Shown here: positions 1-64,000 of the stretch, in pieces
Layout: each line of letters starts with the position of its first letter
Position numbering within the stretch: the stretch's first letter is position 1
Assembly: GCA_944321965.1 (NCBI GenBank)
Contig: CALUNH010000011.1
Span: forward strand, 1 to 64,000
Direction of reading: 5' to 3'
DNA length: 64,000 nt
Origin: an uncultured Alistipes sp.
GTDB taxonomy: Bacteria > Bacteroidota > Bacteroidia > Bacteroidales > Rikenellaceae
Made by a program: the position numbers and the translations under genes
The notes under the pieces: model-generated
Told to the model about the DNA's origin: nothing
What the model saw: only the letters and a program-made list of their open reading frames with translations
The model's database searches: none

Positions 1-44
1 AGCGTAATCAGGATGAGTATGGATCGTTTCATGACGTACCGGGT

Positions 45-863
45 TTAGAGATAGAAGGCCATGCCGAGGCCGATCGAAAAGATATTGACCTTGAAATTCA
101 TCTGGCTGAGGTTGCGTTCTCCCACGGTGACCTGGTTGTGAACCTGTTCGGTGTGGTTGAACGTGATACCCATCACGCCGACATTCACCTCCACGGCCAT
201 GTTGTTCGTGGCGAAGGCGATGATTCCGGGGGAGATTCCCAGCGAGATGGTGTATCCCGTTTCGTAGGTCCCTTTCACCGGCGAACCGTTGGCGAAGCGG
301 GCTTCGGTTCCGCCTCCTGCGAGCGACATTTCGTTGAAGAGTGCGAATCGCTTGCTGCGGCCCAGGGGGATATACTGCCGCCAGATGGCTGCCACCTGAT
401 AGGAGTGTTTCAGGGCGTAATAGTCCTGGGCGGAGATGTTTACGTTGGAGTCTTCGTCGCCGAAGTTGATGGACGCCTTGTCGAGTTTGAGCAGCGTCCG
501 CGAGTAGATGAATCTTCCTCCGAGAGCCATGTTGTTGCGGAAGGCATAGGCGATCATGGGGCTGACCTTGAAGGTATAGCCTTTGGAGTCGATGCCCTCG
601 ATGATCAGGAACTGATAGCTTTTGTTCGAGTGGGTCGAATAGGAGGCCGTACCGCCGAATACCCACTGGCCTTTCGGGACGAAGAGATTGTGTGTGTCGG
701 TCAGGCCGCGCCGCTGCCGCATCTCGTTGATGGTCAGGGGGCGGTGAACGGCGGAGCTGTCTGCGGCCTGCGGGGCCGGGGCGGACTCCTGGGCACGCAG
801 TGTGCCGCAGGCTGCCGTAAGGCTCGCTCCGAGGAGCAGCAGGCGGATGAGTGTTGTGCGCAT
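45..863 (-). CDS. Outer-membrane beta-barrel protein, function unknown
   Basis: About 272 residues with a signal peptide (hydrophobic LLLLGASLTAAC, then a cleavage-like LRAQ). The mature protein opens with a short Pro/Ala/Ser stretch. It continues as alternating aromatic and polar strands typical of a small outer-membrane barrel and ends in a terminal aromatic strand (FSIGLGMAFYL). I chose the ATG at 863, not an in-frame one at 929, because 929 lies inside the upstream gene and would put 22 basic residues before the signal peptide. It is the last gene of a five-gene operon, 17 bp after the PCMD lipoprotein. Its role is inferred only from context: it may be the outer-membrane partner of the surface lipoproteins encoded upstream. 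Confidence 0.75.
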   Translation of the reverse strand: MRTTLIRLLLLGASLTAACGTLRAQESAPAPQAADSSAVHRPLTINEMRQRRGLTDTHNLFVPKGQWVFGGTASYSTHSNKSYQFLIIEGIDSKGYTFKVSPMIAYAFRNNMALGGRFIYSRTLLKLDKASINFGDEDSNVNISAQDYYALKHSYQVAAIWRQYIPLGRSKRFALFNEMSLAGGGTEARFANGSPVKGTYETGYTISLGISPGIIAFATNNMAVEVNVGVMGITFNHTEQVHNQVTVGERNLSQMNFKVNIFSIGLGMAFYL

Positions 864-880
864 CGTTTTGCGTTTTGTCG

Positions 881-3031
881 TTAGTAAACCCACTGGAAGT
901 CGTCGACGTAGAGCCGGTTGGTACTGCATCCGTTCATATAGTCGCCGTACATGTTCGCCGAGCAGGAGATCACGATCTTGTAGGATTTTGAAGGTTTGGT
1001 CTCTTTGTCGTAGTAGTAGATCTCAAGATCCTCGTCGACCATTTCGTCGCCGGACGTTGATTCGGTGACCTCAAAGCGTCCGTAGCCGATGATCGGACCT
1101 TCGGCCTGGCTGGAGGCCGTGGAGGGATCCCACATGCCGCTTGGTTCACTCAGACCCGATGAAACATTGTGCGGGGCATCCCAGTCGACGATTGCCATGT
1201 AGATGATTGCCCGGTCGGGCTGCCCGGAGGCGATCGGGTCATTGCCGTTCTCGTCCTTGTATTTGGTCATGTCGACATTGCCGATCGTTGCGTGGTATTT
1301 CAGTCGCAGGGCTTTGGGGCGAGATTGCCAGTCGTAATCCTGTCCGAACCCGACGGTTCCCTGCGTCGAGGGTTTGACGAAGGTCCCCGAGAAGAGATTG
1401 CCGGCAGCCATCATTCCTCCGGCGGTCTGTGTGGCCAACAGGGCGCATTTCGAACCGTCCTTCTCCTGCTGCGTGCACAGACGGGTCAACTGATCGCCGA
1501 TGATGGCGCTCATGTAGTTGTTGTTGCCGCTTCCCCAGAAGGCGGTCGTCTGGTTGTTGATTGTGAAACAACTCATCGAACCGTCCTCCATATCGCCGCC
1601 GGGGATGCTCTGGCCTCCGGACGTCGTGAACGAGGCGAGGCTCTCCTGTTCGCCGATCACCGCACGGCACTCGTACTCGTCTTCGGCCCAGACGCCCGTC
1701 CCGGCCTTCGGCGTGTAGACCGCCAGTCCGTTTTCGTTGGTCGATTCCTCCCATTCGGCACCGAGCGTGGCCGTCCAGTAGCCGTCGCCGGAGTCGGTTC
1801 CGGCCAGCTCCTGCCACTCGCCGCCCTTCGTGCGCAGCCCGAAGGTCACGGCCGAGGCCCCCGCGTCGAATACCCGGGCGCGCAGTGTGACGGTGTTCCG
1901 CCACAGGTCGTAATCCGCCTCCGAGGGGGGTACGATTCCCTGCAGCGCGAAGATGCACTCCGCATTGCCGTTTCCGCCGCCGTTGTCCGAAGCCTCGAAA
2001 CGCAACGTGTGGTCGCCACCCGTGCATCCGGCGAAGAAGTCGTCGGAGAGGGTCACGGTGAGGGCGTTTTCAGCCGTCTGCACCACGGCAAGGCCGGCCG
2101 TGGGGGGCGAAATCGCATCCAGCAGATTGTAAAGTTTCCCGTCGAAGGTCAGCGTGGCCGCCGTCGTCGGCTTGACGGTCGTAATCAGGAAGCGCTTTTC
2201 GCCGCCCAGATACAGCTGGGTCTCGGAGATATCGAAGCCGTCGCCTTCGATCGTCGGGTCGGGGCTCCAGATGATCGTGTCGTCGAAATCGTCGGTCGAG
2301 TCGACCACGCGGATGGCCACACCCTCGATGTAGCCGGGCAGATCGGGCGAGTAGCGGAACGTCAGCGTATATTTCCCGGGGGTCCGGACGTCGGTGATGG
2401 TGCCGCTCTTTTCGACCGCGCCCTTCGAGGGGTGGGTGCCGCTGAAGTGCCACGAAAGGGCATCGACACCCTCGCCGAGCGTGAAGTAGCCCGTGGCGTC
2501 CTCCGTGTAGCGGAGCGTCGAGGCGTCGTCGGCCCGGCTCTCGTCATACGTGGCGCCGGGCATCACCCGCACTTCGAAGTTCGTGCCGAAATTTTCGGGA
2601 ATGGTCCCGTCGAAAACCGTCTCGACGGCCGTATTCTGCAGGGTGCACCTTACCTCGACGGGGGTATTCACCCCGGGGGTTACGGTAAAGGACTCCTCGC
2701 CTTTGTAGAGGCGCTGGGTGAACGAGGCTGCAACCTCTTCCCCGGCCTCCACCGTCACGCGGTACTCCCCGGCCAGGAGTTCCAGACGCTCCGGAAGGTC
2801 CTCCTTTGCGGTGTATTCGCGGATCGGCTCCCCGTCGCTGTTGTAGATGTATACGGTCAGGTGCTCCATCGGATCGTAAGCGTCGTCGGCTGCCGCATCC
2901 GAACGGGTTGAGACCTTCATCGTGAGGGTTCCCGAGGCGCCTGCGGCGTCGAGCGATTGGGAACTCTCCGAGCATCCCGCCACGGCGAGTCCCAGCACCG
3001 GGAACAGATATCTGTACAGGCGTTTCATCAT
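881..3031 (-). CDS. DUF4493 and PCMD-domain surface lipoprotein
   Basis: A 716-residue predicted lipoprotein with a lipobox-like signal (LGLAVAGC) at residues 13-20. Residues about 30-260 resemble DUF4493: a GTLTMKVSTR start, then beta-rich repeats with a VEVRCTLQNTAVE segment. A middle beta-sandwich region follows. The last roughly 240 residues fit the PCMD fold (putative carbohydrate metabolism domain), with GGDMEDGSM near its start and LYVDDFQWVY at the end. The name PCMD comes from genomic association with glycan loci; no catalysis is established. The start overlaps the stop of the preceding gene (TGATG at 3033-3029), so translation is probably coupled. Family calls are from motif memory, not a profile search. 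Confidence 0.75.
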   Translation of the reverse strand: MMKRLYRYLFPVLGLAVAGCSESSQSLDAAGASGTLTMKVSTRSDAAADDAYDPMEHLTVYIYNSDGEPIREYTAKEDLPERLELLAGEYRVTVEAGEEVAASFTQRLYKGEESFTVTPGVNTPVEVRCTLQNTAVETVFDGTIPENFGTNFEVRVMPGATYDESRADDASTLRYTEDATGYFTLGEGVDALSWHFSGTHPSKGAVEKSGTITDVRTPGKYTLTFRYSPDLPGYIEGVAIRVVDSTDDFDDTIIWSPDPTIEGDGFDISETQLYLGGEKRFLITTVKPTTAATLTFDGKLYNLLDAISPPTAGLAVVQTAENALTVTLSDDFFAGCTGGDHTLRFEASDNGGGNGNAECIFALQGIVPPSEADYDLWRNTVTLRARVFDAGASAVTFGLRTKGGEWQELAGTDSGDGYWTATLGAEWEESTNENGLAVYTPKAGTGVWAEDEYECRAVIGEQESLASFTTSGGQSIPGGDMEDGSMSCFTINNQTTAFWGSGNNNYMSAIIGDQLTRLCTQQEKDGSKCALLATQTAGGMMAAGNLFSGTFVKPSTQGTVGFGQDYDWQSRPKALRLKYHATIGNVDMTKYKDENGNDPIASGQPDRAIIYMAIVDWDAPHNVSSGLSEPSGMWDPSTASSQAEGPIIGYGRFEVTESTSGDEMVDEDLEIYYYDKETKPSKSYKIVISCSANMYGDYMNGCSTNRLYVDDFQWVY

Positions 3032-4395
3032 CAGTTCTTGGCGGATTTGACCAAAGTCAGCGTTGTAGTGACGTTATGTCCGGCATTGTCGGAGACGTCG
3101 AGGTGAAACTTGTAAACCACTTCGGCATCACCTCCCATTGCCAGAAGCAGTCCGACCAGTTCGGATTTGATTTCGAAGGCCACCTGCGTCTGATCCTTGA
3201 TCTCATTGCCGACAGGAAGCAATGCGCCCAGCGTCTGTCCGAGGCCCTCCTCTTTGTTGAGCGTGCAAAGATCCACTCCCGTCTTGAGCGGTTCCAGATC
3301 TCCCGTCAGCAGCTCTTCAAGGACTTCGGATTCGATCCGAACCGACAGCGACTTGATTCCGCTTTCCGATGCAATGTTGACCAGTACGGGCTTTCCTGTA
3401 GCCCCATCGGGATTAGCTTCGAGTGTGTAGGGCTCGTTGATGTCATGGCCTGCCATCGAGACGGTCAATTCTCCTTCCCCGGGCTCTTCGCCTCCGCCCT
3501 CTTCGAAGACCTCCTCCCAGAGTCCGTCGGTGCCGTTGACGGTGATCGTGTCGTCGAGCACGAAATTGTCGACCGAAATGTCGAACTTGATTTCGCCCTG
3601 GTCGGCATAGACGATCACCAGCTCGATTTTGCGCCACTGTCCGGCCTTGACGCCCGGGATCGTCTTGCTGAAGGTCACCTCGCCGCCGTCGGTAAACGAG
3701 CCGCTGAGTACGAATTCGAGATCATTGGACTCGGCGGCGGGCAGGAAGAAGGCGGCCTGCTGTCCGTCCCAGTGCTCCTTCGCGAACTCCAGCGAGGCGG
3801 CACCCAGCGAGATGGTGGCTTTCGTATCGTCGGCGAGCTGGTCGGCCAGGTCGGCCGCGCAGAGCAGCGTCACCTTGACGTTCTGCAACGTGCAGACGAT
3901 CTCCTCGATCTGTGTGGTGGCGCCCTTCGTTATCGAGAAGGAGTAGGTCGTGCCGTAAACCGGGGCGTTCCAGGCCGCGGACTGAATCTCTTCGGTGCGG
4001 TGCGAGCAGACCGAGATCTCGTAATTGCCGATCGGCATCTCCTTGGGTCCGGCCGCGAGTTCTGCCTGCAGCTCCGCATAGGTGCCGTCGAAATGCGAAC
4101 TCTGATCGTCCGTGCTGACGATCCGCACGTGGTAGCCGTCGGTTTCGGTCACCGCACGGGTCAAGGCCTGTGCGGTCTGCGGAGTCTGGGTTTCATCCTG
4201 CGTGTCGTCGGGGCGGGTGTCGGTCTCGGAGTCGTAGATCACGCGCAGGTTCAGTGCACCGCTCAGGTAGCCCGAAATTTCGGTGCCTGCCGTTTCGGTG
4301 CCCGTCTTTTTGTAGGGCGGTTCCTCGTTTACGCAGCCTGTCAGCAGCAGGGCTCCCAGGCTCAGGGTCGTGAATAATCCGGTAAAGGTTTTCAT
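3031..4395 (-). CDS. DUF4493 domain lipoprotein
   Basis: A 454-residue predicted lipoprotein; the signal ends in LLLTGC at about residue 21. After a Thr/Glu-rich linker, residues about 85-280 carry a DUF4493-like module, with TDGYHVRIVSTDDQ at the start, GNYEISVCS and IVCTLQNVKVTLL in the middle. The C-terminal part (about 305-454) is a separate beta-rich domain with an acidic GGGEEPGEGE hinge before it. The hinge and multi-domain layout suggest a cell-surface binding protein. It is third in the operon, 14 bp after the upstream DUF4493 gene and overlapping the downstream gene by one base. The ligand is unknown. Confidence 0.72.
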   Translation of the reverse strand: MKTFTGLFTTLSLGALLLTGCVNEEPPYKKTGTETAGTEISGYLSGALNLRVIYDSETDTRPDDTQDETQTPQTAQALTRAVTETDGYHVRIVSTDDQSSHFDGTYAELQAELAAGPKEMPIGNYEISVCSHRTEEIQSAAWNAPVYGTTYSFSITKGATTQIEEIVCTLQNVKVTLLCAADLADQLADDTKATISLGAASLEFAKEHWDGQQAAFFLPAAESNDLEFVLSGSFTDGGEVTFSKTIPGVKAGQWRKIELVIVYADQGEIKFDISVDNFVLDDTITVNGTDGLWEEVFEEGGGEEPGEGELTVSMAGHDINEPYTLEANPDGATGKPVLVNIASESGIKSLSVRIESEVLEELLTGDLEPLKTGVDLCTLNKEEGLGQTLGALLPVGNEIKDQTQVAFEIKSELVGLLLAMGGDAEVVYKFHLDVSDNAGHNVTTTLTLVKSAKN

Positions 4396-4409
4396 ATCTC
4401 GTGTCGTTT

Positions 4410-5210
4410 TTATGCGTTGTTTCCGATTTCGGCGTTGTCGTTCAGTTCGATGTCGAACGTGCGTTCATCGAGGTATTCGTCGTAGAGGTTGATTGTCACC
4501 GTGGCGCTTCCGCTGTTCTGCGCATCGAAGAGGAACGTATGGCGCGTGCGGGCGACGGTCTGGTCGAGCGTCTGTTCGGGGAAGGTGTAGTTGCGGTCGA
4601 AGGCCGTACCGGTCTGGCTCTGGAGCTTGGCCGTACCCGTGAGGGTCAGTTTCGAACCGGCCTCGACGAAGACCGCTTCGTCCGCCGTTTCGGCTCCGGG
4701 CGTGAAGGTAAAGCGGTTCCCGGCCGATGTTGTGACGGTGAAGGTCGCGTCATGGAAATAGTTCAGGAAGGCTTCCGTGGCCGTGACGAGCACCTGGGCA
4801 TTGGCGATCTGCACGGGAATGGTCTCCTCGACGCTTTTGCGGGCGACGATCGTGATCTCCTTGCTGCCGGAATAGCAGGGTTTGCCCACCCCCTCGGCCT
4901 TCGGATCCCCGTAGGAGAGGGTTGCGGTGTAGGTCCCGGCCTGGAGTGTTTCGCCTGCCTCGTTGAATGCGGCGAGGCTCTCCCAGGTTTTGGAAAACTC
5001 CGTCCCGGAGATCGTGAGGGCGAGTTCCCCGGCAGTCGGGACCGGCGTGACAGCGATTTCGGTCCGTGTGGTGATCATGGCGTCGGTGCGGCAGGCGATG
5101 CGGAGGGTTCCGCAGCCTTCGCCGCTGGCGGGCGTCTCATTTTTGGTGCATCCTCCGGCAGCAACGGCCGCCGCTGCCAGGAGAAGAATCCGAATATTTT
5201 TCATGTTCAT
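4410..5210 (-). CDS. Short DUF4493 domain lipoprotein
   Basis: A 266-residue predicted lipoprotein with a VAAGGC lipobox at about residues 16-21 and then GCGTLRIACR, the usual opening of a DUF4493 module. It shares with its two larger neighbours the TYTATLSYGDPKAEG and KEITIVARKSVEETIPV segments, so the three probably arose from one ancestor. It has a single DUF4493 unit and no added C-terminal domain. It is second in the operon, 8 bp after the fimbrillin-like gene. Expected at the outer membrane surface; whether it binds glycan, host matrix or another pilus-like subunit cannot be told from sequence. Confidence 0.72.
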   Translation of the reverse strand: MNMKNIRILLLAAAAVAAGGCTKNETPASGEGCGTLRIACRTDAMITTRTEIAVTPVPTAGELALTISGTEFSKTWESLAAFNEAGETLQAGTYTATLSYGDPKAEGVGKPCYSGSKEITIVARKSVEETIPVQIANAQVLVTATEAFLNYFHDATFTVTTSAGNRFTFTPGAETADEAVFVEAGSKLTLTGTAKLQSQTGTAFDRNYTFPEQTLDQTVARTRHTFLFDAQNSGSATVTINLYDEYLDERTFDIELNDNAEIGNNA

Positions 5211-5218
5211 GGCGGTCG

Positions 5219-7099
5219 TTATTGGGCGATGGATACACGGATGTCGTCGAGGTAGACCCAGTTATTGGAGTAGTAGTAGGCAAAACTCTCCCTGGGCTCG
5301 CCGCTTTTCATATAGACCTCCCAGACGAGCCGCTGGCTGGCCGAAGCCGTCGTTGAGAACTCGCCCTGCAACGGGATGTTGTCGAAGGATCCGTTCAACG
5401 CTCCGGAATCGTTCAGATCGTAGACCACGGCCGGGATGTTGTATTGCAGAATCGTGCCGGGGTTACCTTCGCCCGAAATGAAACTGCCCCAGCGGTTCGA
5501 TGTGGCATTGCGGTCGGTGGCGTCCGTGATGCCGGCGGCAAGATAGGGTTGCAGGACATTCCCCTGGTTGGAATTGCGGCTTATGGAGTAGTTGAAGCGC
5601 ACGACGACCTTGCAGGAGCCTTTCAATGCCGTGAGAGTCGGAGTGTCGATCCGTCCGTGGTAGCTGCCCCGGGTCAGGGCGGCGCACTCGTTGCGGCTGC
5701 AAATCCGCACGGCCTTGCCTGCGGAGGCACCGCAACGGGCCCCCGTCCATCCGGACAATCCGTAATCGCTCAAATCGGTCGCGGCGTTATTACCGCTGTT
5801 TGTAACATTGAGGCTCAGATTGTCGTCGCGGCTGAAATCCGCAACGCCGCTGAAATCCTCCTCGAAGAGATACGGCACGCGGAAGCTGGCGACGCGGTTC
5901 TCGGCCCCTGCGGTTACCGTCGGCAGGGTAAAGGTTTCGGTCAGCAGCGCGTGCTCCGAATCGTACGTCACCTGGAATCCGGGCATCTCCTGCGTCGGAT
6001 TCGTGTAGTCCCGGAACCGGAGCGTATAGTCGCCCGTGCCCGTGACGTCGAACGTATGGCTCTGGCTGCCGTCCTCGAAGCTCCACCCCTCGGGTGCCGT
6101 CACCGTGAAGGTATCGATCGCCTCGCCCAGCGTGTTGACGCCCGTCTCCGCGAGGGTGAAGATCAGCTGCGTGAGTTGCACTGCCGCGGCCGGGACGTTG
6201 TAGTTGATCGGCGTGGTGTGGCCGGCGGCAAAGATCCGGCCGGCCGGGGCGAAGGTCCGCTCCTCCGATTCAAGGGTCGAGCTCGACGCCACGATCGAGA
6301 TCTCCTGCCCCTCTTCGAGCGTGACGGGGGCAATCAGGGCGTAGACCACGGCGCCGACATCCTTCGGTTCCGCAAAACGCAGGGTCAGCGTGTTGCTCGA
6401 CTCGCTCAGCTCGGCTGCGGCGTCGGGGTTGGCGGCATCCACCGTCAGGCGCCCCGCAACGGGCGTCGGGAAGGTCAGCACGATCTCCGAGACCGGTTCC
6501 CCGAGGTCGTTGTGCGGAATGGCGATCTTCAGGACATGCATCTTGTGCGCAAACTGCAGGTTGACGATATCCGTGTTGTCGCTGATGCCGCTCGGGTCCT
6601 TCTTGTCGTGTTCGCGCAGGGCGGCGGCCCCCTCGATCGGCGTGGCCACCATCACGTCCCACTCGCCGTGGAACTCTCCGTCCTGCACGGCCGGGATGTC
6701 GTAGCTGGCCCGCAGGCCGTCGGTCGAGGCCGGAACGGGCGACACGGCATAATAAGTATAGGTATCCTCGGCCATCTGCGGGATGCTGCCGCGGAAGCTG
6801 GCCGAGTTGTAGGTCGCATTATAGTGGTAGAGGCTGAAGGCCGCGGCGTCGACTACGGTTTGAGCGGCGGAGTTTACGGCCCAGAGTGCGAGCCGGTCGC
6901 CTGTCTGCCATTTGACGCTCACACCGTCGTCTCCGAGTTCGGTGCGGGTCGTGGATTGGGGCCGGATGTCGAGTCGCGGACCCGAACCGATGGCCACCTC
7001 GATGCTTCTTGTTGCCGGATCGGTCGCCTCGTCCGTGTTTTTCGAACAGGCGGCGCACAGCAACGGCAGAAGAAGCAGGGTTGTCCAGTGTTTCATCAT
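5219..7099 (-). CDS. Fimbrillin-like lipoprotein with C-terminal beta-sandwich
   Basis: A 626-residue predicted lipoprotein (lipobox LLCAAC at about residues 13-18). Residues about 30-290 match the N-terminal pattern of the fimbrillin/Mfa-like family: TTRTELGDDG, then VKWQTGDRLALWA, TYTYYAVSP and a DIVNLQFAHKMHVLKI segment. Residues about 400-626 form another beta-rich domain ending in NNWVYLDDIRVSIAQ, like carbohydrate-binding or PCMD-type jelly rolls. First gene of the operon, with a -7 box about 28 bp upstream. Fimbrillin-like proteins build or decorate surface fibres, but the fused C-terminal domain makes a stalk or adhesin role as likely as a polymerizing subunit. Confidence 0.65.
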   Translation of the reverse strand: MMKHWTTLLLLPLLCAACSKNTDEATDPATRSIEVAIGSGPRLDIRPQSTTRTELGDDGVSVKWQTGDRLALWAVNSAAQTVVDAAAFSLYHYNATYNSASFRGSIPQMAEDTYTYYAVSPVPASTDGLRASYDIPAVQDGEFHGEWDVMVATPIEGAAALREHDKKDPSGISDNTDIVNLQFAHKMHVLKIAIPHNDLGEPVSEIVLTFPTPVAGRLTVDAANPDAAAELSESSNTLTLRFAEPKDVGAVVYALIAPVTLEEGQEISIVASSSTLESEERTFAPAGRIFAAGHTTPINYNVPAAAVQLTQLIFTLAETGVNTLGEAIDTFTVTAPEGWSFEDGSQSHTFDVTGTGDYTLRFRDYTNPTQEMPGFQVTYDSEHALLTETFTLPTVTAGAENRVASFRVPYLFEEDFSGVADFSRDDNLSLNVTNSGNNAATDLSDYGLSGWTGARCGASAGKAVRICSRNECAALTRGSYHGRIDTPTLTALKGSCKVVVRFNYSISRNSNQGNVLQPYLAAGITDATDRNATSNRWGSFISGEGNPGTILQYNIPAVVYDLNDSGALNGSFDNIPLQGEFSTTASASQRLVWEVYMKSGEPRESFAYYYSNNWVYLDDIRVSIAQ

Positions 7100-7126
7100 G
7101 CACGAATTCTTTTATCTGAATTTCCG

Positions 7127-7134
7127 CAAAAATA
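7127..7134 (-). promoter_or_regulatory. Promoter -7 box for surface lipoprotein operon
   Basis: On the minus strand this reads TATTTTTG, a full match to the Bacteroidetes TAnnTTTG element. It lies 28-35 bp before the start codon of the fimbrillin-like gene, giving a leader of roughly 20 nt. No perfect TTTG -33 box is seen at the usual distance. Confidence 0.55.
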
Positions 7135-7232
7135 GGTTCGGAGTCCGAGATCCCGAAATAAATTCAACGAACAGCCTGTTTTTCATCACGAACCGGGCGC
7201 TTTTTCTGTCGCGGTTTCGTCGGATTGCACGC

Positions 7233-7272
7233 AAAAAGGCCCTCCGACACACACTTGTCGGAGGGCCTTTTT
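7233..7272 (-). terminator. Intrinsic terminator after S9 peptidase gene
   Basis: A perfect 17-bp stem (AAAAAGGCCCTCCGACA pairs with its complement) with a 6-nt loop CACACT and a run of five T on either strand. It lies 110 bp past the S9 peptidase stop and upstream of the lipoprotein operon promoter, so it insulates the two units. Confidence 0.85.
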
Positions 7273-7286
7273 CGGGGTTTTCGGGA

Positions 7287-7378
7287 GATTCCCGGGCCGA
7301 AGATTTTCGGGAGAGAGTCGAGGCCGGAGGCTCCGAAGTCGAGGGGTTGGGGAGGATTCCCGGGCCGAAGATTTTCGG
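7287..7378. repeat. 24-bp direct repeat pair downstream of S9 peptidase gene
   Basis: The same 24 bases occur at 7287-7310 and 7355-7378, separated by 44 bp. Each copy holds the palindromic core CCCGGG followed by CCGAAGATTTTCGG, which can form a small hairpin. The second copy stops 3 bp before the peptidase stop codon. Confidence 0.75.
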
Positions 7379-7381
7379 TCT

Positions 7382-9526
7382 CTATTCAGCCTCTTTGACG
7401 TAACGGTCGAGCCATCCGAAGAATTCGCGGTTCCAGACCATCGAGTTCTGGGGCTTGAAGACCTGGTGCGCCTCGTTCTCGAACTCCACGAGCCGGGCCG
7501 GAATGCCCCGCACGCGGGCGGCGGTGAAGGCTTCGAGCGACTGCGTGTAGGGGATGCGGAAGTCCTTTTCGCCGGTGAAAATCAGGATCGGGGTGTCCCA
7601 GCGCGTCACGAACTTGTGCGGCGAGTTGGCGTAGGAGCGTTGCGCCGTGGCGTTCTCCTTGTCCCAATAGGGGCCACCGTAGTCGTTGTTGATGAAGAAG
7701 AGCTCTTCGGTCTCGCCGTACATCGACTCGAAGTTGAAGATGCCGCAGTGGGCGATGAAGGCCTTGAACCGCTTCTCGTGGCATCCGGCCAGGAAGAAGA
7801 CCGAATAACCGCCGTAGGAGGCGCCGACGCATCCCATGCGCGATTCGTCGGCCCACGGTTCGCGTGCCACGTCGTCGATGGCCGAGAGGTAGTCGCGGAT
7901 GTTCTGCCCGGAGTAGTCGCCCGAGATCTGGTCGAGCCACTCCTGCCCGAAGGAGGGCAGGCCGCGGCGGTTCGGGGCCACGACGACGTAGCCCTGGGCG
8001 GCCATCAACTGGTAGTTCCAGCGGTAGCTCCAGCCGTTCGAAACGACGTTCTGGGGGCCTCCCTGGCAGTAGAGCAGCGTCGGGTACTTTTTCGTGGGGT
8101 CGAAGTCGGGCGGGAGGATCACCCACGTGAGCATCTGCTTGCCGTCGGTGGTCCGCACCCAGCGCTTCTGCACCTCGCCCATGCGGATGTTTTCATAGAT
8201 GGCGTTGTTAATCCCGGATAGCTGTGTCAGGGCGCCGTTGTCCGGGTTCACCTCGTAGAACTCCGGTGCCGAGGAGATCGTGCACAGCTCGGCCACCATG
8301 CGCCCGCCGCCCGTCGTGAAGGCGTTGATGTCGTGGTCGCCCCCGGTGAGGACCTCCACCTCGCCGTCGACCGTCGCCACGCGGCAGATCTGGTGCGTGG
8401 CCTCGATCGGGGCGATGAACCACACGCGGTCGTTGCCCTCCCAGACGACATTCATGGCGTTGTAGTCGAAATCCTCCGTCAGGTCGCGCATCTCGGACGT
8501 CGAGCAGTCGTAGAGGAAGAGCCGTGACTTGTCCGACTCGTTCCCGGCACGGCGCTGCGAGAGGAAGGCGATCTTCGAGTCGTCGGGCGACCAGACGGGA
8601 TACTTGTCATAGCCCGGCAGGTTGTCGCGCAGTTCTTCGACGGGTTCTCCGGTGTTGATGTTGGTGGGCTTGCAGATGTTCTGCGTCTGCTGCGAGGCGA
8701 CGTCGTAGACGAAGATGTCCGAGTCGGTCGAGACGGCGTAGGCCGTGCCGGTCAGCGGTTTGCAGGTGTAGGCCAGCATCGTCCCGGCGTGGTTCCAGAC
8801 GATCTCGGCCATGTCGAAGTAGGGGGCCAGCGGAGCATCCCAGGCAGCCTCCGGACCGAGAATGTCCCGTCCCTCCTTCAAACCGTCGGGCCCGAAGTCG
8901 CCGACGAAAATGTGCAGGTATTCGCCCTCATCCCAATAGTCCCAGTGGCGGGCCATCAGGTCGTCGTAGATCCGGGCCTTCGACTTGTCCATGTCCTTGT
9001 GGATGTCGGCCGAGCGGCGGTCGGCCACCTGTACGCGCTGTACGTACCATGCCTTGTCGCCGCGGGGCGAGATGCCGAATCCCTCGACGTCGCGCCCGAA
9101 ATCCGACAGCTGACGCGCGTTGCCGCCCGCGGGTTCCATCTCCCAGACCTGCATCGAACCGCTGCGGTCCGAGAGGAAGTAGATCCGCTGCCCGTCGGCG
9201 CTCCAGCGGGGTGCGAGGCTGTTCGACGTGAGATCGGTCAGGCGCGTTGCGGCCCTCGTGTCGAGCTCCTCGACCCAGAGGGTCGTCACGCCGCGGTTTT
9301 CGGAGAGGTTGTAGTCGGTCTGCTGGTAGACGAAACGCTTTCCGTCGGGCGAGAGTACGGCGCCGCCCGCGCGGCTCATCTTCCACATCACCTCGGGGGT
9401 GAAGCGCCCGGCGGCGATCTCTTCGGCCGTCAGGGCGTTGTCGATCTTCAGCGGCTCGGGGCGCTGCCGGTCGCAGGCGCCCAGCCCCATAGCTGCAATA
9501 GCCATCATCAGGATGATTTTTTTCAT
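7382..9526 (-). CDS. S9-family prolyl oligopeptidase, dipeptidyl peptidase 5-like
   Basis: A 714-residue secreted lipoprotein (MGLGAC lipobox near residue 18). Residues about 45-440 form a WD40/TolB-like propeller (LSPDGKRFVY, PRWSADGQRIYFLS, VWSPDDSKIAFLS). Residues about 460-714 form the alpha/beta-hydrolase domain. The catalytic triad is visible: Ser near 570 in GASYGGY, Asp near 655 in GEKDFRIPY, His near 687 in ENEAHQVF. The length and layout match periplasmic DPP5-type enzymes of Bacteroidetes, which release dipeptides from oligopeptides for asaccharolytic growth. Monocistronic, with its own terminator; divergent from the NUDIX gene. Confidence 0.88.
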   Translation of the reverse strand: MKKIILMMAIAAMGLGACDRQRPEPLKIDNALTAEEIAAGRFTPEVMWKMSRAGGAVLSPDGKRFVYQQTDYNLSENRGVTTLWVEELDTRAATRLTDLTSNSLAPRWSADGQRIYFLSDRSGSMQVWEMEPAGGNARQLSDFGRDVEGFGISPRGDKAWYVQRVQVADRRSADIHKDMDKSKARIYDDLMARHWDYWDEGEYLHIFVGDFGPDGLKEGRDILGPEAAWDAPLAPYFDMAEIVWNHAGTMLAYTCKPLTGTAYAVSTDSDIFVYDVASQQTQNICKPTNINTGEPVEELRDNLPGYDKYPVWSPDDSKIAFLSQRRAGNESDKSRLFLYDCSTSEMRDLTEDFDYNAMNVVWEGNDRVWFIAPIEATHQICRVATVDGEVEVLTGGDHDINAFTTGGGRMVAELCTISSAPEFYEVNPDNGALTQLSGINNAIYENIRMGEVQKRWVRTTDGKQMLTWVILPPDFDPTKKYPTLLYCQGGPQNVVSNGWSYRWNYQLMAAQGYVVVAPNRRGLPSFGQEWLDQISGDYSGQNIRDYLSAIDDVAREPWADESRMGCVGASYGGYSVFFLAGCHEKRFKAFIAHCGIFNFESMYGETEELFFINNDYGGPYWDKENATAQRSYANSPHKFVTRWDTPILIFTGEKDFRIPYTQSLEAFTAARVRGIPARLVEFENEAHQVFKPQNSMVWNREFFGWLDRYVKEAE

Positions 9527-9553
9527 TTTTGCGGAGGTTTTCCTATTTATTCG

Positions 9554-9561
9554 TATTTTTG
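9554..9561 (+). promoter_or_regulatory. Promoter -7 box for NUDIX gene
   Basis: TATTTTTG, a full TAnnTTTG match, 23 bp before the NUDIX start codon. A TTTG at 9528-9531 could be the -33 box with a 22-bp spacer. It shares the 58-bp divergent gap with the S9 peptidase start. Confidence 0.5.
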
Positions 9562-9584
9562 GATTCCGAAAAAAGTTTCAAGAC

Positions 9585-10187
9585 ATGAACCGTAGCGTCT
9601 ATTTTGCCGACAAGGCCCTGCTTTTCACCGATGCGGTGCCCGACGGGGAGTGGTACGCCGTGGCGGCGGAGTCCGACGGCGGCGTATCGCGCCCCAAGAT
9701 ACTGAATTTTCTCGAATCGCACAACTCCGTAGCGGTCGTTTCGGTCGATCCCGAAGCGGCGTTCCGGTCCTTTGCGTCGCAGTTCGCGTGGGTGGAGGCG
9801 GCCGGCGGGGTGGTCGTGGACGAAGCGGGGCGGTGGCTGCTGATCCACCGCAACGGACGTTGGGACCTTCCGAAAGGGCATCTCGAAGCCGGGGAGAGTA
9901 TCGAGACCTGTGCGGCCCGCGAAGTGGAGGAGGAGACGGGCGTGCGGGGCGAGGTGGTTCGGCCGCTGTGCCGGACGCTGCACGCCTACTGGTTTCCGAA
10001 GACCGGACGCTGGGAGTTGAAGCAGACCCACTGGTTCGAACTCCGCGCGACGGGGCCTTCGGCGCTGCAGCCCCAGACCGAGGAGGGCATTGAACGGGTG
10101 GTGTGGTGTACGCCCGCGGAGGCTGCGGAGCATGTGCGCGAAGCCTTCCCGACGATCCGCCGCGTGGCCGAAGCGATGATACGCTGA
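9585..10187 (+). CDS. NUDIX hydrolase
   Basis: A 200-residue protein. Residues about 70-195 carry the NUDIX fold, with the full box GHLEAGESIETCAAREVEEE continuing to TGV (GX5EX7REUXEEXGU), the Mg-binding nucleotide-diphosphate hydrolysis motif. The first roughly 65 residues (YFADKALLFTD and LESHNSVAVVS) form an extra N-terminal domain found in some Bacteroidetes NUDIX proteins; its role is not known. The ATG at 9585 is chosen because upstream codons overlap the promoter and the divergent peptidase gene. The substrate (dinucleoside polyphosphate, NADH, ADP-sugar or oxidized nucleotide) cannot be told from sequence. Convergent with the SRPBCC gene and separated from it by a two-way terminator. 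Confidence 0.88.
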   Translation: MNRSVYFADKALLFTDAVPDGEWYAVAAESDGGVSRPKILNFLESHNSVAVVSVDPEAAFRSFASQFAWVEAAGGVVVDEAGRWLLIHRNGRWDLPKGHLEAGESIETCAAREVEEETGVRGEVVRPLCRTLHAYWFPKTGRWELKQTHWFELRATGPSALQPQTEEGIERVVWCTPAEAAEHVREAFPTIRRVAEAMIR

Positions 10188-10229
10188 TTTACCCGGGCAT
10201 CAAAATCCTCCAGCCCTTGCTAAAAATGG

Positions 10230-10264
10230 AAAAACGGTTTCCGAAAGTTTCGGAAACCGTTTTT
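10230..10264. terminator. Bidirectional terminator between NUDIX and SRPBCC genes
   Basis: A 14-bp perfect stem (A5-CGGTTTCCG against CGGAAACCG-T5) with loop AAAGTTT. A-run and T-run on either side let it stop transcription from both convergent genes. Confidence 0.85.
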
Positions 10265-10338
10265 CGTGCGTGTATGCCGCGATGCGCGGCCGTGCCTCGG
10301 ACAGAACCGCCATCCCTTTCCGGCGGTTCCTCCCTCCG

Positions 10339-10755
10339 TCAGTACATCGGGGCCCGGTTCATGGCGTTGGCAATGCCCTCGGCAATCTGGTCGATGGCGC
10401 CCTGGAGCTTGCCGCCGAGCATCATCTTCATCATCATGTTCAGCTCGATGTGCAGCACAAGGCGCATCCGGGTGTCCGAGTCGGAGACCTTGTGCAACTG
10501 GATCCAGAAGGCGAAATCCATCGGGATGCCGCCCTCGTCGCCCACGATCTTCACGTGTTTCGGTGCCTCCCGCTCCTCCATGCGGAGCTTGACGGTGAAG
10601 CCCTTGGCCTTGAACGAACAGCGGTCTTCGGTGGCCTGCCACTCCTCGACCCGGTCGGCCAGCGCCGGGGTGAGGTTGTCGAAGCGGCTGATAACCGCAT
10701 AGATCTGCTCCGCGGGGCGCAGAATCTGGTGTTGTTTCGAAATGTATTCCTGCAT
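10339..10755 (-). CDS. SRPBCC-family (START/Bet v1-like) protein
   Basis: A 138-residue single-domain protein. It opens with a short strand (KQHQILRPAEQIYAVISRF), then alternating strands (ATEDRCSFKA, FTVKLRMEER, HVKIVGDE), and ends with a long C-terminal helix (LQGAIDQIAEGIANAMNR). This is the helix-grip pattern of SRPBCC/polyketide-cyclase-like proteins that enclose a hydrophobic ligand. No signal peptide, so cytoplasmic. It is the last gene of the porX-tsaE cluster but lies 292 bp after tsaE, behind a tandem repeat, so it may be a separate unit. The ligand is unknown. Confidence 0.75.
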   Translation of the reverse strand: MQEYISKQHQILRPAEQIYAVISRFDNLTPALADRVEEWQATEDRCSFKAKGFTVKLRMEEREAPKHVKIVGDEGGIPMDFAFWIQLHKVSDSDTRMRLVLHIELNMMMKMMLGGKLQGAIDQIAEGIANAMNRAPMY

Positions 10756-10820
10756 TTTTCCTGGTTTTTTTGATGGGTCGGAAGGATGATTGGGACGGGG
10801 TCTGGCCGCCCGGGATAGCC

Positions 10821-10938
10821 TCGGCCGGGTTCGGTCTCGCGGGGAGATTCCGGACGGTCGGAATAGCCCCTCGGCCGGGTTCGGTCTCGCGGGGAGATTC
10901 CGGACGGTCGGAACGGCTTCGGCCGGGTTCGGTCTCGC
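10821..10938. repeat. Tandem repeat, about 50-bp unit, 2.4 copies
   Basis: Units start at 10821, 10871 and 10919. The first two share 43 identical bases (TCGGCCGGGTTCGGTCTCGC then GGGGAGATTCCGGACGGTCG). The third keeps the first 20 and then diverges. GC-rich and non-coding, it fills the 292-bp gap between tsaE and the SRPBCC gene. No promoter box was found in the gap. Confidence 0.85.
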
Positions 10939-11047
10939 AAGGCGGTCCCGGTCGCCCCGGATGGCTTCGGCGGCCCGGCTCCGGGCGGTTCAGTTCGCTT
11001 CGGTCCCGGAAACCCGGTCCGGGGACCTTCGCTGTCCGGCTGCCCGG

Positions 11048-11464
11048 TTATTCGATCTCGAAGGTGCGGGCCGTGTCGCTGTCGACGGTAATGCGTACCG
11101 TCACCACGTTCTCCGGCAGCAGCGGCTCGATCCGCTCGGGCCACTCCACCAGGCAGAGGTCTCCCGAGTAGAAATACTCCTCGTACCCGAAGTCGAAGGC
11201 CTCGCGCAGATCCTCGATGCGGTAGAAGTCGAAGTGGTAGATGCGGCGGTTGCCCTGGCCCTTGTATTGGTTGACGATGGCGAACGTCGGGCTGGTCACG
11301 GTGTCCGTAGCGCCCAGCTGTGCGGCGATTTCGCGGATGAGCGTCGTTTTTCCGGCGCCCATCTCGCCGCGGAAGGCCACTACGGTGCGGCGGCCCAGAA
11401 GGCTGATGATCGCCCGTGCGACCTGCGGCAGCTCCTCCTGCGAAGTGATATGGATGGTTTTCAT
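11048..11464 (-). CDS. tsaE: tRNA threonylcarbamoyladenosine biosynthesis ATPase TsaE
   Basis: A 138-residue P-loop ATPase with Walker A GEMGAGKTT at residues about 33-41. Also visible are TSPTFAIVNQY and IYHFDFYRI, the usual TsaE signatures, and LVEWPERIEPLLP near the C-terminus. TsaE powers the TsaBD complex that makes t6A37 on ANN-decoding tRNAs in the cytoplasm. Length is normal for the family. It lies 7 bp after porX and is probably co-transcribed with it. The partner genes tsaB, tsaC and tsaD are not in the window. Confidence 0.95.
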   Translation of the reverse strand: MKTIHITSQEELPQVARAIISLLGRRTVVAFRGEMGAGKTTLIREIAAQLGATDTVTSPTFAIVNQYKGQGNRRIYHFDFYRIEDLREAFDFGYEEYFYSGDLCLVEWPERIEPLLPENVVTVRITVDSDTARTFEIE

Positions 11465-11471
11465 GGGTGGT

Positions 11472-13022
11472 TTACTGTTTCGGTTTCAGAACGATGTACG
11501 GAACGATCATCTCCTCCATCGAGATGCCGCCGTGCTGGAACGTGTTACGGTAGTAGCGGATGTGTCGGTTTGCGTCGTTGTTGTAGACCAGGAAGTCCGA
11601 ATTGTAGGCGAAGATGTAGCTCGACGTGAGGTTGCTCGACGGCAACTGCACATCCTCGGGGCGCAGGATCTCGTAGACTTCGCGGGAGTTGTAGGCGAGG
11701 TTGCGGCCCGTCTTGTAGCGGAGGTTCGAGGAGGTTTCGCGGTCGCCGGTCACCTTCACGGGGTTGTCCACGCGGATCGTGCCGTGGTCCGAGGTGATGA
11801 TTACCGTGTGCCCGCGCTCGGACAACAGTCGCAGGATCGTGTAGAGGTCCGAGTGCTCGAACCACGAACGGGTCAGCGACCGGAAGGCCGCTTCGTCCTC
11901 GGTGAGCTCGCGGATGATGTCCGTTTCGGTGCGGGCGTGGGAGAGGATGTCGAGGAAGTTGTAGACGATCACCGAGAAGTCGGCGTCGTAGATGCGCTGG
12001 ATGTTGTCCACGAGTTTGCGGCCCTGCTCCGGGCGCACGAGCTTGTCGAAAGTGAATTTCCAGTTTTTGCCGTTCTGGCTCATCAGGCGGCGCAGGAACT
12101 CCTCCTCGTACTGGTTTTTGCCGCCCTCCTCGTTGTCGTTGAGCCACTTGTTGGGCATCAGCTTGTCGATGGCCAGGGGCATCAGCCCGGCGAAGACCGC
12201 ATTGCGGGCGTACTGCGTGGCGGTGGGCAGGATGGCGCAGTAGAAGTCGTCCTGCTGGACGTCGTAGTAGCCGCGCAGGAGCGACGAGATGGCCCGCCAC
12301 TGGTCGTAGCGGAAGTTGTCGATCAGGAGCAGCGTGGTCTTCGGGTTCTCGTCCACGACGGGGAAGATCTTCGTGCGCATGAGCGTGTGCGACATCACCG
12401 GGGTGTCGTCCGCACGGCGGTTGATCCAGTTGTAGTAGTTGCGCCGCACGAACTTGCAGAACTCCTGGTTGGCCTCCGACTTTTGGTAGGTGAGGACCTC
12501 CTTGATGCTCTCGTCGGTGGATTCGCCGAGTTCGATCTCCCAGGCTGTGAGCTTGCGGTAGAGCGTGCACCAGTCCGAGAAGTTCTCGGCCATCTGCAGC
12601 GAGGCGGAGATGCGTCCGAATTCCGAGCGGTAGTCGGCCGTGGCCTGTTCGGTGACGAGCTGCTGCTGGTGGACGTTCTTCTTGATGGAGAGGAGCACCT
12701 GGTTGGGGTTGACGGGTTTGATCAGGTAGTCGGCGATCTTCGAGCCGACGGCCTTGTCCATGATGTTCTCCTCCTCGCTTTTGGTGACCATGATCACGGG
12801 CGTCGTGGGGCGCACCTCCTTGATTTGCGGGAGGGTTTCGAGCCCCGTCATGCCGGGCATCATCTCGTCGAGGATGATCAGGTCGTAGGCGCCTTCCGCG
12901 GCCATGTCGATGGCGTCGTACCCGTTGTTGCAGGTATCCACCTCGTATCCTTTCTGCTGGAGAAACAGAACGTGGGGTTTGAGCAGTTCGACTTCGTCGT
13001 CGACCCAGAGTATCTTGACCAT
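11472..13022 (-). CDS. porX: PorX-type response regulator with PglZ domain
   Basis: A 516-residue protein. Residues 1-120 form a receiver domain with acidic pocket WVDDE (7-10), phospho-acceptor Asp52 in LDEMMPG, and Lys102 in IKPVNP. The C-terminal half is a PglZ/alkaline-phosphatase-superfamily domain with LLIDNFRYDQW, LPTATQYARN and a metal-site-like ITSDHGTIRV near residue 410. The architecture and length match PorX of Porphyromonas gingivalis, which with PorY and SigP controls the type IX secretion system. Its PglZ domain is reported to have phosphodiesterase activity. No T9SS structural gene lies in this window. A good promoter sits just upstream. Confidence 0.9.
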   Translation of the reverse strand: MVKILWVDDEVELLKPHVLFLQQKGYEVDTCNNGYDAIDMAAEGAYDLIILDEMMPGMTGLETLPQIKEVRPTTPVIMVTKSEEENIMDKAVGSKIADYLIKPVNPNQVLLSIKKNVHQQQLVTEQATADYRSEFGRISASLQMAENFSDWCTLYRKLTAWEIELGESTDESIKEVLTYQKSEANQEFCKFVRRNYYNWINRRADDTPVMSHTLMRTKIFPVVDENPKTTLLLIDNFRYDQWRAISSLLRGYYDVQQDDFYCAILPTATQYARNAVFAGLMPLAIDKLMPNKWLNDNEEGGKNQYEEEFLRRLMSQNGKNWKFTFDKLVRPEQGRKLVDNIQRIYDADFSVIVYNFLDILSHARTETDIIRELTEDEAAFRSLTRSWFEHSDLYTILRLLSERGHTVIITSDHGTIRVDNPVKVTGDRETSSNLRYKTGRNLAYNSREVYEILRPEDVQLPSSNLTSSYIFAYNSDFLVYNNDANRHIRYYRNTFQHGGISMEEMIVPYIVLKPKQ

Positions 13023-13044
13023 GCCGTTATCGGTTTAGGATTTG

Positions 13045-13076
13045 CAAAAATAAGTGATTTTACCATCAAACGCAAA
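13045..13076 (-). promoter_or_regulatory. Promoter of porX-tsaE
   Basis: On the minus strand the -7 box TATTTTTG is at 13052-13045, and a TTTG -33 box is at 13076-13073 with a 20-bp spacer. Both match the Bacteroidetes housekeeping consensus. The predicted start is about 15 nt before the porX ATG. The rest of the 356-bp gap to the HU gene (13077-13324) is GC-rich and shows no other feature. Confidence 0.65.
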
Positions 13077-13324
13077 AAACGCGCGTTTTATTGGATGAAG
13101 AGGCCGTTTTCTTGGGTTTCCGGCGCAAGGTGTTGCCTGACAGTGCGTTGCGGGGTGGGGCGCGAGACCCGGGGCGGTTCGGGGCGCCGGGTCCCGGATT
13201 TTGCGCCGGTTCTGGCCCGGGATTTGCGTTTGCCCGGGTATCGTGCTGGGAGCGTGCGTTGTACGCCTGCGACGAAAAAAGTGAAAAAAAATTGCGGTTT
13301 GTTGGCGGAAATTCAAATAAAGCG

Positions 13325-13332
13325 TATATTTG
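13325..13332 (+). promoter_or_regulatory. Promoter -7 box for HU and COX24-like genes
   Basis: TATATTTG, a full TAnnTTTG match, 46 bp before the HU start codon. GTTG at 13301-13304 is in the -33 position with a 20-bp spacer. The 46-nt A/T-rich leader is typical of highly expressed Bacteroidetes genes. Confidence 0.6.
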
Positions 13333-13378
13333 CACTCCGAATCATTCGGACGAACTTAATTTTAAACAACATAAAGAT

Positions 13379-13651
13379 ATGACAAAGGCTGATATCGTAA
13401 GCGAAATCGCTAAGAGCACCGGAGTGGAGAAAGTGCAGGTGCAGGCTATCGTTGAGGCTTTCATGGAGAGCATCAAGACGTCGCTCACCGAGAAGAATAA
13501 CGTGTATCTTCGCGGCTTCGGAAGTTTCATCGTGAAGAAGCGTGCCAAGAAGGTAGCCCGCAACATCTCGAAGAACACGACGATCACCATTCCCGAACAC
13601 AACATCCCCGCTTTCAAGCCCGCCAAGAGCTTCGCGGCGAAGGTGAAATAA
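13379..13651 (+). CDS. HU-family DNA-binding protein
   Basis: A 90-residue protein, the normal HU/IHF length. MTKADIVSEIAKSTGVE forms the N-terminal helices; YLRGFGSFIVKKR and the basic arm ARNISKNTTITIPEHNIPAFKPAK form the beta-ribbon that inserts into the DNA minor groove. HU proteins bend and compact DNA in the nucleoid. The ATG at 13379 gives the standard start. It is followed after 34 bp by the 29-residue basic peptide gene, probably on the same transcript. Confidence 0.95.
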   Translation: MTKADIVSEIAKSTGVEKVQVQAIVEAFMESIKTSLTEKNNVYLRGFGSFIVKKRAKKVARNISKNTTITIPEHNIPAFKPAKSFAAKVK

Positions 13652-13685
13652 CGACAGAATCAAGAACCTCTAAAATTTAACCACT

Positions 13686-13775
13686 ATGCCAAACGGAAAG
13701 AAGCATAAGCGGCACAAGATGGCTACCCACAAGCGCAAGAAACGTCTGCGCAAGAACCGTCACAAGAAGAAGTAG
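13686..13775 (+). CDS. AURKAIP1/COX24-like basic peptide, 29 residues
   Basis: The 29-residue product starts MPNGKKHKRHKMATHKRKKR and ends LRKNRHKKK, so about two-thirds of it is Lys, Arg or His. Peptides of this exact length and pattern are annotated in Bacteroidetes as AURKAIP1/COX24-domain proteins. Mitochondrial AURKAIP1 is the small-subunit ribosomal protein mS38, so a ribosome-bound role is likely by homology, not shown here. Too short for most gene finders. It lies 34 bp after HU and before a hairpin at 13803. Confidence 0.85.
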   Translation: MPNGKKHKRHKMATHKRKKRLRKNRHKKK

Positions 13776-13802
13776 GGTAGCACCTTCGTGCTAACGAATA
13801 GA

Positions 13803-13838
13803 TAAAGCTAAAGGGGCCCCCGGGTTCTTTTAGCTTTA
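13803..13838 (+). terminator. Likely terminator after HU/COX24-like unit
   Basis: TAAAGCTAAA at 13803-13812 pairs with TTTAGCTTTA at 13829-13838 around a GC-rich loop. The T-run after it is weak (CCTATTTTT), so efficiency is uncertain. The 200 bp from here to the rng start show no clear promoter box. Confidence 0.5.
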
Positions 13839-14041
13839 CCTATTTTTCGGAATTCGACATTCCGGGTGTTTCCGGCGCCCGTATTTTGCGGTTGGACCGC
13901 TTTCCCGGAATCCCTTCGTCCCCCACCGTTCCGGTGCCGGACATCTCCATTGGAGTTCGCCGCCACTTCAGACCAACATGCGGCACAGTTACTAATTTCA
14001 GCCCATCCGTCGCCGGATCCCGGTGTGCGGAACAAGATATA

Positions 14042-15598
14042 ATGAACAGAGAGTTAATCGTAAACGTCAACCCTACCGAGATCACCATCGCGCTGTGCGA
14101 GGACAAGGTGCTCGTCGAGCTCAACAAGGAGCAGTGCCAGACGGGCTTCGCCGTGGGAGACATTTACCTCGGGAAGGTGCGCAAGATCATGCCGGGTCTG
14201 AATGCGGCATTCGTCAACATAGGTCACGAAAAGGACGCCTTTATCCACTACCTCGATCTGGGGAGCCAGTTTCCGTCGCTGCAGAAGCTCGTCACGTCGC
14301 AGCAGCCCGGCAAACGCGGAATGCGGGTCGATACCATGAAGCTCGAAGCGCCGGTCGAAAAGACGGGCAAGATCGGCGAGTACCTCCAGGTGGGGCAGCA
14401 GATCATGGTCCAGGTGGCCAAGGAGGCGATTTCGACCAAGGGCCCTCGCCTGACTTCGGACATTTCGCTGGCGGGGCGCAACGTGGTGCTGGTCCCCTTC
14501 TCGTCGAAGGTGTTCCTGTCGCAGAAGATCCGCTCGGCGGAGGAGAAGCGGCGCCTGAAGCGGATTGCCGCGGAGGTCCTCCCGAAGAATTTCGGCGTGA
14601 TCATCCGCACGGCGGCCATGGAGGCCAGGGACGAGGATATCGAACACGACATCCAGACGCAGATCGAGCGCTGGCGCAAGACCTGCGGGGCGATCAAGAA
14701 GTGCGGGGCGCAGGCTCCGGCGCTGCTGATGAGCGAGATGAACCGCGCGAACACGATCATCCGCGACTCGCTGAACGGCTCCTTCTCGCAGATTGCCGTG
14801 AACGACGAGGCGATGTACAACGACATCCGCAACTACATCCGGCAGATCGACCCCGAGATGGAGAAGATCGTGAAACTTTACAAGGGTACGGTTCCGATCT
14901 TCGACAACTTCGACATTTCGAAACAGATCAAGTCGCTGTTTGCCAAGTACGTTTCGTTGAAGCGGGGGGCCTACCTGATCATCGAGCATACGGAGGCGAT
15001 GAATGTCATCGACGTCAACTCCGGGAACCGGACCAAGGCCGAGGACAACCAGGAGCAGACGGCCATGGACGTGAACCTCGCGGCGGCGAAGGAGATTGCG
15101 CGTCAGCTGCGGCTGCGGGACCTGGGGGGCATCGTGATCATCGACTTCATCGACCTGCACAAGGCGCAGAACAAACAGGCGCTGTACGACGAGATGGTGA
15201 AGCTCATGTCGACGGACAAGGCCAAGCATACGGTGCTGCCGCTGACGAAGTTCGGGTTGATGCAGATCACGCGGCAGCGGGTTCGTCCGGTGGCCGTGGA
15301 GAATGTCTCGGACGTCTGCCCGACGTGCAACGGCACGGGCAAGGTCGAGCCTACGGTGCTGCTGGACAAGAAGATCGAGAATCAGATTTCATTCCTCACC
15401 GAGGACCGGGGACACAAGTTCATCAAACTGGTCGTGAGTCCCTACGTGGCGTCGTACCTTCGGAAGGGGTTCTGGTCGCTGCGGCGCCGCTGGGAGTGGA
15501 AGTACAGGGTGCGTCTGAAGATCGTTGAGGATCAGAGCACGGGCATCATCGATGTCCACTACCACGACCGCAAGGACAACGATCTGATCGAGAAATAA
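14042..15598 (+). CDS. rng: Ribonuclease E/G family protein
   Basis: A 518-residue endoribonuclease of RNase G length, lacking the long RNase E tail. Residues about 35-125 form the S1 domain (GDIYLGKVRKIMPGLNAAFV, then GHEKDAFIH). The catalytic acidic residues lie in IDVNSGN (near 325) and IIDFIDLH (near 367). The zinc-link motif CPTCNGTGK is near 426. It cleaves single-stranded A/U-rich RNA in 16S rRNA maturation and mRNA decay. I chose the ATG at 14042 (MNRELIVNVN) because the in-frame upstream extension has low family similarity. mfd starts 3 bp after its stop. Confidence 0.93.
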   Translation: MNRELIVNVNPTEITIALCEDKVLVELNKEQCQTGFAVGDIYLGKVRKIMPGLNAAFVNIGHEKDAFIHYLDLGSQFPSLQKLVTSQQPGKRGMRVDTMKLEAPVEKTGKIGEYLQVGQQIMVQVAKEAISTKGPRLTSDISLAGRNVVLVPFSSKVFLSQKIRSAEEKRRLKRIAAEVLPKNFGVIIRTAAMEARDEDIEHDIQTQIERWRKTCGAIKKCGAQAPALLMSEMNRANTIIRDSLNGSFSQIAVNDEAMYNDIRNYIRQIDPEMEKIVKLYKGTVPIFDNFDISKQIKSLFAKYVSLKRGAYLIIEHTEAMNVIDVNSGNRTKAEDNQEQTAMDVNLAAAKEIARQLRLRDLGGIVIIDFIDLHKAQNKQALYDEMVKLMSTDKAKHTVLPLTKFGLMQITRQRVRPVAVENVSDVCPTCNGTGKVEPTVLLDKKIENQISFLTEDRGHKFIKLVVSPYVASYLRKGFWSLRRRWEWKYRVRLKIVEDQSTGIIDVHYHDRKDNDLIEK

Positions 15599-15601
15599 TC
15601 C

Positions 15602-18600
15602 ATGGCAAATCCCCGCGAGCAGTTGGCGCAGTTCGCCGCCGGGTCGGAGACCCTCGGGAAGCTGTGCCGCGAATACCGGAACCGAAGCATGACCCTCCAT
15701 CTTCGGGAGCTGGTCGGCGGGGCCTTGTCGTTCTATGCGGCGGCTGCCGTGTCGGAATGCGGCGGGGTGCACGTCTTCGTGGCCGAGGACCGCGATGCGG
15801 CGGCCTACCTGCTCAACGATTTCTACAACCTGCTCGACGAGAAGCGGATCTACTTCTTTCCCTCCTCCTACAAGCGATCGGCGGCCTACGGGGCCGAGGA
15901 TGCCCAGGGCGTTGTGCAGCGCACGACGGCCATGAATGCCGTGCGGGCGTTCGGGGCGGGGGTGTCGGAGGGGGACTACCTGGTGGTCTGCACCTATCCC
16001 GAGGCGCTGGCCGAACGGGTGGCCGATGCCGAGGTGCTGCAGCGGCGGACGGTTGCCGTGCGCGTGGGCGACCGGATCTCGATCGAGGTGCTGGAACAGG
16101 AGTTGCTCGATGGGGGCTTCACGCGCGTGGATTTCGTCTACGAACCGGGCCAGTATTCGCTACGCGGGGGCATCGTCGACGTCTTCTCCTACTCGGAGAG
16201 CAAGCCTTACCGTCTGGATTTCTTCGGTGACGAGGTGGATTCGATCCGGCGGTTCAACATTTCGAGTCAGCTGTCGGCCGACCGGCTCGAAGGGGTGGAG
16301 ATCATCCCCGACCTGAATGCCGGTGTGGCGGCCGCGGCGAAGGTTTCGCTGGCGAAGTTTGCGGGCGGGGATGCGGCGTGGTGGTTCTACGATGCGGATT
16401 TCGTGCTGCGGCGGGTGAACGACGTGCGGCGCAAGGCGCTCGGGGACCTGGAGCATCCCGAAGAGATCGACCATCTGCTCACCAGCCGCAACGGACTGCT
16501 GGCGGACCTTGCGGAGAACCGGCTCGTAGTGCTGCGCGACAACCTTCCGGAGCGTCCTGCGACGGCGGAGGTGGCCTTCTCGACGGCTCCGCAGCCGAAG
16601 TTCAACAAGAATTTCGAGATGCTGGCCGACGACATGATCCGCAACGCGCTGCGGGGTTACGACACGTGGATTCTCTCGGAGAACCGGGCGCAGGTCGAAC
16701 GTCTCGAAAATATCTTCCATCAGATCGGCCGCGGGCAGGCCGTGGTTCGGTCGCTGGCCGTGACGCTGCACGAGGGCTTCGTGGACAACGACCTGAAGCT
16801 GTGCCTCTATACGGACCACCAGATCTTCGACCGCTACCAGCGCTACCGCATCAACGGCGAGATCCGGCGCGACGAGCAGATGACCGTTGCGGAGCTGAAC
16901 CAGTTGCGTCCGGGGGACTACGTGGTGCATATCGACCACGGCGTGGGACGTTTCGACGGGCTGGTGAAGATCAACGAGGGGGGCAAGACCCACGAGGCGA
17001 TCAAACTGGTCTACAAGGACGGCGACGTATTGTTCGTGAACGTGCACTCGCTGCACCGCATTTCGCGCTACAAGTCGGGGGACGGCGAGCCGCCGAAGGT
17101 TTACAAACTGGGTACGGGGGCGTGGCAGAAACTCAAGAACGCCACGAAGAAGGCCGTCAAGGATATCTCGCGCGAGCTGATTGCGCTTTACGCCCGGCGC
17201 AAGGCCTCGAAGGGCTTCGCCTTTTCGCCGGACAGCTACCTGCAGCACGAGCTGGAGGCTTCGTTCCGCTGGGAGGATACGCCGGACCAGCAGGCGGCCA
17301 CGGCGGCCATCAAGAAGGACATGGAGTCGGACCAGCCGATGGACCGGCTGGTGTGCGGCGACGTGGGCTTCGGGAAGACCGAGGTGGCGATCCGTGCAGC
17401 GTTCAAGGCGGCGTGCGACGGCAAGCAGGTGGCGGTGCTGGTTCCGACGACGATCCTGGCGCTGCAGCACTACCGGTCGTTTTCGGAGCGGCTGCGCGAC
17501 TTCCCGGTGCGGGTGGAGTATCTCAACCGCACGAAATCGGCGAAGGAGGTGCGGGAGATCTGCGCCGACCTGGCCGCGGGGAAGATCGACATCCTGATCG
17601 GCACGCACAAGATGCTGGGCAAGCAGGTCGTTTTCCGCGACCTGGGGTTGCTGATCATCGACGAGGAGCAGAAGTTCGGCGTGGCGGCCAAGGAGAAGCT
17701 CACCCAGATGAGCGTCTCGGTGGATACGCTGACGCTGACGGCGACGCCCATCCCGCGGACGCTGCAGTTCTCGCTGATGGGTTCGCGCGACCTGTCGGTC
17801 ATTTCGACGCCGCCGCCCAACCGGCAGCCGATCCTCACCGAATCGCATGTCTTCTCGGAGGAGATCGTGCGCGACGCCATCGAGACGGAGCTGGCGCGCG
17901 GCGGCCAGGTCTACTTCGTCCACAACCGGGTGGAGGACCTGATGACCATCCAGGGAATGATCACGCGGGTGTGCCCGAAGGCCCGTGTGGGGGTGGGGCA
18001 CGGCAAGATGCCGGCCGAGAAACTGGAGAAACTCATCATGGATTTCATCTACGGGGAGTTCGACGTGCTGCTGTCGACGACGATCGTCGAGAACGGCATC
18101 GACATCCCGAACGCCAATACGATCATCGTGGACAACGCCCAGAACTTCGGGCTGAGCGACCTGCACCAGCTGCGCGGGCGGGTGGGGCGTTCGAACCAGA
18201 AGGCCTACTGCTACCTGCTGTCGCCTCCGGACGAGCTGCTGTCGTCCGACGCGCGGCGGCGTTTGCGGGCCATCGAGGAGTTTTCGGACCTCGGGTCGGG
18301 GTTCAACATCGCCATGCAGGACCTCGACATCCGCGGTGCGGGGAACCTGCTGGGGGCCGAGCAGAGCGGTTTCATCGCCGACATCGGCTTCGAGACCTAC
18401 CAGAAGATCATGAACGAGGCGGTGGCCGAGCTGCGGGCCGAGGGCCTTCAGGTCCCGGGGCTCGGAGCCGGGGAGCAGGAGGTCGTCGGGCGCATGGCCT
18501 TCATCGACGACGCGCACATCGAGATCGAGGTCGAGGCGTCGCTGCCCGACGACTACGTGTCGCAGCAGGCCGAGCGCCTGAAACTCTACCGCGAACTCGA

Positions 18601-18949
18601 CTCGACGAAGGACGAGGCGGCCCTCGAAGCCTTCGAGAGCCGTCTGGTGGACCGTTTCGGGCCGTTGCCGCGCGCCGCGAAGGAACTGCTGAACGTGGTT
18701 CGGCTGCGCTGGGAGGCCATCCGCCTGGGCATGGAGCGCGTGAAGGTCAAGAACGGCCTGATGATCGTGCACTTCGTGGGCGAGGAGCAGTCACCTTATT
18801 ATAAAAGCGAAACCTTCATGACCTTGCTGCAACGGGTTACGCGCCATCCCGACCGATTTGTGCTCAAACAGCACAATAATCGGCTGGCGATGACCGTTAG
18901 GAATGTAAGAGATGTGGAGGACGCCTGGAAAACGTTGCAACAGCTTTGA
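15602..18949 (+). CDS. mfd: Transcription-repair coupling factor Mfd
   Basis: A 1115-residue protein of normal Mfd length. The N-terminal UvrB-like module is followed by the RNA-polymerase-interacting CarD-like domain (LRPGDYVVHIDHGVGRFDG, near 435-455). The translocase motor has Walker A GDVGFGKTEVA (near 586) and a DEEQKFGV Walker B (near 686). The C-terminal TRCF domain starts near residue 960. Mfd displaces stalled RNA polymerase and recruits UvrA to the lesion. It lies 3 bp after rng and its stop codon overlaps the coaX start. Confidence 0.97.
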   Translation: MANPREQLAQFAAGSETLGKLCREYRNRSMTLHLRELVGGALSFYAAAAVSECGGVHVFVAEDRDAAAYLLNDFYNLLDEKRIYFFPSSYKRSAAYGAEDAQGVVQRTTAMNAVRAFGAGVSEGDYLVVCTYPEALAERVADAEVLQRRTVAVRVGDRISIEVLEQELLDGGFTRVDFVYEPGQYSLRGGIVDVFSYSESKPYRLDFFGDEVDSIRRFNISSQLSADRLEGVEIIPDLNAGVAAAAKVSLAKFAGGDAAWWFYDADFVLRRVNDVRRKALGDLEHPEEIDHLLTSRNGLLADLAENRLVVLRDNLPERPATAEVAFSTAPQPKFNKNFEMLADDMIRNALRGYDTWILSENRAQVERLENIFHQIGRGQAVVRSLAVTLHEGFVDNDLKLCLYTDHQIFDRYQRYRINGEIRRDEQMTVAELNQLRPGDYVVHIDHGVGRFDGLVKINEGGKTHEAIKLVYKDGDVLFVNVHSLHRISRYKSGDGEPPKVYKLGTGAWQKLKNATKKAVKDISRELIALYARRKASKGFAFSPDSYLQHELEASFRWEDTPDQQAATAAIKKDMESDQPMDRLVCGDVGFGKTEVAIRAAFKAACDGKQVAVLVPTTILALQHYRSFSERLRDFPVRVEYLNRTKSAKEVREICADLAAGKIDILIGTHKMLGKQVVFRDLGLLIIDEEQKFGVAAKEKLTQMSVSVDTLTLTATPIPRTLQFSLMGSRDLSVISTPPPNRQPILTESHVFSEEIVRDAIETELARGGQVYFVHNRVEDLMTIQGMITRVCPKARVGVGHGKMPAEKLEKLIMDFIYGEFDVLLSTTIVENGIDIPNANTIIVDNAQNFGLSDLHQLRGRVGRSNQKAYCYLLSPPDELLSSDARRRLRAIEEFSDLGSGFNIAMQDLDIRGAGNLLGAEQSGFIADIGFETYQKIMNEAVAELRAEGLQVPGLGAGEQEVVGRMAFIDDAHIEIEVEASLPDDYVSQQAERLKLYRELDSTKDEAALEAFESRLVDRFGPLPRAAKELLNVVRLRWEAIRLGMERVKVKNGLMIVHFVGEEQSPYYKSETFMTLLQRVTRHPDRFVLKQHNNRLAMTVRNVRDVEDAWKTLQQL

Positions 18950-19686
18950 ATCTGATCGTTGACATAGGCAACACGCTCGTGAAACTCGCCGTATTCGAAC
19001 AGGGGCGGCTGGTTTCACAGTGCAGTACGCACTGTCCTGAAGCTTCGGATTTCGAGCGGCTGCTACAGGGTCGGCGTGCCGGTCGGGCCATCGTGGAGTC
19101 GACGCGCGGCGATGCGGACGAAATCGTGGAGCTGGTGCGCGAATGGGCGGACCGGGTGCTGGAGTTCACGCCGCAGACCCCCGTTCCGATCGCCAATGCC
19201 TACCGCACGCCCGAGACGCTGGGACGAGACCGTCTGGCGGCTGCCGTGGGTGCTGCGACGCTCTATCCGGGGCGGAACGTGCTGATCGTGGACTTCGGAA
19301 CGGCAGTGACGGTCGACCTGGTGACGGCCGACGGCACCTTCCGCGGAGGGTGCATCTCTCCGGGGATGCGGATGCGGTTCCGGGCGCTGCACGACTATAC
19401 GGCACGGCTTCCGTTGTGCCCGGCTACCGAGAGCGAAGCGCTGCTGGGCGGCTCCACCGAAGAGGCCATCCGTTTGGGCGTGATGAACTCGCTGACCTTC
19501 GAAATCGAGGGCTATATGCAGCGCATGGGTGAAAAAATCGACGATTTATGCGTAATTTTCACCGGTGGGGACGCGAAATACTTTGCGAAAAGAATTAAAA
19601 ACACGATATTTGCAAATTGTAATCTGGTCTTTTGCGGATTGGATCGAATTTTAGAGTACAATGCCAGTGAAGAACACCTTGATTAA
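18946..19686 (+). CDS. coaX: Type III pantothenate kinase
   Basis: A 246-residue ASKHA-fold kinase with DIGNTLVKLAVF at the N-terminus (phosphate loop), GRDRLAAAVGAATLYPG, the VDFGTAVTVDLV catalytic segment and GGCISPGMRMRFRALHDYTA. It phosphorylates pantothenate in the first step of CoA synthesis. The start codon is TTG at 18946, overlapping the mfd stop as TTGA, so translation is probably coupled. No ATG is available near the conserved start. Its last 26 bases overlap the outer-membrane gene downstream. Confidence 0.92.
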   Translation: MNLIVDIGNTLVKLAVFEQGRLVSQCSTHCPEASDFERLLQGRRAGRAIVESTRGDADEIVELVREWADRVLEFTPQTPVPIANAYRTPETLGRDRLAAAVGAATLYPGRNVLIVDFGTAVTVDLVTADGTFRGGCISPGMRMRFRALHDYTARLPLCPATESEALLGGSTEEAIRLGVMNSLTFEIEGYMQRMGEKIDDLCVIFTGGDAKYFAKRIKNTIFANCNLVFCGLDRILEYNASEEHLD

Positions 19687-21040
19687 ACTTCTTGTCGCGG
19701 CAGCGGCGCTGTTCCCTGTCGCCGTCTCGGCCCAGACAAGCAGTATCAATGCCTTCTCGCCCTATACGATGTACGGAATCGGCGAAGTGAATACGCCTGG
19801 AACGCTTCCGATGCGTTCGATGGGCGGCGTGGGCGTGGCCATGCGCTCGACAGGGGTGGTGAACCTGCTCAACCCCGCAGGGTTCAGCACCGCACCGCAG
19901 AAGACCTTTCTCTTCAACTTCGGGCTCGAAGGCCAGAACTACTACAATTCGCAGCAAGTGGCCGGTGAATCGAAACGTACCGCCTACAATACGTTCAATT
20001 TCCACGACATCGCCTTCCAGATGCCGGTAGCCAAGCGCTTGGGCCTGGGCTTCAGCCTCACGCCCTACAGCTCGGTGGGCTACCGCACGAAGTATTACCA
20101 CGAGTACGACCCCACGGATCCGGTTTACGGCAACGTGGGCAACGTGCAGTACAACTACCAGGGCGAGGGCGACGTCACGGAGGTGAAACTCGGCCTGGGC
20201 TGGGAGGTCTTCAAGAACTTCTCGATCGGCGTGGCGGCCCAGTACTATTGGGGCTCGATCGACCGGACGTTCGTGATGACCCCGACGGCCATCACCGGTG
20301 AGGGGACCTATGTCTCGACGGTCGGCAGCGACGTCTACAGCATTTCGAGCGTCAAGGGACAGGTCGGCGTGCAGTGGAGCCCGATCCTGAACCAGAAGCG
20401 GATCCTGACCGTGGGCGCGGCGTTCGACTTCGGCGGGGACCTGAATCCCGAGGTGACCAAGCGGCTCTACGTCGGCGACCTCTACAATACGACGGTCAAG
20501 GGCGACACGACGCATCTGAAACTGGTTCTGCCGCACCAGCTGGCCGTGGGCCTCTACTACCAGACCGCGAAATGGTCCATGGGCGTGGATTACGTCTACC
20601 AGAACTGGGGCGGCCGCAACTCGGGCTACGAGATGACGGGCGTCAGCGGTACGGGCAGCAACCGTTCGGCCTACCGGGTCGAGTACGTGAATACGAGTAC
20701 GATCAAAATGGGTGTCGAGTACACCCCCAACCGATACGACATTCGTAACTTCCTGAAACGCTGGTCCTACCGGGCCGGATTCCGTTACGGGAGCTACAAC
20801 CAGTCGTTCAACGGCGACCGTCTGAGCCAGTGGGCCGTGACGGCCGGTATCGGCGTTCCGGTGAAGTTGTGGGCCGTTTCGGCCATGGATGTGGGGATCG
20901 AGTACGGGCGTCGCGGCTACAATGTCGCCGACCGGGTGGGTCTGGTGCGCCAGCAGTATTTCAAGATCGCCGTGGGCTTTACGCTCTTTGCGGGCCAGGA
21001 GAACGGGGAATACTGGTTCATGCGGCCGAAGTACGATTAG
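19661..21040 (+). CDS. Outer-membrane beta-barrel protein, FadL/OmpP1-like
   Basis: A 459-residue protein with a signal peptide (LLVAAAALFPVAVSAQ) and a conserved Bacteroidetes opening SSINAFSPYTMYGIGEVN, MGGVGVAMRS. Most of the rest is amphipathic strands with aromatic girdles (YRTKYYHEYDP, WGGRNSGYEM, YRAGFRYGSYNQSF), consistent with a FadL/OmpP1-type hydrophobic-solute barrel. It sits between coaX and lptC, a gene order common in Bacteroidales. The substrate is unknown. The TAG stop is followed in frame by 63 open codons across a tandem repeat. Confidence 0.75.
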   Translation: MPVKNTLIKLLVAAAALFPVAVSAQTSSINAFSPYTMYGIGEVNTPGTLPMRSMGGVGVAMRSTGVVNLLNPAGFSTAPQKTFLFNFGLEGQNYYNSQQVAGESKRTAYNTFNFHDIAFQMPVAKRLGLGFSLTPYSSVGYRTKYYHEYDPTDPVYGNVGNVQYNYQGEGDVTEVKLGLGWEVFKNFSIGVAAQYYWGSIDRTFVMTPTAITGEGTYVSTVGSDVYSISSVKGQVGVQWSPILNQKRILTVGAAFDFGGDLNPEVTKRLYVGDLYNTTVKGDTTHLKLVLPHQLAVGLYYQTAKWSMGVDYVYQNWGGRNSGYEMTGVSGTGSNRSAYRVEYVNTSTIKMGVEYTPNRYDIRNFLKRWSYRAGFRYGSYNQSFNGDRLSQWAVTAGIGVPVKLWAVSAMDVGIEYGRRGYNVADRVGLVRQQYFKIAVGFTLFAGQENGEYWFMRPKYD

Positions 21041-21279
21041 CCGGGGGGCCCGGGGGGCCCGGGGGGCCGAGGAGGCCGAGGGGCTGGAGCCGCACGAACT
21101 GAGGGGCTGGAGCCGCACGAACTGAGGGGACTGGAGCCGCACGAACTGAGGGGGCCGGAGCCGTATGAACTGAGGGAGCCGCACGAACCGAGGGGGCCGC
21201 ACGAACTGAAGGGCCGGAGCCGCACGAACTGAGGGGGCCGCACGAACCGAGGCACGAACCGCGGGGCCGCACGAACTGA
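21041..21279. repeat. GC-rich tandem array, about ten 16-17-bp cores
   Basis: The array starts just after the stop of the outer-membrane gene with three GGGGGGCCC-type units (21041-21068). It then runs through cores of GGAGCCGCACGAACTGA at 21086, 21109, 21133, 21157, 21175, 21194, 21216, 21235 and 21264, with 17-24 bp periods and single-base variants (CCGTATGAA, GAACCGA). It ends 65 bp before the TPR gene start. The rest of this 304-bp gap (21280-21344) is A/T-rich and shows no perfect -7 box. Confidence 0.9.
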
Positions 21280-21344
21280 AACAGTATAACACGAAAACAA
21301 CACCGATACAGGCAAACGACAATACACAAAAATTAATCTGACCG

Positions 21345-22679
21345 ATGAAAAACGTAAAATTCCTGCTTTCCGCCGCATGTGCGCTTTTCGCATTCTCGGC
21401 GCTGGCTCAAGACTTCAGTGATCCGAAGTACGCGATCTGGGGCGATACGCCCGAGGAGCGCCAGCAGAACATTCTGAACAGCAACTTCCTCAAGGAGTCG
21501 TGCGACAACAAGGACTACGATGCTGCAGCATACTATCTCCAGCAGCTGCTGGCCAAGTGCCCGAAGGCTTCGGAGAATACCTTCGTCCGCGGAACGACGC
21601 TTTACAAGAACAAGATCAACCGGGCCAAGACGCTGGCCGAGAAGAACATGTTTATCGATTCTCTGATGTTGATCTACGATCTTCGCAACGAGTATTTCGG
21701 GGATCATCCGAAGCGCGGTACGGCCTACATTCTCGACCGCAAGGCCCGGGAGTACCTGACCTACAAGCCGAACGACCGGAAGGGAGTCCGCGAGGCATTC
21801 CGTGCCGCCATCGAGGCGGGCGGTGACAATTCCGATCCGGAGACCGTGGTGGTTTATTTCTCGAACCTCTGCGAAGATTACAAGAATACGGACGAGGTGA
21901 TGCCCGACGAGGTGCTTACGGAGTACGAGCGCCTGGAGCCGTTCTTTGCGAAGCATCCCGAGGCTGCGGAGTACAAGAGCCAGTTCGATGCCGCATTCGG
22001 ACTGAGCGGTGCCGCCAGCTGCGAGAACCTCGAAAAGCTCTACCGTGCGAAACTGGAGGCTGCACCCGATGACGAGGCGCTGCTGGCCCAGGCCGTGGGG
22101 ATGATGTCGCGTGCGAAGTGCGACGGCGACTTCTACTTCTCGATCGCCGAGAAATACTACGAGGTGAAACCCTCGTCGGAGACGGCGATGTTCCTGGCGC
22201 AGGCGTTCCAGAACAAGGGTGACTATGCCAAGGCCCGGACCTATCTGAACGAGTCGCTGGCCGTCGAGCAGGATCCTGCCGAGCGTCAGAAACTGCTGGT
22301 CCGCATCGCGCTGGTGGGTCTGGTGGCAAACGACATTGCGGATGCCGCTTCGGCCGCGCGTCAGGCCCGGGATCTGAATCCCGAGGACGGCGTTCCCTAC
22401 TTCGTGCTGGCCCAGTGCTATGCCTCGTCGGCAGCCGCTTGCGGCGGGTTTGCCGGGCAGGCGACTTTCTGGGCCGCATACGACACGATGGCCAAGGCTG
22501 TAGAGCTGCTTCCGAGTGATTCGGAGTATCTGGAGCACGCCAAGACGTCGCTGAGCGCCTTCCGCAACCGGTTCCCGAGCTCGGAGGAGTGCTTCTTCAA
22601 CGAGTTGCAGGAGGGAGCCCGTTACACGGTGAACTGCGGCACGGCTGCCGGCGTTTCGACGACGGTACGCCCCCGCTAA
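21345..22679 (+). CDS. Secreted tetratricopeptide-repeat protein
   Basis: A 444-residue protein with a signal peptide (LLSAACALFAFSALAQ) and then helical repeats. Repeat-like stretches include DYDAAAYYLQQLLAKCPKA (near 50-68), PKRGTAYILDRKAREYL, NKGDYAKARTYLNESLAVEQD (near 293-313) and IADAASAARQARDLNPEDGVPY (near 335-355), which follow the TPR pattern. Expected in the periplasm as a protein-binding scaffold; the partner is not known. It starts right after the tandem array and lies 22 bp upstream of lptC, inside the envelope-biogenesis cluster. Confidence 0.8.
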   Translation: MKNVKFLLSAACALFAFSALAQDFSDPKYAIWGDTPEERQQNILNSNFLKESCDNKDYDAAAYYLQQLLAKCPKASENTFVRGTTLYKNKINRAKTLAEKNMFIDSLMLIYDLRNEYFGDHPKRGTAYILDRKAREYLTYKPNDRKGVREAFRAAIEAGGDNSDPETVVVYFSNLCEDYKNTDEVMPDEVLTEYERLEPFFAKHPEAAEYKSQFDAAFGLSGAASCENLEKLYRAKLEAAPDDEALLAQAVGMMSRAKCDGDFYFSIAEKYYEVKPSSETAMFLAQAFQNKGDYAKARTYLNESLAVEQDPAERQKLLVRIALVGLVANDIADAASAARQARDLNPEDGVPYFVLAQCYASSAAACGGFAGQATFWAAYDTMAKAVELLPSDSEYLEHAKTSLSAFRNRFPSSEECFFNELQEGARYTVNCGTAAGVSTTVRPR

Positions 22680-22701
22680 GTCCTTCCCGAACCGCTTTTC
22701 C

Positions 22702-23709
22702 ATGGGGAAACGCATGACACGATACGCCAGGGTAGCACTCTCCGTTGCGGGGAGTGCTATCTTGCTGTTCTCGTGTTCGGGGGAGCGTGAGGATGCTTCG
22801 TCGTCGGCCGAGGAGGCGATGATGACGGAGTACAGCGAGCATCTGTCGATCATCAATTCGCAGAACGGACGCCGTTCCTACCACTTCGTCACGCCGCTGC
22901 TCGAAGGCTACACGCTGACGCGGGAGCCCTATCGGGAGTTCCGCAAGGGGATCAAGATCACGACCTACCAGGACGATTCGCTTTCGTCGGTGGACGCCGT
23001 GCTGACGGCCAACTACGCCATCTATTACGAGAAGCGGGAGTTGTGGGAGGCCAAGGGCAACGTCGTGGTGGAGAAATCCGACGGCAAGACGCTCTATACG
23101 CAGCAGTTGTTCTGGAATGCGCGGACGGGCAAGATCTATTCGAATGTGGATTCGAAGATCGTGCAGAACAACGGCCGCGACGTCTTCATCGGCGAGGGTT
23201 TCGAGTCGGACGAGGAGTTCAAGGACTGGCGTTTCCGCCGCATGAAGGGTCGTATGGAGGTGGAGATGAAGCAGGCTGCGGACTCCACGGCGGACTCCAC
23301 GGCGGTGCATCCGGACGGAGGCTTCCACACGGCTTCTGCGGCCCCTGCGGTCTCGGGGCCTGCGCAATCCGTATCCCGCACGCAGGGCTTACAGACTGAA
23401 TTCCGGGCTGCCGGGACTGTGCAGGAGGGTGCCGAATCCCGGGCCGTTGCGATGCCGCAATCCGGTGAGGAGACCTCTGCGGCCGAGCCTTCGGCTCTGC
23501 CCCGGTCGCGGCGCCTTTCGGCGAGCCGCCGCGGTGCGGTGCCGGATGTTGCCCGGCGCCGGGATACCGCATTTGCGGATGATACCCTGTCGGTGCGTCC
23601 TGCGCCCCGGTCCTCGAATCCCGCAGGTCCCGAAAATCCCGATAATCCCGATAATTCCGGAACTCCGGAGACGGAGGGCGGGGAGCGCGTTTCCGAAACC
23701 AAAAAGTGA
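22702..23709 (+). CDS. lptC: LPS export protein LptC with long disordered tail
   Basis: A 335-residue lipoprotein (lipobox LLFSC near residue 24). Residues about 40-185 form the LptC/OstA beta-jellyroll (YHFVTPLLEGYTL, YYEKRELWEAKGNVVVE, QLFWNARTGKIYSNVD). LptC bridges LptBFG to LptA in moving LPS across the periplasm. The domain is normal in size, but about 145 extra residues follow: Ser/Thr/Ala-rich with ADSTADSTAV repeats, then basic, then Pro/Asn/Asp repeats (NPDNPDNSGTPE). The stop is GTGA, overlapping the alternative GTG start of the next gene. The tail has no recognised fold and is probably disordered. Confidence 0.85.
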   Translation: MGKRMTRYARVALSVAGSAILLFSCSGEREDASSSAEEAMMTEYSEHLSIINSQNGRRSYHFVTPLLEGYTLTREPYREFRKGIKITTYQDDSLSSVDAVLTANYAIYYEKRELWEAKGNVVVEKSDGKTLYTQQLFWNARTGKIYSNVDSKIVQNNGRDVFIGEGFESDEEFKDWRFRRMKGRMEVEMKQAADSTADSTAVHPDGGFHTASAAPAVSGPAQSVSRTQGLQTEFRAAGTVQEGAESRAVAMPQSGEETSAAEPSALPRSRRLSASRRGAVPDVARRRDTAFADDTLSVRPAPRSSNPAGPENPDNPDNSGTPETEGGERVSETKK

Positions 23710-23714
23710 CAGCC

Positions 23715-24977
23715 ATGGTGACTTCCCTGATTCTGATTGTCGTCATGTTGTTGTTGTCGGCCTTCTTCTCGGGCATGGAGATCGCCTTCACGAGCAAGAA
23801 CCGGCTCAAACTGGAGATCGACCGCAAGCAGAGCCGGATGTTCGACAGCATTGCGGAGGTTTTTTCGCGCCATCCGGGTCAGTACATCACGACGATCCTC
23901 GTGGGCAACAACATCGCACTGGTGGTCTATTCGCTGGCGATGTCGATGTTGCTGCGCGAAATCTACGCTGCGTTGGGATGGGAGCGGCTGGCCCTCGAAG
24001 GTTCGGTGGCCATCGACACGGCGGTTTCGACGATCATCATCATCTTCTTTGCGGAGTTTCTGCCCAAGTCGGTCTTCCGCAACGACCCCAATTTCTACTA
24101 CCGGGCGCTGGCTCCGGTGATCTATTTCTTCTACATCGTGCTCTATCCCGTGGCGCGTTTCACGACGCTGCTTTCGCACGGGATCCTGCGGCTGCTGGGC
24201 CGCCGGGTCGAGGAGAAGAACATCACGCCGAGTTTCGACCGGGAGGACCTTGCGGCGCTGCTCGACACGAACGGCCCGGAGCCCCATTCGGAACCGGACA
24301 ACGAGTTGAAACTCTTCCAGAATGCGCTGGATTTCGCGGATCTTCGCGTGCGGGACTGCATGGTTCCGCGGGTGGATGTCGAGGCGGTGGATATCGACGA
24401 TACGACGATCGAACAGCTGACGGCTCGATTCGTGGATTCGAAGTATTCCCGGATCTTCGTCTGGCGGAAGTCGATCGACAACATCATCGGCTATGTGAAT
24501 TCGAAGAGCCTCTTCACGCGCCCGTCGCGGATCGACGACGTGATGATGGAGGTGAACTACGTTCCGGAGACGATGCCGTTGCAGTCGATGCTGGAGAACT
24601 TCATCAAGCACCGGTCGAACATTGCGGTGGTGATCGACGAGTTCGGCGGTACGGCGGGAATCATCTCGCTGGAGGACGTGCTGGAGCAGATTTTCGGCGA
24701 GATCGAGGATGAACACGACGTTCCGGATCTGGTGGAGAAGCAGGTGGGACCGGGGGAGTATGTCTTCTCGTGCCGCCTGGAGGTGAAATACCTGAACGAA
24801 CGCTACGATCTGGGGATCGAGGAGAGCCGCGAGTACGATACGCTGGCGGGTTTCATCATCTACCATTACGAGGGAATCCCGGGCGCCGGGGAGACGGTGT
24901 ATATCGGCGATCTCCAGTTGCGGATTCTGCGCACGACGCGATCGCGGATCGAGTTGGCGCGGGTGAAAAAAATGTAA
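23715..24977 (+). CDS. CNNM/HlyC-CorC family membrane protein with CBS domains
   Basis: About 420 residues. The N-terminal part is the CNNM (DUF21) membrane domain with LILIVVMLLLSAFFSGMEIA, TTILVGNNIALVVYSLA and a helix at IDTAVSTIIIIFFAEFLPKS. Residues about 200-325 are a CBS pair (VRDCMVPRVDVEAVD, NIAVVIDEFGGTAGIISLED). A CorC/HlyC-like C-terminal domain ends the protein. CNNM proteins bind or move divalent cations; the gliding protein GldE belongs to the same family. The ATG at 23715 is used; a GTG at 23706 overlapping the lptC stop is an alternative and adds 3 residues. Confidence 0.88.
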   Translation: MVTSLILIVVMLLLSAFFSGMEIAFTSKNRLKLEIDRKQSRMFDSIAEVFSRHPGQYITTILVGNNIALVVYSLAMSMLLREIYAALGWERLALEGSVAIDTAVSTIIIIFFAEFLPKSVFRNDPNFYYRALAPVIYFFYIVLYPVARFTTLLSHGILRLLGRRVEEKNITPSFDREDLAALLDTNGPEPHSEPDNELKLFQNALDFADLRVRDCMVPRVDVEAVDIDDTTIEQLTARFVDSKYSRIFVWRKSIDNIIGYVNSKSLFTRPSRIDDVMMEVNYVPETMPLQSMLENFIKHRSNIAVVIDEFGGTAGIISLEDVLEQIFGEIEDEHDVPDLVEKQVGPGEYVFSCRLEVKYLNERYDLGIEESREYDTLAGFIIYHYEGIPGAGETVYIGDLQLRILRTTRSRIELARVKKM

Positions 24978-25009
24978 CGCATAGGGGAGCCTATTTGCGA
25001 ATATTTTAC

Positions 25010-25017
25010 TACCTTTG
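25010..25017 (+). promoter_or_regulatory. Promoter -7 box for PpiD-like gene
   Basis: TACCTTTG, a full TAnnTTTG match, 38 bp before the start codon, in an A/T-rich leader. No TTTG at the exact -33 spacing. This suggests the chaperone gene has its own promoter besides readthrough from upstream. Confidence 0.5.
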
Positions 25018-25055
25018 GCTGATCTTTCGAAACAATACGAAAAATTAACATTTAT

Positions 25056-27086
25056 ATGGCAAGTTTAAACACCTTACGTACCAAGTTCGGGGTTGTGCTT
25101 TCGATTATCATCGGGCTGGCCCTCTTGGCCTTCATTCTCTCACTGAAAACCGAAATGGGTTTTACGGGCAATGATCCTCGTGTCGGCGTGATCGACGGCG
25201 AAAAGATCAACTATTCGGAGTATTACGACGAGTACGAGCGGATCAAGACGCAGAACAACGTGCAGGAGAGCGACGAACAGCAGTCTGCGATGCTGGCCAA
25301 TGCAGTGTGGCAGTCGCTGATTACCCGTTACGTGCTGACTCCGGGCTTCGATCGGATGGGTCTGCGTGTGACGGATCCCGAGCGGATGGCGATGGTCAGC
25401 GGCCAGCGGCCTTCGCAGGCGTTCTACAGCGCCTTTGCGGATCCCCGGACGGGCCAGTACAACGTGGAAGCCGTGAGCCAGTTCCTGGCCCAGGCCGAGA
25501 CGAATTCCCAGGCAGCCCAGGTTTGGGCTCAGCTCAACGAACAGGCTCGTCTGGAGCGTGAGGCCCAGAAGTTCTTCGGACTGGTAAAGGGTGGTGTCTA
25601 TGTCAATTCGCTGGAAGTGGCTCAGGGTGTCGAGGGTGCGAACCGGACCTTCTCGGGCAAATGGGCCGGGAAGAAGTATTCGTCGGTTCCTGATTCGCTC
25701 TTTACCGTTTCGACGGGAGACCTGAAGAACTACTACAACAGCCACAAGGATCAGTTCAAGCAGACCCCGTCGCGGACGCTCTCGTACGTGGTGTTCGAGG
25801 TGTCGCCCACGGATGACGACCTGCTGGCTCTGGAGAAGAAGGCTGCGGAGGTAGGCCGAGAGTTTGCGGCTGCGGAGGATGTGAAGGCCTTCGTGCGGGC
25901 CAACCGCAACGGACGGATCGCCGAAAGCTACGTAACGGCGGCCCAGCTCACCGATGAGGAGGGCAAGGCGCTGATGGACGGGAAGATGTACGGTCCGGTT
26001 CTGAAGAACAACGAGTGGACGATGGCCCGGGTGCTGAGTGCAAAGATGGCGCCCGATTCGGTGGGCATTCGCCATATCGTGCTTCCCTATACGCAGGAGA
26101 CGCTGGCCGACAGCCTGCTGACGGCGCTGAGAAAGGGCGGTGATTTTGCGGCTGCAGCAGCCCGGTATTCGGTTTATGACGCGACGGCAGCCAATGGCGG
26201 CGAGGTGGGTGTGATGCCTTTCTCGGCCTTCACGGGCGAATTTGCCGAGGCGCTGGCCGGAGCGAAGAAGGGCGATATCGTGAAGATTGCTTCGGGGGAC
26301 GCCATCCAGTTGATGCAGGTCTACCGGGCCGACAAGCCCACGAAACATATCCAGGTTGCATCGATCACCTATCCGCTGGAGGCTTCGGCCGCCACGCGCC
26401 GCGACATCCACAACCAGGCGGGATCGTTCATGGTCAATGCCAAGGGCTCTTCGGAGGCCTTTGCCGATGCAGCTTCGGAAGCAGCCGTTACGCCGCGCGT
26501 TGCGACGCTGGCTCAGGGCGACCGCACGATCCGCGGTCTGGAGGATTCGCGTGACGTGGCCCGCTGGGCCTATGGTGCCGAGACGGGCGATGTCTCGGAG
26601 ATCTTCACCGTCGGTAAGGACTACGTGATCGCCATGCTGACCGGGATCGACGACCACGACTACGCTCCGCTGGAGAAGGTGGCTTCGCAGGTCCGTGCCC
26701 AGGTGCTGCGCGACAAGAAATACGACTATATCGTGAAGGACCTTGCCGGTTCGACGCTGGCCGAGCAGGCTTCGAGCCTCGGTTCGGAGGTGGACGACTT
26801 CTCGGGCGTGACGTTCGGGTCGTTCTATATCGACGGCATCGGCATGGAGCCCCGTCTGGTCGGTGCAATCTCCTCTTCGGAGCAGGGTGTGCTGTCGGCT
26901 CCCGTGAAGGGAATGTCGGGCGTGTATGTCTTCGAGGTCGGGGATGTGCAGACCGAGGAGAAGCAGACTGCCGAGGGTGAAAAGGTCCGTGCCCAGGCGA
27001 TGGCCGAGGGTATGGCCCAGCAGTTCGCCTACCCGGCCATCCAGCAGATGGCCAAGATCCAGGACCTGCGCGGCAAGTACTTCTAA
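25056..27086 (+). CDS. PpiD/SurA-like periplasmic peptidyl-prolyl isomerase
   Basis: A 676-residue protein anchored by one N-terminal membrane helix (VVLSIIIGLALLAFILSL, residues about 13-30). A SurA N-like domain follows (VGVIDGEKINYSEYYDEYER), then a parvulin-type rotamase domain near 345-445 (IRHIVLPYTQETLADSLLTAL, FAAAAARYSVYD, GGEVGVMPFSAF). The C-terminal third is a second non-catalytic unit. PpiD proteins help outer-membrane and secreted proteins fold as they leave Sec. It is the last gene of the envelope cluster, followed by a terminator. Confidence 0.9.
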   Translation: MASLNTLRTKFGVVLSIIIGLALLAFILSLKTEMGFTGNDPRVGVIDGEKINYSEYYDEYERIKTQNNVQESDEQQSAMLANAVWQSLITRYVLTPGFDRMGLRVTDPERMAMVSGQRPSQAFYSAFADPRTGQYNVEAVSQFLAQAETNSQAAQVWAQLNEQARLEREAQKFFGLVKGGVYVNSLEVAQGVEGANRTFSGKWAGKKYSSVPDSLFTVSTGDLKNYYNSHKDQFKQTPSRTLSYVVFEVSPTDDDLLALEKKAAEVGREFAAAEDVKAFVRANRNGRIAESYVTAAQLTDEEGKALMDGKMYGPVLKNNEWTMARVLSAKMAPDSVGIRHIVLPYTQETLADSLLTALRKGGDFAAAAARYSVYDATAANGGEVGVMPFSAFTGEFAEALAGAKKGDIVKIASGDAIQLMQVYRADKPTKHIQVASITYPLEASAATRRDIHNQAGSFMVNAKGSSEAFADAASEAAVTPRVATLAQGDRTIRGLEDSRDVARWAYGAETGDVSEIFTVGKDYVIAMLTGIDDHDYAPLEKVASQVRAQVLRDKKYDYIVKDLAGSTLAEQASSLGSEVDDFSGVTFGSFYIDGIGMEPRLVGAISSSEQGVLSAPVKGMSGVYVFEVGDVQTEEKQTAEGEKVRAQAMAEGMAQQFAYPAIQQMAKIQDLRGKYF

Positions 27087-27106
27087 CATTCGATTCAACG
27101 CAACAG

Positions 27107-27139
27107 ACGGGGAGGGATTTTCAAGTTCCTCCCCGTTTT
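27107..27139 (+). terminator. Intrinsic terminator after PpiD-like gene
   Basis: ACGGGGAGG (27107-27115) pairs with CCTCCCCGT (27128-27136) around a 12-nt loop and is followed by TTTT. It lies 20 bp after the stop codon. Confidence 0.8.
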
Positions 27140-27146
27140 CTTGTGC

Positions 27147-27209
27147 CCGGTTTTTCCGTTGCCTTCCGGATTTCTCCGTTGCCTCCCGGATTTTTCCGTT
27201 GCTGTCCGG
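27147..27209. repeat. Three tandem copies of a 20-bp unit
   Basis: Units at 27147, 27166 and 27186 share CCGG-A/T-TTTTCCGTTGC-C-T with small changes, and a fourth CCGG begins at 27206. They fill the space between the terminator and the alcohol dehydrogenase promoter. Confidence 0.8.
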
Positions 27210-27255
27210 TCCACGAAAACTTTTGCCCGGAGCGCAATAGTTTCCCGGGATTTGT

Positions 27256-27263
27256 TATCTTTG
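27256..27263 (+). promoter_or_regulatory. Promoter -7 box for alcohol dehydrogenase
   Basis: TATCTTTG, a full TAnnTTTG match, 22 bp before the start codon. The short leader is typical. No good -33 box was seen. Confidence 0.55.
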
Positions 27264-27285
27264 TAACAACAAAACCTTTTTCGAC

Positions 27286-28428
27286 ATGAACAACTTCATC
27301 TATCAGAATCCTACCAAACTGGTTTTCGGAAAGGGCGAAATTGCCCGGCTTCCGGAGCTCATTCCGGCCGACAAGCACATCATGATCACCTTCGGGGGCG
27401 GCAGCGTCAAGCGCAACGGGGTCTACGACCAGGTTGTGAAGGCCCTTGCGGGTCGGGACTTCATCGAGTTCTGGGGCATCGAGGCCAATCCTTCGATCGA
27501 GACCCTGCGCAAGGCGATTGCTTTGGGCAAGGAGAAACGGGTTGATTTCCTGCTGGCCGTGGGCGGCGGGTCGGTGATCGACGGTACGAAACTCATCTCG
27601 GCCGGGCTGCTCTATGAGGGGGATGCCTGGGAACTGGTGCTCAAGGGAAGCTATACGAAGACGGTGCCGCTGGCTTCGGTGCTGACGATGGCCGCCACGG
27701 GCTCCGAGATGAACAGCGGGGCGGTGATTTCGCGTTACGAAACCAAGGAGAAATACGCCTTCTACAGCAACTATCCGGTCTTTTCGATCCTCGATCCGGA
27801 GACGCTCTACTCGCTGCCGAAGCGGCAGATCGCCTGCGGACTGGCCGATACGTTCGTGCACGTGATGGAGCAGTACATGACCACGCCGGGGCAGTCGCGG
27901 CTGATGGACCGCTGGGCCGAGGGTATCCTGCATACGGTGGTGGAGATTGCTCCGCGGGCGCTGGGCGACGAACGCGACTACGACACGATGTCGGAGTACA
28001 TGCTTTCGGCGACGCTGGCACTGAACGACATGATCCGCATGGGTGTGACGCAGGACTGGGCGACGCACATGATCGGCCACGAGCTGACGGCGCTGCACGG
28101 ACTGACGCACGGTGCGACGCTGGCGATCGTGATCAACGGCACGCTGCGCACGCTGCGTGACCAGAAACACGACAAGCTGCTCCAATACGGTGAACGCATC
28201 TGGGGGATCACCGACGGTACGGAGGCGGAGCGCATCGACCGGACGATCGAACGGACCGAGGCGTTTTTCCGTTCGCTGGGGCTTTCGACGCGCCTCTCGG
28301 AGGAGGGGATCGGCGAGGCGACGATTGCCGAGATCGAGCGTCGTTTCACGGCTTCGGGCGTTCACCACGGCGAGGCCCGGAACGTCGACGGCCCGATGGC
28401 CCGCCGCATCCTGGAGGCCTGCCTCTGA
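27286..28428 (+). CDS. Iron-containing alcohol dehydrogenase, YqhD/BdhA-like
   Basis: A 380-residue group III alcohol dehydrogenase. The nucleotide site GGGSVIDGTK lies at about residues 94-103. Metal ligands are Asp and His in LADTFVHVMEQY (near 185-192) and two His in IGHELTALHGLTHG (near 262-275). Members reduce aldehydes with NADPH or oxidize butanol. Cytoplasmic, single gene, with its own promoter and a strong palindromic terminator. The substrate cannot be set from sequence. Confidence 0.92.
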   Translation: MNNFIYQNPTKLVFGKGEIARLPELIPADKHIMITFGGGSVKRNGVYDQVVKALAGRDFIEFWGIEANPSIETLRKAIALGKEKRVDFLLAVGGGSVIDGTKLISAGLLYEGDAWELVLKGSYTKTVPLASVLTMAATGSEMNSGAVISRYETKEKYAFYSNYPVFSILDPETLYSLPKRQIACGLADTFVHVMEQYMTTPGQSRLMDRWAEGILHTVVEIAPRALGDERDYDTMSEYMLSATLALNDMIRMGVTQDWATHMIGHELTALHGLTHGATLAIVINGTLRTLRDQKHDKLLQYGERIWGITDGTEAERIDRTIERTEAFFRSLGLSTRLSEEGIGEATIAEIERRFTASGVHHGEARNVDGPMARRILEACL

Positions 28429-28440
28429 CCGGACGGCGGA

Positions 28441-28474
28441 ATTTTTCGGAGAGGCTGCAGCCTCTCCGAAAAAT
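28441..28474. terminator. Palindromic bidirectional terminator
   Basis: All 34 bases form one perfect inverted repeat (ATTTTTCGGAGAGGC-TGCA-centre). T-runs on both sides serve the alcohol dehydrogenase on the plus strand and the lyase operon on the minus strand. Confidence 0.85.
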
Positions 28475-28509
28475 CGCTTTTTTAAGGGCGACTGCTTAGA
28501 GTCCGAGTC

Positions 28510-28571
28510 AAAAAGAGAGAAAATACGCTGGGAAACGTATTGAACCGCATCTGGCGTATTTCCTCTCTTCT
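28510..28571 (-). terminator. Second terminator at the 3' end of the PUL operon
   Basis: AAGAGAG-A-AAATACGC (28513-28528) pairs with GCGTATTT-C-CTCTCTT (28554-28569), 15 pairs and one mismatch, around a 25-nt loop. On the minus strand the stem is followed by TTTTT. It lies 16 bp past the lyase stop, before the palindromic terminator. Confidence 0.7.
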
Positions 28572-28586
28572 TTGTATGTCAGTCTG

Positions 28587-30509
28587 TCAGAATTGATTTC
28601 CTGAAGGCGGAGTTTCTGTCAGTGTGACGTTGAATGTGACGTCGGTCCCGGCACTTACCGATACGTCAAATCCGACGATAATTGTTCCTGTATTGGGAGA
28701 ATCCCATTTATATAGCGGATCAGTCGACCACGTATTGAGCGTAACTTCCGGATTGGACTCGACGATCATATACATCGTTTTGCCATTTTGTTCCAGCTTG
28801 AAGCATGTGTCGCTGATTTTTGTCGGAACCGCAGGAGTCACCATAGCCCAGCGGAGACTCCCGTAGACGGCTGTGGTAACCTCGTCATGAATAACGAGGT
28901 CTTTGCTGTCGACTAACTTGATGGTCCTGGTGGCTGACTGCACATAATTATTTCCCAATGTACCCGACAGATCGACTTTTGCGCCCTGTTCTGTATCGGA
29001 ATTGTAAGTTTCCAGAATATTGCACATATTGTCCACCTGGAATGGGCTTAAATCCATGGTCAGCGTATTGTGATAGTCGCTTCGGATGCGGAGGACTTTC
29101 GTCCAACGTTCGGAGTTCTGTACCATGCTCCACAGGTTGACACCAGCTTCTTCGACCTGCGTATAGCTTTGGCTGCCCAGATCCATGGCCCAACGGCATC
29201 CCAAAGCATCATAGACAAACGAACCGGCATCCATATGCCCGTGCCCTGTCCGAGCTTTTCCGGCCTTGATTCCCAAAAAACGGTCCGTCTCTCCGAGCGT
29301 CCAATCCTTATGAATCAGCACGACAGGAGTTGCACCTTCTCCATGCCAGAATGTTCGTGTCGGTGCGGTAATTTTATCCGTATCTACGGTTGTCGCATAG
29401 GAAAGGAGCATCGGGAGAAACTTCTCAGTTACATATTTTCCGTTGTTTAGCATGCGAATTTCGTTGTAAAGAAGAGACGGATCGTTCATCTTGCGGGCAA
29501 ACCACCAGATCGGCAATAGCGGCTGCTCGTATTCTGAATTATCCGAGTAATTGAAAACCTTACCGTTAACTCCGACCATGTGCAGCATGTATTCGGCAGA
29601 TTCTTTAAATCCCTGGATGTCGGATAGTCCGTTGTCGGTACCGAAGGCTTTCTCCAAAGCCGCAATCAATGCAACCTGGAGGTTGTTGCCGTAACACCAG
29701 TAACCGTATCCTTCGGGATAGTTGCCGTCCGGTCCGTATTCTGCCAGGGCGAACCGATTTGCGGCGACTGATCGTTCAAGAATATTGATGCATTCTTGAT
29801 TCATGGATTCGTCATCACCATACAGGGCTATGGCTCCGAGTATTAATCCTCCGTTACAGATTGAGTTCCAGTTGTTCACCCGATCGATGAACTGATCGGT
29901 TTCGTCGTACGAGGTTTGGAATCCGAATTCCGTGATTGCCTTGCGTATCAAAATGCGCGTACTCTCCTGCAGGTCATTGTACAGCCAGTCGTATCCGAAC
30001 GAAGCCGAAAGGACCAGTTCTGCCACGTCGAGATAATGCGAAGGATTCCAACTTGGAAAACTGCAGATGGCGATCAGATCTTCTTCCGCTTTGTTCAGAT
30101 ACCGGCTGTCTCCCGTCATCCGATAGGCGTATGCGAGATTCATGATATGCTTCTGTGCCAATGATGTCGTCAGCCGTTTCCCTACCATTTGGTAGGGAAT
30201 AGCTTCCTCAGTCAGGTGCAGATCGCTTTGCGCGATAACATAGTCATGTATTTTTTTTAGGTCGGGCGAAATCTCTATCGTCTTTTTGAGCTCTTCGAAA
30301 TCCGATTCCGTCATTAGCAGACGGGGGTGGTCGGTTAATTTGGAATAATCGAAGGTCGGGGTGTAATTGTCCCCTGTCCCTGGATCCGGATCAGGTGTCC
30401 CCGGATCGCTATTTTCACTACCCGAACCACATCCGCAGAGAAGCATTCCCGCGCATGCAATACTTATAAAGGTTCGGTACAGGTTACTTGTTTTTTTGGG
30501 TTGAGCCAT
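28587..30509 (-). CDS. Heparinase II/III-family lyase lipoprotein, copy A
   Basis: A 640-residue predicted lipoprotein (LLCGC lipobox near residue 23) with a Gly/Pro/Asp linker. Residues about 50-360 form the alpha/alpha-toroid (DHPRLLMTESDFEEL, NNWNSICNGG, PEGYGYWCYG). Residues about 390-640 are the C-terminal beta-sheet domain. Active-site motifs are present: HGHMDAGSF (the HxH pair), WAMDLGSQSY (metal Asp) and DYHNTLTMD (metal His). The fold covers PL12, PL15, PL17, PL21 and PL33, which cut uronic-acid glycans by beta-elimination; I cannot assign the PL family. Last gene of the minus-strand PUL arm, 20 bp after copy B. Confidence 0.85.
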   Translation of the reverse strand: MAQPKKTSNLYRTFISIACAGMLLCGCGSGSENSDPGTPDPDPGTGDNYTPTFDYSKLTDHPRLLMTESDFEELKKTIEISPDLKKIHDYVIAQSDLHLTEEAIPYQMVGKRLTTSLAQKHIMNLAYAYRMTGDSRYLNKAEEDLIAICSFPSWNPSHYLDVAELVLSASFGYDWLYNDLQESTRILIRKAITEFGFQTSYDETDQFIDRVNNWNSICNGGLILGAIALYGDDESMNQECINILERSVAANRFALAEYGPDGNYPEGYGYWCYGNNLQVALIAALEKAFGTDNGLSDIQGFKESAEYMLHMVGVNGKVFNYSDNSEYEQPLLPIWWFARKMNDPSLLYNEIRMLNNGKYVTEKFLPMLLSYATTVDTDKITAPTRTFWHGEGATPVVLIHKDWTLGETDRFLGIKAGKARTGHGHMDAGSFVYDALGCRWAMDLGSQSYTQVEEAGVNLWSMVQNSERWTKVLRIRSDYHNTLTMDLSPFQVDNMCNILETYNSDTEQGAKVDLSGTLGNNYVQSATRTIKLVDSKDLVIHDEVTTAVYGSLRWAMVTPAVPTKISDTCFKLEQNGKTMYMIVESNPEVTLNTWSTDPLYKWDSPNTGTIIVGFDVSVSAGTDVTFNVTLTETPPSGNQF

Positions 30510-30529
30510 AGTATTTTAATGCTTTAATG

Positions 30530-32509
30530 TTATCGGGGATCCGTTTCTGATAAAGTAACTGTAACGATGTTATATGGCGTGCCACTTGTCCTTGAAAAGG
30601 TTGGGCGAAGTATGGTATACGCATATCCATCTTCCGATACCGTTATCGGATTTGTTGAATTATTGCCATAACTTCGGAAATTCTGGTTTGTTCCCGGACC
30701 GGTCGACGGGACCGCGGATTGCATACGGAGATAGAGTGTTTTCCCATCTTGATTCAATACCCATGTTGCATCATTGCCGGTAGCGCTGCCCGGACGAGTC
30801 ACTTCAGCCCCCGTCACGAACCCATAATTAATAGTTAAACTGCCACCGGTACTTCGCCTGTATACACTGTCGATAATTACAATATCCGTATTGTTTACTA
30901 ATTTGATCGTGCGCGTGATTTTGGCATTATTGTCCGATGCCGGGAAGTTGGTATCGTTGATGCACCGTGAAAGATCGAGCACAGCCCCTCGTTCTGTAGG
31001 CGTGTCGATTATCGACTTGAGTGTGCAGGTGGCGTCTGACGAGCATTTGTTGTTGTCGCTGTGTCTCCATGTACTGTGATATGTACGTGTCGTTTCTTCG
31101 AAATCCGTCCAACGCACGGCATTGGCCCCATTGGTCCAGTAATCGGGCGCCTCTTCTTCGACTGTGTCGAAATCGATATGGCAGGGGTCGATTGCCCAAC
31201 GGTTTTTGCCTATGTCGAAAACATATGATCCCGAGTCGTTATGGGCCATTTCCGTCGTGGGGGTACCTCCTTTGAAGGCCACGTAGCGATCGTTCTCATC
31301 ATCTTCCCAACCCGAACGAATCATGACGACAGGAGTGACTCCGTCTCCTACATACATTGTCTGGGTCGGAGCCGTAACCGATGCGGCGTTGAAGTTCGAA
31401 GTGAATGCCATTACCATGGGAAGGAGCCGGTATTCAGCTTTTTCGGCAGCATAGTCGCCGTTTCTCAGCCGTTTCATTTCATTCCATAACAACGACGGAT
31501 TATTTGTCTTTTCGGCGAAATACCACATGGGAATACGGATGGACGGTTCTTCATGGTTGTCGCCATAGTTATAGATTTTGTTGCCGGGGCCTTCCATATG
31601 CAGCATGTAGTCGGCCGTTTCGAGAAATCCGGGGGTGGCGGAGAGTCCGTTATCCGTTCCGAATGCTTTTTCCAGTGAAGCGAGAAGCAGTACCTCGTAG
31701 GTGGTCCCGTATCCCCACGCTCCATATCCTTCCGGATACGCTCCGTCGGGGCCGTATGCTTCTATGGCTTGTTTGTTGTTGTTCAAGGCATTTTCGAGCA
31801 CATCGTGGCACCGGGTCGGGTTGAACTCGAAAATGGCAATCGCTGCGAGGATGCGTGACGTATTGCAGACTGCATTCCAATAATTGCTTTTTTCCCGATA
31901 TTGATCTCCATACAATGCTGCCTGATAGAACGTGATATAGGAGATGCGTTGTTCAATGAGAGATCGTAACTCTTCGGAGAGACCTTCATAGAGCCAGTCG
32001 TAACCTAAAGCAATGGCGGTGGATAGCTCACTCAAGTCGAGCATACAGTCCGGATGCCAGTCATCGAGGGCGCAAACGGCCTCCAATTCTGCCGTGGCAC
32101 GTTCCAGATAGCGGGTATCCTCGGTCATTTGATATCCGTAGGCCAAATGGAATATACGGGCCAATGCCTGGCGTGCGGCATGAAGCAACCTGCCATAGCG
32201 GAGTTCATAGGATATGACTGGCTCCGAAAGGAACTTTTCGCATCGGGAGATGATGATTTCATGCAGCGCAGTCAATTCGCTGGATGTCGCCAACCGTTCC
32301 TTGAGGGCTGCGAAATCGTTTGCATTCATCAATAGCCGAGGATGTTCCGTCAGACGGGTATAGTCGAAAATGCCTGTAGGAATGGTTGCTGTGGGATGAT
32401 GGAATTCAGTAGGAGTCGGGCGCCTCCAGTCGGGTTCTTCATCGTTGCACGAAGAGAATCCGCAGATCAAAAGTGCGCTCATAGCGTACATTGTCAATAA
32501 TGATTTCAT
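30530..32509 (-). CDS. Heparinase II/III-family protein, divergent copy B
   Basis: A 659-residue predicted lipoprotein (GFSSC lipobox near residue 21). It keeps the family layout (HPRLLMNANDFAAL, PEGYGAWGYG, alpha-toroid then beta-sheets). Compared with copies A and C, the toroid motif is SNYWNAVCNTS instead of NWN-x2-CNGG, and the HxHMDAGS motif has become MAHNDSGS, losing the first His. The metal ligands AHND, WAIDP and TYHST seem kept. In P. heparinus HepII the lost position corresponds to catalytic His406 (by my alignment, not computed). It may have altered chemistry or be a binding protein. It lies between copies A and C with 13-20 bp gaps. Confidence 0.8.
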   Translation of the reverse strand: MKSLLTMYAMSALLICGFSSCNDEEPDWRRPTPTEFHHPTATIPTGIFDYTRLTEHPRLLMNANDFAALKERLATSSELTALHEIIISRCEKFLSEPVISYELRYGRLLHAARQALARIFHLAYGYQMTEDTRYLERATAELEAVCALDDWHPDCMLDLSELSTAIALGYDWLYEGLSEELRSLIEQRISYITFYQAALYGDQYREKSNYWNAVCNTSRILAAIAIFEFNPTRCHDVLENALNNNKQAIEAYGPDGAYPEGYGAWGYGTTYEVLLLASLEKAFGTDNGLSATPGFLETADYMLHMEGPGNKIYNYGDNHEEPSIRIPMWYFAEKTNNPSLLWNEMKRLRNGDYAAEKAEYRLLPMVMAFTSNFNAASVTAPTQTMYVGDGVTPVVMIRSGWEDDENDRYVAFKGGTPTTEMAHNDSGSYVFDIGKNRWAIDPCHIDFDTVEEEAPDYWTNGANAVRWTDFEETTRTYHSTWRHSDNNKCSSDATCTLKSIIDTPTERGAVLDLSRCINDTNFPASDNNAKITRTIKLVNNTDIVIIDSVYRRSTGGSLTINYGFVTGAEVTRPGSATGNDATWVLNQDGKTLYLRMQSAVPSTGPGTNQNFRSYGNNSTNPITVSEDGYAYTILRPTFSRTSGTPYNIVTVTLSETDPR

Positions 32510-32522
32510 CGTATTTGAAATA

Positions 32523-34376
32523 TTAATTGTTCGTTACCATACTCTGTTGCATCGTCTCGAATTTCCGATCTGTGAGCGGAAGTAGCCGTGCTGTCAATTC
32601 TGCATATTCACCGGGCTGCAAAGTCACTTCGAAACCTATACGGCATGTATTCGGATTGGGCATGTCGTAGGCATGTGGAGGCTCGTTGGACCAGATCTTT
32701 AGCGCGAAATCCTTGGCCCCGCAATCAACTGCCAACAGACGGTGCCTACCTTGGGACTCAAGCAGGATCTCTTTGTCATTCACAATTTTCGCACAAGCCG
32801 GAGTCGTGATAGACCATCGTACATGGGTTATCGAGTCGCCTGCTTCAAGTCGGTCTGTGACAATCAAATGCTTTTTTTTGTCTACGAATACTTTCCGTAC
32901 TGCCGAATCCAGGTCGGGATGCAATACCTGTGTCAAATCGACCTCGGCGCCTTTGCATGACCGCGTCCTGAATGTCTTCATGATGGGTGCAAAACCCTTG
33001 ACGAAATGCCGGTGCCCGTTGGCTGTAATCGTGTTGTGTGAGAAGGGCCCGATCCGGAAAACCTCCCAGCGTTCGCCCTCTTGTCCCGAGTTCCAAAGGT
33101 CGACCCCTTTGCTTTCAAGCGTATAATACTCCTGTACTCCAAGGTCCATGGCCCAACGGACGCCCTCGGCTTCGAAGATGAATGACCCGGCGTCCATGTG
33201 GGCGTGACTTGTGGCAGCCGATCCTCCCTTGATTCCCAGATAGGTGTCGTCGGGTGAACTCCAACCTTCGCGGTAGATGTAAACTGGTGTCTTCCCCTCG
33301 TTGTACCAAAAATGACGCGAAGGGGCAGGTAACTGGTCGAGGCGGTACTGTGCTCCGAAAATCAACAGACACGGCAACAGCCGGTCTTCAGCAAATGCCG
33401 CGCCGTTTCGCATCTTGCATATTTCCGGCCACAATACGGCTGTGTTGCCGGTTTTGCGGGCGAACCAGAAGAGCATCATGTGGCAATCGGCAATCGGCTC
33501 TGCATCTGAAAAATTGAAGCAGTTCCCGCTTGGAGCAGACATCATCTGCATAAATTCGGCTGATTCGAGAAATCCTGGAGCCGTTGATAGTCCTCCATCA
33601 TGTCCGAACGCACTTTCCAACGCAGCAAGAAGCATCACCTGAAAACTGGTTCCATAGCCCCAGTAACCGTATCCTTCGGGATAGCCTCCCTGGGGGGCAT
33701 AACTCGCCAGGGCGATAGGATTGGTCTTCATACAACGTTCAATGATGGATTGGGCTGTCTCGGGACAATCCTCGTAAATAGCCAGGGCCCCGTAGACCAG
33801 CCCTCCGTTGCATACCTGATTCCAATTGGTTGCAGAAGAATAAAACCAGGCCTGTCGGGAATTCGATGTCGGGGCAAATCCCTTGTCGATAATGGCTTGC
33901 CGGACAGTCTCACGCGTGGCAGGTGAGAGCTGATCATACAACCAGTCGTATCCGATAGCCAAAGCCATGGTCATTTCTCCCACATCTAAAAAATGGGAGG
34001 GGTTCCAGTCTATGAATTGGCTTGCAGCAAGCATCTCCTGCTCGGCTCGCTGGGCGTACCGTCTGTCTCCAACCATGCGATAGGCATAAGAGAGATAGAA
34101 GATACGCTTCAAGGCAGTCCGGGAAACCGCGAGTAGCCGTTTCCCCTCCTTGATCCGTTGGACGGGCGGCTCCAGAAGGAATGTGGAGCAGTCGGCAAGA
34201 ATTCGCTCGTGAACCTTCTGCATGTCCGGATTTCCCCGAAGGTGCTTTTGCAGGGTTTGTTCTTCACCTTCGCGCAAAAGCAATCGAGGGTGCGGTGTAA
34301 TCGAAGAATAGTCAAACGTCGCACACCAGGCCGAAGCCGTGCAGCATAGAGAGAATATAAGAATTAAGATTTTCAT
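32523..34376 (-). CDS. Heparinase II/III-family lyase, copy C
   Basis: A 617-residue secreted protein with a plain signal peptide (FSLCCTASAWCA), so periplasmic rather than lipid-anchored. It has all core motifs: HPRLLLREGEEQTL, NWNQVCNGGL, PEGYGYWGYGTSF, SHAHMDAGSF (HxH), WAMDLGVQEYY and FSHNTITANG. It resembles copy A more than copy B. The lack of a lipobox suggests it works in the periplasm on oligosaccharides imported by SusCD, while copies A and B sit at a membrane surface. First of the three lyase genes, 12 bp after the surface glycan-binding gene. Confidence 0.85.
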   Translation of the reverse strand: MKILILIFSLCCTASAWCATFDYSSITPHPRLLLREGEEQTLQKHLRGNPDMQKVHERILADCSTFLLEPPVQRIKEGKRLLAVSRTALKRIFYLSYAYRMVGDRRYAQRAEQEMLAASQFIDWNPSHFLDVGEMTMALAIGYDWLYDQLSPATRETVRQAIIDKGFAPTSNSRQAWFYSSATNWNQVCNGGLVYGALAIYEDCPETAQSIIERCMKTNPIALASYAPQGGYPEGYGYWGYGTSFQVMLLAALESAFGHDGGLSTAPGFLESAEFMQMMSAPSGNCFNFSDAEPIADCHMMLFWFARKTGNTAVLWPEICKMRNGAAFAEDRLLPCLLIFGAQYRLDQLPAPSRHFWYNEGKTPVYIYREGWSSPDDTYLGIKGGSAATSHAHMDAGSFIFEAEGVRWAMDLGVQEYYTLESKGVDLWNSGQEGERWEVFRIGPFSHNTITANGHRHFVKGFAPIMKTFRTRSCKGAEVDLTQVLHPDLDSAVRKVFVDKKKHLIVTDRLEAGDSITHVRWSITTPACAKIVNDKEILLESQGRHRLLAVDCGAKDFALKIWSNEPPHAYDMPNPNTCRIGFEVTLQPGEYAELTARLLPLTDRKFETMQQSMVTNN

Positions 34377-34388
34377 GATTCCCTTTCG

Positions 34389-35465
34389 CTAATTGTAATG
34401 GTCCGGATTTTCGTCCTGCCATTCGTTCACTCCATCGCGTATTCTGTTCCGGAACGTCAGCGTATCCTGTACATAGGTTGATGTTCCATCCTTGTTGTCG
34501 TACTTGTAGTTGAGGAAGATTTTGCGATCTTGCAGCAACCGGGCCTGGTTGAAATGGCTGCCTTTGTCGAAAGGTTCGATTGTGAGACTTCCGTCCGCAG
34601 ACGAGACTTCTATTTCGCCGTGTTCGTGCTGTACGAGGCGCAGTGATCCGCTTCCGTTGCCCAGCCGATTGGTTGTCAGCGCTAATGGAGCATCGGTTGT
34701 CAATGTATAGATGGCGTTTTCGTCTTGAGGAATCGTCGTGGGATAAACATCCGTGGAAATCACTTCATTTGTGGTATTGTCCCGGATGGTGGTGACACCT
34801 CCATGATAGTAGTTGCCGAAGAGCATGTTTTCGTATTTCACAGCGATGACTGCGAAACTTTTGGACAATAGCACGGTGTCTGCGTCAGCGTGTTCGATGC
34901 GGAATCCGAATGCGTAGTAAGGAGTTTTTGTTACGGGGTCGGAGAGAAAGGCAACTGAATCGGCTTTTACTGTTACAGTTCCCGTATGCCAACCCTTGGG
35001 AATGGTCATTCGTTCCGTATTGCTCAAGAGGTAGTAGTCTGTAGGCATCACAGCGATTTCGCTGAGATTCAAGCTGCTGAACAGATTGGTCACATATGCC
35101 GCACTGAGATCTCCGGCCGGCGCATTCCCATACATGCCGTCTATTGCCGTAAATGAGGTGCCTTCTACGTTGATACCTTCCTCTTCATCAAAGGTATCGC
35201 TGAATTCAATCAGATCTCCGTTGACCAGATTGTCATCTATCCGGAAATAGACCTCCCGATCCTGCGTGTTGTCGATTACACCTGCCAATACGGCTCCGAT
35301 CTGAAAACTCATCCCTTCTCCCACGATAAAACTTCGCACATCATATTGATAGGCGATATATATGCCGGAAGAATGCCCGGAGGCATTTTTGTAATCTTGG
35401 ACATAGTCATCGTAACATCCCGAAGACAATATCGATAGAGAAAGAATCATTAGTAATTTTTTCAT
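34389..35465 (-). CDS. DUF1735/DUF4361-type surface glycan-binding lipoprotein
   Basis: A 358-residue predicted lipoprotein (LSSGC lipobox near residue 17). The N-terminal part resembles DUF1735 (SGIYIAYQYDVRSF, REVYFRIDDNLVN, FRIEHADADTVLLSKS); the C-terminal part, starting near residue 220, resembles DUF4361 (LFGNYYHGGVTTIRD, TTNRLGNGSGSLRL). Such proteins follow SusD in many Bacteroidetes PULs and are thought to bind glycan. The ATG at 35465 is chosen because an in-frame ATG at 35510 overlaps the SusD gene and adds a tail with no signal peptide. It lies 26 bp after SusD1. Confidence 0.72.
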   Translation of the reverse strand: MKKLLMILSLSILSSGCYDDYVQDYKNASGHSSGIYIAYQYDVRSFIVGEGMSFQIGAVLAGVIDNTQDREVYFRIDDNLVNGDLIEFSDTFDEEEGINVEGTSFTAIDGMYGNAPAGDLSAAYVTNLFSSLNLSEIAVMPTDYYLLSNTERMTIPKGWHTGTVTVKADSVAFLSDPVTKTPYYAFGFRIEHADADTVLLSKSFAVIAVKYENMLFGNYYHGGVTTIRDNTTNEVISTDVYPTTIPQDENAIYTLTTDAPLALTTNRLGNGSGSLRLVQHEHGEIEVSSADGSLTIEPFDKGSHFNQARLLQDRKIFLNYKYDNKDGTSTYVQDTLTFRNRIRDGVNEWQDENPDHYN

Positions 35466-35491
35466 CGGTATACTTTTTTGAGGGTTATCAT

Positions 35492-37345
35492 TTATCTCCA
35501 GGTTTCCCAACCTTCATTTTGAAGCAGATTGGGCGCTCTCCGAACTTCCGTATAAGGAAGCGGTAGATAAATTGAATTGAAACTACGGCTTTCGACTCGA
35601 GCCGTTGAGTATTGGAATGTGTCGTCGTCGCTTTTGGTGATGACCACTTTGTCGATTCGGACATTCAGGTCACTGAGTTGGGTAGCCCAGCGCCGAAGAT
35701 CATAGGCCCGCGAACCTTCCAGGCAAGTTTCCAGACGGCGCTCATTGCGAATCAGTTCCCTGAAAGCCGTAGGGTTGCCTGCGCACTCATCCAAATATGG
35801 ATCGGACCCGCCTGCTCCGATTCCAGGGGTGCCATCCGTTGTTGAGCGACTGCGAATGGTTGCGATAGCTTCTTTGGGTGACAGGCTAAATGAGCGATTT
35901 CTCATCAATTCGTGGATTTCGCTTTCGTCCGAAGCTGTTGTAATCTCGAATGCCGCGGTTGGACCGCTAAACTGGTTGGCGGCTTCTGCAAAGATTAACA
36001 GCATATTGGTCCATCGTATATAAAAAATACATTTCGGGGCCGTTTCAACATTGTTGTCGGACTTATTCCAGTTCATATAAACATATTTCTTGAAATAATA
36101 TCCGGTTCTTGAGTTGTAAGATAATCCAGCCTCGTCCTTGCCTCCTGTATAGGTTTCAAAGGTGTACATGACCTCCCCGTTTGTTCCGCGTTTAGCTTCG
36201 GCTCCGTTATAGAATACCGTGGCATAAAAGCGGGGGTCCCTGTTCGCATATGGATTGTTCTCATCGTATCCGCTGTTGATATGGTCGATCGGGTATCCGT
36301 TGGCCATCGGAAAGGCATCCACTAAAGATTGGGATGGGCCGATGGCTCCGTACCCTTGGAATCCATTGGGATAAAAATTGCGTTCGATGGTTTCGTCGTC
36401 GGTTACATAGCGCGACGGGAAGATGATTTCAGGACTATTGGGGTCTGTCCATTGAAATCCGTCTTCGAGATTGAGGCCATAGGCGCTTCCCTCTACGTCT
36501 CGTTTGTACATGAGGACTTTAGCCGCCGATTCCGCAGCCTTTCGCCAGGCCGTTACTCTGTCGTTCGTATCCGGGTTATAGTTGGGGCTGGCCCACATCA
36601 GATACGTCATGGCTTTAAGCGCTTCCATGGAGATGGCGTCAAACGCCTTGTAGCGGATAGAGCCTACCACCTCGATGTTTTGTACGAGATCTTCTGTTAC
36701 GAAATTGCGATTGGCAAGGGGCAAGTACTTATAGGCCGAATCACAATCGGCGATAATCTGATTTACACACTCTTTATAGGTGTTTCGCCTGAGAGTCTGT
36801 GGTTCCATGTTATCAACCTCTACCGGATCGGTAATGATCGGGAATCCTAAATACTCCCCGTTCGTAGCCTTGCCGCCGAACTTGCGTAACAGGTCGTATT
36901 GAAACCAGGCACGCAGGGCAAAAGCATCTCCTTTCAAACACCTGCGGAGCAGGCTGTCCGATTGCCGGTCTATCAGATAACGGGTGTTGAACCCGAGGTC
37001 ATCCTTCAGGAAACGGTTGGCGTAATAAATACCTCGATAATTACGATTCCAGAACGAAATGAACGGATCGGAGCCTGGAACTGTGGTTCCTAACGAAAAT
37101 CTGCTCAAGTCATTGTCTCCATTGGTATAGGCTGCATCGTCGGTTATGCAGTCCAGACCGATGAATTCCTGATCTGTATAACTGCTGGGCAACAAGGTGT
37201 ACCCTTTTGTTATGAATCCGCGAATAATTGACGGATATTCGGTATAGTTGTTTTCATCGTAATATCCGTTGGGCAATGGATTGAGAAAGTCCGAACATCC
37301 GACCAGCAGAATCGATGCAATGAGAGCTGATGATATCTTTTTCAT
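35492..37345 (-). CDS. SusD/RagB-family nutrient-binding lipoprotein 1
   Basis: A 617-residue predicted lipoprotein (ILLVGC near residue 16) with the SusD opening SDFLNPLPNGYYDENNYTEY. TPR-like helices follow and the family ends in IRNERRLETCLEGSRAYDLRRW and the C-terminal YLPLPYTEV. SusD proteins cap the matching SusC barrel and present glycan to it at the cell surface. It follows SusC1 by 12 bp and is followed by the DUF1735-type gene. Confidence 0.95.
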   Translation of the reverse strand: MKKISSALIASILLVGCSDFLNPLPNGYYDENNYTEYPSIIRGFITKGYTLLPSSYTDQEFIGLDCITDDAAYTNGDNDLSRFSLGTTVPGSDPFISFWNRNYRGIYYANRFLKDDLGFNTRYLIDRQSDSLLRRCLKGDAFALRAWFQYDLLRKFGGKATNGEYLGFPIITDPVEVDNMEPQTLRRNTYKECVNQIIADCDSAYKYLPLANRNFVTEDLVQNIEVVGSIRYKAFDAISMEALKAMTYLMWASPNYNPDTNDRVTAWRKAAESAAKVLMYKRDVEGSAYGLNLEDGFQWTDPNSPEIIFPSRYVTDDETIERNFYPNGFQGYGAIGPSQSLVDAFPMANGYPIDHINSGYDENNPYANRDPRFYATVFYNGAEAKRGTNGEVMYTFETYTGGKDEAGLSYNSRTGYYFKKYVYMNWNKSDNNVETAPKCIFYIRWTNMLLIFAEAANQFSGPTAAFEITTASDESEIHELMRNRSFSLSPKEAIATIRSRSTTDGTPGIGAGGSDPYLDECAGNPTAFRELIRNERRLETCLEGSRAYDLRRWATQLSDLNVRIDKVVITKSDDDTFQYSTARVESRSFNSIYLPLPYTEVRRAPNLLQNEGWETWR

Positions 37346-37357
37346 GGTATTAGGCTT

Positions 37358-40216
37358 TTAGAACGTGATTTTGATGCCTCCAGTGAAGGTTCGGAATAGA
37401 GGATAGGTCGTAACACCGGCATCAACCGATTCTGGATCAACATACTTGATTTTGGTGAAAGTCACGAGATTGGCTCCGCGAAGAAAGATTCGAAGACCTT
37501 TAATCCCGATTTTGTTGCTTTTTTTCAGCGGTGCGTTAAATCCGAGTTCTATGTTCTGAATCTTGAAATACCCTCCGTCGCGTAACCAAAAGCGAGAAAC
37601 GAGATAATAGTTGGTAGCCCGAGTGTAGGTCAACCGTGGATATTCTCCGCCGACGTTATCCCGTACGAAGTGCGAATAGTTGTCGTCGCCCCAACCGTTG
37701 CGGAAATAGGCATTGGTTAACGGGATGTCGCAGAATGCACGCCCCGTGCCGACCACTGTCAGATCCAGCCATTTGTAGCGCATATAGAGATTAATGGAAT
37801 AGAACAATTTGGGGATCGTATTGCCGATGACCGTATTATCGTTGTCGTCAACTTGTCCGTCGTTATTCAGGTCTGCATACATTTGAAGACGTTGGCTGGT
37901 CTCATCTTCCGAATTGTACGGACCTTTATAGACATATCCCCAATAGTCACCTTCGAGAGTTCCCGTTTGGCGTTGATAGTCATAGGTATATATCTCGTCC
38001 AGTTTCAGGTACTTCGCTTCCTGGAACGTCGCGCTTCCGCCGATAGCGTAATGGAAATCGCCGAACTGGTTTTGGTAACGAACGCCGATTTCTCCTCCGT
38101 AGTAACGCATCGAATTGTAGTTCTCGTACAATTGAGTTTCACCTAAACCGTAAGAGTATGGAATGGTGCCGGTCATTTCGGTGATGATGCCTTCACGCTT
38201 GATATTGTAATAGTTTAATTCCAGAGAGAGATGATTGTTGAACAGGACTGCATCCAGTCCAGCGTTAAATTCCTTACGTTTCTCCCATGTCAAAGTCGGA
38301 TTTGCCAACCTCTGTAAGGTGGTTCTGGGTACGGTTTCAGTTCCGGTTCCGAACCAGGTCGATCCTCCTCCGGTGTAAGGGCCGAAAGTGAAATTACCGT
38401 TCTTCACATAGATGCTTTCATGCAACGTTTCATCTCCGTAGCTTTCATAGCCGATAACCCCGTATTGACCGCGGAGTTTAAGCAGGTTAATCCACTTTAC
38501 TCGATCCATGAAATTCTCATTGGAGACGACCCAGCTTATTCCTACTGATGGAAATAGATCATAGCGATATCCACGGCGGAACATCGAGGACCCGGAGTAG
38601 TTCAGTACACCTTGGAATATGTAACGATCGTCATAAGAATAAGACGCCGTGAAAATACCGTTTTGCTGTTTTTCGTAGTTTTCGTTCCCCTTTGTTACCG
38701 AATTGGCCAGGTAATAGGTTGCGGATGCGTTTACGGCATGTTTGTTTTTTTCAAAATCGTAGACCAGATGTTCGAACAGGTTTAGACTTTGTCGATGGAA
38801 GTCCGTCAATTTGGTCTTACCCGAAGCGCGGGCCCCGGTGTGAGAGGAGAGTGATACAATACCTTGATCGCGGTTCCAGACGTAGGCCAGATAGTCGGGA
38901 GACTTTCCGATTCGTGTCATCAGGTAAGAGTTCAGATTGAGGAACGTATAGGACTTCAATCCTTTGACTAACCATGAAAAGTCGTATTTCACCGTCGCGT
39001 TGATCATGCCTGTACGGCCACGATTGGTGAACGATCCCGTTTCTGTGAGGGCAGCTATCGGGTTGTCGGAATAAGCATTGCTTACTCCCCAAATGGTGCG
39101 TCCTTCCAGATTATCCAGGATGGTTTCGCTTCCGTCGGGAACCTCCAGGTCGCTGTTTTCATCGGAGTATGTACCCAATCGTACCGGAAATGCCACGGGA
39201 GGGATTGTCCGCAGATGATTCATTACCGAAGTGAATACCGTGCTTCCGGTTGAGGATGAATACCTTGGTGACCGGCGGATGGTCAGTCCCGCGTAGAAAG
39301 AGACATTCGCTTCCAGGTTTTTCGTGATGCGGGCATCGATACTTGATCGTACGTTCAGCCTGTTGTAGTCGGATACAGGTCCGATCTTGTAAAGATCGCC
39401 TTCGCCTGCATAACCGATGTATGCATTGTAGCGTACGCTTTTACCCCCGCCATTGATCATCACGTTGGCCCGAGCGAAAGGTTTGGTATCTTTGAGCATC
39501 ATCGAACGGAAATCGGCGCTGGGATAATAATAATCATCGGGATTGTTTTCCGCGAAACGGGCGATGGCCTCTGTGCTGTAAAGGGCGGGACGCCTGCTGG
39601 CAGTACGGGCTTGATTGTTCAGTTCCGCATAATCCGCACCGTTGCACCATTCGGGAAAGCGGTCGGTGAAACTGACTCCGCTTTCGAAGTTGACTTCGAT
39701 TGTCCGTGAGTTGGGGCGGCCATGCTTGGTCCGGACATAAAGAACTCCTCCGGTGGCATCGGGACCGAACATGGCTTTGGATACCACGTCATTGAGCAAC
39801 GTGATGGATTCGATTTCTCCAGGATCGAGTTGTATTTGTGTCGGAGAGACAGGGACATCGTCGACGATCAGACCGATGGACTGACCTCGCGACCGGAGAT
39901 TGACGCTTCCGTTTCCTGTCGGATAGATCTCAGGATTTCCGTCCGTTTCGGTTACTTCCAACCCGGTAATCAATCCGGTGAGCATGTTGCGGAAATCGAT
40001 GGCCGGATATTTCAGGTCATCCGAGGTCAGTGATCTGGCGCTGCCGGTATTGCGCAACCGTCGGATATCTCCCCAGAACGGAAGAGCTACGATGCTGTCC
40101 TGCTCGGTTTTGTTTTCTTGGGGAAGGGCAGGTTCTTCGGCGAGAGTGGATATCGGGAAAAGAAGGCTCACACTCAATATTGCCGGTATGTATATATGTA
40201 TGTGTTTGATCTTCAT
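37358..40216 (-). CDS. SusC/RagA-family TonB-dependent transporter 1, short form
   Basis: A 952-residue outer-membrane transporter. The signal peptide runs to about residue 30 (ILSVSLLFPISTLAEE). The plug domain (DFRNMLTGLITGLEVTET, SIGLIVDDVPVS, FGPDATGGVLYV) begins near 75. A TonB-dependent barrel ends in LFRTFTGGIKITF. Unlike most SusC proteins it has no carboxypeptidase-D-like regulatory domain before the plug. The ATG at 40216 is chosen over one at 40246, which overlaps SusD2. It lies 24 bp after SusD2. Confidence 0.93.
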   Translation of the reverse strand: MKIKHIHIYIPAILSVSLLFPISTLAEEPALPQENKTEQDSIVALPFWGDIRRLRNTGSARSLTSDDLKYPAIDFRNMLTGLITGLEVTETDGNPEIYPTGNGSVNLRSRGQSIGLIVDDVPVSPTQIQLDPGEIESITLLNDVVSKAMFGPDATGGVLYVRTKHGRPNSRTIEVNFESGVSFTDRFPEWCNGADYAELNNQARTASRRPALYSTEAIARFAENNPDDYYYPSADFRSMMLKDTKPFARANVMINGGGKSVRYNAYIGYAGEGDLYKIGPVSDYNRLNVRSSIDARITKNLEANVSFYAGLTIRRSPRYSSSTGSTVFTSVMNHLRTIPPVAFPVRLGTYSDENSDLEVPDGSETILDNLEGRTIWGVSNAYSDNPIAALTETGSFTNRGRTGMINATVKYDFSWLVKGLKSYTFLNLNSYLMTRIGKSPDYLAYVWNRDQGIVSLSSHTGARASGKTKLTDFHRQSLNLFEHLVYDFEKNKHAVNASATYYLANSVTKGNENYEKQQNGIFTASYSYDDRYIFQGVLNYSGSSMFRRGYRYDLFPSVGISWVVSNENFMDRVKWINLLKLRGQYGVIGYESYGDETLHESIYVKNGNFTFGPYTGGGSTWFGTGTETVPRTTLQRLANPTLTWEKRKEFNAGLDAVLFNNHLSLELNYYNIKREGIITEMTGTIPYSYGLGETQLYENYNSMRYYGGEIGVRYQNQFGDFHYAIGGSATFQEAKYLKLDEIYTYDYQRQTGTLEGDYWGYVYKGPYNSEDETSQRLQMYADLNNDGQVDDNDNTVIGNTIPKLFYSINLYMRYKWLDLTVVGTGRAFCDIPLTNAYFRNGWGDDNYSHFVRDNVGGEYPRLTYTRATNYYLVSRFWLRDGGYFKIQNIELGFNAPLKKSNKIGIKGLRIFLRGANLVTFTKIKYVDPESVDAGVTTYPLFRTFTGGIKITF

Positions 40217-40239
40217 AAATATCGGGCTGAATTGCGATA

Positions 40240-42096
40240 TTACCACATTTCGTTGTTGACGAAATTTGTCATTTTATTGGCTTCCGAAGTTGGGAACGGG
40301 ATATAATACATCGCCGATTTCCAGGTAGCCTGTCTGTTGTCGTTCAGAGGCCGACGGGTATATATCTTGCCATTGGGATATTCGGAACTGACATCGGTCT
40401 TTTCGATATACATACCCATCTGTGTGGCAGTCATGGTTGTTGGGGCTGTCATCCAGCGCCGACTGTCGAAATAGTAATGGTGCCCTTCAAAAGCGAGCTC
40501 CACGTTGCGCTCGTTACGGATCCTGTCACGGAGCAGGGTTGGGTCGCTGGAGTATTCTGCTCGGACATCTGGCATGCCGGCCCGATTCCGAACCATGTTT
40601 ACGGCTTCGAGAGCGGTTAGAGACAATCCTCCGGCAGTTCCTTCGGGCCCATAGGCTTCGTTGACCGCTTCGGCGTAGTTCAGATAAAGTTCGGCCATGC
40701 GGATCAGCGGATCGGTAATTGCGTGACGGGGCCCGGACGTCCCATAGTGGCCATCCCACCATTTAAGCTGGTAGTAGCCCGTATTGGTATAGCCGTCGCT
40801 TTCTCTCGATCCCCAAGGGATTCCGAATGTCCGTCCCCGACCGTTTAACTGGGTGGTAGGCCACGTCCCGGTATTTGGGTCGTAGTGGATATTGACCCCG
40901 TCGGGGGCTCCGGCGACAACGGCTCCGTCGTAAAGAATAGTCTTGTAAAAACGAAGGTCGCGATTGTTGTAGGGATCCTGTTCGTTGTAGGCACCTGCCG
41001 CCTGTGCAATATCCCGATCCGACTCGGTGTTGAGGGGATAGCCATTGGCAGTTTCAAACATGTCGACGCAATTCTGGGTTGGGCATGTCCCGCTTGCTGC
41101 GGAGTGCCCTCCTTGCGGTTCGGCCAGCAGTGCGCAAAGGAATTCGTTGTTGTTGAGCATGCGGTCGGAACGATTCCATGCCCAGATTTGTTCATTGGTA
41201 TAAGTTACACCATAGTAGTTGTTATTCCAATTTGAGAAATCCAGCATCGCATAACCCCATTCCTCAGCAATGGCGATTGCCTCTCCACAGGCGGTAGCTG
41301 CATCAGCCCAGCTGACGGCCCCGTTATTGTTTAATGGACTGGCTGCATATAGTAGTGCTCTGGCTTTCAACGCTTTGGCTGCTACGCCATTCGGAAATAG
41401 CATCTCGTTGCTGGACAAATGGCCCGCTTCGCCTGGGCGACCGTCGCGACGCATTTTGCCGGCTTGCCGGAGTAATTCGTAGGCTGTATCGTAATCTTCT
41501 GCGCAGCGGCGTAGAGTTTCGGCAGCCGGGAGCCGGGTGAGATCCCATTCGTCGTCTTCACCGAGTGAGTGATCCAAATATGGCATCCCTCCGAAATAAC
41601 GTACCAACACGAAATGAGCATAGGCTCGAATGAAATAAGCCTGACCTAACAGGTCGTTTTTGTCCTCGTCGGAGGTGTTGCGCAAACGGTCGATATTTTC
41701 GATGGTGCGGTTGCAGATGCGAATGATCTGGAACATGGATTTGGATATGGGACTTCTGCTTCTCTCGATAGTCAGGTATGATATGATACGATCTCCCATA
41801 GTCCCTCGCTTGATATTCTGAGAAGTTATCAGACGTCCGGCATCGGCCATATCGGTATACTGATAGAATGAAGCCCGGGCTGTGTAAATATCGGCCTGGA
41901 GAGGAAATCCCAGTGTTAGATTCACATCATAATCGCTCTCCGTTCCGTAATATACCACATTGAAATAGGCTTTGAAATTCTTGTAGGAGGAGAAGATATC
42001 TTCTTCGTCTATGCCTAATTCGGGATCAACATCGAGATAGTTACACGAATTCAAGCCGAACAGGGAACAGAATAATATGACAATATATTTTCTCAT
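40240..42096 (-). CDS. SusD/RagB-family nutrient-binding lipoprotein 2
   Basis: A 618-residue predicted lipoprotein (LNSC near residue 18), opening NYLDVDPELGIDEEDIFSSY. It contains the SusD RADAY-like helix AQAYFIRAYAHFVLVRYFGG and a RNERNVELAFEGHHYYFDSRRW segment near the C-terminus. It partners SusC2, 12 bp upstream. Its sequence is well diverged from SusD1, so the two SusCD pairs probably bind different oligomers or came together by a separate insertion. Confidence 0.95.
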   Translation of the reverse strand: MRKYIVILFCSLFGLNSCNYLDVDPELGIDEEDIFSSYKNFKAYFNVVYYGTESDYDVNLTLGFPLQADIYTARASFYQYTDMADAGRLITSQNIKRGTMGDRIISYLTIERSRSPISKSMFQIIRICNRTIENIDRLRNTSDEDKNDLLGQAYFIRAYAHFVLVRYFGGMPYLDHSLGEDDEWDLTRLPAAETLRRCAEDYDTAYELLRQAGKMRRDGRPGEAGHLSSNEMLFPNGVAAKALKARALLYAASPLNNNGAVSWADAATACGEAIAIAEEWGYAMLDFSNWNNNYYGVTYTNEQIWAWNRSDRMLNNNEFLCALLAEPQGGHSAASGTCPTQNCVDMFETANGYPLNTESDRDIAQAAGAYNEQDPYNNRDLRFYKTILYDGAVVAGAPDGVNIHYDPNTGTWPTTQLNGRGRTFGIPWGSRESDGYTNTGYYQLKWWDGHYGTSGPRHAITDPLIRMAELYLNYAEAVNEAYGPEGTAGGLSLTALEAVNMVRNRAGMPDVRAEYSSDPTLLRDRIRNERNVELAFEGHHYYFDSRRWMTAPTTMTATQMGMYIEKTDVSSEYPNGKIYTRRPLNDNRQATWKSAMYYIPFPTSEANKMTNFVNNEMW

Positions 42097-42108
42097 AATC
42101 TTTGTCGT

Positions 42109-45100
42109 TTAGAATCCTATCTTGATACCCAGCTTCAAAGTTGTCATCATCGGATAGTATCCGGATGCAATGGACGTCCGCTGGGGGTCGTGTTCGATCA
42201 GATTGGTGAACGTGTAGACGTTATTTGCTGTCATATAAATGCTGAGAGAGTTGATTCCCAGTGCTTTCTTTAGTTTTTCGCGATTGAACGTGTAGGAAGC
42301 ATAGATTTCCTTTAACGTCAGATAGTCGGCTTTGCGCCATGTGCGGTCGGGAATTTGGACGTCGTAGCCGTTGGCCGAACTTCCTCCTCCCCATTCGTAG
42401 AGCGCATTGGGATCGCCGAAAAACAGGTTGTTATGCGAAGCATTGGGGTTGTCTGGACGCCAATAATCGAGTTGAGACTTGTTGACCACCAGGTCGTTGT
42501 GGTTAAACTCCATTTCGAAGTTGCGGTTGTATTCAACGTATTTGCCTTTGTTGCCGTAAAAAAGTACGTTGAATTCAAATCCCTTATAGCTCAATCCTGC
42601 GTGGAACGAATAGACGACAGGAGGCCATTGACATCCTTCTATATAGTGCAAATCGTCAGAATCCAGTTTCCCGTCGAACTTGTAATCCAGGTATTTGTAG
42701 GTGCCGGGGAAGATATGTGACCAATTGCTTGTATAACTGGGGTAGTTGTGAATGTCGTCTACTGAAGTATAATAACCCGAGTCTACTAAATTCGTTCCGA
42801 GACGGGCTCCTCGGTAGCTGGTGCCTGCGTATTTCTGATAGTCGGGCGCATAGAGGGCGTCCTCATAGTTGACAATCCGGTTTTCGTTGAGTCCGATCAT
42901 GGCCCCGAAATCATAACGAAGTCCGGATCGGGTTTTGCGGCTGAACCCGAGTTCAATATCGATACCGTGCTTTTTCATTTCGCCCCGGTTGACGTTTTTG
43001 TAGTCGGTGCCAACCAACATGGTGACCTGTGGCGCAATGAGCATGTCTTTACGGCGTTCGTCAAACAGATCGACTGTTAATGTGATCATGTTGTCAAACC
43101 ATCCCATTTCAATTCCCAGGTCCCGTTTGCGGGCTGTTTCCCACCTTGCGTTGGAGTTTGCTGCGTCATCTTCATAGAGGAGACCTCCTCGGCTGGTGTA
43201 GCTGCTATAATATAGCCAGCGTTCGTCGGCGCTGTCGCTTCCCACAATACCATCTGAATAGCGGATCTTCATCAGATTCCACCATGGCATCGAGTGCTTC
43301 CAAAAACCCTCCTGCGATATGACGTAACCGACTGCTGCCGAAGGGAACACACCGTACCGATTGCTTGGCGAGAACTGTTCTGATCCCGTATAGCCGACGT
43401 TGGCCTCAAAGAGATACTTGTTTTTATAAGCGTAAGTCACTCGGCCGACCAATCCTTGAGTCCGGTAGGGGAAATTTGAGTTGGTATTGCGTTCCCGTTG
43501 TTGAAATAGTGCCAGTCCGGTCACATGATGATCCTGTCCAAAGGTGCGGGCGTAGTTGAGCGATGCCTCCCAATAAAAAATCGTATAGTAGGTGCCGCTC
43601 ATCCCACCCTGCGTCACGGCATAAGGTTCTTCTTCGTAAACACTTGAAGTTGTCGTGTTCCGCACCCAGGGATTTCCATCCTGATTGTCGTAACGGTCCC
43701 AGTCGATGTAAAAAACTGAATAACTTTGGTTGGCCTGTTGTGAAATACGGCCGTAGTAGGTACTCAATGAGGCTTTCGCATTGATGGAGAGCCCTTCGGT
43801 GATGAAGTCGAGTTTTTGATCGAGAATGAGGTCTGTATAAAGTGTATTGGTGGTCGTTTGTTCAAATGAGGCGTCGTTCAGATAAGTGTAGGGATTCCGA
43901 TAGTACGATCCTCTGTTTGCCGCTAAACGGGGTTCGTTCGCGTCAGGGTAGTCCGTGTCGGGGATCTCCTCTAATGCCCAAGCGGGGTAATAGGCATTGA
44001 ATGACATGGGCGAAGCTGTGTAGATACTGTTGAACAGCGTGCTGACCGAAACACCGTCGGGCTGTTGCCGGATGCCCAAGGTCCCTCCGACCTTGAGTGA
44101 AAGAGAGGTCGACTTGGTTACGGTGAAATCCAAATTCGTGCGGTAGTTGATCTTGTCGTAACGGAATGTGGAATTACCCCAATCGCTGAATCGCTTGGCG
44201 ATGGAGCCTTCATGGGCATAGCTGAAATTCATGAAATATTTTACCCAGTCGTTTCCTCCCGAGATATTGAAGTTGGCATTGACGGTAGGCGATATCTTTT
44301 TAACCAGAAGATCGAACCAGTCATTATCGGGATAGCGGAGTGAATTGACACGCGAAGATGGGTTCCGATATTCTGCCAGCTCTTTCTCGGAAAAGAGGCT
44401 GGAGAACATGCCGACATTTTTGTAAGCCACATTGGCCATCAGAGCAGTCTGATAGGAGCTGATGTGGTCCGGAACATTGGTGGGTATGTCCATTCCATAA
44501 TTTACCGACAGGTTCATCTTTGGACGGCCGATTGACCCCGTACGGGTCGTTACGATGATTACGCCGTTTGCCCCTTTGGCTCCGAAAACGGCCGTGGCTG
44601 AAGCGTCTTTCAATACGGAGATGGTGCGAACTTCGTTCGGATCGAGTTCTGAAAAGGAGCGTTCCATGCCGTCTACGAGGATCAGCGGCTCCGATCCGTT
44701 CCAGCTCGAAAGCCCTCGGATATAGATTGTCGCGTCGTTATTTCCCGGTTGTCCGCTGGTCTGATAGGTTAATACGCCTGGGAGCTTGCCTGCGATGGCA
44801 TTGGTAATATTGACGGTTCCCGAATTAACCAGTTCTTCCGTATGGACCTGGGAAATGGCTCCAACTACGGATTCCTTGCGTTGCACCCCATATCCGACAA
44901 CTACGACATCTTCGATATCGGTTGCTTCTTCATACAGAGTTACCTGTAATTGAGTCTCTTTGGTGATTTTATATTCTCGGTTCTGATAGCCGATGAATTG
45001 AACGAGCAGAATGCTCCCCCGCGGAACCGAGAAATTGAATCGGCCGTTTTGATCGGCCATAACTCCGCCCAAGTCGTTTCTGTCTTTGACAGTTATGGTT

Positions 45101-45543
45101 GCCCCGAGCATCGGGTTTCCCTCATCATCGAGAACGATACCTGACACAGGTATGTCGGTTTCGGTGTTTTTTGGGTCGTGGGGATTTCCTGTATTTTTCG
45201 ATAAAGTAATACGTAGGTTGCGCTCGGTGGAAATCCGGATTTCTTGTGATGTATATCCAGATGCGGAAATTAAAATAGTGGTTCCAGGTGCTGCGGATAG
45301 TTCAAAACTCCCTTCAGCACTGGTTGTTACGGTTTGGGAAAATTCCCCCTCCCTTGCGGAAACCGAAGCCCCTTGAATGGGCTTGCCTTCTTCGTCAAGT
45401 ACGATTCCGGTAACTATGGACGAATTTTGGGCAAATGCAGATGGGGAGCCAAACACCAAGCCGCATAATAATATTGACATAAGAACAACGATACCTTTTG
45501 GGAGTACTTGCCGCTCTTCCGTCAAAGTGTTGGTATTTTTCAT
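42109..45543 (-). CDS. SusC/RagA-family TonB-dependent transporter 2 with two regulatory domains
   Basis: A 1144-residue transporter, longer than SusC1. After the signal peptide (ILLCGLVFGSPSAFAQ) come two carboxypeptidase-D-like beta-sandwiches (VTGIVLDEEGKPIQGASV and VSGIVLDDEGNPMLGATI), roughly residues 45-120 and 130-205. The plug follows (DVVVVGYGVQRKESVVGAI, EPLILVDGMERSF, ATAVFGAKGANGVIIVTT) and then the barrel, ending TLKLGIKIGF. The ATG at 45543 is chosen because the in-frame upstream part (45726) has no signal-peptide-like sequence. First gene of the minus-strand PUL arm. Confidence 0.94.
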   Translation of the reverse strand: MKNTNTLTEERQVLPKGIVVLMSILLCGLVFGSPSAFAQNSSIVTGIVLDEEGKPIQGASVSAREGEFSQTVTTSAEGSFELSAAPGTTILISASGYTSQEIRISTERNLRITLSKNTGNPHDPKNTETDIPVSGIVLDDEGNPMLGATITVKDRNDLGGVMADQNGRFNFSVPRGSILLVQFIGYQNREYKITKETQLQVTLYEEATDIEDVVVVGYGVQRKESVVGAISQVHTEELVNSGTVNITNAIAGKLPGVLTYQTSGQPGNNDATIYIRGLSSWNGSEPLILVDGMERSFSELDPNEVRTISVLKDASATAVFGAKGANGVIIVTTRTGSIGRPKMNLSVNYGMDIPTNVPDHISSYQTALMANVAYKNVGMFSSLFSEKELAEYRNPSSRVNSLRYPDNDWFDLLVKKISPTVNANFNISGGNDWVKYFMNFSYAHEGSIAKRFSDWGNSTFRYDKINYRTNLDFTVTKSTSLSLKVGGTLGIRQQPDGVSVSTLFNSIYTASPMSFNAYYPAWALEEIPDTDYPDANEPRLAANRGSYYRNPYTYLNDASFEQTTTNTLYTDLILDQKLDFITEGLSINAKASLSTYYGRISQQANQSYSVFYIDWDRYDNQDGNPWVRNTTTSSVYEEEPYAVTQGGMSGTYYTIFYWEASLNYARTFGQDHHVTGLALFQQRERNTNSNFPYRTQGLVGRVTYAYKNKYLFEANVGYTGSEQFSPSNRYGVFPSAAVGYVISQEGFWKHSMPWWNLMKIRYSDGIVGSDSADERWLYYSSYTSRGGLLYEDDAANSNARWETARKRDLGIEMGWFDNMITLTVDLFDERRKDMLIAPQVTMLVGTDYKNVNRGEMKKHGIDIELGFSRKTRSGLRYDFGAMIGLNENRIVNYEDALYAPDYQKYAGTSYRGARLGTNLVDSGYYTSVDDIHNYPSYTSNWSHIFPGTYKYLDYKFDGKLDSDDLHYIEGCQWPPVVYSFHAGLSYKGFEFNVLFYGNKGKYVEYNRNFEMEFNHNDLVVNKSQLDYWRPDNPNASHNNLFFGDPNALYEWGGGSSANGYDVQIPDRTWRKADYLTLKEIYASYTFNREKLKKALGINSLSIYMTANNVYTFTNLIEHDPQRTSIASGYYPMMTTLKLGIKIGF

Positions 45544-45879
45544 AGGTATAGTTTTAAGGTTGTTAGGTTCAAGAGCGATTGGGATCACGAAGAATCCGAT
45601 GGAAGTATGACAATCTCGACAAGAGTTGGCAACTCTGCCGCACCCCGAATGGAATATATACAGGAAAAAAGACAATACTCCGCCACGATCGGTTTGAACC
45701 GTGGCCCGGCATCTTTGCTCTCGCACAAGTTGGACAATAACTCTTCGATGCTCGGTTTTCGGGAAGAGTAGATTTTGCTGGGTTAGGCTTAAGGCGTGTG
45801 AATTAATTTTAGGTCATAAGCTTGTTTGTTAGTGAGGTTATATGCTATAATCGATTGTGTTAGGTGTGTTTCTTGTCTT
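45544..45879. other. 336-bp gap between LacI gene and SusC2
   Basis: A/T-rich leader and promoter region of the SusCD-lyase arm. It holds the LacI-type operator-like sequence at 45849-45861. No full TAnnTTTG box was found on the minus strand between the operator and the SusC2 start, so the start site is not placed. Nothing else coding was seen. Confidence 0.6.
45849..45861. promoter_or_regulatory. LacI operator-like site, SusC2 side
   Basis: AATCGATTGTGTT is identical to 46995-47007 on the other side of the LacI gene. The core AATCGATT is palindromic, as LacI/PurR-type operators are. It is 19 bp past the LacI stop and about 306 bp before SusC2. Confidence 0.6.
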
Positions 45880-46899
45880 TTATTTTTCTGACGATTTCCT
45901 TATAATAAGCTGGGGTTTTAATACGATATCCTTTACCTTACGGTCTGCAATCGGCAGATTCATTTGCTCCAATAGCATTTTTGCCACTTCGATACCCATT
46001 TCTACATTTCGTTGATCTACAGATGAAAGCATCGGATCAACGAATTCGTCGAATAGTTCGTTGCCGAATCCAACAACTGCAATGTCCTCCGGTATTTTTA
46101 TGTTGTTGTTTTTTAGTGATTTGAATAGCCCCATGGCAGAATTGTCACTTGATGAAAATACGGCGTCGGGACGTTCGTCGAGAGGTAGCGATAAAATCTG
46201 CTCTGCCGCTTTTGTCCCGGCTTCTAACGTGATACCGCATTGATAAACCAACTGTTCGCTTATGGGGATTCCTGCTTCTTTGAGGGCTTGTACATATCCC
46301 ATCTGGCGTTGTTGATAAACACTGATGCCTTGAGGCCCGGCCAAATGTGCTATACGTTTACAACCTCTGTCTATCATGTGTTTCACAGCATCATAGGCGC
46401 CGGCATAGTCGTCAATTCGTACACTATTGACATGACGGAACAAAGGAATGCGATCGAAAAAAACGATAGGCATACCTTTTTCTATGGCCTGGTCAAAATG
46501 CTGATAGTCGATTGTATCGGCAGCAAGTGAAATGGCAAGCCCGTCGACTTTTTGCATCATTGCCTGCAGAACCTGTTTCTCCTTCTCCCATAATTCGTGT
46601 GATTGCGCAACCAGTACACTGTAGCCGGCTTCATTAACTACATTTTCGATACTTTCAATCAGAAGGGAAAAGAATGAACGGCCTATGCGGGGCACGATGA
46701 CTCCAATTACCCGGCCTTTTCCTGTTCGGAGTTGACTGGCTGCCAAATTCGGCTGGAATCCACGCTCTTTGGCCAATGACCACACCTTTTCCTTCATTTT
46801 CCGGCTGATCCGCGGATGATCCTGGAATGCTCTGGAAACTGTTGATGCCGTGGTGCTCAACTCCTTTGCAAGGTCGTATATTGTGATGTTGTTATTCAT
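45880..46899 (-). CDS. LacI-family transcriptional regulator
   Basis: A 339-residue regulator. Residues 4-25 are the helix-turn-helix (ITIYDLAKELSTTASTVSRA); the hinge helix is NLAASQLRTGKG. The periplasmic-binding-like effector domain follows (VIGVIVPRIGRSFFSLLIES, RIAHLAGP, VFSSSDNSAMGLFK, AVVGFGNELFDE). It likely binds a PUL-derived sugar. Its gene is flanked by matching operator-like sequences upstream of SusC2 and of the GH105 gene, and its own -7 box overlaps the second region, so it probably represses both arms and itself. Most PULs use HTCS, SusR or ECF sigma factors instead. Confidence 0.93.
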   Translation of the reverse strand: MNNNITIYDLAKELSTTASTVSRAFQDHPRISRKMKEKVWSLAKERGFQPNLAASQLRTGKGRVIGVIVPRIGRSFFSLLIESIENVVNEAGYSVLVAQSHELWEKEKQVLQAMMQKVDGLAISLAADTIDYQHFDQAIEKGMPIVFFDRIPLFRHVNSVRIDDYAGAYDAVKHMIDRGCKRIAHLAGPQGISVYQQRQMGYVQALKEAGIPISEQLVYQCGITLEAGTKAAEQILSLPLDERPDAVFSSSDNSAMGLFKSLKNNNIKIPEDIAVVGFGNELFDEFVDPMLSSVDQRNVEMGIEVAKMLLEQMNLPIADRKVKDIVLKPQLIIRKSSEK

Positions 46900-46958
46900 T
46901 GAATCTGGTGATAAATATTGTGAAAAAGCAGGTGTGTCGGAAAAGTTTTTTGTTCGCT

Positions 46959-46991
46959 TTTGACAAATATATATATTTTTTTTTATATTTG
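46959..46991 (+). promoter_or_regulatory. Promoter of GH105-BNR-GH99 arm
   Basis: TTTG at 46959-46962 (-33) and TATATTTG at 46984-46991 (-7) with a 21-bp spacer, the best promoter match in the window. The start is expected near 46997, inside the operator, giving a 58-nt leader before the GH105 ATG. Confidence 0.75.
46963..46970 (-). promoter_or_regulatory. Promoter -7 box for LacI gene
   Basis: On the minus strand this reads TATATTTG (46970-46963), a full match, 64 bp before the LacI start codon. It lies between the -33 and -7 boxes of the opposing GH105 promoter, so the two divergent promoters overlap. Its -33 region covers the operator. Confidence 0.55.
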
Positions 46992-46993
46992 TG

Positions 46994-47007
46994 CAATCGA
47001 TTGTGTT
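46994..47007. promoter_or_regulatory. LacI operator-like site, GH105 side
   Basis: CAATCGATTG at 46994-47003 is a perfect palindrome, and AATCGATTGTGTT (46995-47007) matches the SusC2-side site exactly. It covers the predicted start of the GH105 promoter, so bound repressor should block it. Confidence 0.65.
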
Positions 47008-47054
47008 TTTTGGTGCTAATTTTTTTCAAGTATTTAAATCTAAAAGCAGAAATC

Positions 47055-48164
47055 ATGGAGCGAATTATAATTTTAGCTTATTTTTTATTAGCACCTTCTC
47101 TGATGTTGAAGGCCGCACAACCCTTCTCTGGCGAAATGAATCCCGATGCTGTCCGCACGGTTTGCAATGCTGTCGCAACATGGCAAATGGATAATTTCGA
47201 AAAGGTCAAACGGAATAATCTCAGTTGGGTCAACGGTGCGCTTTATCGGGGAATGATCGAATGGGCCAATTTGGAGAATAATCAGGAAATATTCGATTTT
47301 CTCATGAATATCGGAAAGAAAAATCGGTGGGCTATGCCTTCCCGAGTCTATCACGCCGATGATATCTGCGTCGGGCAGGCTTTCATTGAGATGTATCGTA
47401 AATATAAGGACCGGAGGATGCTCCAGCCTGTTATGGAGCGTGCTTTTTATGTGGCTTCTCATCCGTCGTCCGCTCCGATGTCGAAAGCGGATGAGAAAGG
47501 GAAGGATGAACGCTGGTCGTGGAGCGATGCTTTGTTTATGGCTGCCCCGGTCTATGCCGCTTTATATGCTATTACGGGGGAACAAATCTATTTTGATTAC
47601 ATGGACAGTGAATTCCGCATCAGTACGGATTCGCTTTATGATAAGAAAGAGCATTTGTATTATAGGGACTGTATGCGCATTCCATTGCGCGAGCCGAATG
47701 GAGCCAAACAGTTCTGGGGTCGTGGTAATGGCTGGGTATTTGCCGCTATCCCGCTTATTTTGGAAAATTTGCCCGCTGACCACCCCTCACGCGGTTACTA
47801 TATTGAGATCTTTTGCCAAATGGCTGAAAGAGTGGTTGACACACAGGATCGTTCCGGCTCGTGGCATGCAAGTTTGCTTGATCCTGCCACGTATCCCGAC
47901 CCTGAAAACAGCGTTTCCGCTTTCTTTTGTTACGGATTGGGCTGGGGACTCCGAACCGGGATCCTTTCCGGAAAGAAATACGAACGTGCTCTTGAGCGCG
48001 GATGGGAATCGCTTATCAGTTATGTTCATGCAGACGGCAAGTTGGGGTATGTTCAGCCCATTGGCAATGCACCTCGGAAAGCAGGAGCCGATTCGACTGA
48101 GGCTTATGGCGTCGGCGGACTGTTGCTGGCCGGAAGTGAAATCATACGTTTGAAGCAGGAATAG
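47055..48164 (+). CDS. GH105/GH88-family unsaturated uronyl hydrolase
   Basis: A 369-residue secreted enzyme with a short signal peptide (FLLAPSLMLKAAQ). It has an (alpha/alpha)6 barrel with AMPSRVYHADDICVGQAF, ERWSWSDALFMAAPVYA, FWGRGNGWVFAAI and DPENSVSAFFCYGLGWGL, signature segments of GH105 (YteR-like). Such enzymes remove the 4,5-unsaturated uronic acid that lyases leave at the non-reducing end, which fits the three lyases across the locus. The ATG at 47055 is chosen; a longer in-frame start at 46899 would run through the promoter and operator. Confidence 0.88.
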   Translation: MERIIILAYFLLAPSLMLKAAQPFSGEMNPDAVRTVCNAVATWQMDNFEKVKRNNLSWVNGALYRGMIEWANLENNQEIFDFLMNIGKKNRWAMPSRVYHADDICVGQAFIEMYRKYKDRRMLQPVMERAFYVASHPSSAPMSKADEKGKDERWSWSDALFMAAPVYAALYAITGEQIYFDYMDSEFRISTDSLYDKKEHLYYRDCMRIPLREPNGAKQFWGRGNGWVFAAIPLILENLPADHPSRGYYIEIFCQMAERVVDTQDRSGSWHASLLDPATYPDPENSVSAFFCYGLGWGLRTGILSGKKYERALERGWESLISYVHADGKLGYVQPIGNAPRKAGADSTEAYGVGGLLLAGSEIIRLKQE

Positions 48165-48206
48165 GGATGGGTGCGTAAATGCGTAAAATCGATAATTGAA
48201 TTTGAT

Positions 48207-49616
48207 ATGAAAAAGATAAAAGTTCTTTTTTTGCTTGGGGCGCTGTTTTGTGGAATATCACTTGTTGCGCAACCGTTAAACAATAAAAAAATCAATGGAT
48301 ATCGAGGGATTTGGTTTACATTGGGCCAGGAAAGCGAGTATGGATACAAGTATTCTGGCGGATTGGGAACCTATACGGTCAAGCATAATCCATTGGCTGT
48401 TTACGCTCCGGAAGTAGACCGTACTTTTTTCGTATATGGAGGGACGACGGAAGCCAAGGAACGTCATTTGCTCTGTATGATAGGTTGCTATGATCATAAA
48501 ACCGGGATGGTTCAAAAACCCGTTGTGGTGTTCGACAAGGAGCAGGTAAAAGACCCGCATGACAATCCGGCGCTCCAAATTGATGAGGATGGATATTTGT
48601 GGGTATTTGTAAGCGGTCGAGGAGCAAAACGCCCGGGGCATATTTATCGAAGCGAAAATCCGTATGATATTTCTAAATTCCATGCGGTGAAAACATGGAT
48701 GATGACCTATCCTCAACCGATGTATGTACCGGGAGAAGGTTTCTTTCTTTGCTTTACTCAATATACAGGGGTCCGCAAACTCTATTTTTCGGTCAGCCGG
48801 GATGGTCAATCCTGGAGTACACCGGAATTATTGGCGGATATTAAGGAGCCGGGTGATAAATATAGTGGGCAATATCAAGTATCTGCATCTTTCGGGAACA
48901 AAATTGTTACTTGTTTTAACCGGCATAAGAACGGGGTTGTAGATACTCGGACAAATATGTATTACCTCCAGACAACGGATATGGGTAAAACTTGGACTAC
49001 GGCCGATGGCATCAGGGTCGAAACTCCTGTGACGGATTTGCACAGCCCTTGTTTGGTTGTTGATGCTCAGTCTCAAAAGAAGAATTTGTATATTAAAGAT
49101 GTAAATTTCGATGAAGAAGGCAATCCGGTCGTGCTTTACCTCACCAGTGGGGGACACAAACCGGGTCCGGGCAACAATCCGAGACAATGGTATGTCGGTT
49201 ATTGGAACGGATCGGAATGGAATCATTATCCGGTAACGACATCGACCCATAACTATGATTCGGGCAGTATTTGGACCGGCCATGACTGTTGGACGGTTAT
49301 CGCTCCAACTGATGCGGGCCCCCAAAAATGGGGTACGGGCGGTGAAATCGTTATGTGGCAAAGTAAAAATAAAGGCAAGACGTGGAAACGAGTGAAAACT
49401 TTGACCTCCAACAGCCCATATAATCATGGATATGTACGGCGACCGCTCAATGCGACAGATCCTTTCTATGGCTTTTGGGCGGATGGAAATCCCGAACGAC
49501 TTACAAAGTCAATACTTTATTTTACCGATTCAAAAGGGAATGTCTATTCATTGCCTTATGATATGAAGGAGGAGTGGGCTGCACCCAAGGCTCTCCCCGA
49601 TATCGGTAAGCGATAG
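48207..49616 (+). CDS. BNR_4-type beta-propeller enzyme, GH145/PL24/PL25-like
   Basis: A 469-residue secreted protein (LFLLGALFCGISLVAQ). It opens NGYRGIWFTLGQESEYGYKYSGGLGT... (abridged: YRGIWFTLGQ, GGLGTYTVKHNPLAVYAPE), then BNR/Asp-box propeller strands (SVSRDGQSWSTPE, TTDMGKTWTTADG, QSKNKGKTWKRVK) and SGGHKPGPGNNPRQW. This pattern fits the BNR_4 family, which includes rhamnogalacturonan rhamnosidases (GH145) and ulvan lyases (PL24, PL25). Either would suit a uronate-rhamnose glycan. Which activity applies cannot be told here. The ATG at 48207 is chosen over 48171 because it starts the signal peptide. Confidence 0.7.
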   Translation: MKKIKVLFLLGALFCGISLVAQPLNNKKINGYRGIWFTLGQESEYGYKYSGGLGTYTVKHNPLAVYAPEVDRTFFVYGGTTEAKERHLLCMIGCYDHKTGMVQKPVVVFDKEQVKDPHDNPALQIDEDGYLWVFVSGRGAKRPGHIYRSENPYDISKFHAVKTWMMTYPQPMYVPGEGFFLCFTQYTGVRKLYFSVSRDGQSWSTPELLADIKEPGDKYSGQYQVSASFGNKIVTCFNRHKNGVVDTRTNMYYLQTTDMGKTWTTADGIRVETPVTDLHSPCLVVDAQSQKKNLYIKDVNFDEEGNPVVLYLTSGGHKPGPGNNPRQWYVGYWNGSEWNHYPVTTSTHNYDSGSIWTGHDCWTVIAPTDAGPQKWGTGGEIVMWQSKNKGKTWKRVKTLTSNSPYNHGYVRRPLNATDPFYGFWADGNPERLTKSILYFTDSKGNVYSLPYDMKEEWAAPKALPDIGKR

Positions 49617-49623
49617 CATTTTA

Positions 49624-49653
49624 AGGATGCCGGTTCCATAGAATCGGCATCCT
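49624..49653 (+). terminator. Hairpin between BNR_4 and GH99-like genes
   Basis: AGGATGCCGGTTC pairs with GAATCGGCATCCT (13 pairs, one G-U) around a 4-nt loop. No T-run follows, so it is more likely an mRNA-stability or partial-terminator hairpin. Confidence 0.45.
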
Positions 49654-49697
49654 GTTGTGCCTATCCTGGATTTGTTAAACCTAAAATTCTTTCTTAA

Positions 49698-51557
49698 ATG
49701 AACGCATTCAAACCTCTTGTTTGGGGATTGCTCGTCTTTATATTTATGGGATGTACCAAGGAAAACGGAAATAATTCGCACGGAGAACCTTCTGGTACGA
49801 CCGATCCTGCTGTTCAGGCCTATGGAGCTGCTTCTTGGACAGCACAATATGCTTCTGGGGACCGGATCTCGTTCGGAGACGATTATCCCGAACGGCGTGA
49901 AGGGAAATCAGTCGGTATCTTTTATTTTATATGGCTTGGACATCATGGTTATGATGAATCGAGTAATGACCATACGTCTGAAGTCATCACGCCGTCGGCT
50001 TCCGATACAAGAAGCCCGTATGATATTACGGAATTACTTAAGGCAAATCCCACTGATCCGGCTTATGGGCCCGATCAGGCTTTCCATCATTGGGGCAAGC
50101 CTTATTTTGATTATTATGTTTCCAATGATACATGGGTATTGCGCAGGCATGCACAGATGCTCAGTGATGCAGGTATAGATGTTATTTTCCTCGACGTGAC
50201 CAACAGTTTTATTTATGAATCGACTGTGCGCACGATCTGTAATCTCTACCTGACCATGCGCAATGAAGGGAATCCTACTCCGCAGATATCCTTTCTTGCC
50301 AACAGCTCCTCCAATGCAACGGTTCAGGCACTTTATGATCAGTTTTATTCCAATAGCCGTTATGAGTCGCTTTGGTTCCAATGGGACGGGAAGCCTTTAA
50401 TCTTATGCGATACGGATGAGGGTTTCGATGCGGAGGTTGCTGCTTATTTTACTATGCGGAAAGCCTGGTTCGATTCGGGGCAATCATGGTTCGGCGATGG
50501 CGAAGGCCGTTGGACCTGGGGCGATTATTATCCCCAGAGGCCCGGACTCAAAAACGGTGCTGTCGAGCAAATTTCAGTCATGCCGGCCACCCACCCGTCA
50601 CTCCGTTGCATCGGACGAAGCCATACGGGTACTGAACAGCCTGCGACGACGACTGAGGAGATGTCGGGAGCTGGTACGTATTTCAAACTTCAGTGTGCCA
50701 GGGCGTTGGAAATCGATCCCGATTTTGTCCTTATTACGGGTTGGAATGAATGGGTTGCGCAGCGGCAGATTAGCGGGGAGATACCTTCTACGGAATATTT
50801 TATTGGGAAACCGGTCTCGGAAGGTGACACCTATTTCGTTGATCAGTACAACCATGAGTATAGCCGGGATATTGAACCTGTAGCCGATGGCTTCCGTGAT
50901 AATTATTATTACTATATGGTAGATTTTATCCGGAAGTTTAAGGGCGTAACTCCTCCTCCTGTTATCCGAGAAACCCGCTCGATATCTGTTGACGGATTGA
51001 TGGACGATTGGACTGATGTTGCAGTCTGCTACTCTGATGACAGGGGAGATATTGCAGAGCGGAATCATTTCGGATGGGGTCGGGTTGGACAATTGATCGA
51101 TTATTCGGGCCGTAATGATATTATAGTTACAAAAGTCACGGCTGATGATAATAATCTTTATTTTTATGTAAAAACGGGCTATACAATGACTCCGTATTCG
51201 GATGACGATTGGATGCGATTGTTTATCTCTGTGGATGGGGATACCGGAAATAACTGGGAAGGATTCGGTTATGTTGTGAACAATAGCGTGTTGAGCGGAA
51301 CCACGACTACTCTTCAGCGAGCCCAGGGCGGATGGAGTTGGGGGGATGACCGTGAGATCAGTTATGCGGTTCGTGATAATCAGATGGAGATTGCGATTCC
51401 GCTGGAGGCCCTGCATATCTCGAATAAGGATAATTTTACGGTCGATTTTAAATGGATTGACAACAGTGTGAGCGATGGAGATATATGTGAATGCATGAAA
51501 TACGGGGATTCTGCTCCCAATGGCCGCTTCCGCTATCGATTCTCTGTTAATCGTTGA
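49698..51557 (+). CDS. GH99-like glycoside hydrolase lipoprotein with CBM9/DOMON-like domain
   Basis: A 619-residue predicted lipoprotein (IFMGC near residue 19). Residues about 70-420 resemble GH71/GH99-like TIM barrels: SVGIFYFIWLGHHG, MLSDAGIDVIFLDVTNS, LWFQWDGKPLILCDTDEG and VLITGWNEWVAQRQ (a likely catalytic Asn-Glu). Residues about 430-619 form a beta-sandwich like DOMON/CBM9 (ISVDGLMDDWTDVAV, FYVKTGYTMTPYSDDDW). GH99 proteins are endo-mannosidases, but GH99-like proteins also occur in other glycan loci. Last gene of the plus-strand arm, 81 bp after BNR_4. Confidence 0.65.
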   Translation: MNAFKPLVWGLLVFIFMGCTKENGNNSHGEPSGTTDPAVQAYGAASWTAQYASGDRISFGDDYPERREGKSVGIFYFIWLGHHGYDESSNDHTSEVITPSASDTRSPYDITELLKANPTDPAYGPDQAFHHWGKPYFDYYVSNDTWVLRRHAQMLSDAGIDVIFLDVTNSFIYESTVRTICNLYLTMRNEGNPTPQISFLANSSSNATVQALYDQFYSNSRYESLWFQWDGKPLILCDTDEGFDAEVAAYFTMRKAWFDSGQSWFGDGEGRWTWGDYYPQRPGLKNGAVEQISVMPATHPSLRCIGRSHTGTEQPATTTEEMSGAGTYFKLQCARALEIDPDFVLITGWNEWVAQRQISGEIPSTEYFIGKPVSEGDTYFVDQYNHEYSRDIEPVADGFRDNYYYYMVDFIRKFKGVTPPPVIRETRSISVDGLMDDWTDVAVCYSDDRGDIAERNHFGWGRVGQLIDYSGRNDIIVTKVTADDNNLYFYVKTGYTMTPYSDDDWMRLFISVDGDTGNNWEGFGYVVNNSVLSGTTTTLQRAQGGWSWGDDREISYAVRDNQMEIAIPLEALHISNKDNFTVDFKWIDNSVSDGDICECMKYGDSAPNGRFRYRFSVNR

Positions 51558-51711
51558 GAGTTGTTTGTATGCAAAGACTCCCCGAAACGGGGATGGTCCG
51601 CATAAATTGTGGAACCCCGAAGGATTGCAGATGTACCTTTAAGATGTCAGATTATTTTATGCCAGATCTGTAATCTTTTTTGCATCGGAATTCACGATGT
51701 TATGATAAACA

Positions 51712-51742
51712 ACATGTCCCAGGCAAAATGCCTGGGACATGT
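51712..51742. terminator. Hairpin between convergent GH99-like and mutB genes
   Basis: ACATGTCCCAGGC pairs perfectly with GCCTGGGACATGT (13 bp) around a 5-nt loop. T-runs are weak (TTGTTTAT on the minus strand). It probably separates the PUL from mutB; the rest of the 235-bp gap has only a C8 tract at 51772. Confidence 0.5.
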
Positions 51743-51792
51743 CCTGTTGATGGGAGAGTGCGTTTTGGGCACCCCCCCCTCCCTTGGGTGTG

Positions 51793-53931
<2,139 letters not shown>

Positions 53932-54021
53932 GATCTTTGTGCAAAAGGTTTGTCAGGGCATCGGCTGTCGGTTCGTTACGGGGTTTCCGGGGCGAACCTG
54001 GCCGATCAAAGCGCTCAGGGC

Positions 54022-55869
54022 TTAGATTCCCATCTCTTTAAGGTAAAACTTCAGGGTTTCGAGCACGTTGGACTTCACGTTGATGAAGTTCGTGATGCCC
54101 TGTGCCTCCAGTTCGGGCGTGCAGGCCGGGGCACCGGCAACCACGAGGATGGCCTTGCCTCCGAGCAGCTCCTTGACTTTCGGGGCGACCTCAGCGTAGT
54201 CGTCGTCCGAAGCGCAGACCACGACGATCTCGGCTTTGGATTCGAGCGCGGCCTTGACGCCCTCCTCGACCGACTTGAAGAAGGTGTTGTCCTGGACGCG
54301 GATTCCGGCGCAGGCGAAGAAGTTGCACGAGAACTGGGCGCGGGCGCGTGCCATGGCGAGGCTTCCGCAGGTGAGCATGAAGGCCTTGGGCTGCTTGCCC
54401 GAGCGGTCGACGTGCAGACGCATCGCCTCGAAGGCCATGGCGCCGCGGTAGGGGGCCAGCGTGTTGCCTTCGGCGGCCTTGCGCGTCACGGCCTCTTCGG
54501 TGATCTCCTTACCGGCGACCTCCGTGAAGTTGGGGTACTGGTTGGCGCCGAGCAGGATCTGGCGGCGCGTAGCGATGGCCTTGTCCTTGGCTGCGGCCGA
54601 TGCCTCGATGCGCTCCTTGATCCATCCGGCCTTGTAGGCTTCGGTGTATCCGCCCTTCTCCTCGATTTCGAGGAAGAGTTTCCAGGCCTCGGCAGCGATC
54701 GACTGCGTGAGGTTCTCGACGTAGTACGAACCGCCTGCGGGGTCTACCACCTGGTCGAAGTGGGCCTCGTGCTTGAGCAGCAGCTCGACGTTGCGGGCGA
54801 TGCGCTTCGAGAACTCCGTGGGGGTTTCGAATGCGGCGTCGAACGGGGTGACTTCCAGGGAGTGTACGCCTCCGATGGCTGCGGACATGGCTTCGGTCGT
54901 ACCGCGGAGCATGTTCACATAGGGGTCGTAGACGGTCTGGTTCCAGTCGGCCGTGCGGGCGTGGATCATCATCTTGCAGGCGCAGTTCTTCTCGGGGTTG
55001 TAACCCTTGACGATGTTGGCCCAGAGCATACGGGCCGCGCGGAACTTGGCGATCTCCATGAAGTAGTTCGACGTCACGGAGAACGAGAAGCGCAGTTTGC
55101 GGGCTGCGATGTTGGCGCTCAGTCCGGCATCGGTCAGGCGGGCCAGGTAGTCGTTACCGGCGGCGAGGGCGAAAGCGAGCTCCTCGACGATGGTCGATCC
55201 GGCGTTGGCAAAGATGCCGGCCGAGACGGTGACGATGCGGATGTGCTTGTACTCGCGGGTGCGCTCGATGAGCGAAGTGATCTTCGCGAAGCACTTTTCG
55301 CCGTTGGGCGAGCAGAAGTCGCCCTTCTGCGAGAGTCCCTTGACGATGGGGTCGATGCAGAATGCGACGTGGGCTTCGGCGGCGAGGCCCTCCTTTTCGA
55401 GTTTGTCGAGGACGAGTTCAGCGACGTGTCCGGTGTGGGCGCCGCAGAAGGTCAGCTCGATGGCCGGGATGTGGATTTCGGCGAGGAGCTGGTCGAGGTC
55501 GGCGGCCGAGAACTCCTCCCCGGCGATGGAGAACCCTAAGGAGTCGACGCCCGAATTGAGGAGTTTGAGGGCCTCGGCATTGGCCTCCTTGGGGCATTTG
55601 ACCTCGATGGTCTGATGCACGTGCCAGCGGTTGTGGCTGCGCGTACCTCTCACGTAGGGGAACTCGCCTGCCTGCGAGCCCAGGAAGCGGATGCCTTCGA
55701 GGTTTTCGGCACGGTAGTAGGGGCGGACGTTGAAGCCTTCGCCCGTGCGCCATACCAGTTTACGCTCGTAATCGGCACCTTTCAGGTCGGCTGTGATCAC
55801 CTCTTCCCACTTTTCGGTCGGGACCGGGGGAAATTCGGTGAACAGCTTTTCACGTTTGGTATTTGCCAT
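54022..55869 (-). CDS. mutA: Methylmalonyl-CoA mutase small subunit
   Basis: A 615-residue protein with the mutase barrel sequence (RPYYRAENLEGIRFLG, MMIHARTADWNQTVYDPYVNML, HSLEVTPFDAAFETPTEFSKRIARN). The C-terminal cobalamin-like domain lacks the DxHxxG motif, as expected for the non-catalytic MutA subunit. It pairs with MutB. It is transcribed first, with a near-match -7 box (TACCTTTA on the minus strand at 55930-55923) 54 bp upstream. Confidence 0.96.
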   Translation of the reverse strand: MANTKREKLFTEFPPVPTEKWEEVITADLKGADYERKLVWRTGEGFNVRPYYRAENLEGIRFLGSQAGEFPYVRGTRSHNRWHVHQTIEVKCPKEANAEALKLLNSGVDSLGFSIAGEEFSAADLDQLLAEIHIPAIELTFCGAHTGHVAELVLDKLEKEGLAAEAHVAFCIDPIVKGLSQKGDFCSPNGEKCFAKITSLIERTREYKHIRIVTVSAGIFANAGSTIVEELAFALAAGNDYLARLTDAGLSANIAARKLRFSFSVTSNYFMEIAKFRAARMLWANIVKGYNPEKNCACKMMIHARTADWNQTVYDPYVNMLRGTTEAMSAAIGGVHSLEVTPFDAAFETPTEFSKRIARNVELLLKHEAHFDQVVDPAGGSYYVENLTQSIAAEAWKLFLEIEEKGGYTEAYKAGWIKERIEASAAAKDKAIATRRQILLGANQYPNFTEVAGKEITEEAVTRKAAEGNTLAPYRGAMAFEAMRLHVDRSGKQPKAFMLTCGSLAMARARAQFSCNFFACAGIRVQDNTFFKSVEEGVKAALESKAEIVVVCASDDDYAEVAPKVKELLGGKAILVVAGAPACTPELEAQGITNFINVKSNVLETLKFYLKEMGI

Positions 55870-56275
55870 GACTATTTAGAGATTAGTATGAGTGTTTCCG
55901 CTTGTAGTTTCGAAATTGCACGTAAAGGTACGAAATAATTGTCGAATTGTAACAATAAATTGTTAACAAAATAACAAAACTCGCCGTTTGTCGGATCAAA
56001 TGGCCGGCTGCACTCCCTTTTCTCCGGATTCCGGACCCTTTGACTTTTTAGGTATTTTGAACTAATTTTATCCTTTTTATCCTGAAAAATGCGAAAAATC
56101 AAAAATGTGTGATTTTGGGATTTTCATGAAAAAATAGGACTATTTTCCGGAAAATGACCTTAAAAAAACGCTGTTTCCTGAAAAAACAGGGTCGTTTTCG
56201 GGGAAATTGCCTTAAAAAATCGCAATTTTTCAGAAAAAAGTGATTTTTGTAGAAACAACGAATTGGAATTATTTT
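55870..56275. other. Non-coding gap between mutA and glnN promoter
   Basis: About 400 bp, A/T-rich in its second half. It holds the likely mutA promoter near 55923, a palindrome ATTTTCCGGAAAAT at 56142-56155, and two imperfect direct repeats opening CCTTAAAAAA-CGC at about 56157 and 56210. No ORF with family resemblance was seen. Confidence 0.5.
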
Positions 56276-56283
56276 TACATTTG
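56276..56283 (+). promoter_or_regulatory. Promoter -7 box for glnN
   Basis: TACATTTG, a full TAnnTTTG match, 177 bp before the glnN start codon. The nearest TTTG (56246) has a spacer of 26, longer than normal. It implies an unusually long leader. Confidence 0.5.
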
Positions 56284-56346
56284 CACCAGAACAACGGAAC
56301 AACCGGAGCGGGGGTGTAATCCCGGGGTTGGTTAGGGTGCGGATTC

Positions 56347-56427
56347 CTGCCGGGAGGCAGCGGTCCGGGCAATTTCAGGTTAGGTTTTAGTTGACAATTA
56401 TTTGGATTCTCCCCGCCCGGTTTTTTT
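56347..56427 (+). promoter_or_regulatory. Terminator-like leader structure of glnN
   Basis: CCGGGC (56365-56370) can pair with GCCCGG (56415-56420), which is followed by seven T (56421-56427), 34 bp before the ATG. An upstream GCGGGG (56308-56313) could instead pair with CCCCGC (56411-56416), and the two pairings exclude each other. A small hairpin CTGCC-GGGA-GGCAG sits at 56347-56360. It could be an attenuator; only base pairing supports it. Confidence 0.35.
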
Positions 56428-56460
56428 GAAGGAATCCCAATCATTAAACAGATAAGGTCT

Positions 56461-58641
56461 ATGTCATCATTGCTCAGATTCAAAATGGTCGACGCGGCGA
56501 TCAACCATACCGCCGTGGAGGTGAAGGCTCCGGAGGGCCGTCCTTCGGATTACTTCGGAGAAAAGGTTTTCGGGCGTGCCGCCATGCGCAAGTACCTCGA
56601 CAAGCGGACTTACGCCGCGCTGCTCGATACGATGGAGAACCGTACGCCGCTGACACGTGAGGTGGCCGACAGCATCGCCGCTGGGATGCGGCAGTGGGCC
56701 CTGGAACACGGCGCCGATCACTATACGCACTGGTTCCAGCCACTGACGGGCGGTACGGCCGAGAAACACGATGCCTTTGCCGAGCCGGACGGCCACGGCG
56801 GAGTCCTGGAGGAGTTTTCGGGAAAGCTGCTCGTACAGCAGGAGCCCGATGCCTCGTCGTTCCCCAACGGCGGCATCCGCAATACGTTCGAGGCGCGGGG
56901 CTATTCGGCGTGGGACCCCACCTCTCCGGCCTTCATCGTCGACACGACGCTCTGTATCCCGACCGTCTTCATCGCCTATACGGGCGAGGCACTCGACTAT
57001 AAGGTGCCTTTGCTGCGGTCGCTGACGGCCGTCGGGACGGCTGCCACGGAGGTCTGCCACTACTTCGACAAGAACGTCCAGAAGGTCTTTTCCTACCTGG
57101 GCTGGGAGCAGGAGTACTTCCTCGTTGATGAGAGTTTGTGGGCGGTGCGTCCGGACCTGATGCTCACGGGCCGCACGCTGATGGGCCACGAGTCGGCCAA
57201 GAACCAGCAGTTGGAGGACCACTATTTCGGGGCGATTCCGGCGCGTGTGATGGCCTTCATGAAGGATCTCGAATACGAGTGTCTGAAACTCGGCATTCCG
57301 GTCAAGACGCGGCACAACGAGGTGGCCCCGAACCAGTTCGAGCTGGCTCCGGTCTATGAGGAGGTCAACCTGGCCAACGACCATAACCAGCTGCTGATGA
57401 CCATCATGGACAAGATCGCCCGCCGCCACCAGTTCCGGGTTCTGCTGCACGAGAAGCCCTTCAAGGGGATCAACGGCTCGGGCAAGCACAACAACTGGTC
57501 GCTCGGGACGGATACGGGCGTCAACCTGCTGGGCCCGGGCAAGACGGCGGCCGAGAATCTGCAGTTCATCACCTTCCTGGTGAATGCCATTTCGGCGGTC
57601 TACAAGCACAACGGGCTGCTGAAGGCCTCGATCATGAGCGCGACGAATGCCCACCGTCTGGGGGCCAACGAGGCACCCCCGGCCATCATCTCGACCTTCC
57701 TCGGGACGCAGGTTTCGGCCGTGCTGGACAAACTGGCCGCCTCGAAAGGGGACGATGCGATCCGCTTCGATGCGAAGAACGTCTTCAAGATGAGCGGAAT
57801 CTCGCACATCCCGACGCTGCTTCTGGACAATACGGACCGCAACCGCACCTCGCCGTTCGCCTTCACGGGCAACCGGTTCGAGTTCCGGGCCGTCGGGTCG
57901 TCGGACAACTGCGCCGAGGCGATGATCGTGTTGAATACGGCGGTCGCCAACGAGTTGACGGAGTTTAAAAAGAAGGTCGACGCGAAGATCGAGGCGGGCA
58001 TGAAGAAGGAGAAGGCGATCTACGAAGTGCTCAAGGAGATGATCAAGGCCTGCCAGGCGATCCGTTTCGACGGCAACGGCTATTCGGACGAGTGGAAGGA
58101 GGAGGCGAAACGCCGGGGTCTGGACTGCGAGACCTCCACGCCGTTGATTTTCGACCGTTATCTGGATCCGGAGAGCCTGAAAATGTTTGCAGAGATGGGA
58201 GTCTTCTCGAAGGTTGAGCTGGAAGCCCGCACGGAGGTGAAGTGGGAGACCTATACGAAGAAGATCCAGATCGAGGGCCGCGTGCTGGGCGACCTGGCGA
58301 TGAACCACATCGTGCCGATCGCCTCGAAATACGAGGCTGAGCTGCTGGACAAGGTCTACAAGATGTCGCAGATCCCGGGGTTGAATGCCGAGCCGGATAT
58401 CCGTCTGATCAAGCGGATTCAGGACCACACGGCGGAGATCCAGCGCCTGACGGCGGAGATGATCGACGCGCGGAAGGTGGCCAACCGCATCGAGGACCAG
58501 CGCGAGAAGGCGATTGCCTATCACGATACGGTGGCGGTCTATTTCGATCAGATCCGGCGCCACATCGACAAGCTGGAGGAGATCGTCGACGACCAGATCT
58601 GGCCGTTGCCGAAATACCGGGAGCTGCTGTTCCTGCGCTGA
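56461..58641 (+). CDS. glnN: Type III glutamine synthetase
   Basis: A 726-residue GSIII of normal length. Diagnostic segments are HYTHWFQPLTGGTAEKHDAF (near 90-110), SYLGWEQEYFLVDE, KTRHNEVAPNQFELAPVYE, KGINGSGKHNNWSLGT and SPFAFTGNRFEFRAVGSSDN. It condenses ammonia with glutamate using ATP in the cytoplasm. GSIII is the main form in Bacteroidales. Long leader with terminator-like pairing suggests nitrogen-dependent control. Terminated by a strong hairpin. Confidence 0.97.
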   Translation: MSSLLRFKMVDAAINHTAVEVKAPEGRPSDYFGEKVFGRAAMRKYLDKRTYAALLDTMENRTPLTREVADSIAAGMRQWALEHGADHYTHWFQPLTGGTAEKHDAFAEPDGHGGVLEEFSGKLLVQQEPDASSFPNGGIRNTFEARGYSAWDPTSPAFIVDTTLCIPTVFIAYTGEALDYKVPLLRSLTAVGTAATEVCHYFDKNVQKVFSYLGWEQEYFLVDESLWAVRPDLMLTGRTLMGHESAKNQQLEDHYFGAIPARVMAFMKDLEYECLKLGIPVKTRHNEVAPNQFELAPVYEEVNLANDHNQLLMTIMDKIARRHQFRVLLHEKPFKGINGSGKHNNWSLGTDTGVNLLGPGKTAAENLQFITFLVNAISAVYKHNGLLKASIMSATNAHRLGANEAPPAIISTFLGTQVSAVLDKLAASKGDDAIRFDAKNVFKMSGISHIPTLLLDNTDRNRTSPFAFTGNRFEFRAVGSSDNCAEAMIVLNTAVANELTEFKKKVDAKIEAGMKKEKAIYEVLKEMIKACQAIRFDGNGYSDEWKEEAKRRGLDCETSTPLIFDRYLDPESLKMFAEMGVFSKVELEARTEVKWETYTKKIQIEGRVLGDLAMNHIVPIASKYEAELLDKVYKMSQIPGLNAEPDIRLIKRIQDHTAEIQRLTAEMIDARKVANRIEDQREKAIAYHDTVAVYFDQIRRHIDKLEEIVDDQIWPLPKYRELLFLR

Positions 58642-58662
58642 TCCGGTTCCGGGAAAACGCTC

Positions 58663-58696
58663 CGGCCGTCCGAATGGTTCGGGCGGCCGTTTTTTT
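58663..58696 (+). terminator. Intrinsic terminator after glnN
   Basis: CGGCCGTCCGAA (58663-58674) pairs with TTCGGGCGGCCG (58678-58689), 12 pairs with one G-T, loop TGG, then seven T. It starts 21 bp after the stop. Confidence 0.88.
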
Positions 58697-58725
58697 GCGG
58701 GGGAGGGCTCGGAGGCGGGCAGTAC

Positions 58726-58758
58726 AAAAAAGGGGAAGGCTCTGCCTGCCCCTCCCCG
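58726..58758 (-). terminator. Distal tandem terminator for rpsU
   Basis: On the minus strand GGGGAGGG pairs with CCTTCCCC (one mismatch), followed by six T. Its ACAAAAAAGGGG edge repeats that of the proximal terminator, suggesting duplication. Confidence 0.6.
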
Positions 58759-58761
58759 CAC

Positions 58762-58795
58762 AAAAAAGGGGGGGGAGGCCTTCTCGCCCTCCCCC
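58762..58795 (-). terminator. Proximal tandem terminator for rpsU
   Basis: On the minus strand GGGGGAGG pairs with CCTCCCCC, then three further C and six T. It lies 25 bp past the rpsU stop codon. Confidence 0.75.
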
Positions 58796-58819
58796 TTGTT
58801 GTTCCGGTTGTTTCCGGGA

Positions 58820-59011
58820 CTATTCCTCGTCGCGGTACATGTGCTCGACGTAAATAGCGTGCTGCATCGCCTCGCGCTTGGCCACCGAAGGTTTGGTGAA
58901 GTACTGGCGGCGGCGGAGCTCCTTGAGGACACCCGTGCGCTCGTATTTACGTTTGAACTTCTTCAGGGCGCGTTCGATATTTTCGCCCTCTTTTACCGGC
59001 ATGATAATCAT
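58820..59011 (-). CDS. rpsU: 30S ribosomal protein bS21
   Basis: A 63-residue basic protein with the S21 core VKEGENIERALKKFKRKYER and RRRQYFTKPSVAKREAM. bS21 binds near the 16S rRNA 3' end; in Bacteroidetes it helps occlude the anti-Shine-Dalgarno sequence, so this small subunit protein matters for their weak use of Shine-Dalgarno sites. A start four codons in (MPVKEGEN) is also possible. It is 92 bp after the helix-hairpin-helix gene, with a double terminator after it. Confidence 0.95.
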   Translation of the reverse strand: MIIMPVKEGENIERALKKFKRKYERTGVLKELRRRQYFTKPSVAKREAMQHAIYVEHMYRDEE

Positions 59012-59103
59012 AGTATTCTCTGTTTTTTTGTTGTTGTAATCGTTGTTTTGTCAGATTTTGGTGCGGGGGCCGCATCTCCGATGCGCCGGTCCCTGGGGTG
59101 TGT

Positions 59104-60165
59104 CTACTTGTCGGTTGTTCCGCTGTCCGACCCGAATTGCAGATAGGGAGCCAGACGTTCTGCCTCCTTTCGGGTCATTATGTTCTGTTCGATCAACTCT
59201 TCAGCGGTGCTCCAACCTCCTTTCAACTGTCTTTGTCTCAAAATTTTCCGTAACATCGGGGCTGTAATGTAGGGATGCAGCCCCAGCGTTTTCTGGCTTG
59301 CAAAGTTAATATCAATTTTCCGAATTTTGCAACTGTCGCAGTAAATTTGTTTCAAAATTTTTTCGTAGTTGCTCTCCGTGACGCCCGGAACCTCTGCGAG
59401 TTGCTCGACGCGGACGAATCCGCCGAGGCGTTCGCGGTAGTTGAGGATTGTCACGACGGTTTTTTCTCCGATTCCGACGACGGAGCGCAGCGTGGCGGAA
59501 TCGGCCGTATTGATCTCGACGGGTTCGTCGATCGGATGTGCCTTTCGTTCGGGGAAGATGACGTAGGGTTCGAGGGCCGCGGCCACCGAGTCGGTGATGA
59601 CGTAGCAGGCGCGCAGCTCCTCCATGTCGTAGATGCCGGAGAGGTCTCTCCAGCGGATGAACGATTCGGCCTGCCGTTTCGAGAGGGCGCCGATGGCCTG
59701 CAGGTAGCGGGCGGTTACGGTGTCGATGCGGAAGGGTTGCGCGGGCAGCGGGTCGGCGATGATGCGTCCGCTGCGGTATTCGCGGGGAGCGATGGCGTAT
59801 TTGCGGCCGATCCGGATCCAAGGTTCGAGCCGCCGGTAGAGCGAGTCGCTGATGGCGTAGCAGAGGGTCAGCTCTTCGGGGATGCGGAAGACCTTGCCTC
59901 CGGCGCGGTATTTGAGCAGGCTTACGGCCTCGTACTTCGAGAGTCCCAGTTTCCGCAGTTCGTCGAACGTGACGGTATTGGGGTCGAAGGGGTGCATGAC
60001 GATGCTGTCGGGGTCGACGGGCTGTTCGAATTCGCGTTCGATCTGCCGGGCAGCCTCGGGGTCGGCCTTCGGGCGCAGGAGCAGGAGTGCGACGATCAGC
60101 AAACCGGCCAGAGGCAGGAAGACCGCCACGGCACGGATCTCACGATCGGAAAAGAGTCTGGCCAT
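59104..60165 (-). CDS. Membrane-anchored helix-hairpin-helix protein
   Basis: A 353-residue protein. One N-terminal membrane helix (AVFLPLAGLLIVALLLL) is followed by several HhH/ComEA-like motifs: DPNTVTFDELRKLGLSKYEA (near 60), VEINTADSATLRSVVGIGEK (near 215) and IDINFASQKTLGLHPYITAP (near 285). ComEA-like domains bind DNA non-specifically; most of the protein would lie in the periplasm. Long repeated-HhH proteins of this kind are common in Bacteroidetes; a DNA-uptake role is not shown. It is 12 bp after murQ and likely in the same operon. Confidence 0.85.
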   Translation of the reverse strand: MARLFSDREIRAVAVFLPLAGLLIVALLLLRPKADPEAARQIEREFEQPVDPDSIVMHPFDPNTVTFDELRKLGLSKYEAVSLLKYRAGGKVFRIPEELTLCYAISDSLYRRLEPWIRIGRKYAIAPREYRSGRIIADPLPAQPFRIDTVTARYLQAIGALSKRQAESFIRWRDLSGIYDMEELRACYVITDSVAAALEPYVIFPERKAHPIDEPVEINTADSATLRSVVGIGEKTVVTILNYRERLGGFVRVEQLAEVPGVTESNYEKILKQIYCDSCKIRKIDINFASQKTLGLHPYITAPMLRKILRQRQLKGGWSTAEELIEQNIMTRKEAERLAPYLQFGSDSGTTDK

Positions 60166-60177
60166 ACGTATGTTGTT

Positions 60178-60990
60178 TTATTGTTTGTTGGTGTGTTCGA
60201 CCGCTCGTTTTACGGAACCCCAGCGGAGCAGGGCTTCGCGGGCTTCGGTCTCCGGGAGTCCGGTGCTTTGGGCCACCATGCGGGTTCCGCGGGCGATGAG
60301 TTTGTCGTTGGTGAGCTGCATGTGGACCATGCGGTTTCCCTCGACGCGCCCCAGGCGGATCATCACGGCGGTGGACAGCATGTTGAGCATCAGTTTCTGG
60401 GCCGTTCCGGCCTTCATGCGGGTGGATCCGGTGACGAATTCGGGTCCCACGACGGCTTCGAGGGCGTATTCTGCCGCGGCCGCCGCGGGTGATCCGGGGT
60501 TGCAGACCACGGCTGCGGTCAGCAGCCCCTCCTGCCGGGCTCTCCGCAGCCCGCCGATGACGTAGGGTGTGGTTCCCGATGCGGCAATCCCGACGAGCGT
60601 GTCGTCCGCTGCGGGATGATAGGGCGCCAGATCGCGCCAGGCGCCTTCCGTATCGTCTTCGGCGTGCTCCACGGCACGGCGGAGGGCGCCGTCACCCCCG
60701 GCGATCAGCCCGATTACGAGATCGAACGGCACCCCGAAGGTCGGAGGCAGTTCCGAAGCGTCCGTCACGCCGAGGCGTCCGCTGGTTCCGGCGCCGATGT
60801 AGAAGAGCCTTCCGCCGCGCCGCATCCGCTCGACGATGCGTTCGACCAGCTGCTCCATGACGGGAATGACCTCCCGCACGGCCTCGTGCACGCGGGCATC
60901 CTCGCGGTTGATCCCGACGAGGATGTCGTGTGTGGACATCTGCTGCAGGTTATCGTATTCCGAACTCTGTTCGGTGATTCTGTTCTCCAT
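60178..60990 (-). CDS. murQ: N-acetylmuramic acid 6-phosphate etherase
   Basis: A 270-residue SIS-fold lyase with RLFYIGAGTSGRLGVTDASE, PTFGVPFDLVIGLIAGGD, LVGIAASGTTPYVIG and TGSTRMKAGTAQKLMLNML, all MurQ signatures. It cuts the lactyl ether of MurNAc-6-phosphate to give GlcNAc-6-phosphate, in cytoplasmic peptidoglycan recycling. The ATG at 60990 (MENRITEQ) is used; an in-frame start at 61029 is possible. It overlaps the kinase-like gene upstream by 41 bp, which supports a shared role. Confidence 0.95.
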   Translation of the reverse strand: MENRITEQSSEYDNLQQMSTHDILVGINREDARVHEAVREVIPVMEQLVERIVERMRRGGRLFYIGAGTSGRLGVTDASELPPTFGVPFDLVIGLIAGGDGALRRAVEHAEDDTEGAWRDLAPYHPAADDTLVGIAASGTTPYVIGGLRRARQEGLLTAAVVCNPGSPAAAAAEYALEAVVGPEFVTGSTRMKAGTAQKLMLNMLSTAVMIRLGRVEGNRMVHMQLTNDKLIARGTRMVAQSTGLPETEAREALLRWGSVKRAVEHTNKQ

Positions 60991-61801
60991 GATGGTATGC
61001 TGCAAGCCCTTCTGCGGGCGATTCGACAATGGTTTTCACGGAATAGCCCTCTGCTTCAAGCGCCTCGCGGAGCCACTTTTCGAAATGGGCGGCAACCCCT
61101 CCGACACAGGCGACGGGAATCCCGGCCGGATAGCGGCTCAGGTTCCGCCGTGCGAATTCGCGGAAGGCCCCGATGACCATCCCGTGCACTTCGGGACACG
61201 TCATGTGTGCCCGGACGAACGGCGCGAAGGAGGCGAGGAACCGGTTGGCGAAGGGTTCGCGGTAGACGCGGCGGATGATCTCCTCGTAGGAGAGTCCGGT
61301 TTCGGCGAGGAACTCCTCCCGGAGTGGGATGTGCCCCTTGAAGATGCCGTTGAGCAGTGCGCGGCCCAAGGCTGCACCGCTTCCTTCGTCGCCGAGGATG
61401 TAGCCCAGCGGGGGGACCTGCCGGACGATCTCGCCGCCGCGGCAGAGGCAGGAGTTCGAGCCGGTCCCGAGGATGCAGGCGATCCCTTCGCCGCGACCCC
61501 ACAGGGCCCGGGCCGCGCCCGTGAGGTCCGATTCGACGGAGACCTCCTGTGTCCCGAAGTGGCGGGCGAGGAGCTGCCGGAGTCGTTCCGAGGTCTCGGG
61601 AAAGGTCCTGCCGCACCCGGCGCCGTAGAACCGCACGGCCGTGACGCTTCCGAGCCGGGGCAGTTCGGCCAGCGAACTGCGGATCTGCTCGTCGGAGTGC
61701 TGGACGGCATTGATTCCGCGGGTGCGCATTTTGCGCATCCGGGCGCCGTCGTCGGCGATCCACGTGCATTGGGTCGATCCGCTGTCTGCAAGGAGTATCA
61801 T
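60950..61801 (-). CDS. BadF/BadG-type N-acetylglucosamine (or MurNAc) kinase-like protein
   Basis: A 283-residue ASKHA kinase with LLADSGSTQCTWI (phosphate 1 loop), DLTGAARALWG, GIACILGTGSNSCLC (phosphate 2 loop) and PLGYILGDEGSGAALGRALL. Family members phosphorylate GlcNAc, glucosamine or MurNAc. Upstream of and overlapping murQ, so it probably makes the MurNAc- or GlcNAc-phosphate for peptidoglycan recycling. Its -7 box lies 5 bp before the ATG, so the mRNA may be leaderless. Confidence 0.9.
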   Translation of the reverse strand: MILLADSGSTQCTWIADDGARMRKMRTRGINAVQHSDEQIRSSLAELPRLGSVTAVRFYGAGCGRTFPETSERLRQLLARHFGTQEVSVESDLTGAARALWGRGEGIACILGTGSNSCLCRGGEIVRQVPPLGYILGDEGSGAALGRALLNGIFKGHIPLREEFLAETGLSYEEIIRRVYREPFANRFLASFAPFVRAHMTCPEVHGMVIGAFREFARRNLSRYPAGIPVACVGGVAAHFEKWLREALEAEGYSVKTIVESPAEGLAAYHHGEQNHRTEFGIR

Positions 61802-61805
61802 TATT

Positions 61806-61813
61806 CAAAGATA
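61806..61813 (-). promoter_or_regulatory. Promoter -7 box for GlcNAc-kinase/murQ operon
   Basis: On the minus strand this reads TATCTTTG (61813-61806), a full match, ending 5 bp before the start codon. The expected start site is at about the A of the ATG. Confidence 0.5.
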
Positions 61814-61849
61814 CATATAATATATGGAATCCGGAAGTGGAAATGTTAT

Positions 61850-61908
61850 AACTAAATTTTTTAGTTGATAAACTATAAAAAATAGTTGCATGTGAGGATT
61901 TTTTAGTT
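61850..61908. promoter_or_regulatory. BlaI-type operator array, 21-bp period
   Basis: Two 17-bp sites, AACTAAATTTTTTAGTT (61850-61866) and AACTATAAAAAATAGTT (61871-61887), are AACTA/TAGTT palindromes. A third, half-kept site ends in TAGTT at 61904-61908, again 21 bp on. The array overlaps the -33 and -7 region of the blaI promoter, as expected for autorepression. Confidence 0.65.
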
Positions 61909-61915
61909 ACCTTTG
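61908..61915 (+). promoter_or_regulatory. Promoter -7 box for blaI
   Basis: TACCTTTG, a full TAnnTTTG match, overlapping the third operator-like half-site. GTTG at 61885-61888 is in the -33 position with a 19-bp spacer. It gives a leader of about 220 nt. Confidence 0.6.
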
Positions 61916-61921
61916 TGGTGG

Positions 61922-61970
61922 ATGGAAAATGGAGAATGGAAAATGGAGAATGGAAAATGGAAAATGGAGA
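61922..61970. repeat. Heptamer tandem repeat in blaI leader
   Basis: Seven units of ATGGARA (order A,G,A,G,A,A,G at the variable base) with no gap. It begins at about the predicted blaI transcription start. Confidence 0.9.
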
Positions 61971-62141
61971 ATTAGGGAGGATACGCCTGGCTTTTGGCTG
62001 GGTCGTATGCGGGTAAGGGGCTCGGAAACCCCTCGAAGGTTCAGCAGCCCACAACACCGACTTTCTAAGCCTGCATTTTGACACCCCAGGGAGGCCTGTT
62101 TGCAGATGAAGAAATTGGAACGATCATATTGAAATCAAGTT
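61971..62141 (+). other. Structured leader before blaI
   Basis: The 171 bases between the heptamer repeat and blaI have hairpins at about 61981-62008 (ATACG with CGTAT) and 62016-62033 (AGGGG with CCCCT). A 24-codon open frame at 62007-62081 (MRVRGSETPRRFSSPQ...) is possible. No known riboswitch motif was recognised. Confidence 0.35.
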
Positions 62142-62507
62142 ATGGAAAAACTCACACGCCGCGAAGAGGAGCTGATGCAATGCTTCTGGACCCACGGGCC
62201 GCTGTTCGTGCGGGAGCTGGTGGCGCTGGCCCCGGATCCGAAACCGCACTTCAATACGCTTTCGACGATGGTGCGGGCCCTCGAAGCGAAGGGCTACGTG
62301 GGGCATAAACCCTTCGGGAATACCTACCAGTATTACCCGCTGGTGAGCGAGGCGGAGTTTTCGCGCCGCACGCTGGGCAGCGTCATCGACCGTTATTTCG
62401 AGAAATCCTGCCTCGGGGCCGTTTCGGCCCTGGTCGAGGAGGAGCGGATCTCGGTCGAGGAGCTGCGCGAACTGATCGACCGCATCGAACGCCAAAACGC
62501 CCGATAG
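62142..62507 (+). CDS. BlaI/MecI/CopY-family repressor
   Basis: A 121-residue winged-helix protein with LTRREEELMQCFWTHGPLF, NTLSTMVRALEAKGYVGHKP and a C-terminal dimerization helix (ISVEELRELIDRIERQ). It normally represses its own operon until cleaved after its partner BlaR1 senses a signal. It lies 2 bp upstream of the M56 gene. It probably binds the palindromes at 61850-61908. No beta-lactamase gene lies in the window, so the controlled target is unknown. Confidence 0.92.
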   Translation: MEKLTRREEELMQCFWTHGPLFVRELVALAPDPKPHFNTLSTMVRALEAKGYVGHKPFGNTYQYYPLVSEAEFSRRTLGSVIDRYFEKSCLGAVSALVEEERISVEELRELIDRIERQNAR

Positions 62508-62509
62508 CC

Positions 62510-64000
62510 ATGTGTTATGAATGGACGATCTACAGCCTCAAGGTCGGGGCGTGCCTGGCGGTTTTCTACCTCTTTTTCAAACTGCTGCTGAGCCGTGAGA
62601 CCTTCCATCGCTTCAACCGCATCGTGGTGCTGGGGGCGATGCTTCTCTCGTTCGTGCTGCCGCTGTGCGTGATTACGGTCTGGCGCGAACTCCCGCCGCT
62701 GCCTGCGGTTCCGGTTTTCGAGATGGACGGGGCAGCCTCCGACGCGGCTCTCCCCGCCGCACGGCCTTTCCCCTGGAAAACCCTTGTCGGGGTGCTTTTC
62801 GTGACGGGAGCCGCCGCCAGCTGCCTGCATACCCTCTGGTCCCTGACGGCCGTGGTGCGGGTGATCCGCCGGGGCCGCCGCGAACGGCTGGACGACGGGA
62901 CGATCCTCGTGCGCCTGCCGCAGCGCGTCACGCCGTTCAGCTGGGGGCGGTGCATCGTGATCTCCGAGGAGGACCTGGCGGAGAACGGCCCGGCGATCCT
63001 GACCCACGAACGGGCCCACATCCGCCTGCACCATTCGGCGGATCTGCTGGCAACCGACCTGGCGGGATGCCTGCAGTGGTTCAATCCGGCGATGTGGCTG
63101 CTGCGGCGCGAGTTGCGGGCCATCCACGAATACGAAGCCGATGCCGCCGTGCTGGCGAGCGGTGTCGATGCGAAGAGTTATCAGATGCTGCTTATAAGGA
63201 AGGCCGTTGGCGGGAGGTGGTACTCAGTCGCCAACAGCCTCAATCACAGTAAACTTAAAAACCGTATTACCATGATGTTGCGAAAAAGATCATCGCGGCG
63301 GACCGAAGCGCGGGCGCTTCTGCTGCTGCCGCTTGCGGGCCTGGCTCTGGGCGCCTTTGCCGAGACCCGTTATGTCGTTCCTGCTGCGTACAAAGATACG
63401 CAAAATCGGATTACGAAACACGAAATGCGTGCGGAAATCGGTCCGGATACGATCGTCATCCGCGGGATGAAGGCGACGATGGACCCGGAGAAGGCCCCGC
63501 TGGTGATCGTCGACGGGGTGAAGGGCGACCTGCAGGTGCTGGATACGCTCCGGCCGGAACGCATTGCGTCGGTTTCGGTGTTGAAGGATTCGCTTTCGCG
63601 GGCCTCCTACGGCGAGGAGGCGAAGAACGGCGTGATCGTCATTTCGCTGAAGAAACCGGGCGATACCGCTGCGGCTTCTGGGAACAATGCCTATGGTACG
63701 CAGGTGACGACCTCCCCGGACGGGAACACCATGTCCATTTCGATTTCGGGGTCTCCGTCGCAGGCGTCGCTCTCCACCTCGGGTCTTGAGGGCAATCCGG
63801 TGATCGTGGTCGACGGAGAACGCTATTCGGGCAGCCTCAATGACCTCGATGTGCGGCAGATCCGGAGCATGTCGATCTATAAAGGCAATATTCCCGAAAA
63901 GTACCGCCAATACCTCGGTCCGGACAACGAGGGTGTGATCCTGATCGAGACGAAACGGCCGGGTGCATTGAGTCTCGACAACGGCTATTTCCAAAGTGAC
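62510..64000 (+). CDS. BlaR1-like M56 metallopeptidase, truncated at window end
   Basis: At least 497 residues; the reading frame stays open to base 64000, so the C-terminus is missing. Membrane helices lie near residues 11-23 and 38-56, with more near 86-105. The gluzincin site HERAH is near 166-170, with EYEADAAV near 207 as the third-ligand helix. A further membrane segment follows near 275. Beyond it are two repeats resembling TonB-plug edges (PLVIVDGVKGD, then ASVSVLKD and KNGVIVISLKK; then NPVIVVDGERYSG, IRSMSIYKG, EGVILIETK). BlaR1 proteins cleave BlaI in response to a signal. The plug-like tail is in place of a beta-lactam sensor domain, so the signal is probably different. Confidence 0.9.
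   Translation, partial: MCYEWTIYSLKVGACLAVFYLFFKLLLSRETFHRFNRIVVLGAMLLSFVLPLCVITVWRELPPLPAVPVFEMDGAASDAALPAARPFPWKTLVGVLFVTGAAASCLHTLWSLTAVVRVIRRGRRERLDDGTILVRLPQRVTPFSWGRCIVISEEDLAENGPAILTHERAHIRLHHSADLLATDLAGCLQWFNPAMWLLRRELRAIHEYEADAAVLASGVDAKSYQMLLIRKAVGGRWYSVANSLNHSKLKNRITMMLRKRSSRRTEARALLLLPLAGLALGAFAETRYVVPAAYKDTQNRITKHEMRAEIGPDTIVIRGMKATMDPEKAPLVIVDGVKGDLQVLDTLRPERIASVSVLKDSLSRASYGEEAKNGVIVISLKKPGDTAAASGNNAYGTQVTTSPDGNTMSISISGSPSQASLSTSGLEGNPVIVVDGERYSGSLNDLDVRQIRSMSIYKGNIPEKYRQYLGPDNEGVILIETKRPGALSLDNGYFQSD

Follow-up and report, generated by a model that had tools for sequence, protein, structure and literature searches.

The 64,000-nucleotide stretch of an uncultured Alistipes sp. 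analyzed here (the window) contains a SusCD-type PUL in which three consecutive genes encode PL35-fold proteins. The middle one, PL35_2, has lost all three catalytic residues and is nevertheless, as judged by codon comparison with its ortholog, under purifying selection; it has probably given up an enzymatic role for one in glycan binding. On balance, we favor the view that the locus as a whole is LacI-controlled and serves the utilization of an unsulfated or little-sulfated glucuronate-containing glycan.

Organization and regulation of the locus

The genes and candidate operators are as follows:

28587..30509, minus strand: PL35_1, predicted lyase of family PL35 with a complete triad (N213/Y270/H423); likely a lipoprotein, as judged by eye from the N-terminus (8KHV 454 bits; residues)
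30530..32509, minus strand: PL35_2, a PL35-fold pseudolyase that has Y210/A264/M421 in place of the catalytic triad and probably binds glycan at the surface (8KHV 337 bits; residues, dN/dS, model)
32523..34376, minus strand: PL35_3, predicted lyase of family PL35 with a complete triad (N184/Y238/H391); location probably periplasmic, as judged by eye from the N-terminus (8KHV 573 bits; residues)
34389..35510, minus strand: BT_3044-like candidate surface glycan-binding lipoprotein, SGBP (PF14274 16.6 bits, E 0.0098, below cut-off)
35492..37345, minus strand: SusD2 (PF07980 147 bits)
37358..40246, minus strand: SusC2 (TIGR04056 SusC/RagA 502.7 bits, cut-off 368)
40240..42096, minus strand: SusD1 (PF07980 163 bits)
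42109..45726, minus strand: SusC1, TonB-dependent transporter (Plug domain 60 bits; 59% identity to SusC1 of the paralogous locus C26)
45849..45861, plus strand: AATCGATTGTGTT, candidate operator for LacI, upstream of the operon that starts with SusC1
45880..46899, minus strand: LacI-family regulator (PF00356, PF13377)
46995..47007, plus strand: AATCGATTGTGTT, candidate operator for LacI, upstream of the arm with GH105
47055..48164, plus strand: GH88/GH105-family unsaturated uronyl hydrolase (PF07470 286 bits; best solved relative 4CE7, 212 bits)
48171..49616, likely start 48207, plus strand: BNR_4 propeller, PL25-like candidate lyase (BNR_4 82 bits; fold, alignment)
49698..51557, plus strand: GH99-like protein, likely lipoprotein by eye (PF16317 17 bits, cut-off 33; profile against 4ACY E 1.4e-5)

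Eight genes spaced −19 to 20 bases apart form an operon in the order SusC1-SusD1-SusC2-SusD2-SGBP-three heparinase-fold genes, beside which lie the LacI gene and a divergent arm encoding the GH105, BNR_4 and GH99-like proteins. Two adjacent susC/susD pairs thus accompany enzymes and a regulator, the arrangement that defines a SusCD-type PUL, and gene identities and operon spacing indicate that the locus is a real one. An earlier note on this DNA had listed three heparinase II/III-fold genes in a row, two SusC/SusD pairs and the divergent arm. All of these were recovered, the first by PF07940 matches on the minus strand (with the cut-off at 24, PL35_2 narrowly missed it in one search, at 23.1, and passed it in another, at 25.5), the second by PF07980, the Plug domain and TIGR04056, and the third with a GH99-like match below its cut-off. 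For SusC2, Pfam gave nothing at 0.001 and the identity comes from TIGR04056 instead. The gene list needed amendment in two places: the GH105 gene starts at ATG 47055 and not at TTG 46899, and the SGBP gene had gone unmentioned; its position after SusD2 recurs in some relatives.

The 13-base motif upstream of both arms was noticed post hoc. It occurs exactly twice in this genome and twice in the complete sister genome G409, always at this locus; with one mismatch, three further sites were found in G409 as compared to one for a backwards control, and these three lie at least 97 kb from any PF00884 match. A 12-base form with at most one mismatch was present at least twice in 6 of 100 shuffled windows. 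Since the motif is common to both arms and its exact form is found nowhere else in either genome, the two arms probably constitute one LacI regulon without a sulfatase. The earlier suggestion that the parts belong to one pathway gains from this genome-unique motif adjoining LacI. The occurrence of GH105 beside lyase genes holds as well.

Sulfatases

No PF00884 sulfatase was matched on the 74-kb contig that carries the window, so that the absence noted earlier holds for the contig as a whole. Likewise, a sulfatase placed just outside the window under the same LacI, which would have told against the earlier proposal, was rejected: the contig has none and the exact motif does not recur in this genome or in G409. 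The genome is 85% complete, and its thirteen PF00884 matches all reside elsewhere, on contigs that do not carry the window; in G409 the nearest sulfatase is about 58 kb from the locus. The sulfatase within the locus that marks classical sulfated-GAG or ulvan PULs is thus lacking here and at the G409 locus. This had been regarded as unlike usual loci, a surprise that does not hold up, because a chondroitin sulfatase is missing from the B. caccae PL35 locus too, and only PL8, PL35, PL38 and CE19 are listed for the Roseihalotalea locus.

Gene context was surveyed by similarity clustering of 87 sequence sets (80 loci with flanks of up to 10 kb, fetched stretches and the window), all chosen by BNR_4, the presence of which in every set is therefore uninformative. 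The one sulfatase cluster had members in none of the 16 sets with at least two SusC genes and in 20 of the 71 others (Fisher P 0.018). The sets are not independent, L136 and L140 being nearly copies of the C26 locus. Further clusters of sulfatases, and genes lying past the flanks, may escape such counts, which are too low for loci truncated at a contig end or, as in genome G148, retrieved piecewise.

The target is probably little sulfated, given the lack of a sulfatase on the contig, the distance of about 58 kb in G409 and the preferences of known PL35 enzymes, which, in the available parts of the literature, cut non-, 6-O- or N-sulfated GlcA stretches. As RiPL35 is described as degrading CS-A and CS-C (PMC13027841, available portions), a PL35 enzyme alone is no proof of an unsulfated target.

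Two predicted PL35 lyases and a triad-less relative

The family assignment called for in the earlier note gave PL35 for all three heparinase-fold genes; PL15, PL21 and PL33 were rejected because PL35 structures score far higher than other solved families. PL35_1 and PL35_3 resemble solved PL35 enzymes over their full length and keep the Asn192/Tyr246/His401 triad (GAGase II numbering, as below) together with all Mn residues (His403, Asp405, Asp421 and His457). In PL35_1, which we take to be active, two positions involved in binding differ (Ser116 in place of Arg94, Lys363 in place of Arg342), a point against the favored explanation. A recent tandem triplication was rejected, as PL35_1 and PL35_2 fall into one clade and PL35_3 into another in a tree of 54 rows, from which three of the 57 alignment rows (480 residues or fewer) had been left out.

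The description of these genes as three lyases must be corrected: two have the full triad and PL35_2 has none of it. It carries N192Y, Y246A and H401M in addition to H136C, Y427F and, at a Mn ligand, H457Y. Asn, Tyr and His are kept in 55 of the 57 aligned rows; the two exceptions are PL35_2 and its ortholog. These rows are not independent, and among them are incomplete ones as well as the genes of the window itself and their G409 orthologs. The gene is not a decaying pseudogene. Its 659-residue frame is intact, its G409 ortholog is 98% identical, and between the two dN/dS is 0.19, with 21 synonymous and 11 nonsynonymous codon differences (P 1.5e-6 if, as a rough estimate, 75% of neutral changes are taken to be nonsynonymous, 3.4e-5 at 70%). 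Its stem branch is long (1.52 as compared to 0.74 for PL35_1), and a model built from a nine-row alignment shows the PL35 fold, closest to 8KHV (TM 0.77/0.87), with moderate confidence (pLDDT 70.9) and weakness around the metal loop.

Intactness and purifying selection despite the loss of the triad suggest that PL35_2 is probably a binding protein. According to the parts of the literature available, alanine mutants of GAGases at the three triad positions lost all activity on CS-C, and a Tyr mutant of the B. caccae PL35 enzyme retained about one third, so loss of the Tyr alone is not decisive. Could PL35_2 still be a lyase or another enzyme with rewired residues? The intact, selected frame would fit, as would a Mn site with three of its four residues kept and a cleft in which several are retained, but Tyr, Ala and Met occupy the triad positions in no row other than PL35_2 and its ortholog and a substitute acid or base is not obvious, which makes this improbable.

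The divergent arm

The BNR_4 protein is predicted to fold into a propeller, for which Foldseek ranked the PL25 ulvan lyase 5UAM first (E 4.6e-21, TM 0.68/0.74) at 17% identity and also returned GH145 members, sialidases and lectins. It has many uncharacterized relatives, with 408 related stretches in species-representative genomes; 80 loci were kept, 59 rows of which form a 60-row alignment with the window protein. His130 and Tyr180 (59/60 each) sit at the columns of PL25 His123 and Tyr188, and Arg150 (58/60), Arg202 and Arg260 (60/60 each) are conserved. The column of the PL25 neutralizer Arg204 holds Thr in all 60 rows (Thr196 in the window protein), and Arg150 replaces PL25 His143. Because Arg204 is missing throughout, the chemistry may differ from that of PL25. 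Direct membership in PL25 or GH145 was rejected on account of the identity of about 17%, the missing Arg204 and the lack of a PDB match by single-sequence phmmer. The proposed kinship to rhamnosidases and ulvan lyases finds support in the nearest solved relatives, the rhamnose-glucuronate lyases PL25 and PL42. That the protein is instead a hydrolase like those of GH145, or a propeller without catalytic function, would agree with the other folds returned, with the BT3686 rhamnosidase model, which it matches weakly (23 bits, cut-off 700), and with the absent neutralizer; we consider this unlikely in view of the His/Tyr pair and the three conserved arginines.

The GH105 assignment is at the family level by profile; the nearest solved relative, 4CE7, is a 3S-rhamnoglycuronyl hydrolase, and a weak NCBIfam match is named beta-galactosidase BglB (75 bits, cut-off 420). 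The GH99-like protein reads NEWVAQ where 4ACY has NEWHEG, so that the second of the two glutamates, which we take to be the GH99 catalytic pair, is absent. With matches this weak, it was rejected as a true GH99, and its apparent lack of a clear role in a uronate pathway counts against our preferred explanation.

Proposed mechanism and substrate

In the favored scheme, the glycan would be captured at the cell surface by SusD1, SusD2, SGBP and the triad-less PL35_2 and cut there through beta-elimination by the putative lipoprotein PL35_1. The two SusC pores would import two sizes or types of product, which PL35_3 and, if it is a lyase, the BNR_4 propeller would cut further in the periplasm, GH105 removing the unsaturated uronate left by both kinds of cutting. 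An oligosaccharide or uronate may act as the signal that releases LacI from the operators in both arms. RhaA and KduI homologues are present and, like the sister locus C26 in the same genome, speak for this scheme.

A uronate-rhamnose polysaccharide had been proposed as the target. The relatives of BNR_4 keep a rhamnose-glucuronate glycan plausible, though they do not establish it. We offer only tentatively the more specific combination in which PL35_2 is a surface receptor for the polymer cut by PL35_1, the polymer is an unsulfated rhamnose-glucuronate glycan attacked by two unrelated lyase folds, and the BNR_4 subfamily is a new lyase family. Quite possibly, although we lean against it, the locus is instead directed at a glycosaminoglycan that carries few or no sulfates (chondroitin, hyaluronan or heparosan), with PL35 enzymes cutting it, GH105 clearing the unsaturated uronate and BNR_4 as an accessory. 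Published PL35 enzymes, as far as the available texts go, have HA, CS or HS as substrates and, in one case, alginate as well; the PL35 locus of B. caccae is without a CS sulfatase (PMC12269599, available text); PL8 accompanies PL35 in the sister locus C26 and in L132, and the same pair occurs in a Roseihalotalea locus that proteomics on GAG brought to light (PMC13027841, available text). Against this stand the rhamnose-glucuronate substrates of the nearest solved relatives of BNR_4, the similarity of GH105 to 4CE7, the absence of hexosaminidases among the Pfam matches of the locus, and the G148 locus, whose 34 kb, as far as fetched, comprise SusC1-D1-C2-D2-SGBP-BNR_4 but no PL35, though that genome encodes a PL35 on another contig. 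The same features of BNR_4 (similarity to PL25 and PL42/GH145, retained His/Tyr pair) and GH105, and the GH43 in some related loci, would also suit a locus for ulvan or for arabinogalactan of the gum arabic type, with BNR_4 as an exo- or endo-acting rhamnose-glucuronate lyase. To this we give a slim chance: the contig has no sulfatase, a galactanase domain is absent from both arms (the BglB match of GH105 being far below cut-off), Arg204 and His143 of PL25 are replaced, and PL35 activity on such substrates was not found in the available parts of the literature.

A PL35 protein conserved without its triad and flanked by two competent sisters would show how PULs recruit dead enzymes as receptors, a departure from the published picture, in which, in the portions available, PL35 proteins are active GAG lyases (in one case also on alginate). 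It would also be a warning for annotation, since lyases are overcounted when heparinase-fold genes are counted. The BNR_4 subfamily, recurring beside double SusCD pairs, is a candidate for a new family of uronate lyases among Bacteroidota of the gut, the rumen and the sea.

Comparison with known systems

A search of openly licensed papers, preprints excluded, returned no PUL with this gene set. Among the closest systems is a paralogous locus in the same genome (C26; L077/L078), with 54% identity for BNR_4, 50% for GH105, 59% for SusC1, 40% for SusC2 and 55% for SGBP. Unlike the window, it has an HTCS regulator, a BACON protein, PL8 and GH43; it has a single PL35 with the triad kept, and a GH99-like match is absent.

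At the protein level, GAGase II and GAGase VII (8KHV and 8KHW; PMC12088678, available parts) share fold, Mn site and triad with PL35_1 and PL35_3, whereas PL35_2 lacks the Asn, Tyr and His of that triad. With PL25 PLSV_3936 (5UAM) and PL42 FoRham1 (7ESK; PMC8377490, PMC13193363; available parts) the BNR_4 protein has the propeller fold in common and with the former also the His/Tyr pair; it differs from PLSV_3936 in sequence and in the Thr196 and Arg150 described above.

The chondroitin locus PUL25 of B. caccae (PL35, GH88, GH109, GH154; PMC12269599) likewise combines PL35 with an unsaturated uronyl hydrolase; it has one PL35, GH88 rather than GH105, and GH109 and a uronate dehydratase, and BNR_4, GH99-like and pseudolyase proteins are not among the parts described in the available text. 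The GAG-PUL of Roseihalotalea indica (PL8, PL35, PL38, CE19; PMC13027841) resembles the window in joining several lyases to SusCD with no sulfatase among the CAZymes listed in the available text, and its pairing of PL8 with PL35 is that of the sister locus C26; it differs in having one SusCD pair, in that BNR_4 and GH105 are unlisted there, and in that all three of its lyases are active.

Organization and regulation of the locus

The locus lies on a contig of 74,284 bases, of which the window spans bases 1-64000, in a genome of 2.6 Mb (82 contigs, 85% complete), and is flanked by genes for an iron alcohol dehydrogenase and a methylmalonyl-CoA mutase. It consists of eight minus-strand genes in one operon, spaced by -19 to 20 bases, together with a LacI gene and a plus-strand arm of three genes (GH105, BNR_4, GH99-like). 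The gene content originally claimed was borne out including SusC2, which has no Pfam match but matches TIGR04056. Features referred to below are:

28587-30509, minus strand, heparinase-fold gene PL35_1
30530-32509, minus strand, heparinase-fold gene PL35_2
32523-34376, minus strand, heparinase-fold gene PL35_3
34389-35510, minus strand, candidate surface glycan-binding protein (SGBP), BT_3044-like
45849-45861 and 46995-47007, motif AATCGATTGTGTT in the two spacers beside LacI

The AATCGATT half of the shared motif forms a palindrome centred on CG, as is often the case for LacI-type operators. Two copies of AATCGATTGTGTT are present in the whole genome and two exact copies, at the corresponding two places, in G409, a complete sister genome of the same genus (one contig, 3.38 Mb), in which the entire locus is syntenic (97.8% identity over 34.7 kb). 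Allowing one mismatch added three sites in G409, compared with one for the backwards control. The exact 13-mer was never found in shuffled windows, and a 12-mer with at most one mismatch occurred at least twice in 6 of 100 of them; since the motif was chosen post hoc, its uniqueness across the genome carries more weight. This restriction to the two spacers supports the view that both arms form one regulon. The earlier note had named a sulfatase controlled by the same LacI just outside the window as a point against its reading; no sulfatase match was obtained on the contig, and in G409 none lies closer to the locus than about 58 kb. Elsewhere in the window's genome, a region at about 35000-57500 of contig C12 (L001-L003, L006, L096) carries four more heparinase-fold genes and two sulfatases (49164-50111 and 50819-52015) and looks like a conventional sulfated-GAG locus.

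A PL35 protein lacking the catalytic triad

All three heparinase-fold proteins found PL35 as their best match among solved structures, with scores against GAGase II (8KHV) of 573 bits for PL35_3, 454 for PL35_1 and 337 for PL35_2. Twenty-three functional positions were mapped from published GAGase II residues (PMC12088678), with a numbering offset of 22 anchored on the HxHxD motif. PL35_1 and PL35_3 retain Asn192, Tyr246, His401 and all four Mn-site residues; two binding residues of PL35_1 differ, with Ser116 in place of Arg94 and Lys363 in place of Arg342. In PL35_2 the triad positions are occupied by Tyr210, Ala264 and Met421, accompanied by the changes H136C, Y427F and H457Y. Among 57 aligned PL35 rows (8KHV, the window genes, and the loci and stretches fetched by that stage) each triad residue is retained in 55, the only deviating proteins being PL35_2 and its G409 ortholog. 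Replacing the triad residues by alanine is reported to abolish activity on CS-C (Wei et al., PMC12088678), and in the B. caccae enzyme the His mutant fell below detection and the Tyr mutant dropped about threefold (PMC12269599). Having lost all three residues, PL35_2 is therefore most likely inactive. PL35 as such is common, since the PL35_2 query matches 58 of 180 genomes of the genus (1e-60) and 17 of 247 of the order (1e-30).

PL35_2 might be taken for a decaying gene, but this is ruled out by its syntenic ortholog in G409, from which 21 of its codons differ synonymously and 11 nonsynonymously (P 1.5e-6 if nonsynonymous changes are roughly taken to make up 75% under neutrality, 3.4e-5 if 70%), and by a dN/dS of 0.19. 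The corresponding values are 0.08 for PL35_3 and 0.23 for PL35_1, the latter based on no more than nine codon differences (P 0.05 and 0.10). In the tree PL35_2 groups with PL35_1 and the sister-locus PL35, its stem measuring 1.52 versus 0.74 for PL35_1, and PL35_3 belongs to a separate clade. The best match of its model, which is of moderate confidence (pLDDT 70.9), is still PL35 (TM 0.77/0.87 to 8KHV). Its signal-like N-terminal stretch ends in Cys followed by NDEEPD, so that by eye it looks like an exported surface lipoprotein; inspected in the same way, PL35_1 also has a lipobox-like Cys, and PL35_3, GH105 and BNR_4 apparently have none. Enzyme-derived binding proteins occur in polysaccharide utilization loci, and the simplest reading is that PL35_2 would act as a surface glycan-binding pseudolyase alongside an active surface PL35_1.

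The BNR_4 propeller and its module

A seven-row BNR_4 profile matched PL25 (5UAM) with an E value of 1.5e-13, GH145-type propellers at 3e-11 and weaker, and PL42 at 2e-4. The AlphaFold model (pLDDT 93) ranked PL25 ahead of GH145 and PL42 structures; Uly1 came next, and matches to sialidases and lectins were much poorer. His130 and Tyr180 align with the catalytic His123 and Tyr188 of PL25 (59 of 60 rows each); the Arg204 column holds Thr in 60/60 rows and the His143 column Arg in 58/60, residue roles being those published for PL25. Judged by its aligned residues, BNR_4 falls outside PL25 as defined by His123/Tyr188/Arg204/His143, and it is plausibly a beta-eliminating enzyme with a different neutraliser.

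A genome scan returned 408 related stretches, of which 80 loci were kept, from Bacteroidales, other Bacteroidota, a planctomycete and Opitutae (taxa as labelled in the records); matches occur in 8/247 genomes of the order (1e-20) and 4/101 of the genus (1e-30). Five loci encode long BNR_4 proteins of about 650-670 aa (L142:9332-11326, L134:13058-15052, L159:4052-6040, L117:14405-16420, L171:9380-11329), all with a GH43 cluster member, all except L171 with a second, shorter BNR_4, and all except L159 with a member of a metallophosphoesterase cluster. Close to the BNR_4 module of L084, a single gene (10068-11603) combines a NapC/NirT cytochrome region with an FGE-sulfatase domain.

In 87 sequence sets chosen by BNR_4, whose presence is hence given, at least two SusC genes were found in 16, including the window and its sister on contig C26. 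These 16 contain BACON (11), HTCS (7), GH105 (6), PL35 (5), SGBP (4), GH88-like (2) and PL8 (2) members; the sulfatase cluster occurs in none of them versus 20 of the 71 others, the sets being non-independent and their flanks limited. The C26 copy (L077, L078), a paralogous locus in the same genome, comprises PL35, HTCS, BNR_4, GH105, BACON, SusC1, SusC2, SGBP, PL8 and GH43; its DNA is 89-91% identical to 'uncultured Alistipes' records. The relative G148 retains SusC1-D1-C2-D2-SGBP-BNR_4, and PL35 is absent from the 34 kb fetched around that locus, its PL35 being on a separate contig. Given this and the 5/16 sets, PL35 is a frequent, non-constant partner of the BNR_4 module.

Substrate and comparison with known systems

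The closest solved relative of GH105 is the 3S-rhamnoglycuronyl hydrolase 4CE7 (212 bits), from an ulvan degrader. The closest solved relatives of BNR_4 are rhamnose-glucuronate lyases, and RhaA and KduI homologues are present in both this genome and G409. The characterised PL35 enzymes compared here act on GlcA glycans: GAGases attack non-, 6-O- or N-sulfated domains, BcPL35 cuts HA and unsulfated chondroitin and leaves sulfated chondroitin uncut (PMC12269599), and RiPL35 cuts HA as well as CS-A and CS-C (PMC13027841). The target is likely an unsulfated or little-sulfated glucuronate glycan, and it may, as a reasonable guess, contain rhamnose. Of the two glutamates in the GH99 motif, the GH99-like protein retains one; its family is expanded in other genomes of the order (G058:C52, G050, G042:C59), with 10 matches in G058 and 5 in G050, some fragmentary and several sharing one contig.

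Among the titles and abstracts brought up by searches of open-licence literature, preprints being outside this scope, none describes a triad-less PL35 or its pairing with the BNR_4 module, and within the reach of these searches both are new. The nearest described loci found are B. caccae PUL25 with PL35, GH88, GH109 and GH154 (PMC12269599) and the Roseihalotalea GAG-PUL with PL8, PL35, PL38 and CE19 (PMC13027841). The absence of a sulfatase, earlier described as unlike usual loci, thus stands as an observation, but not as a peculiarity: because PUL25 lacks a chondroitin sulfatase and the CAZymes listed for the Roseihalotalea locus include no sulfatase, a PL35 locus without a sulfatase of its own looks ordinary.
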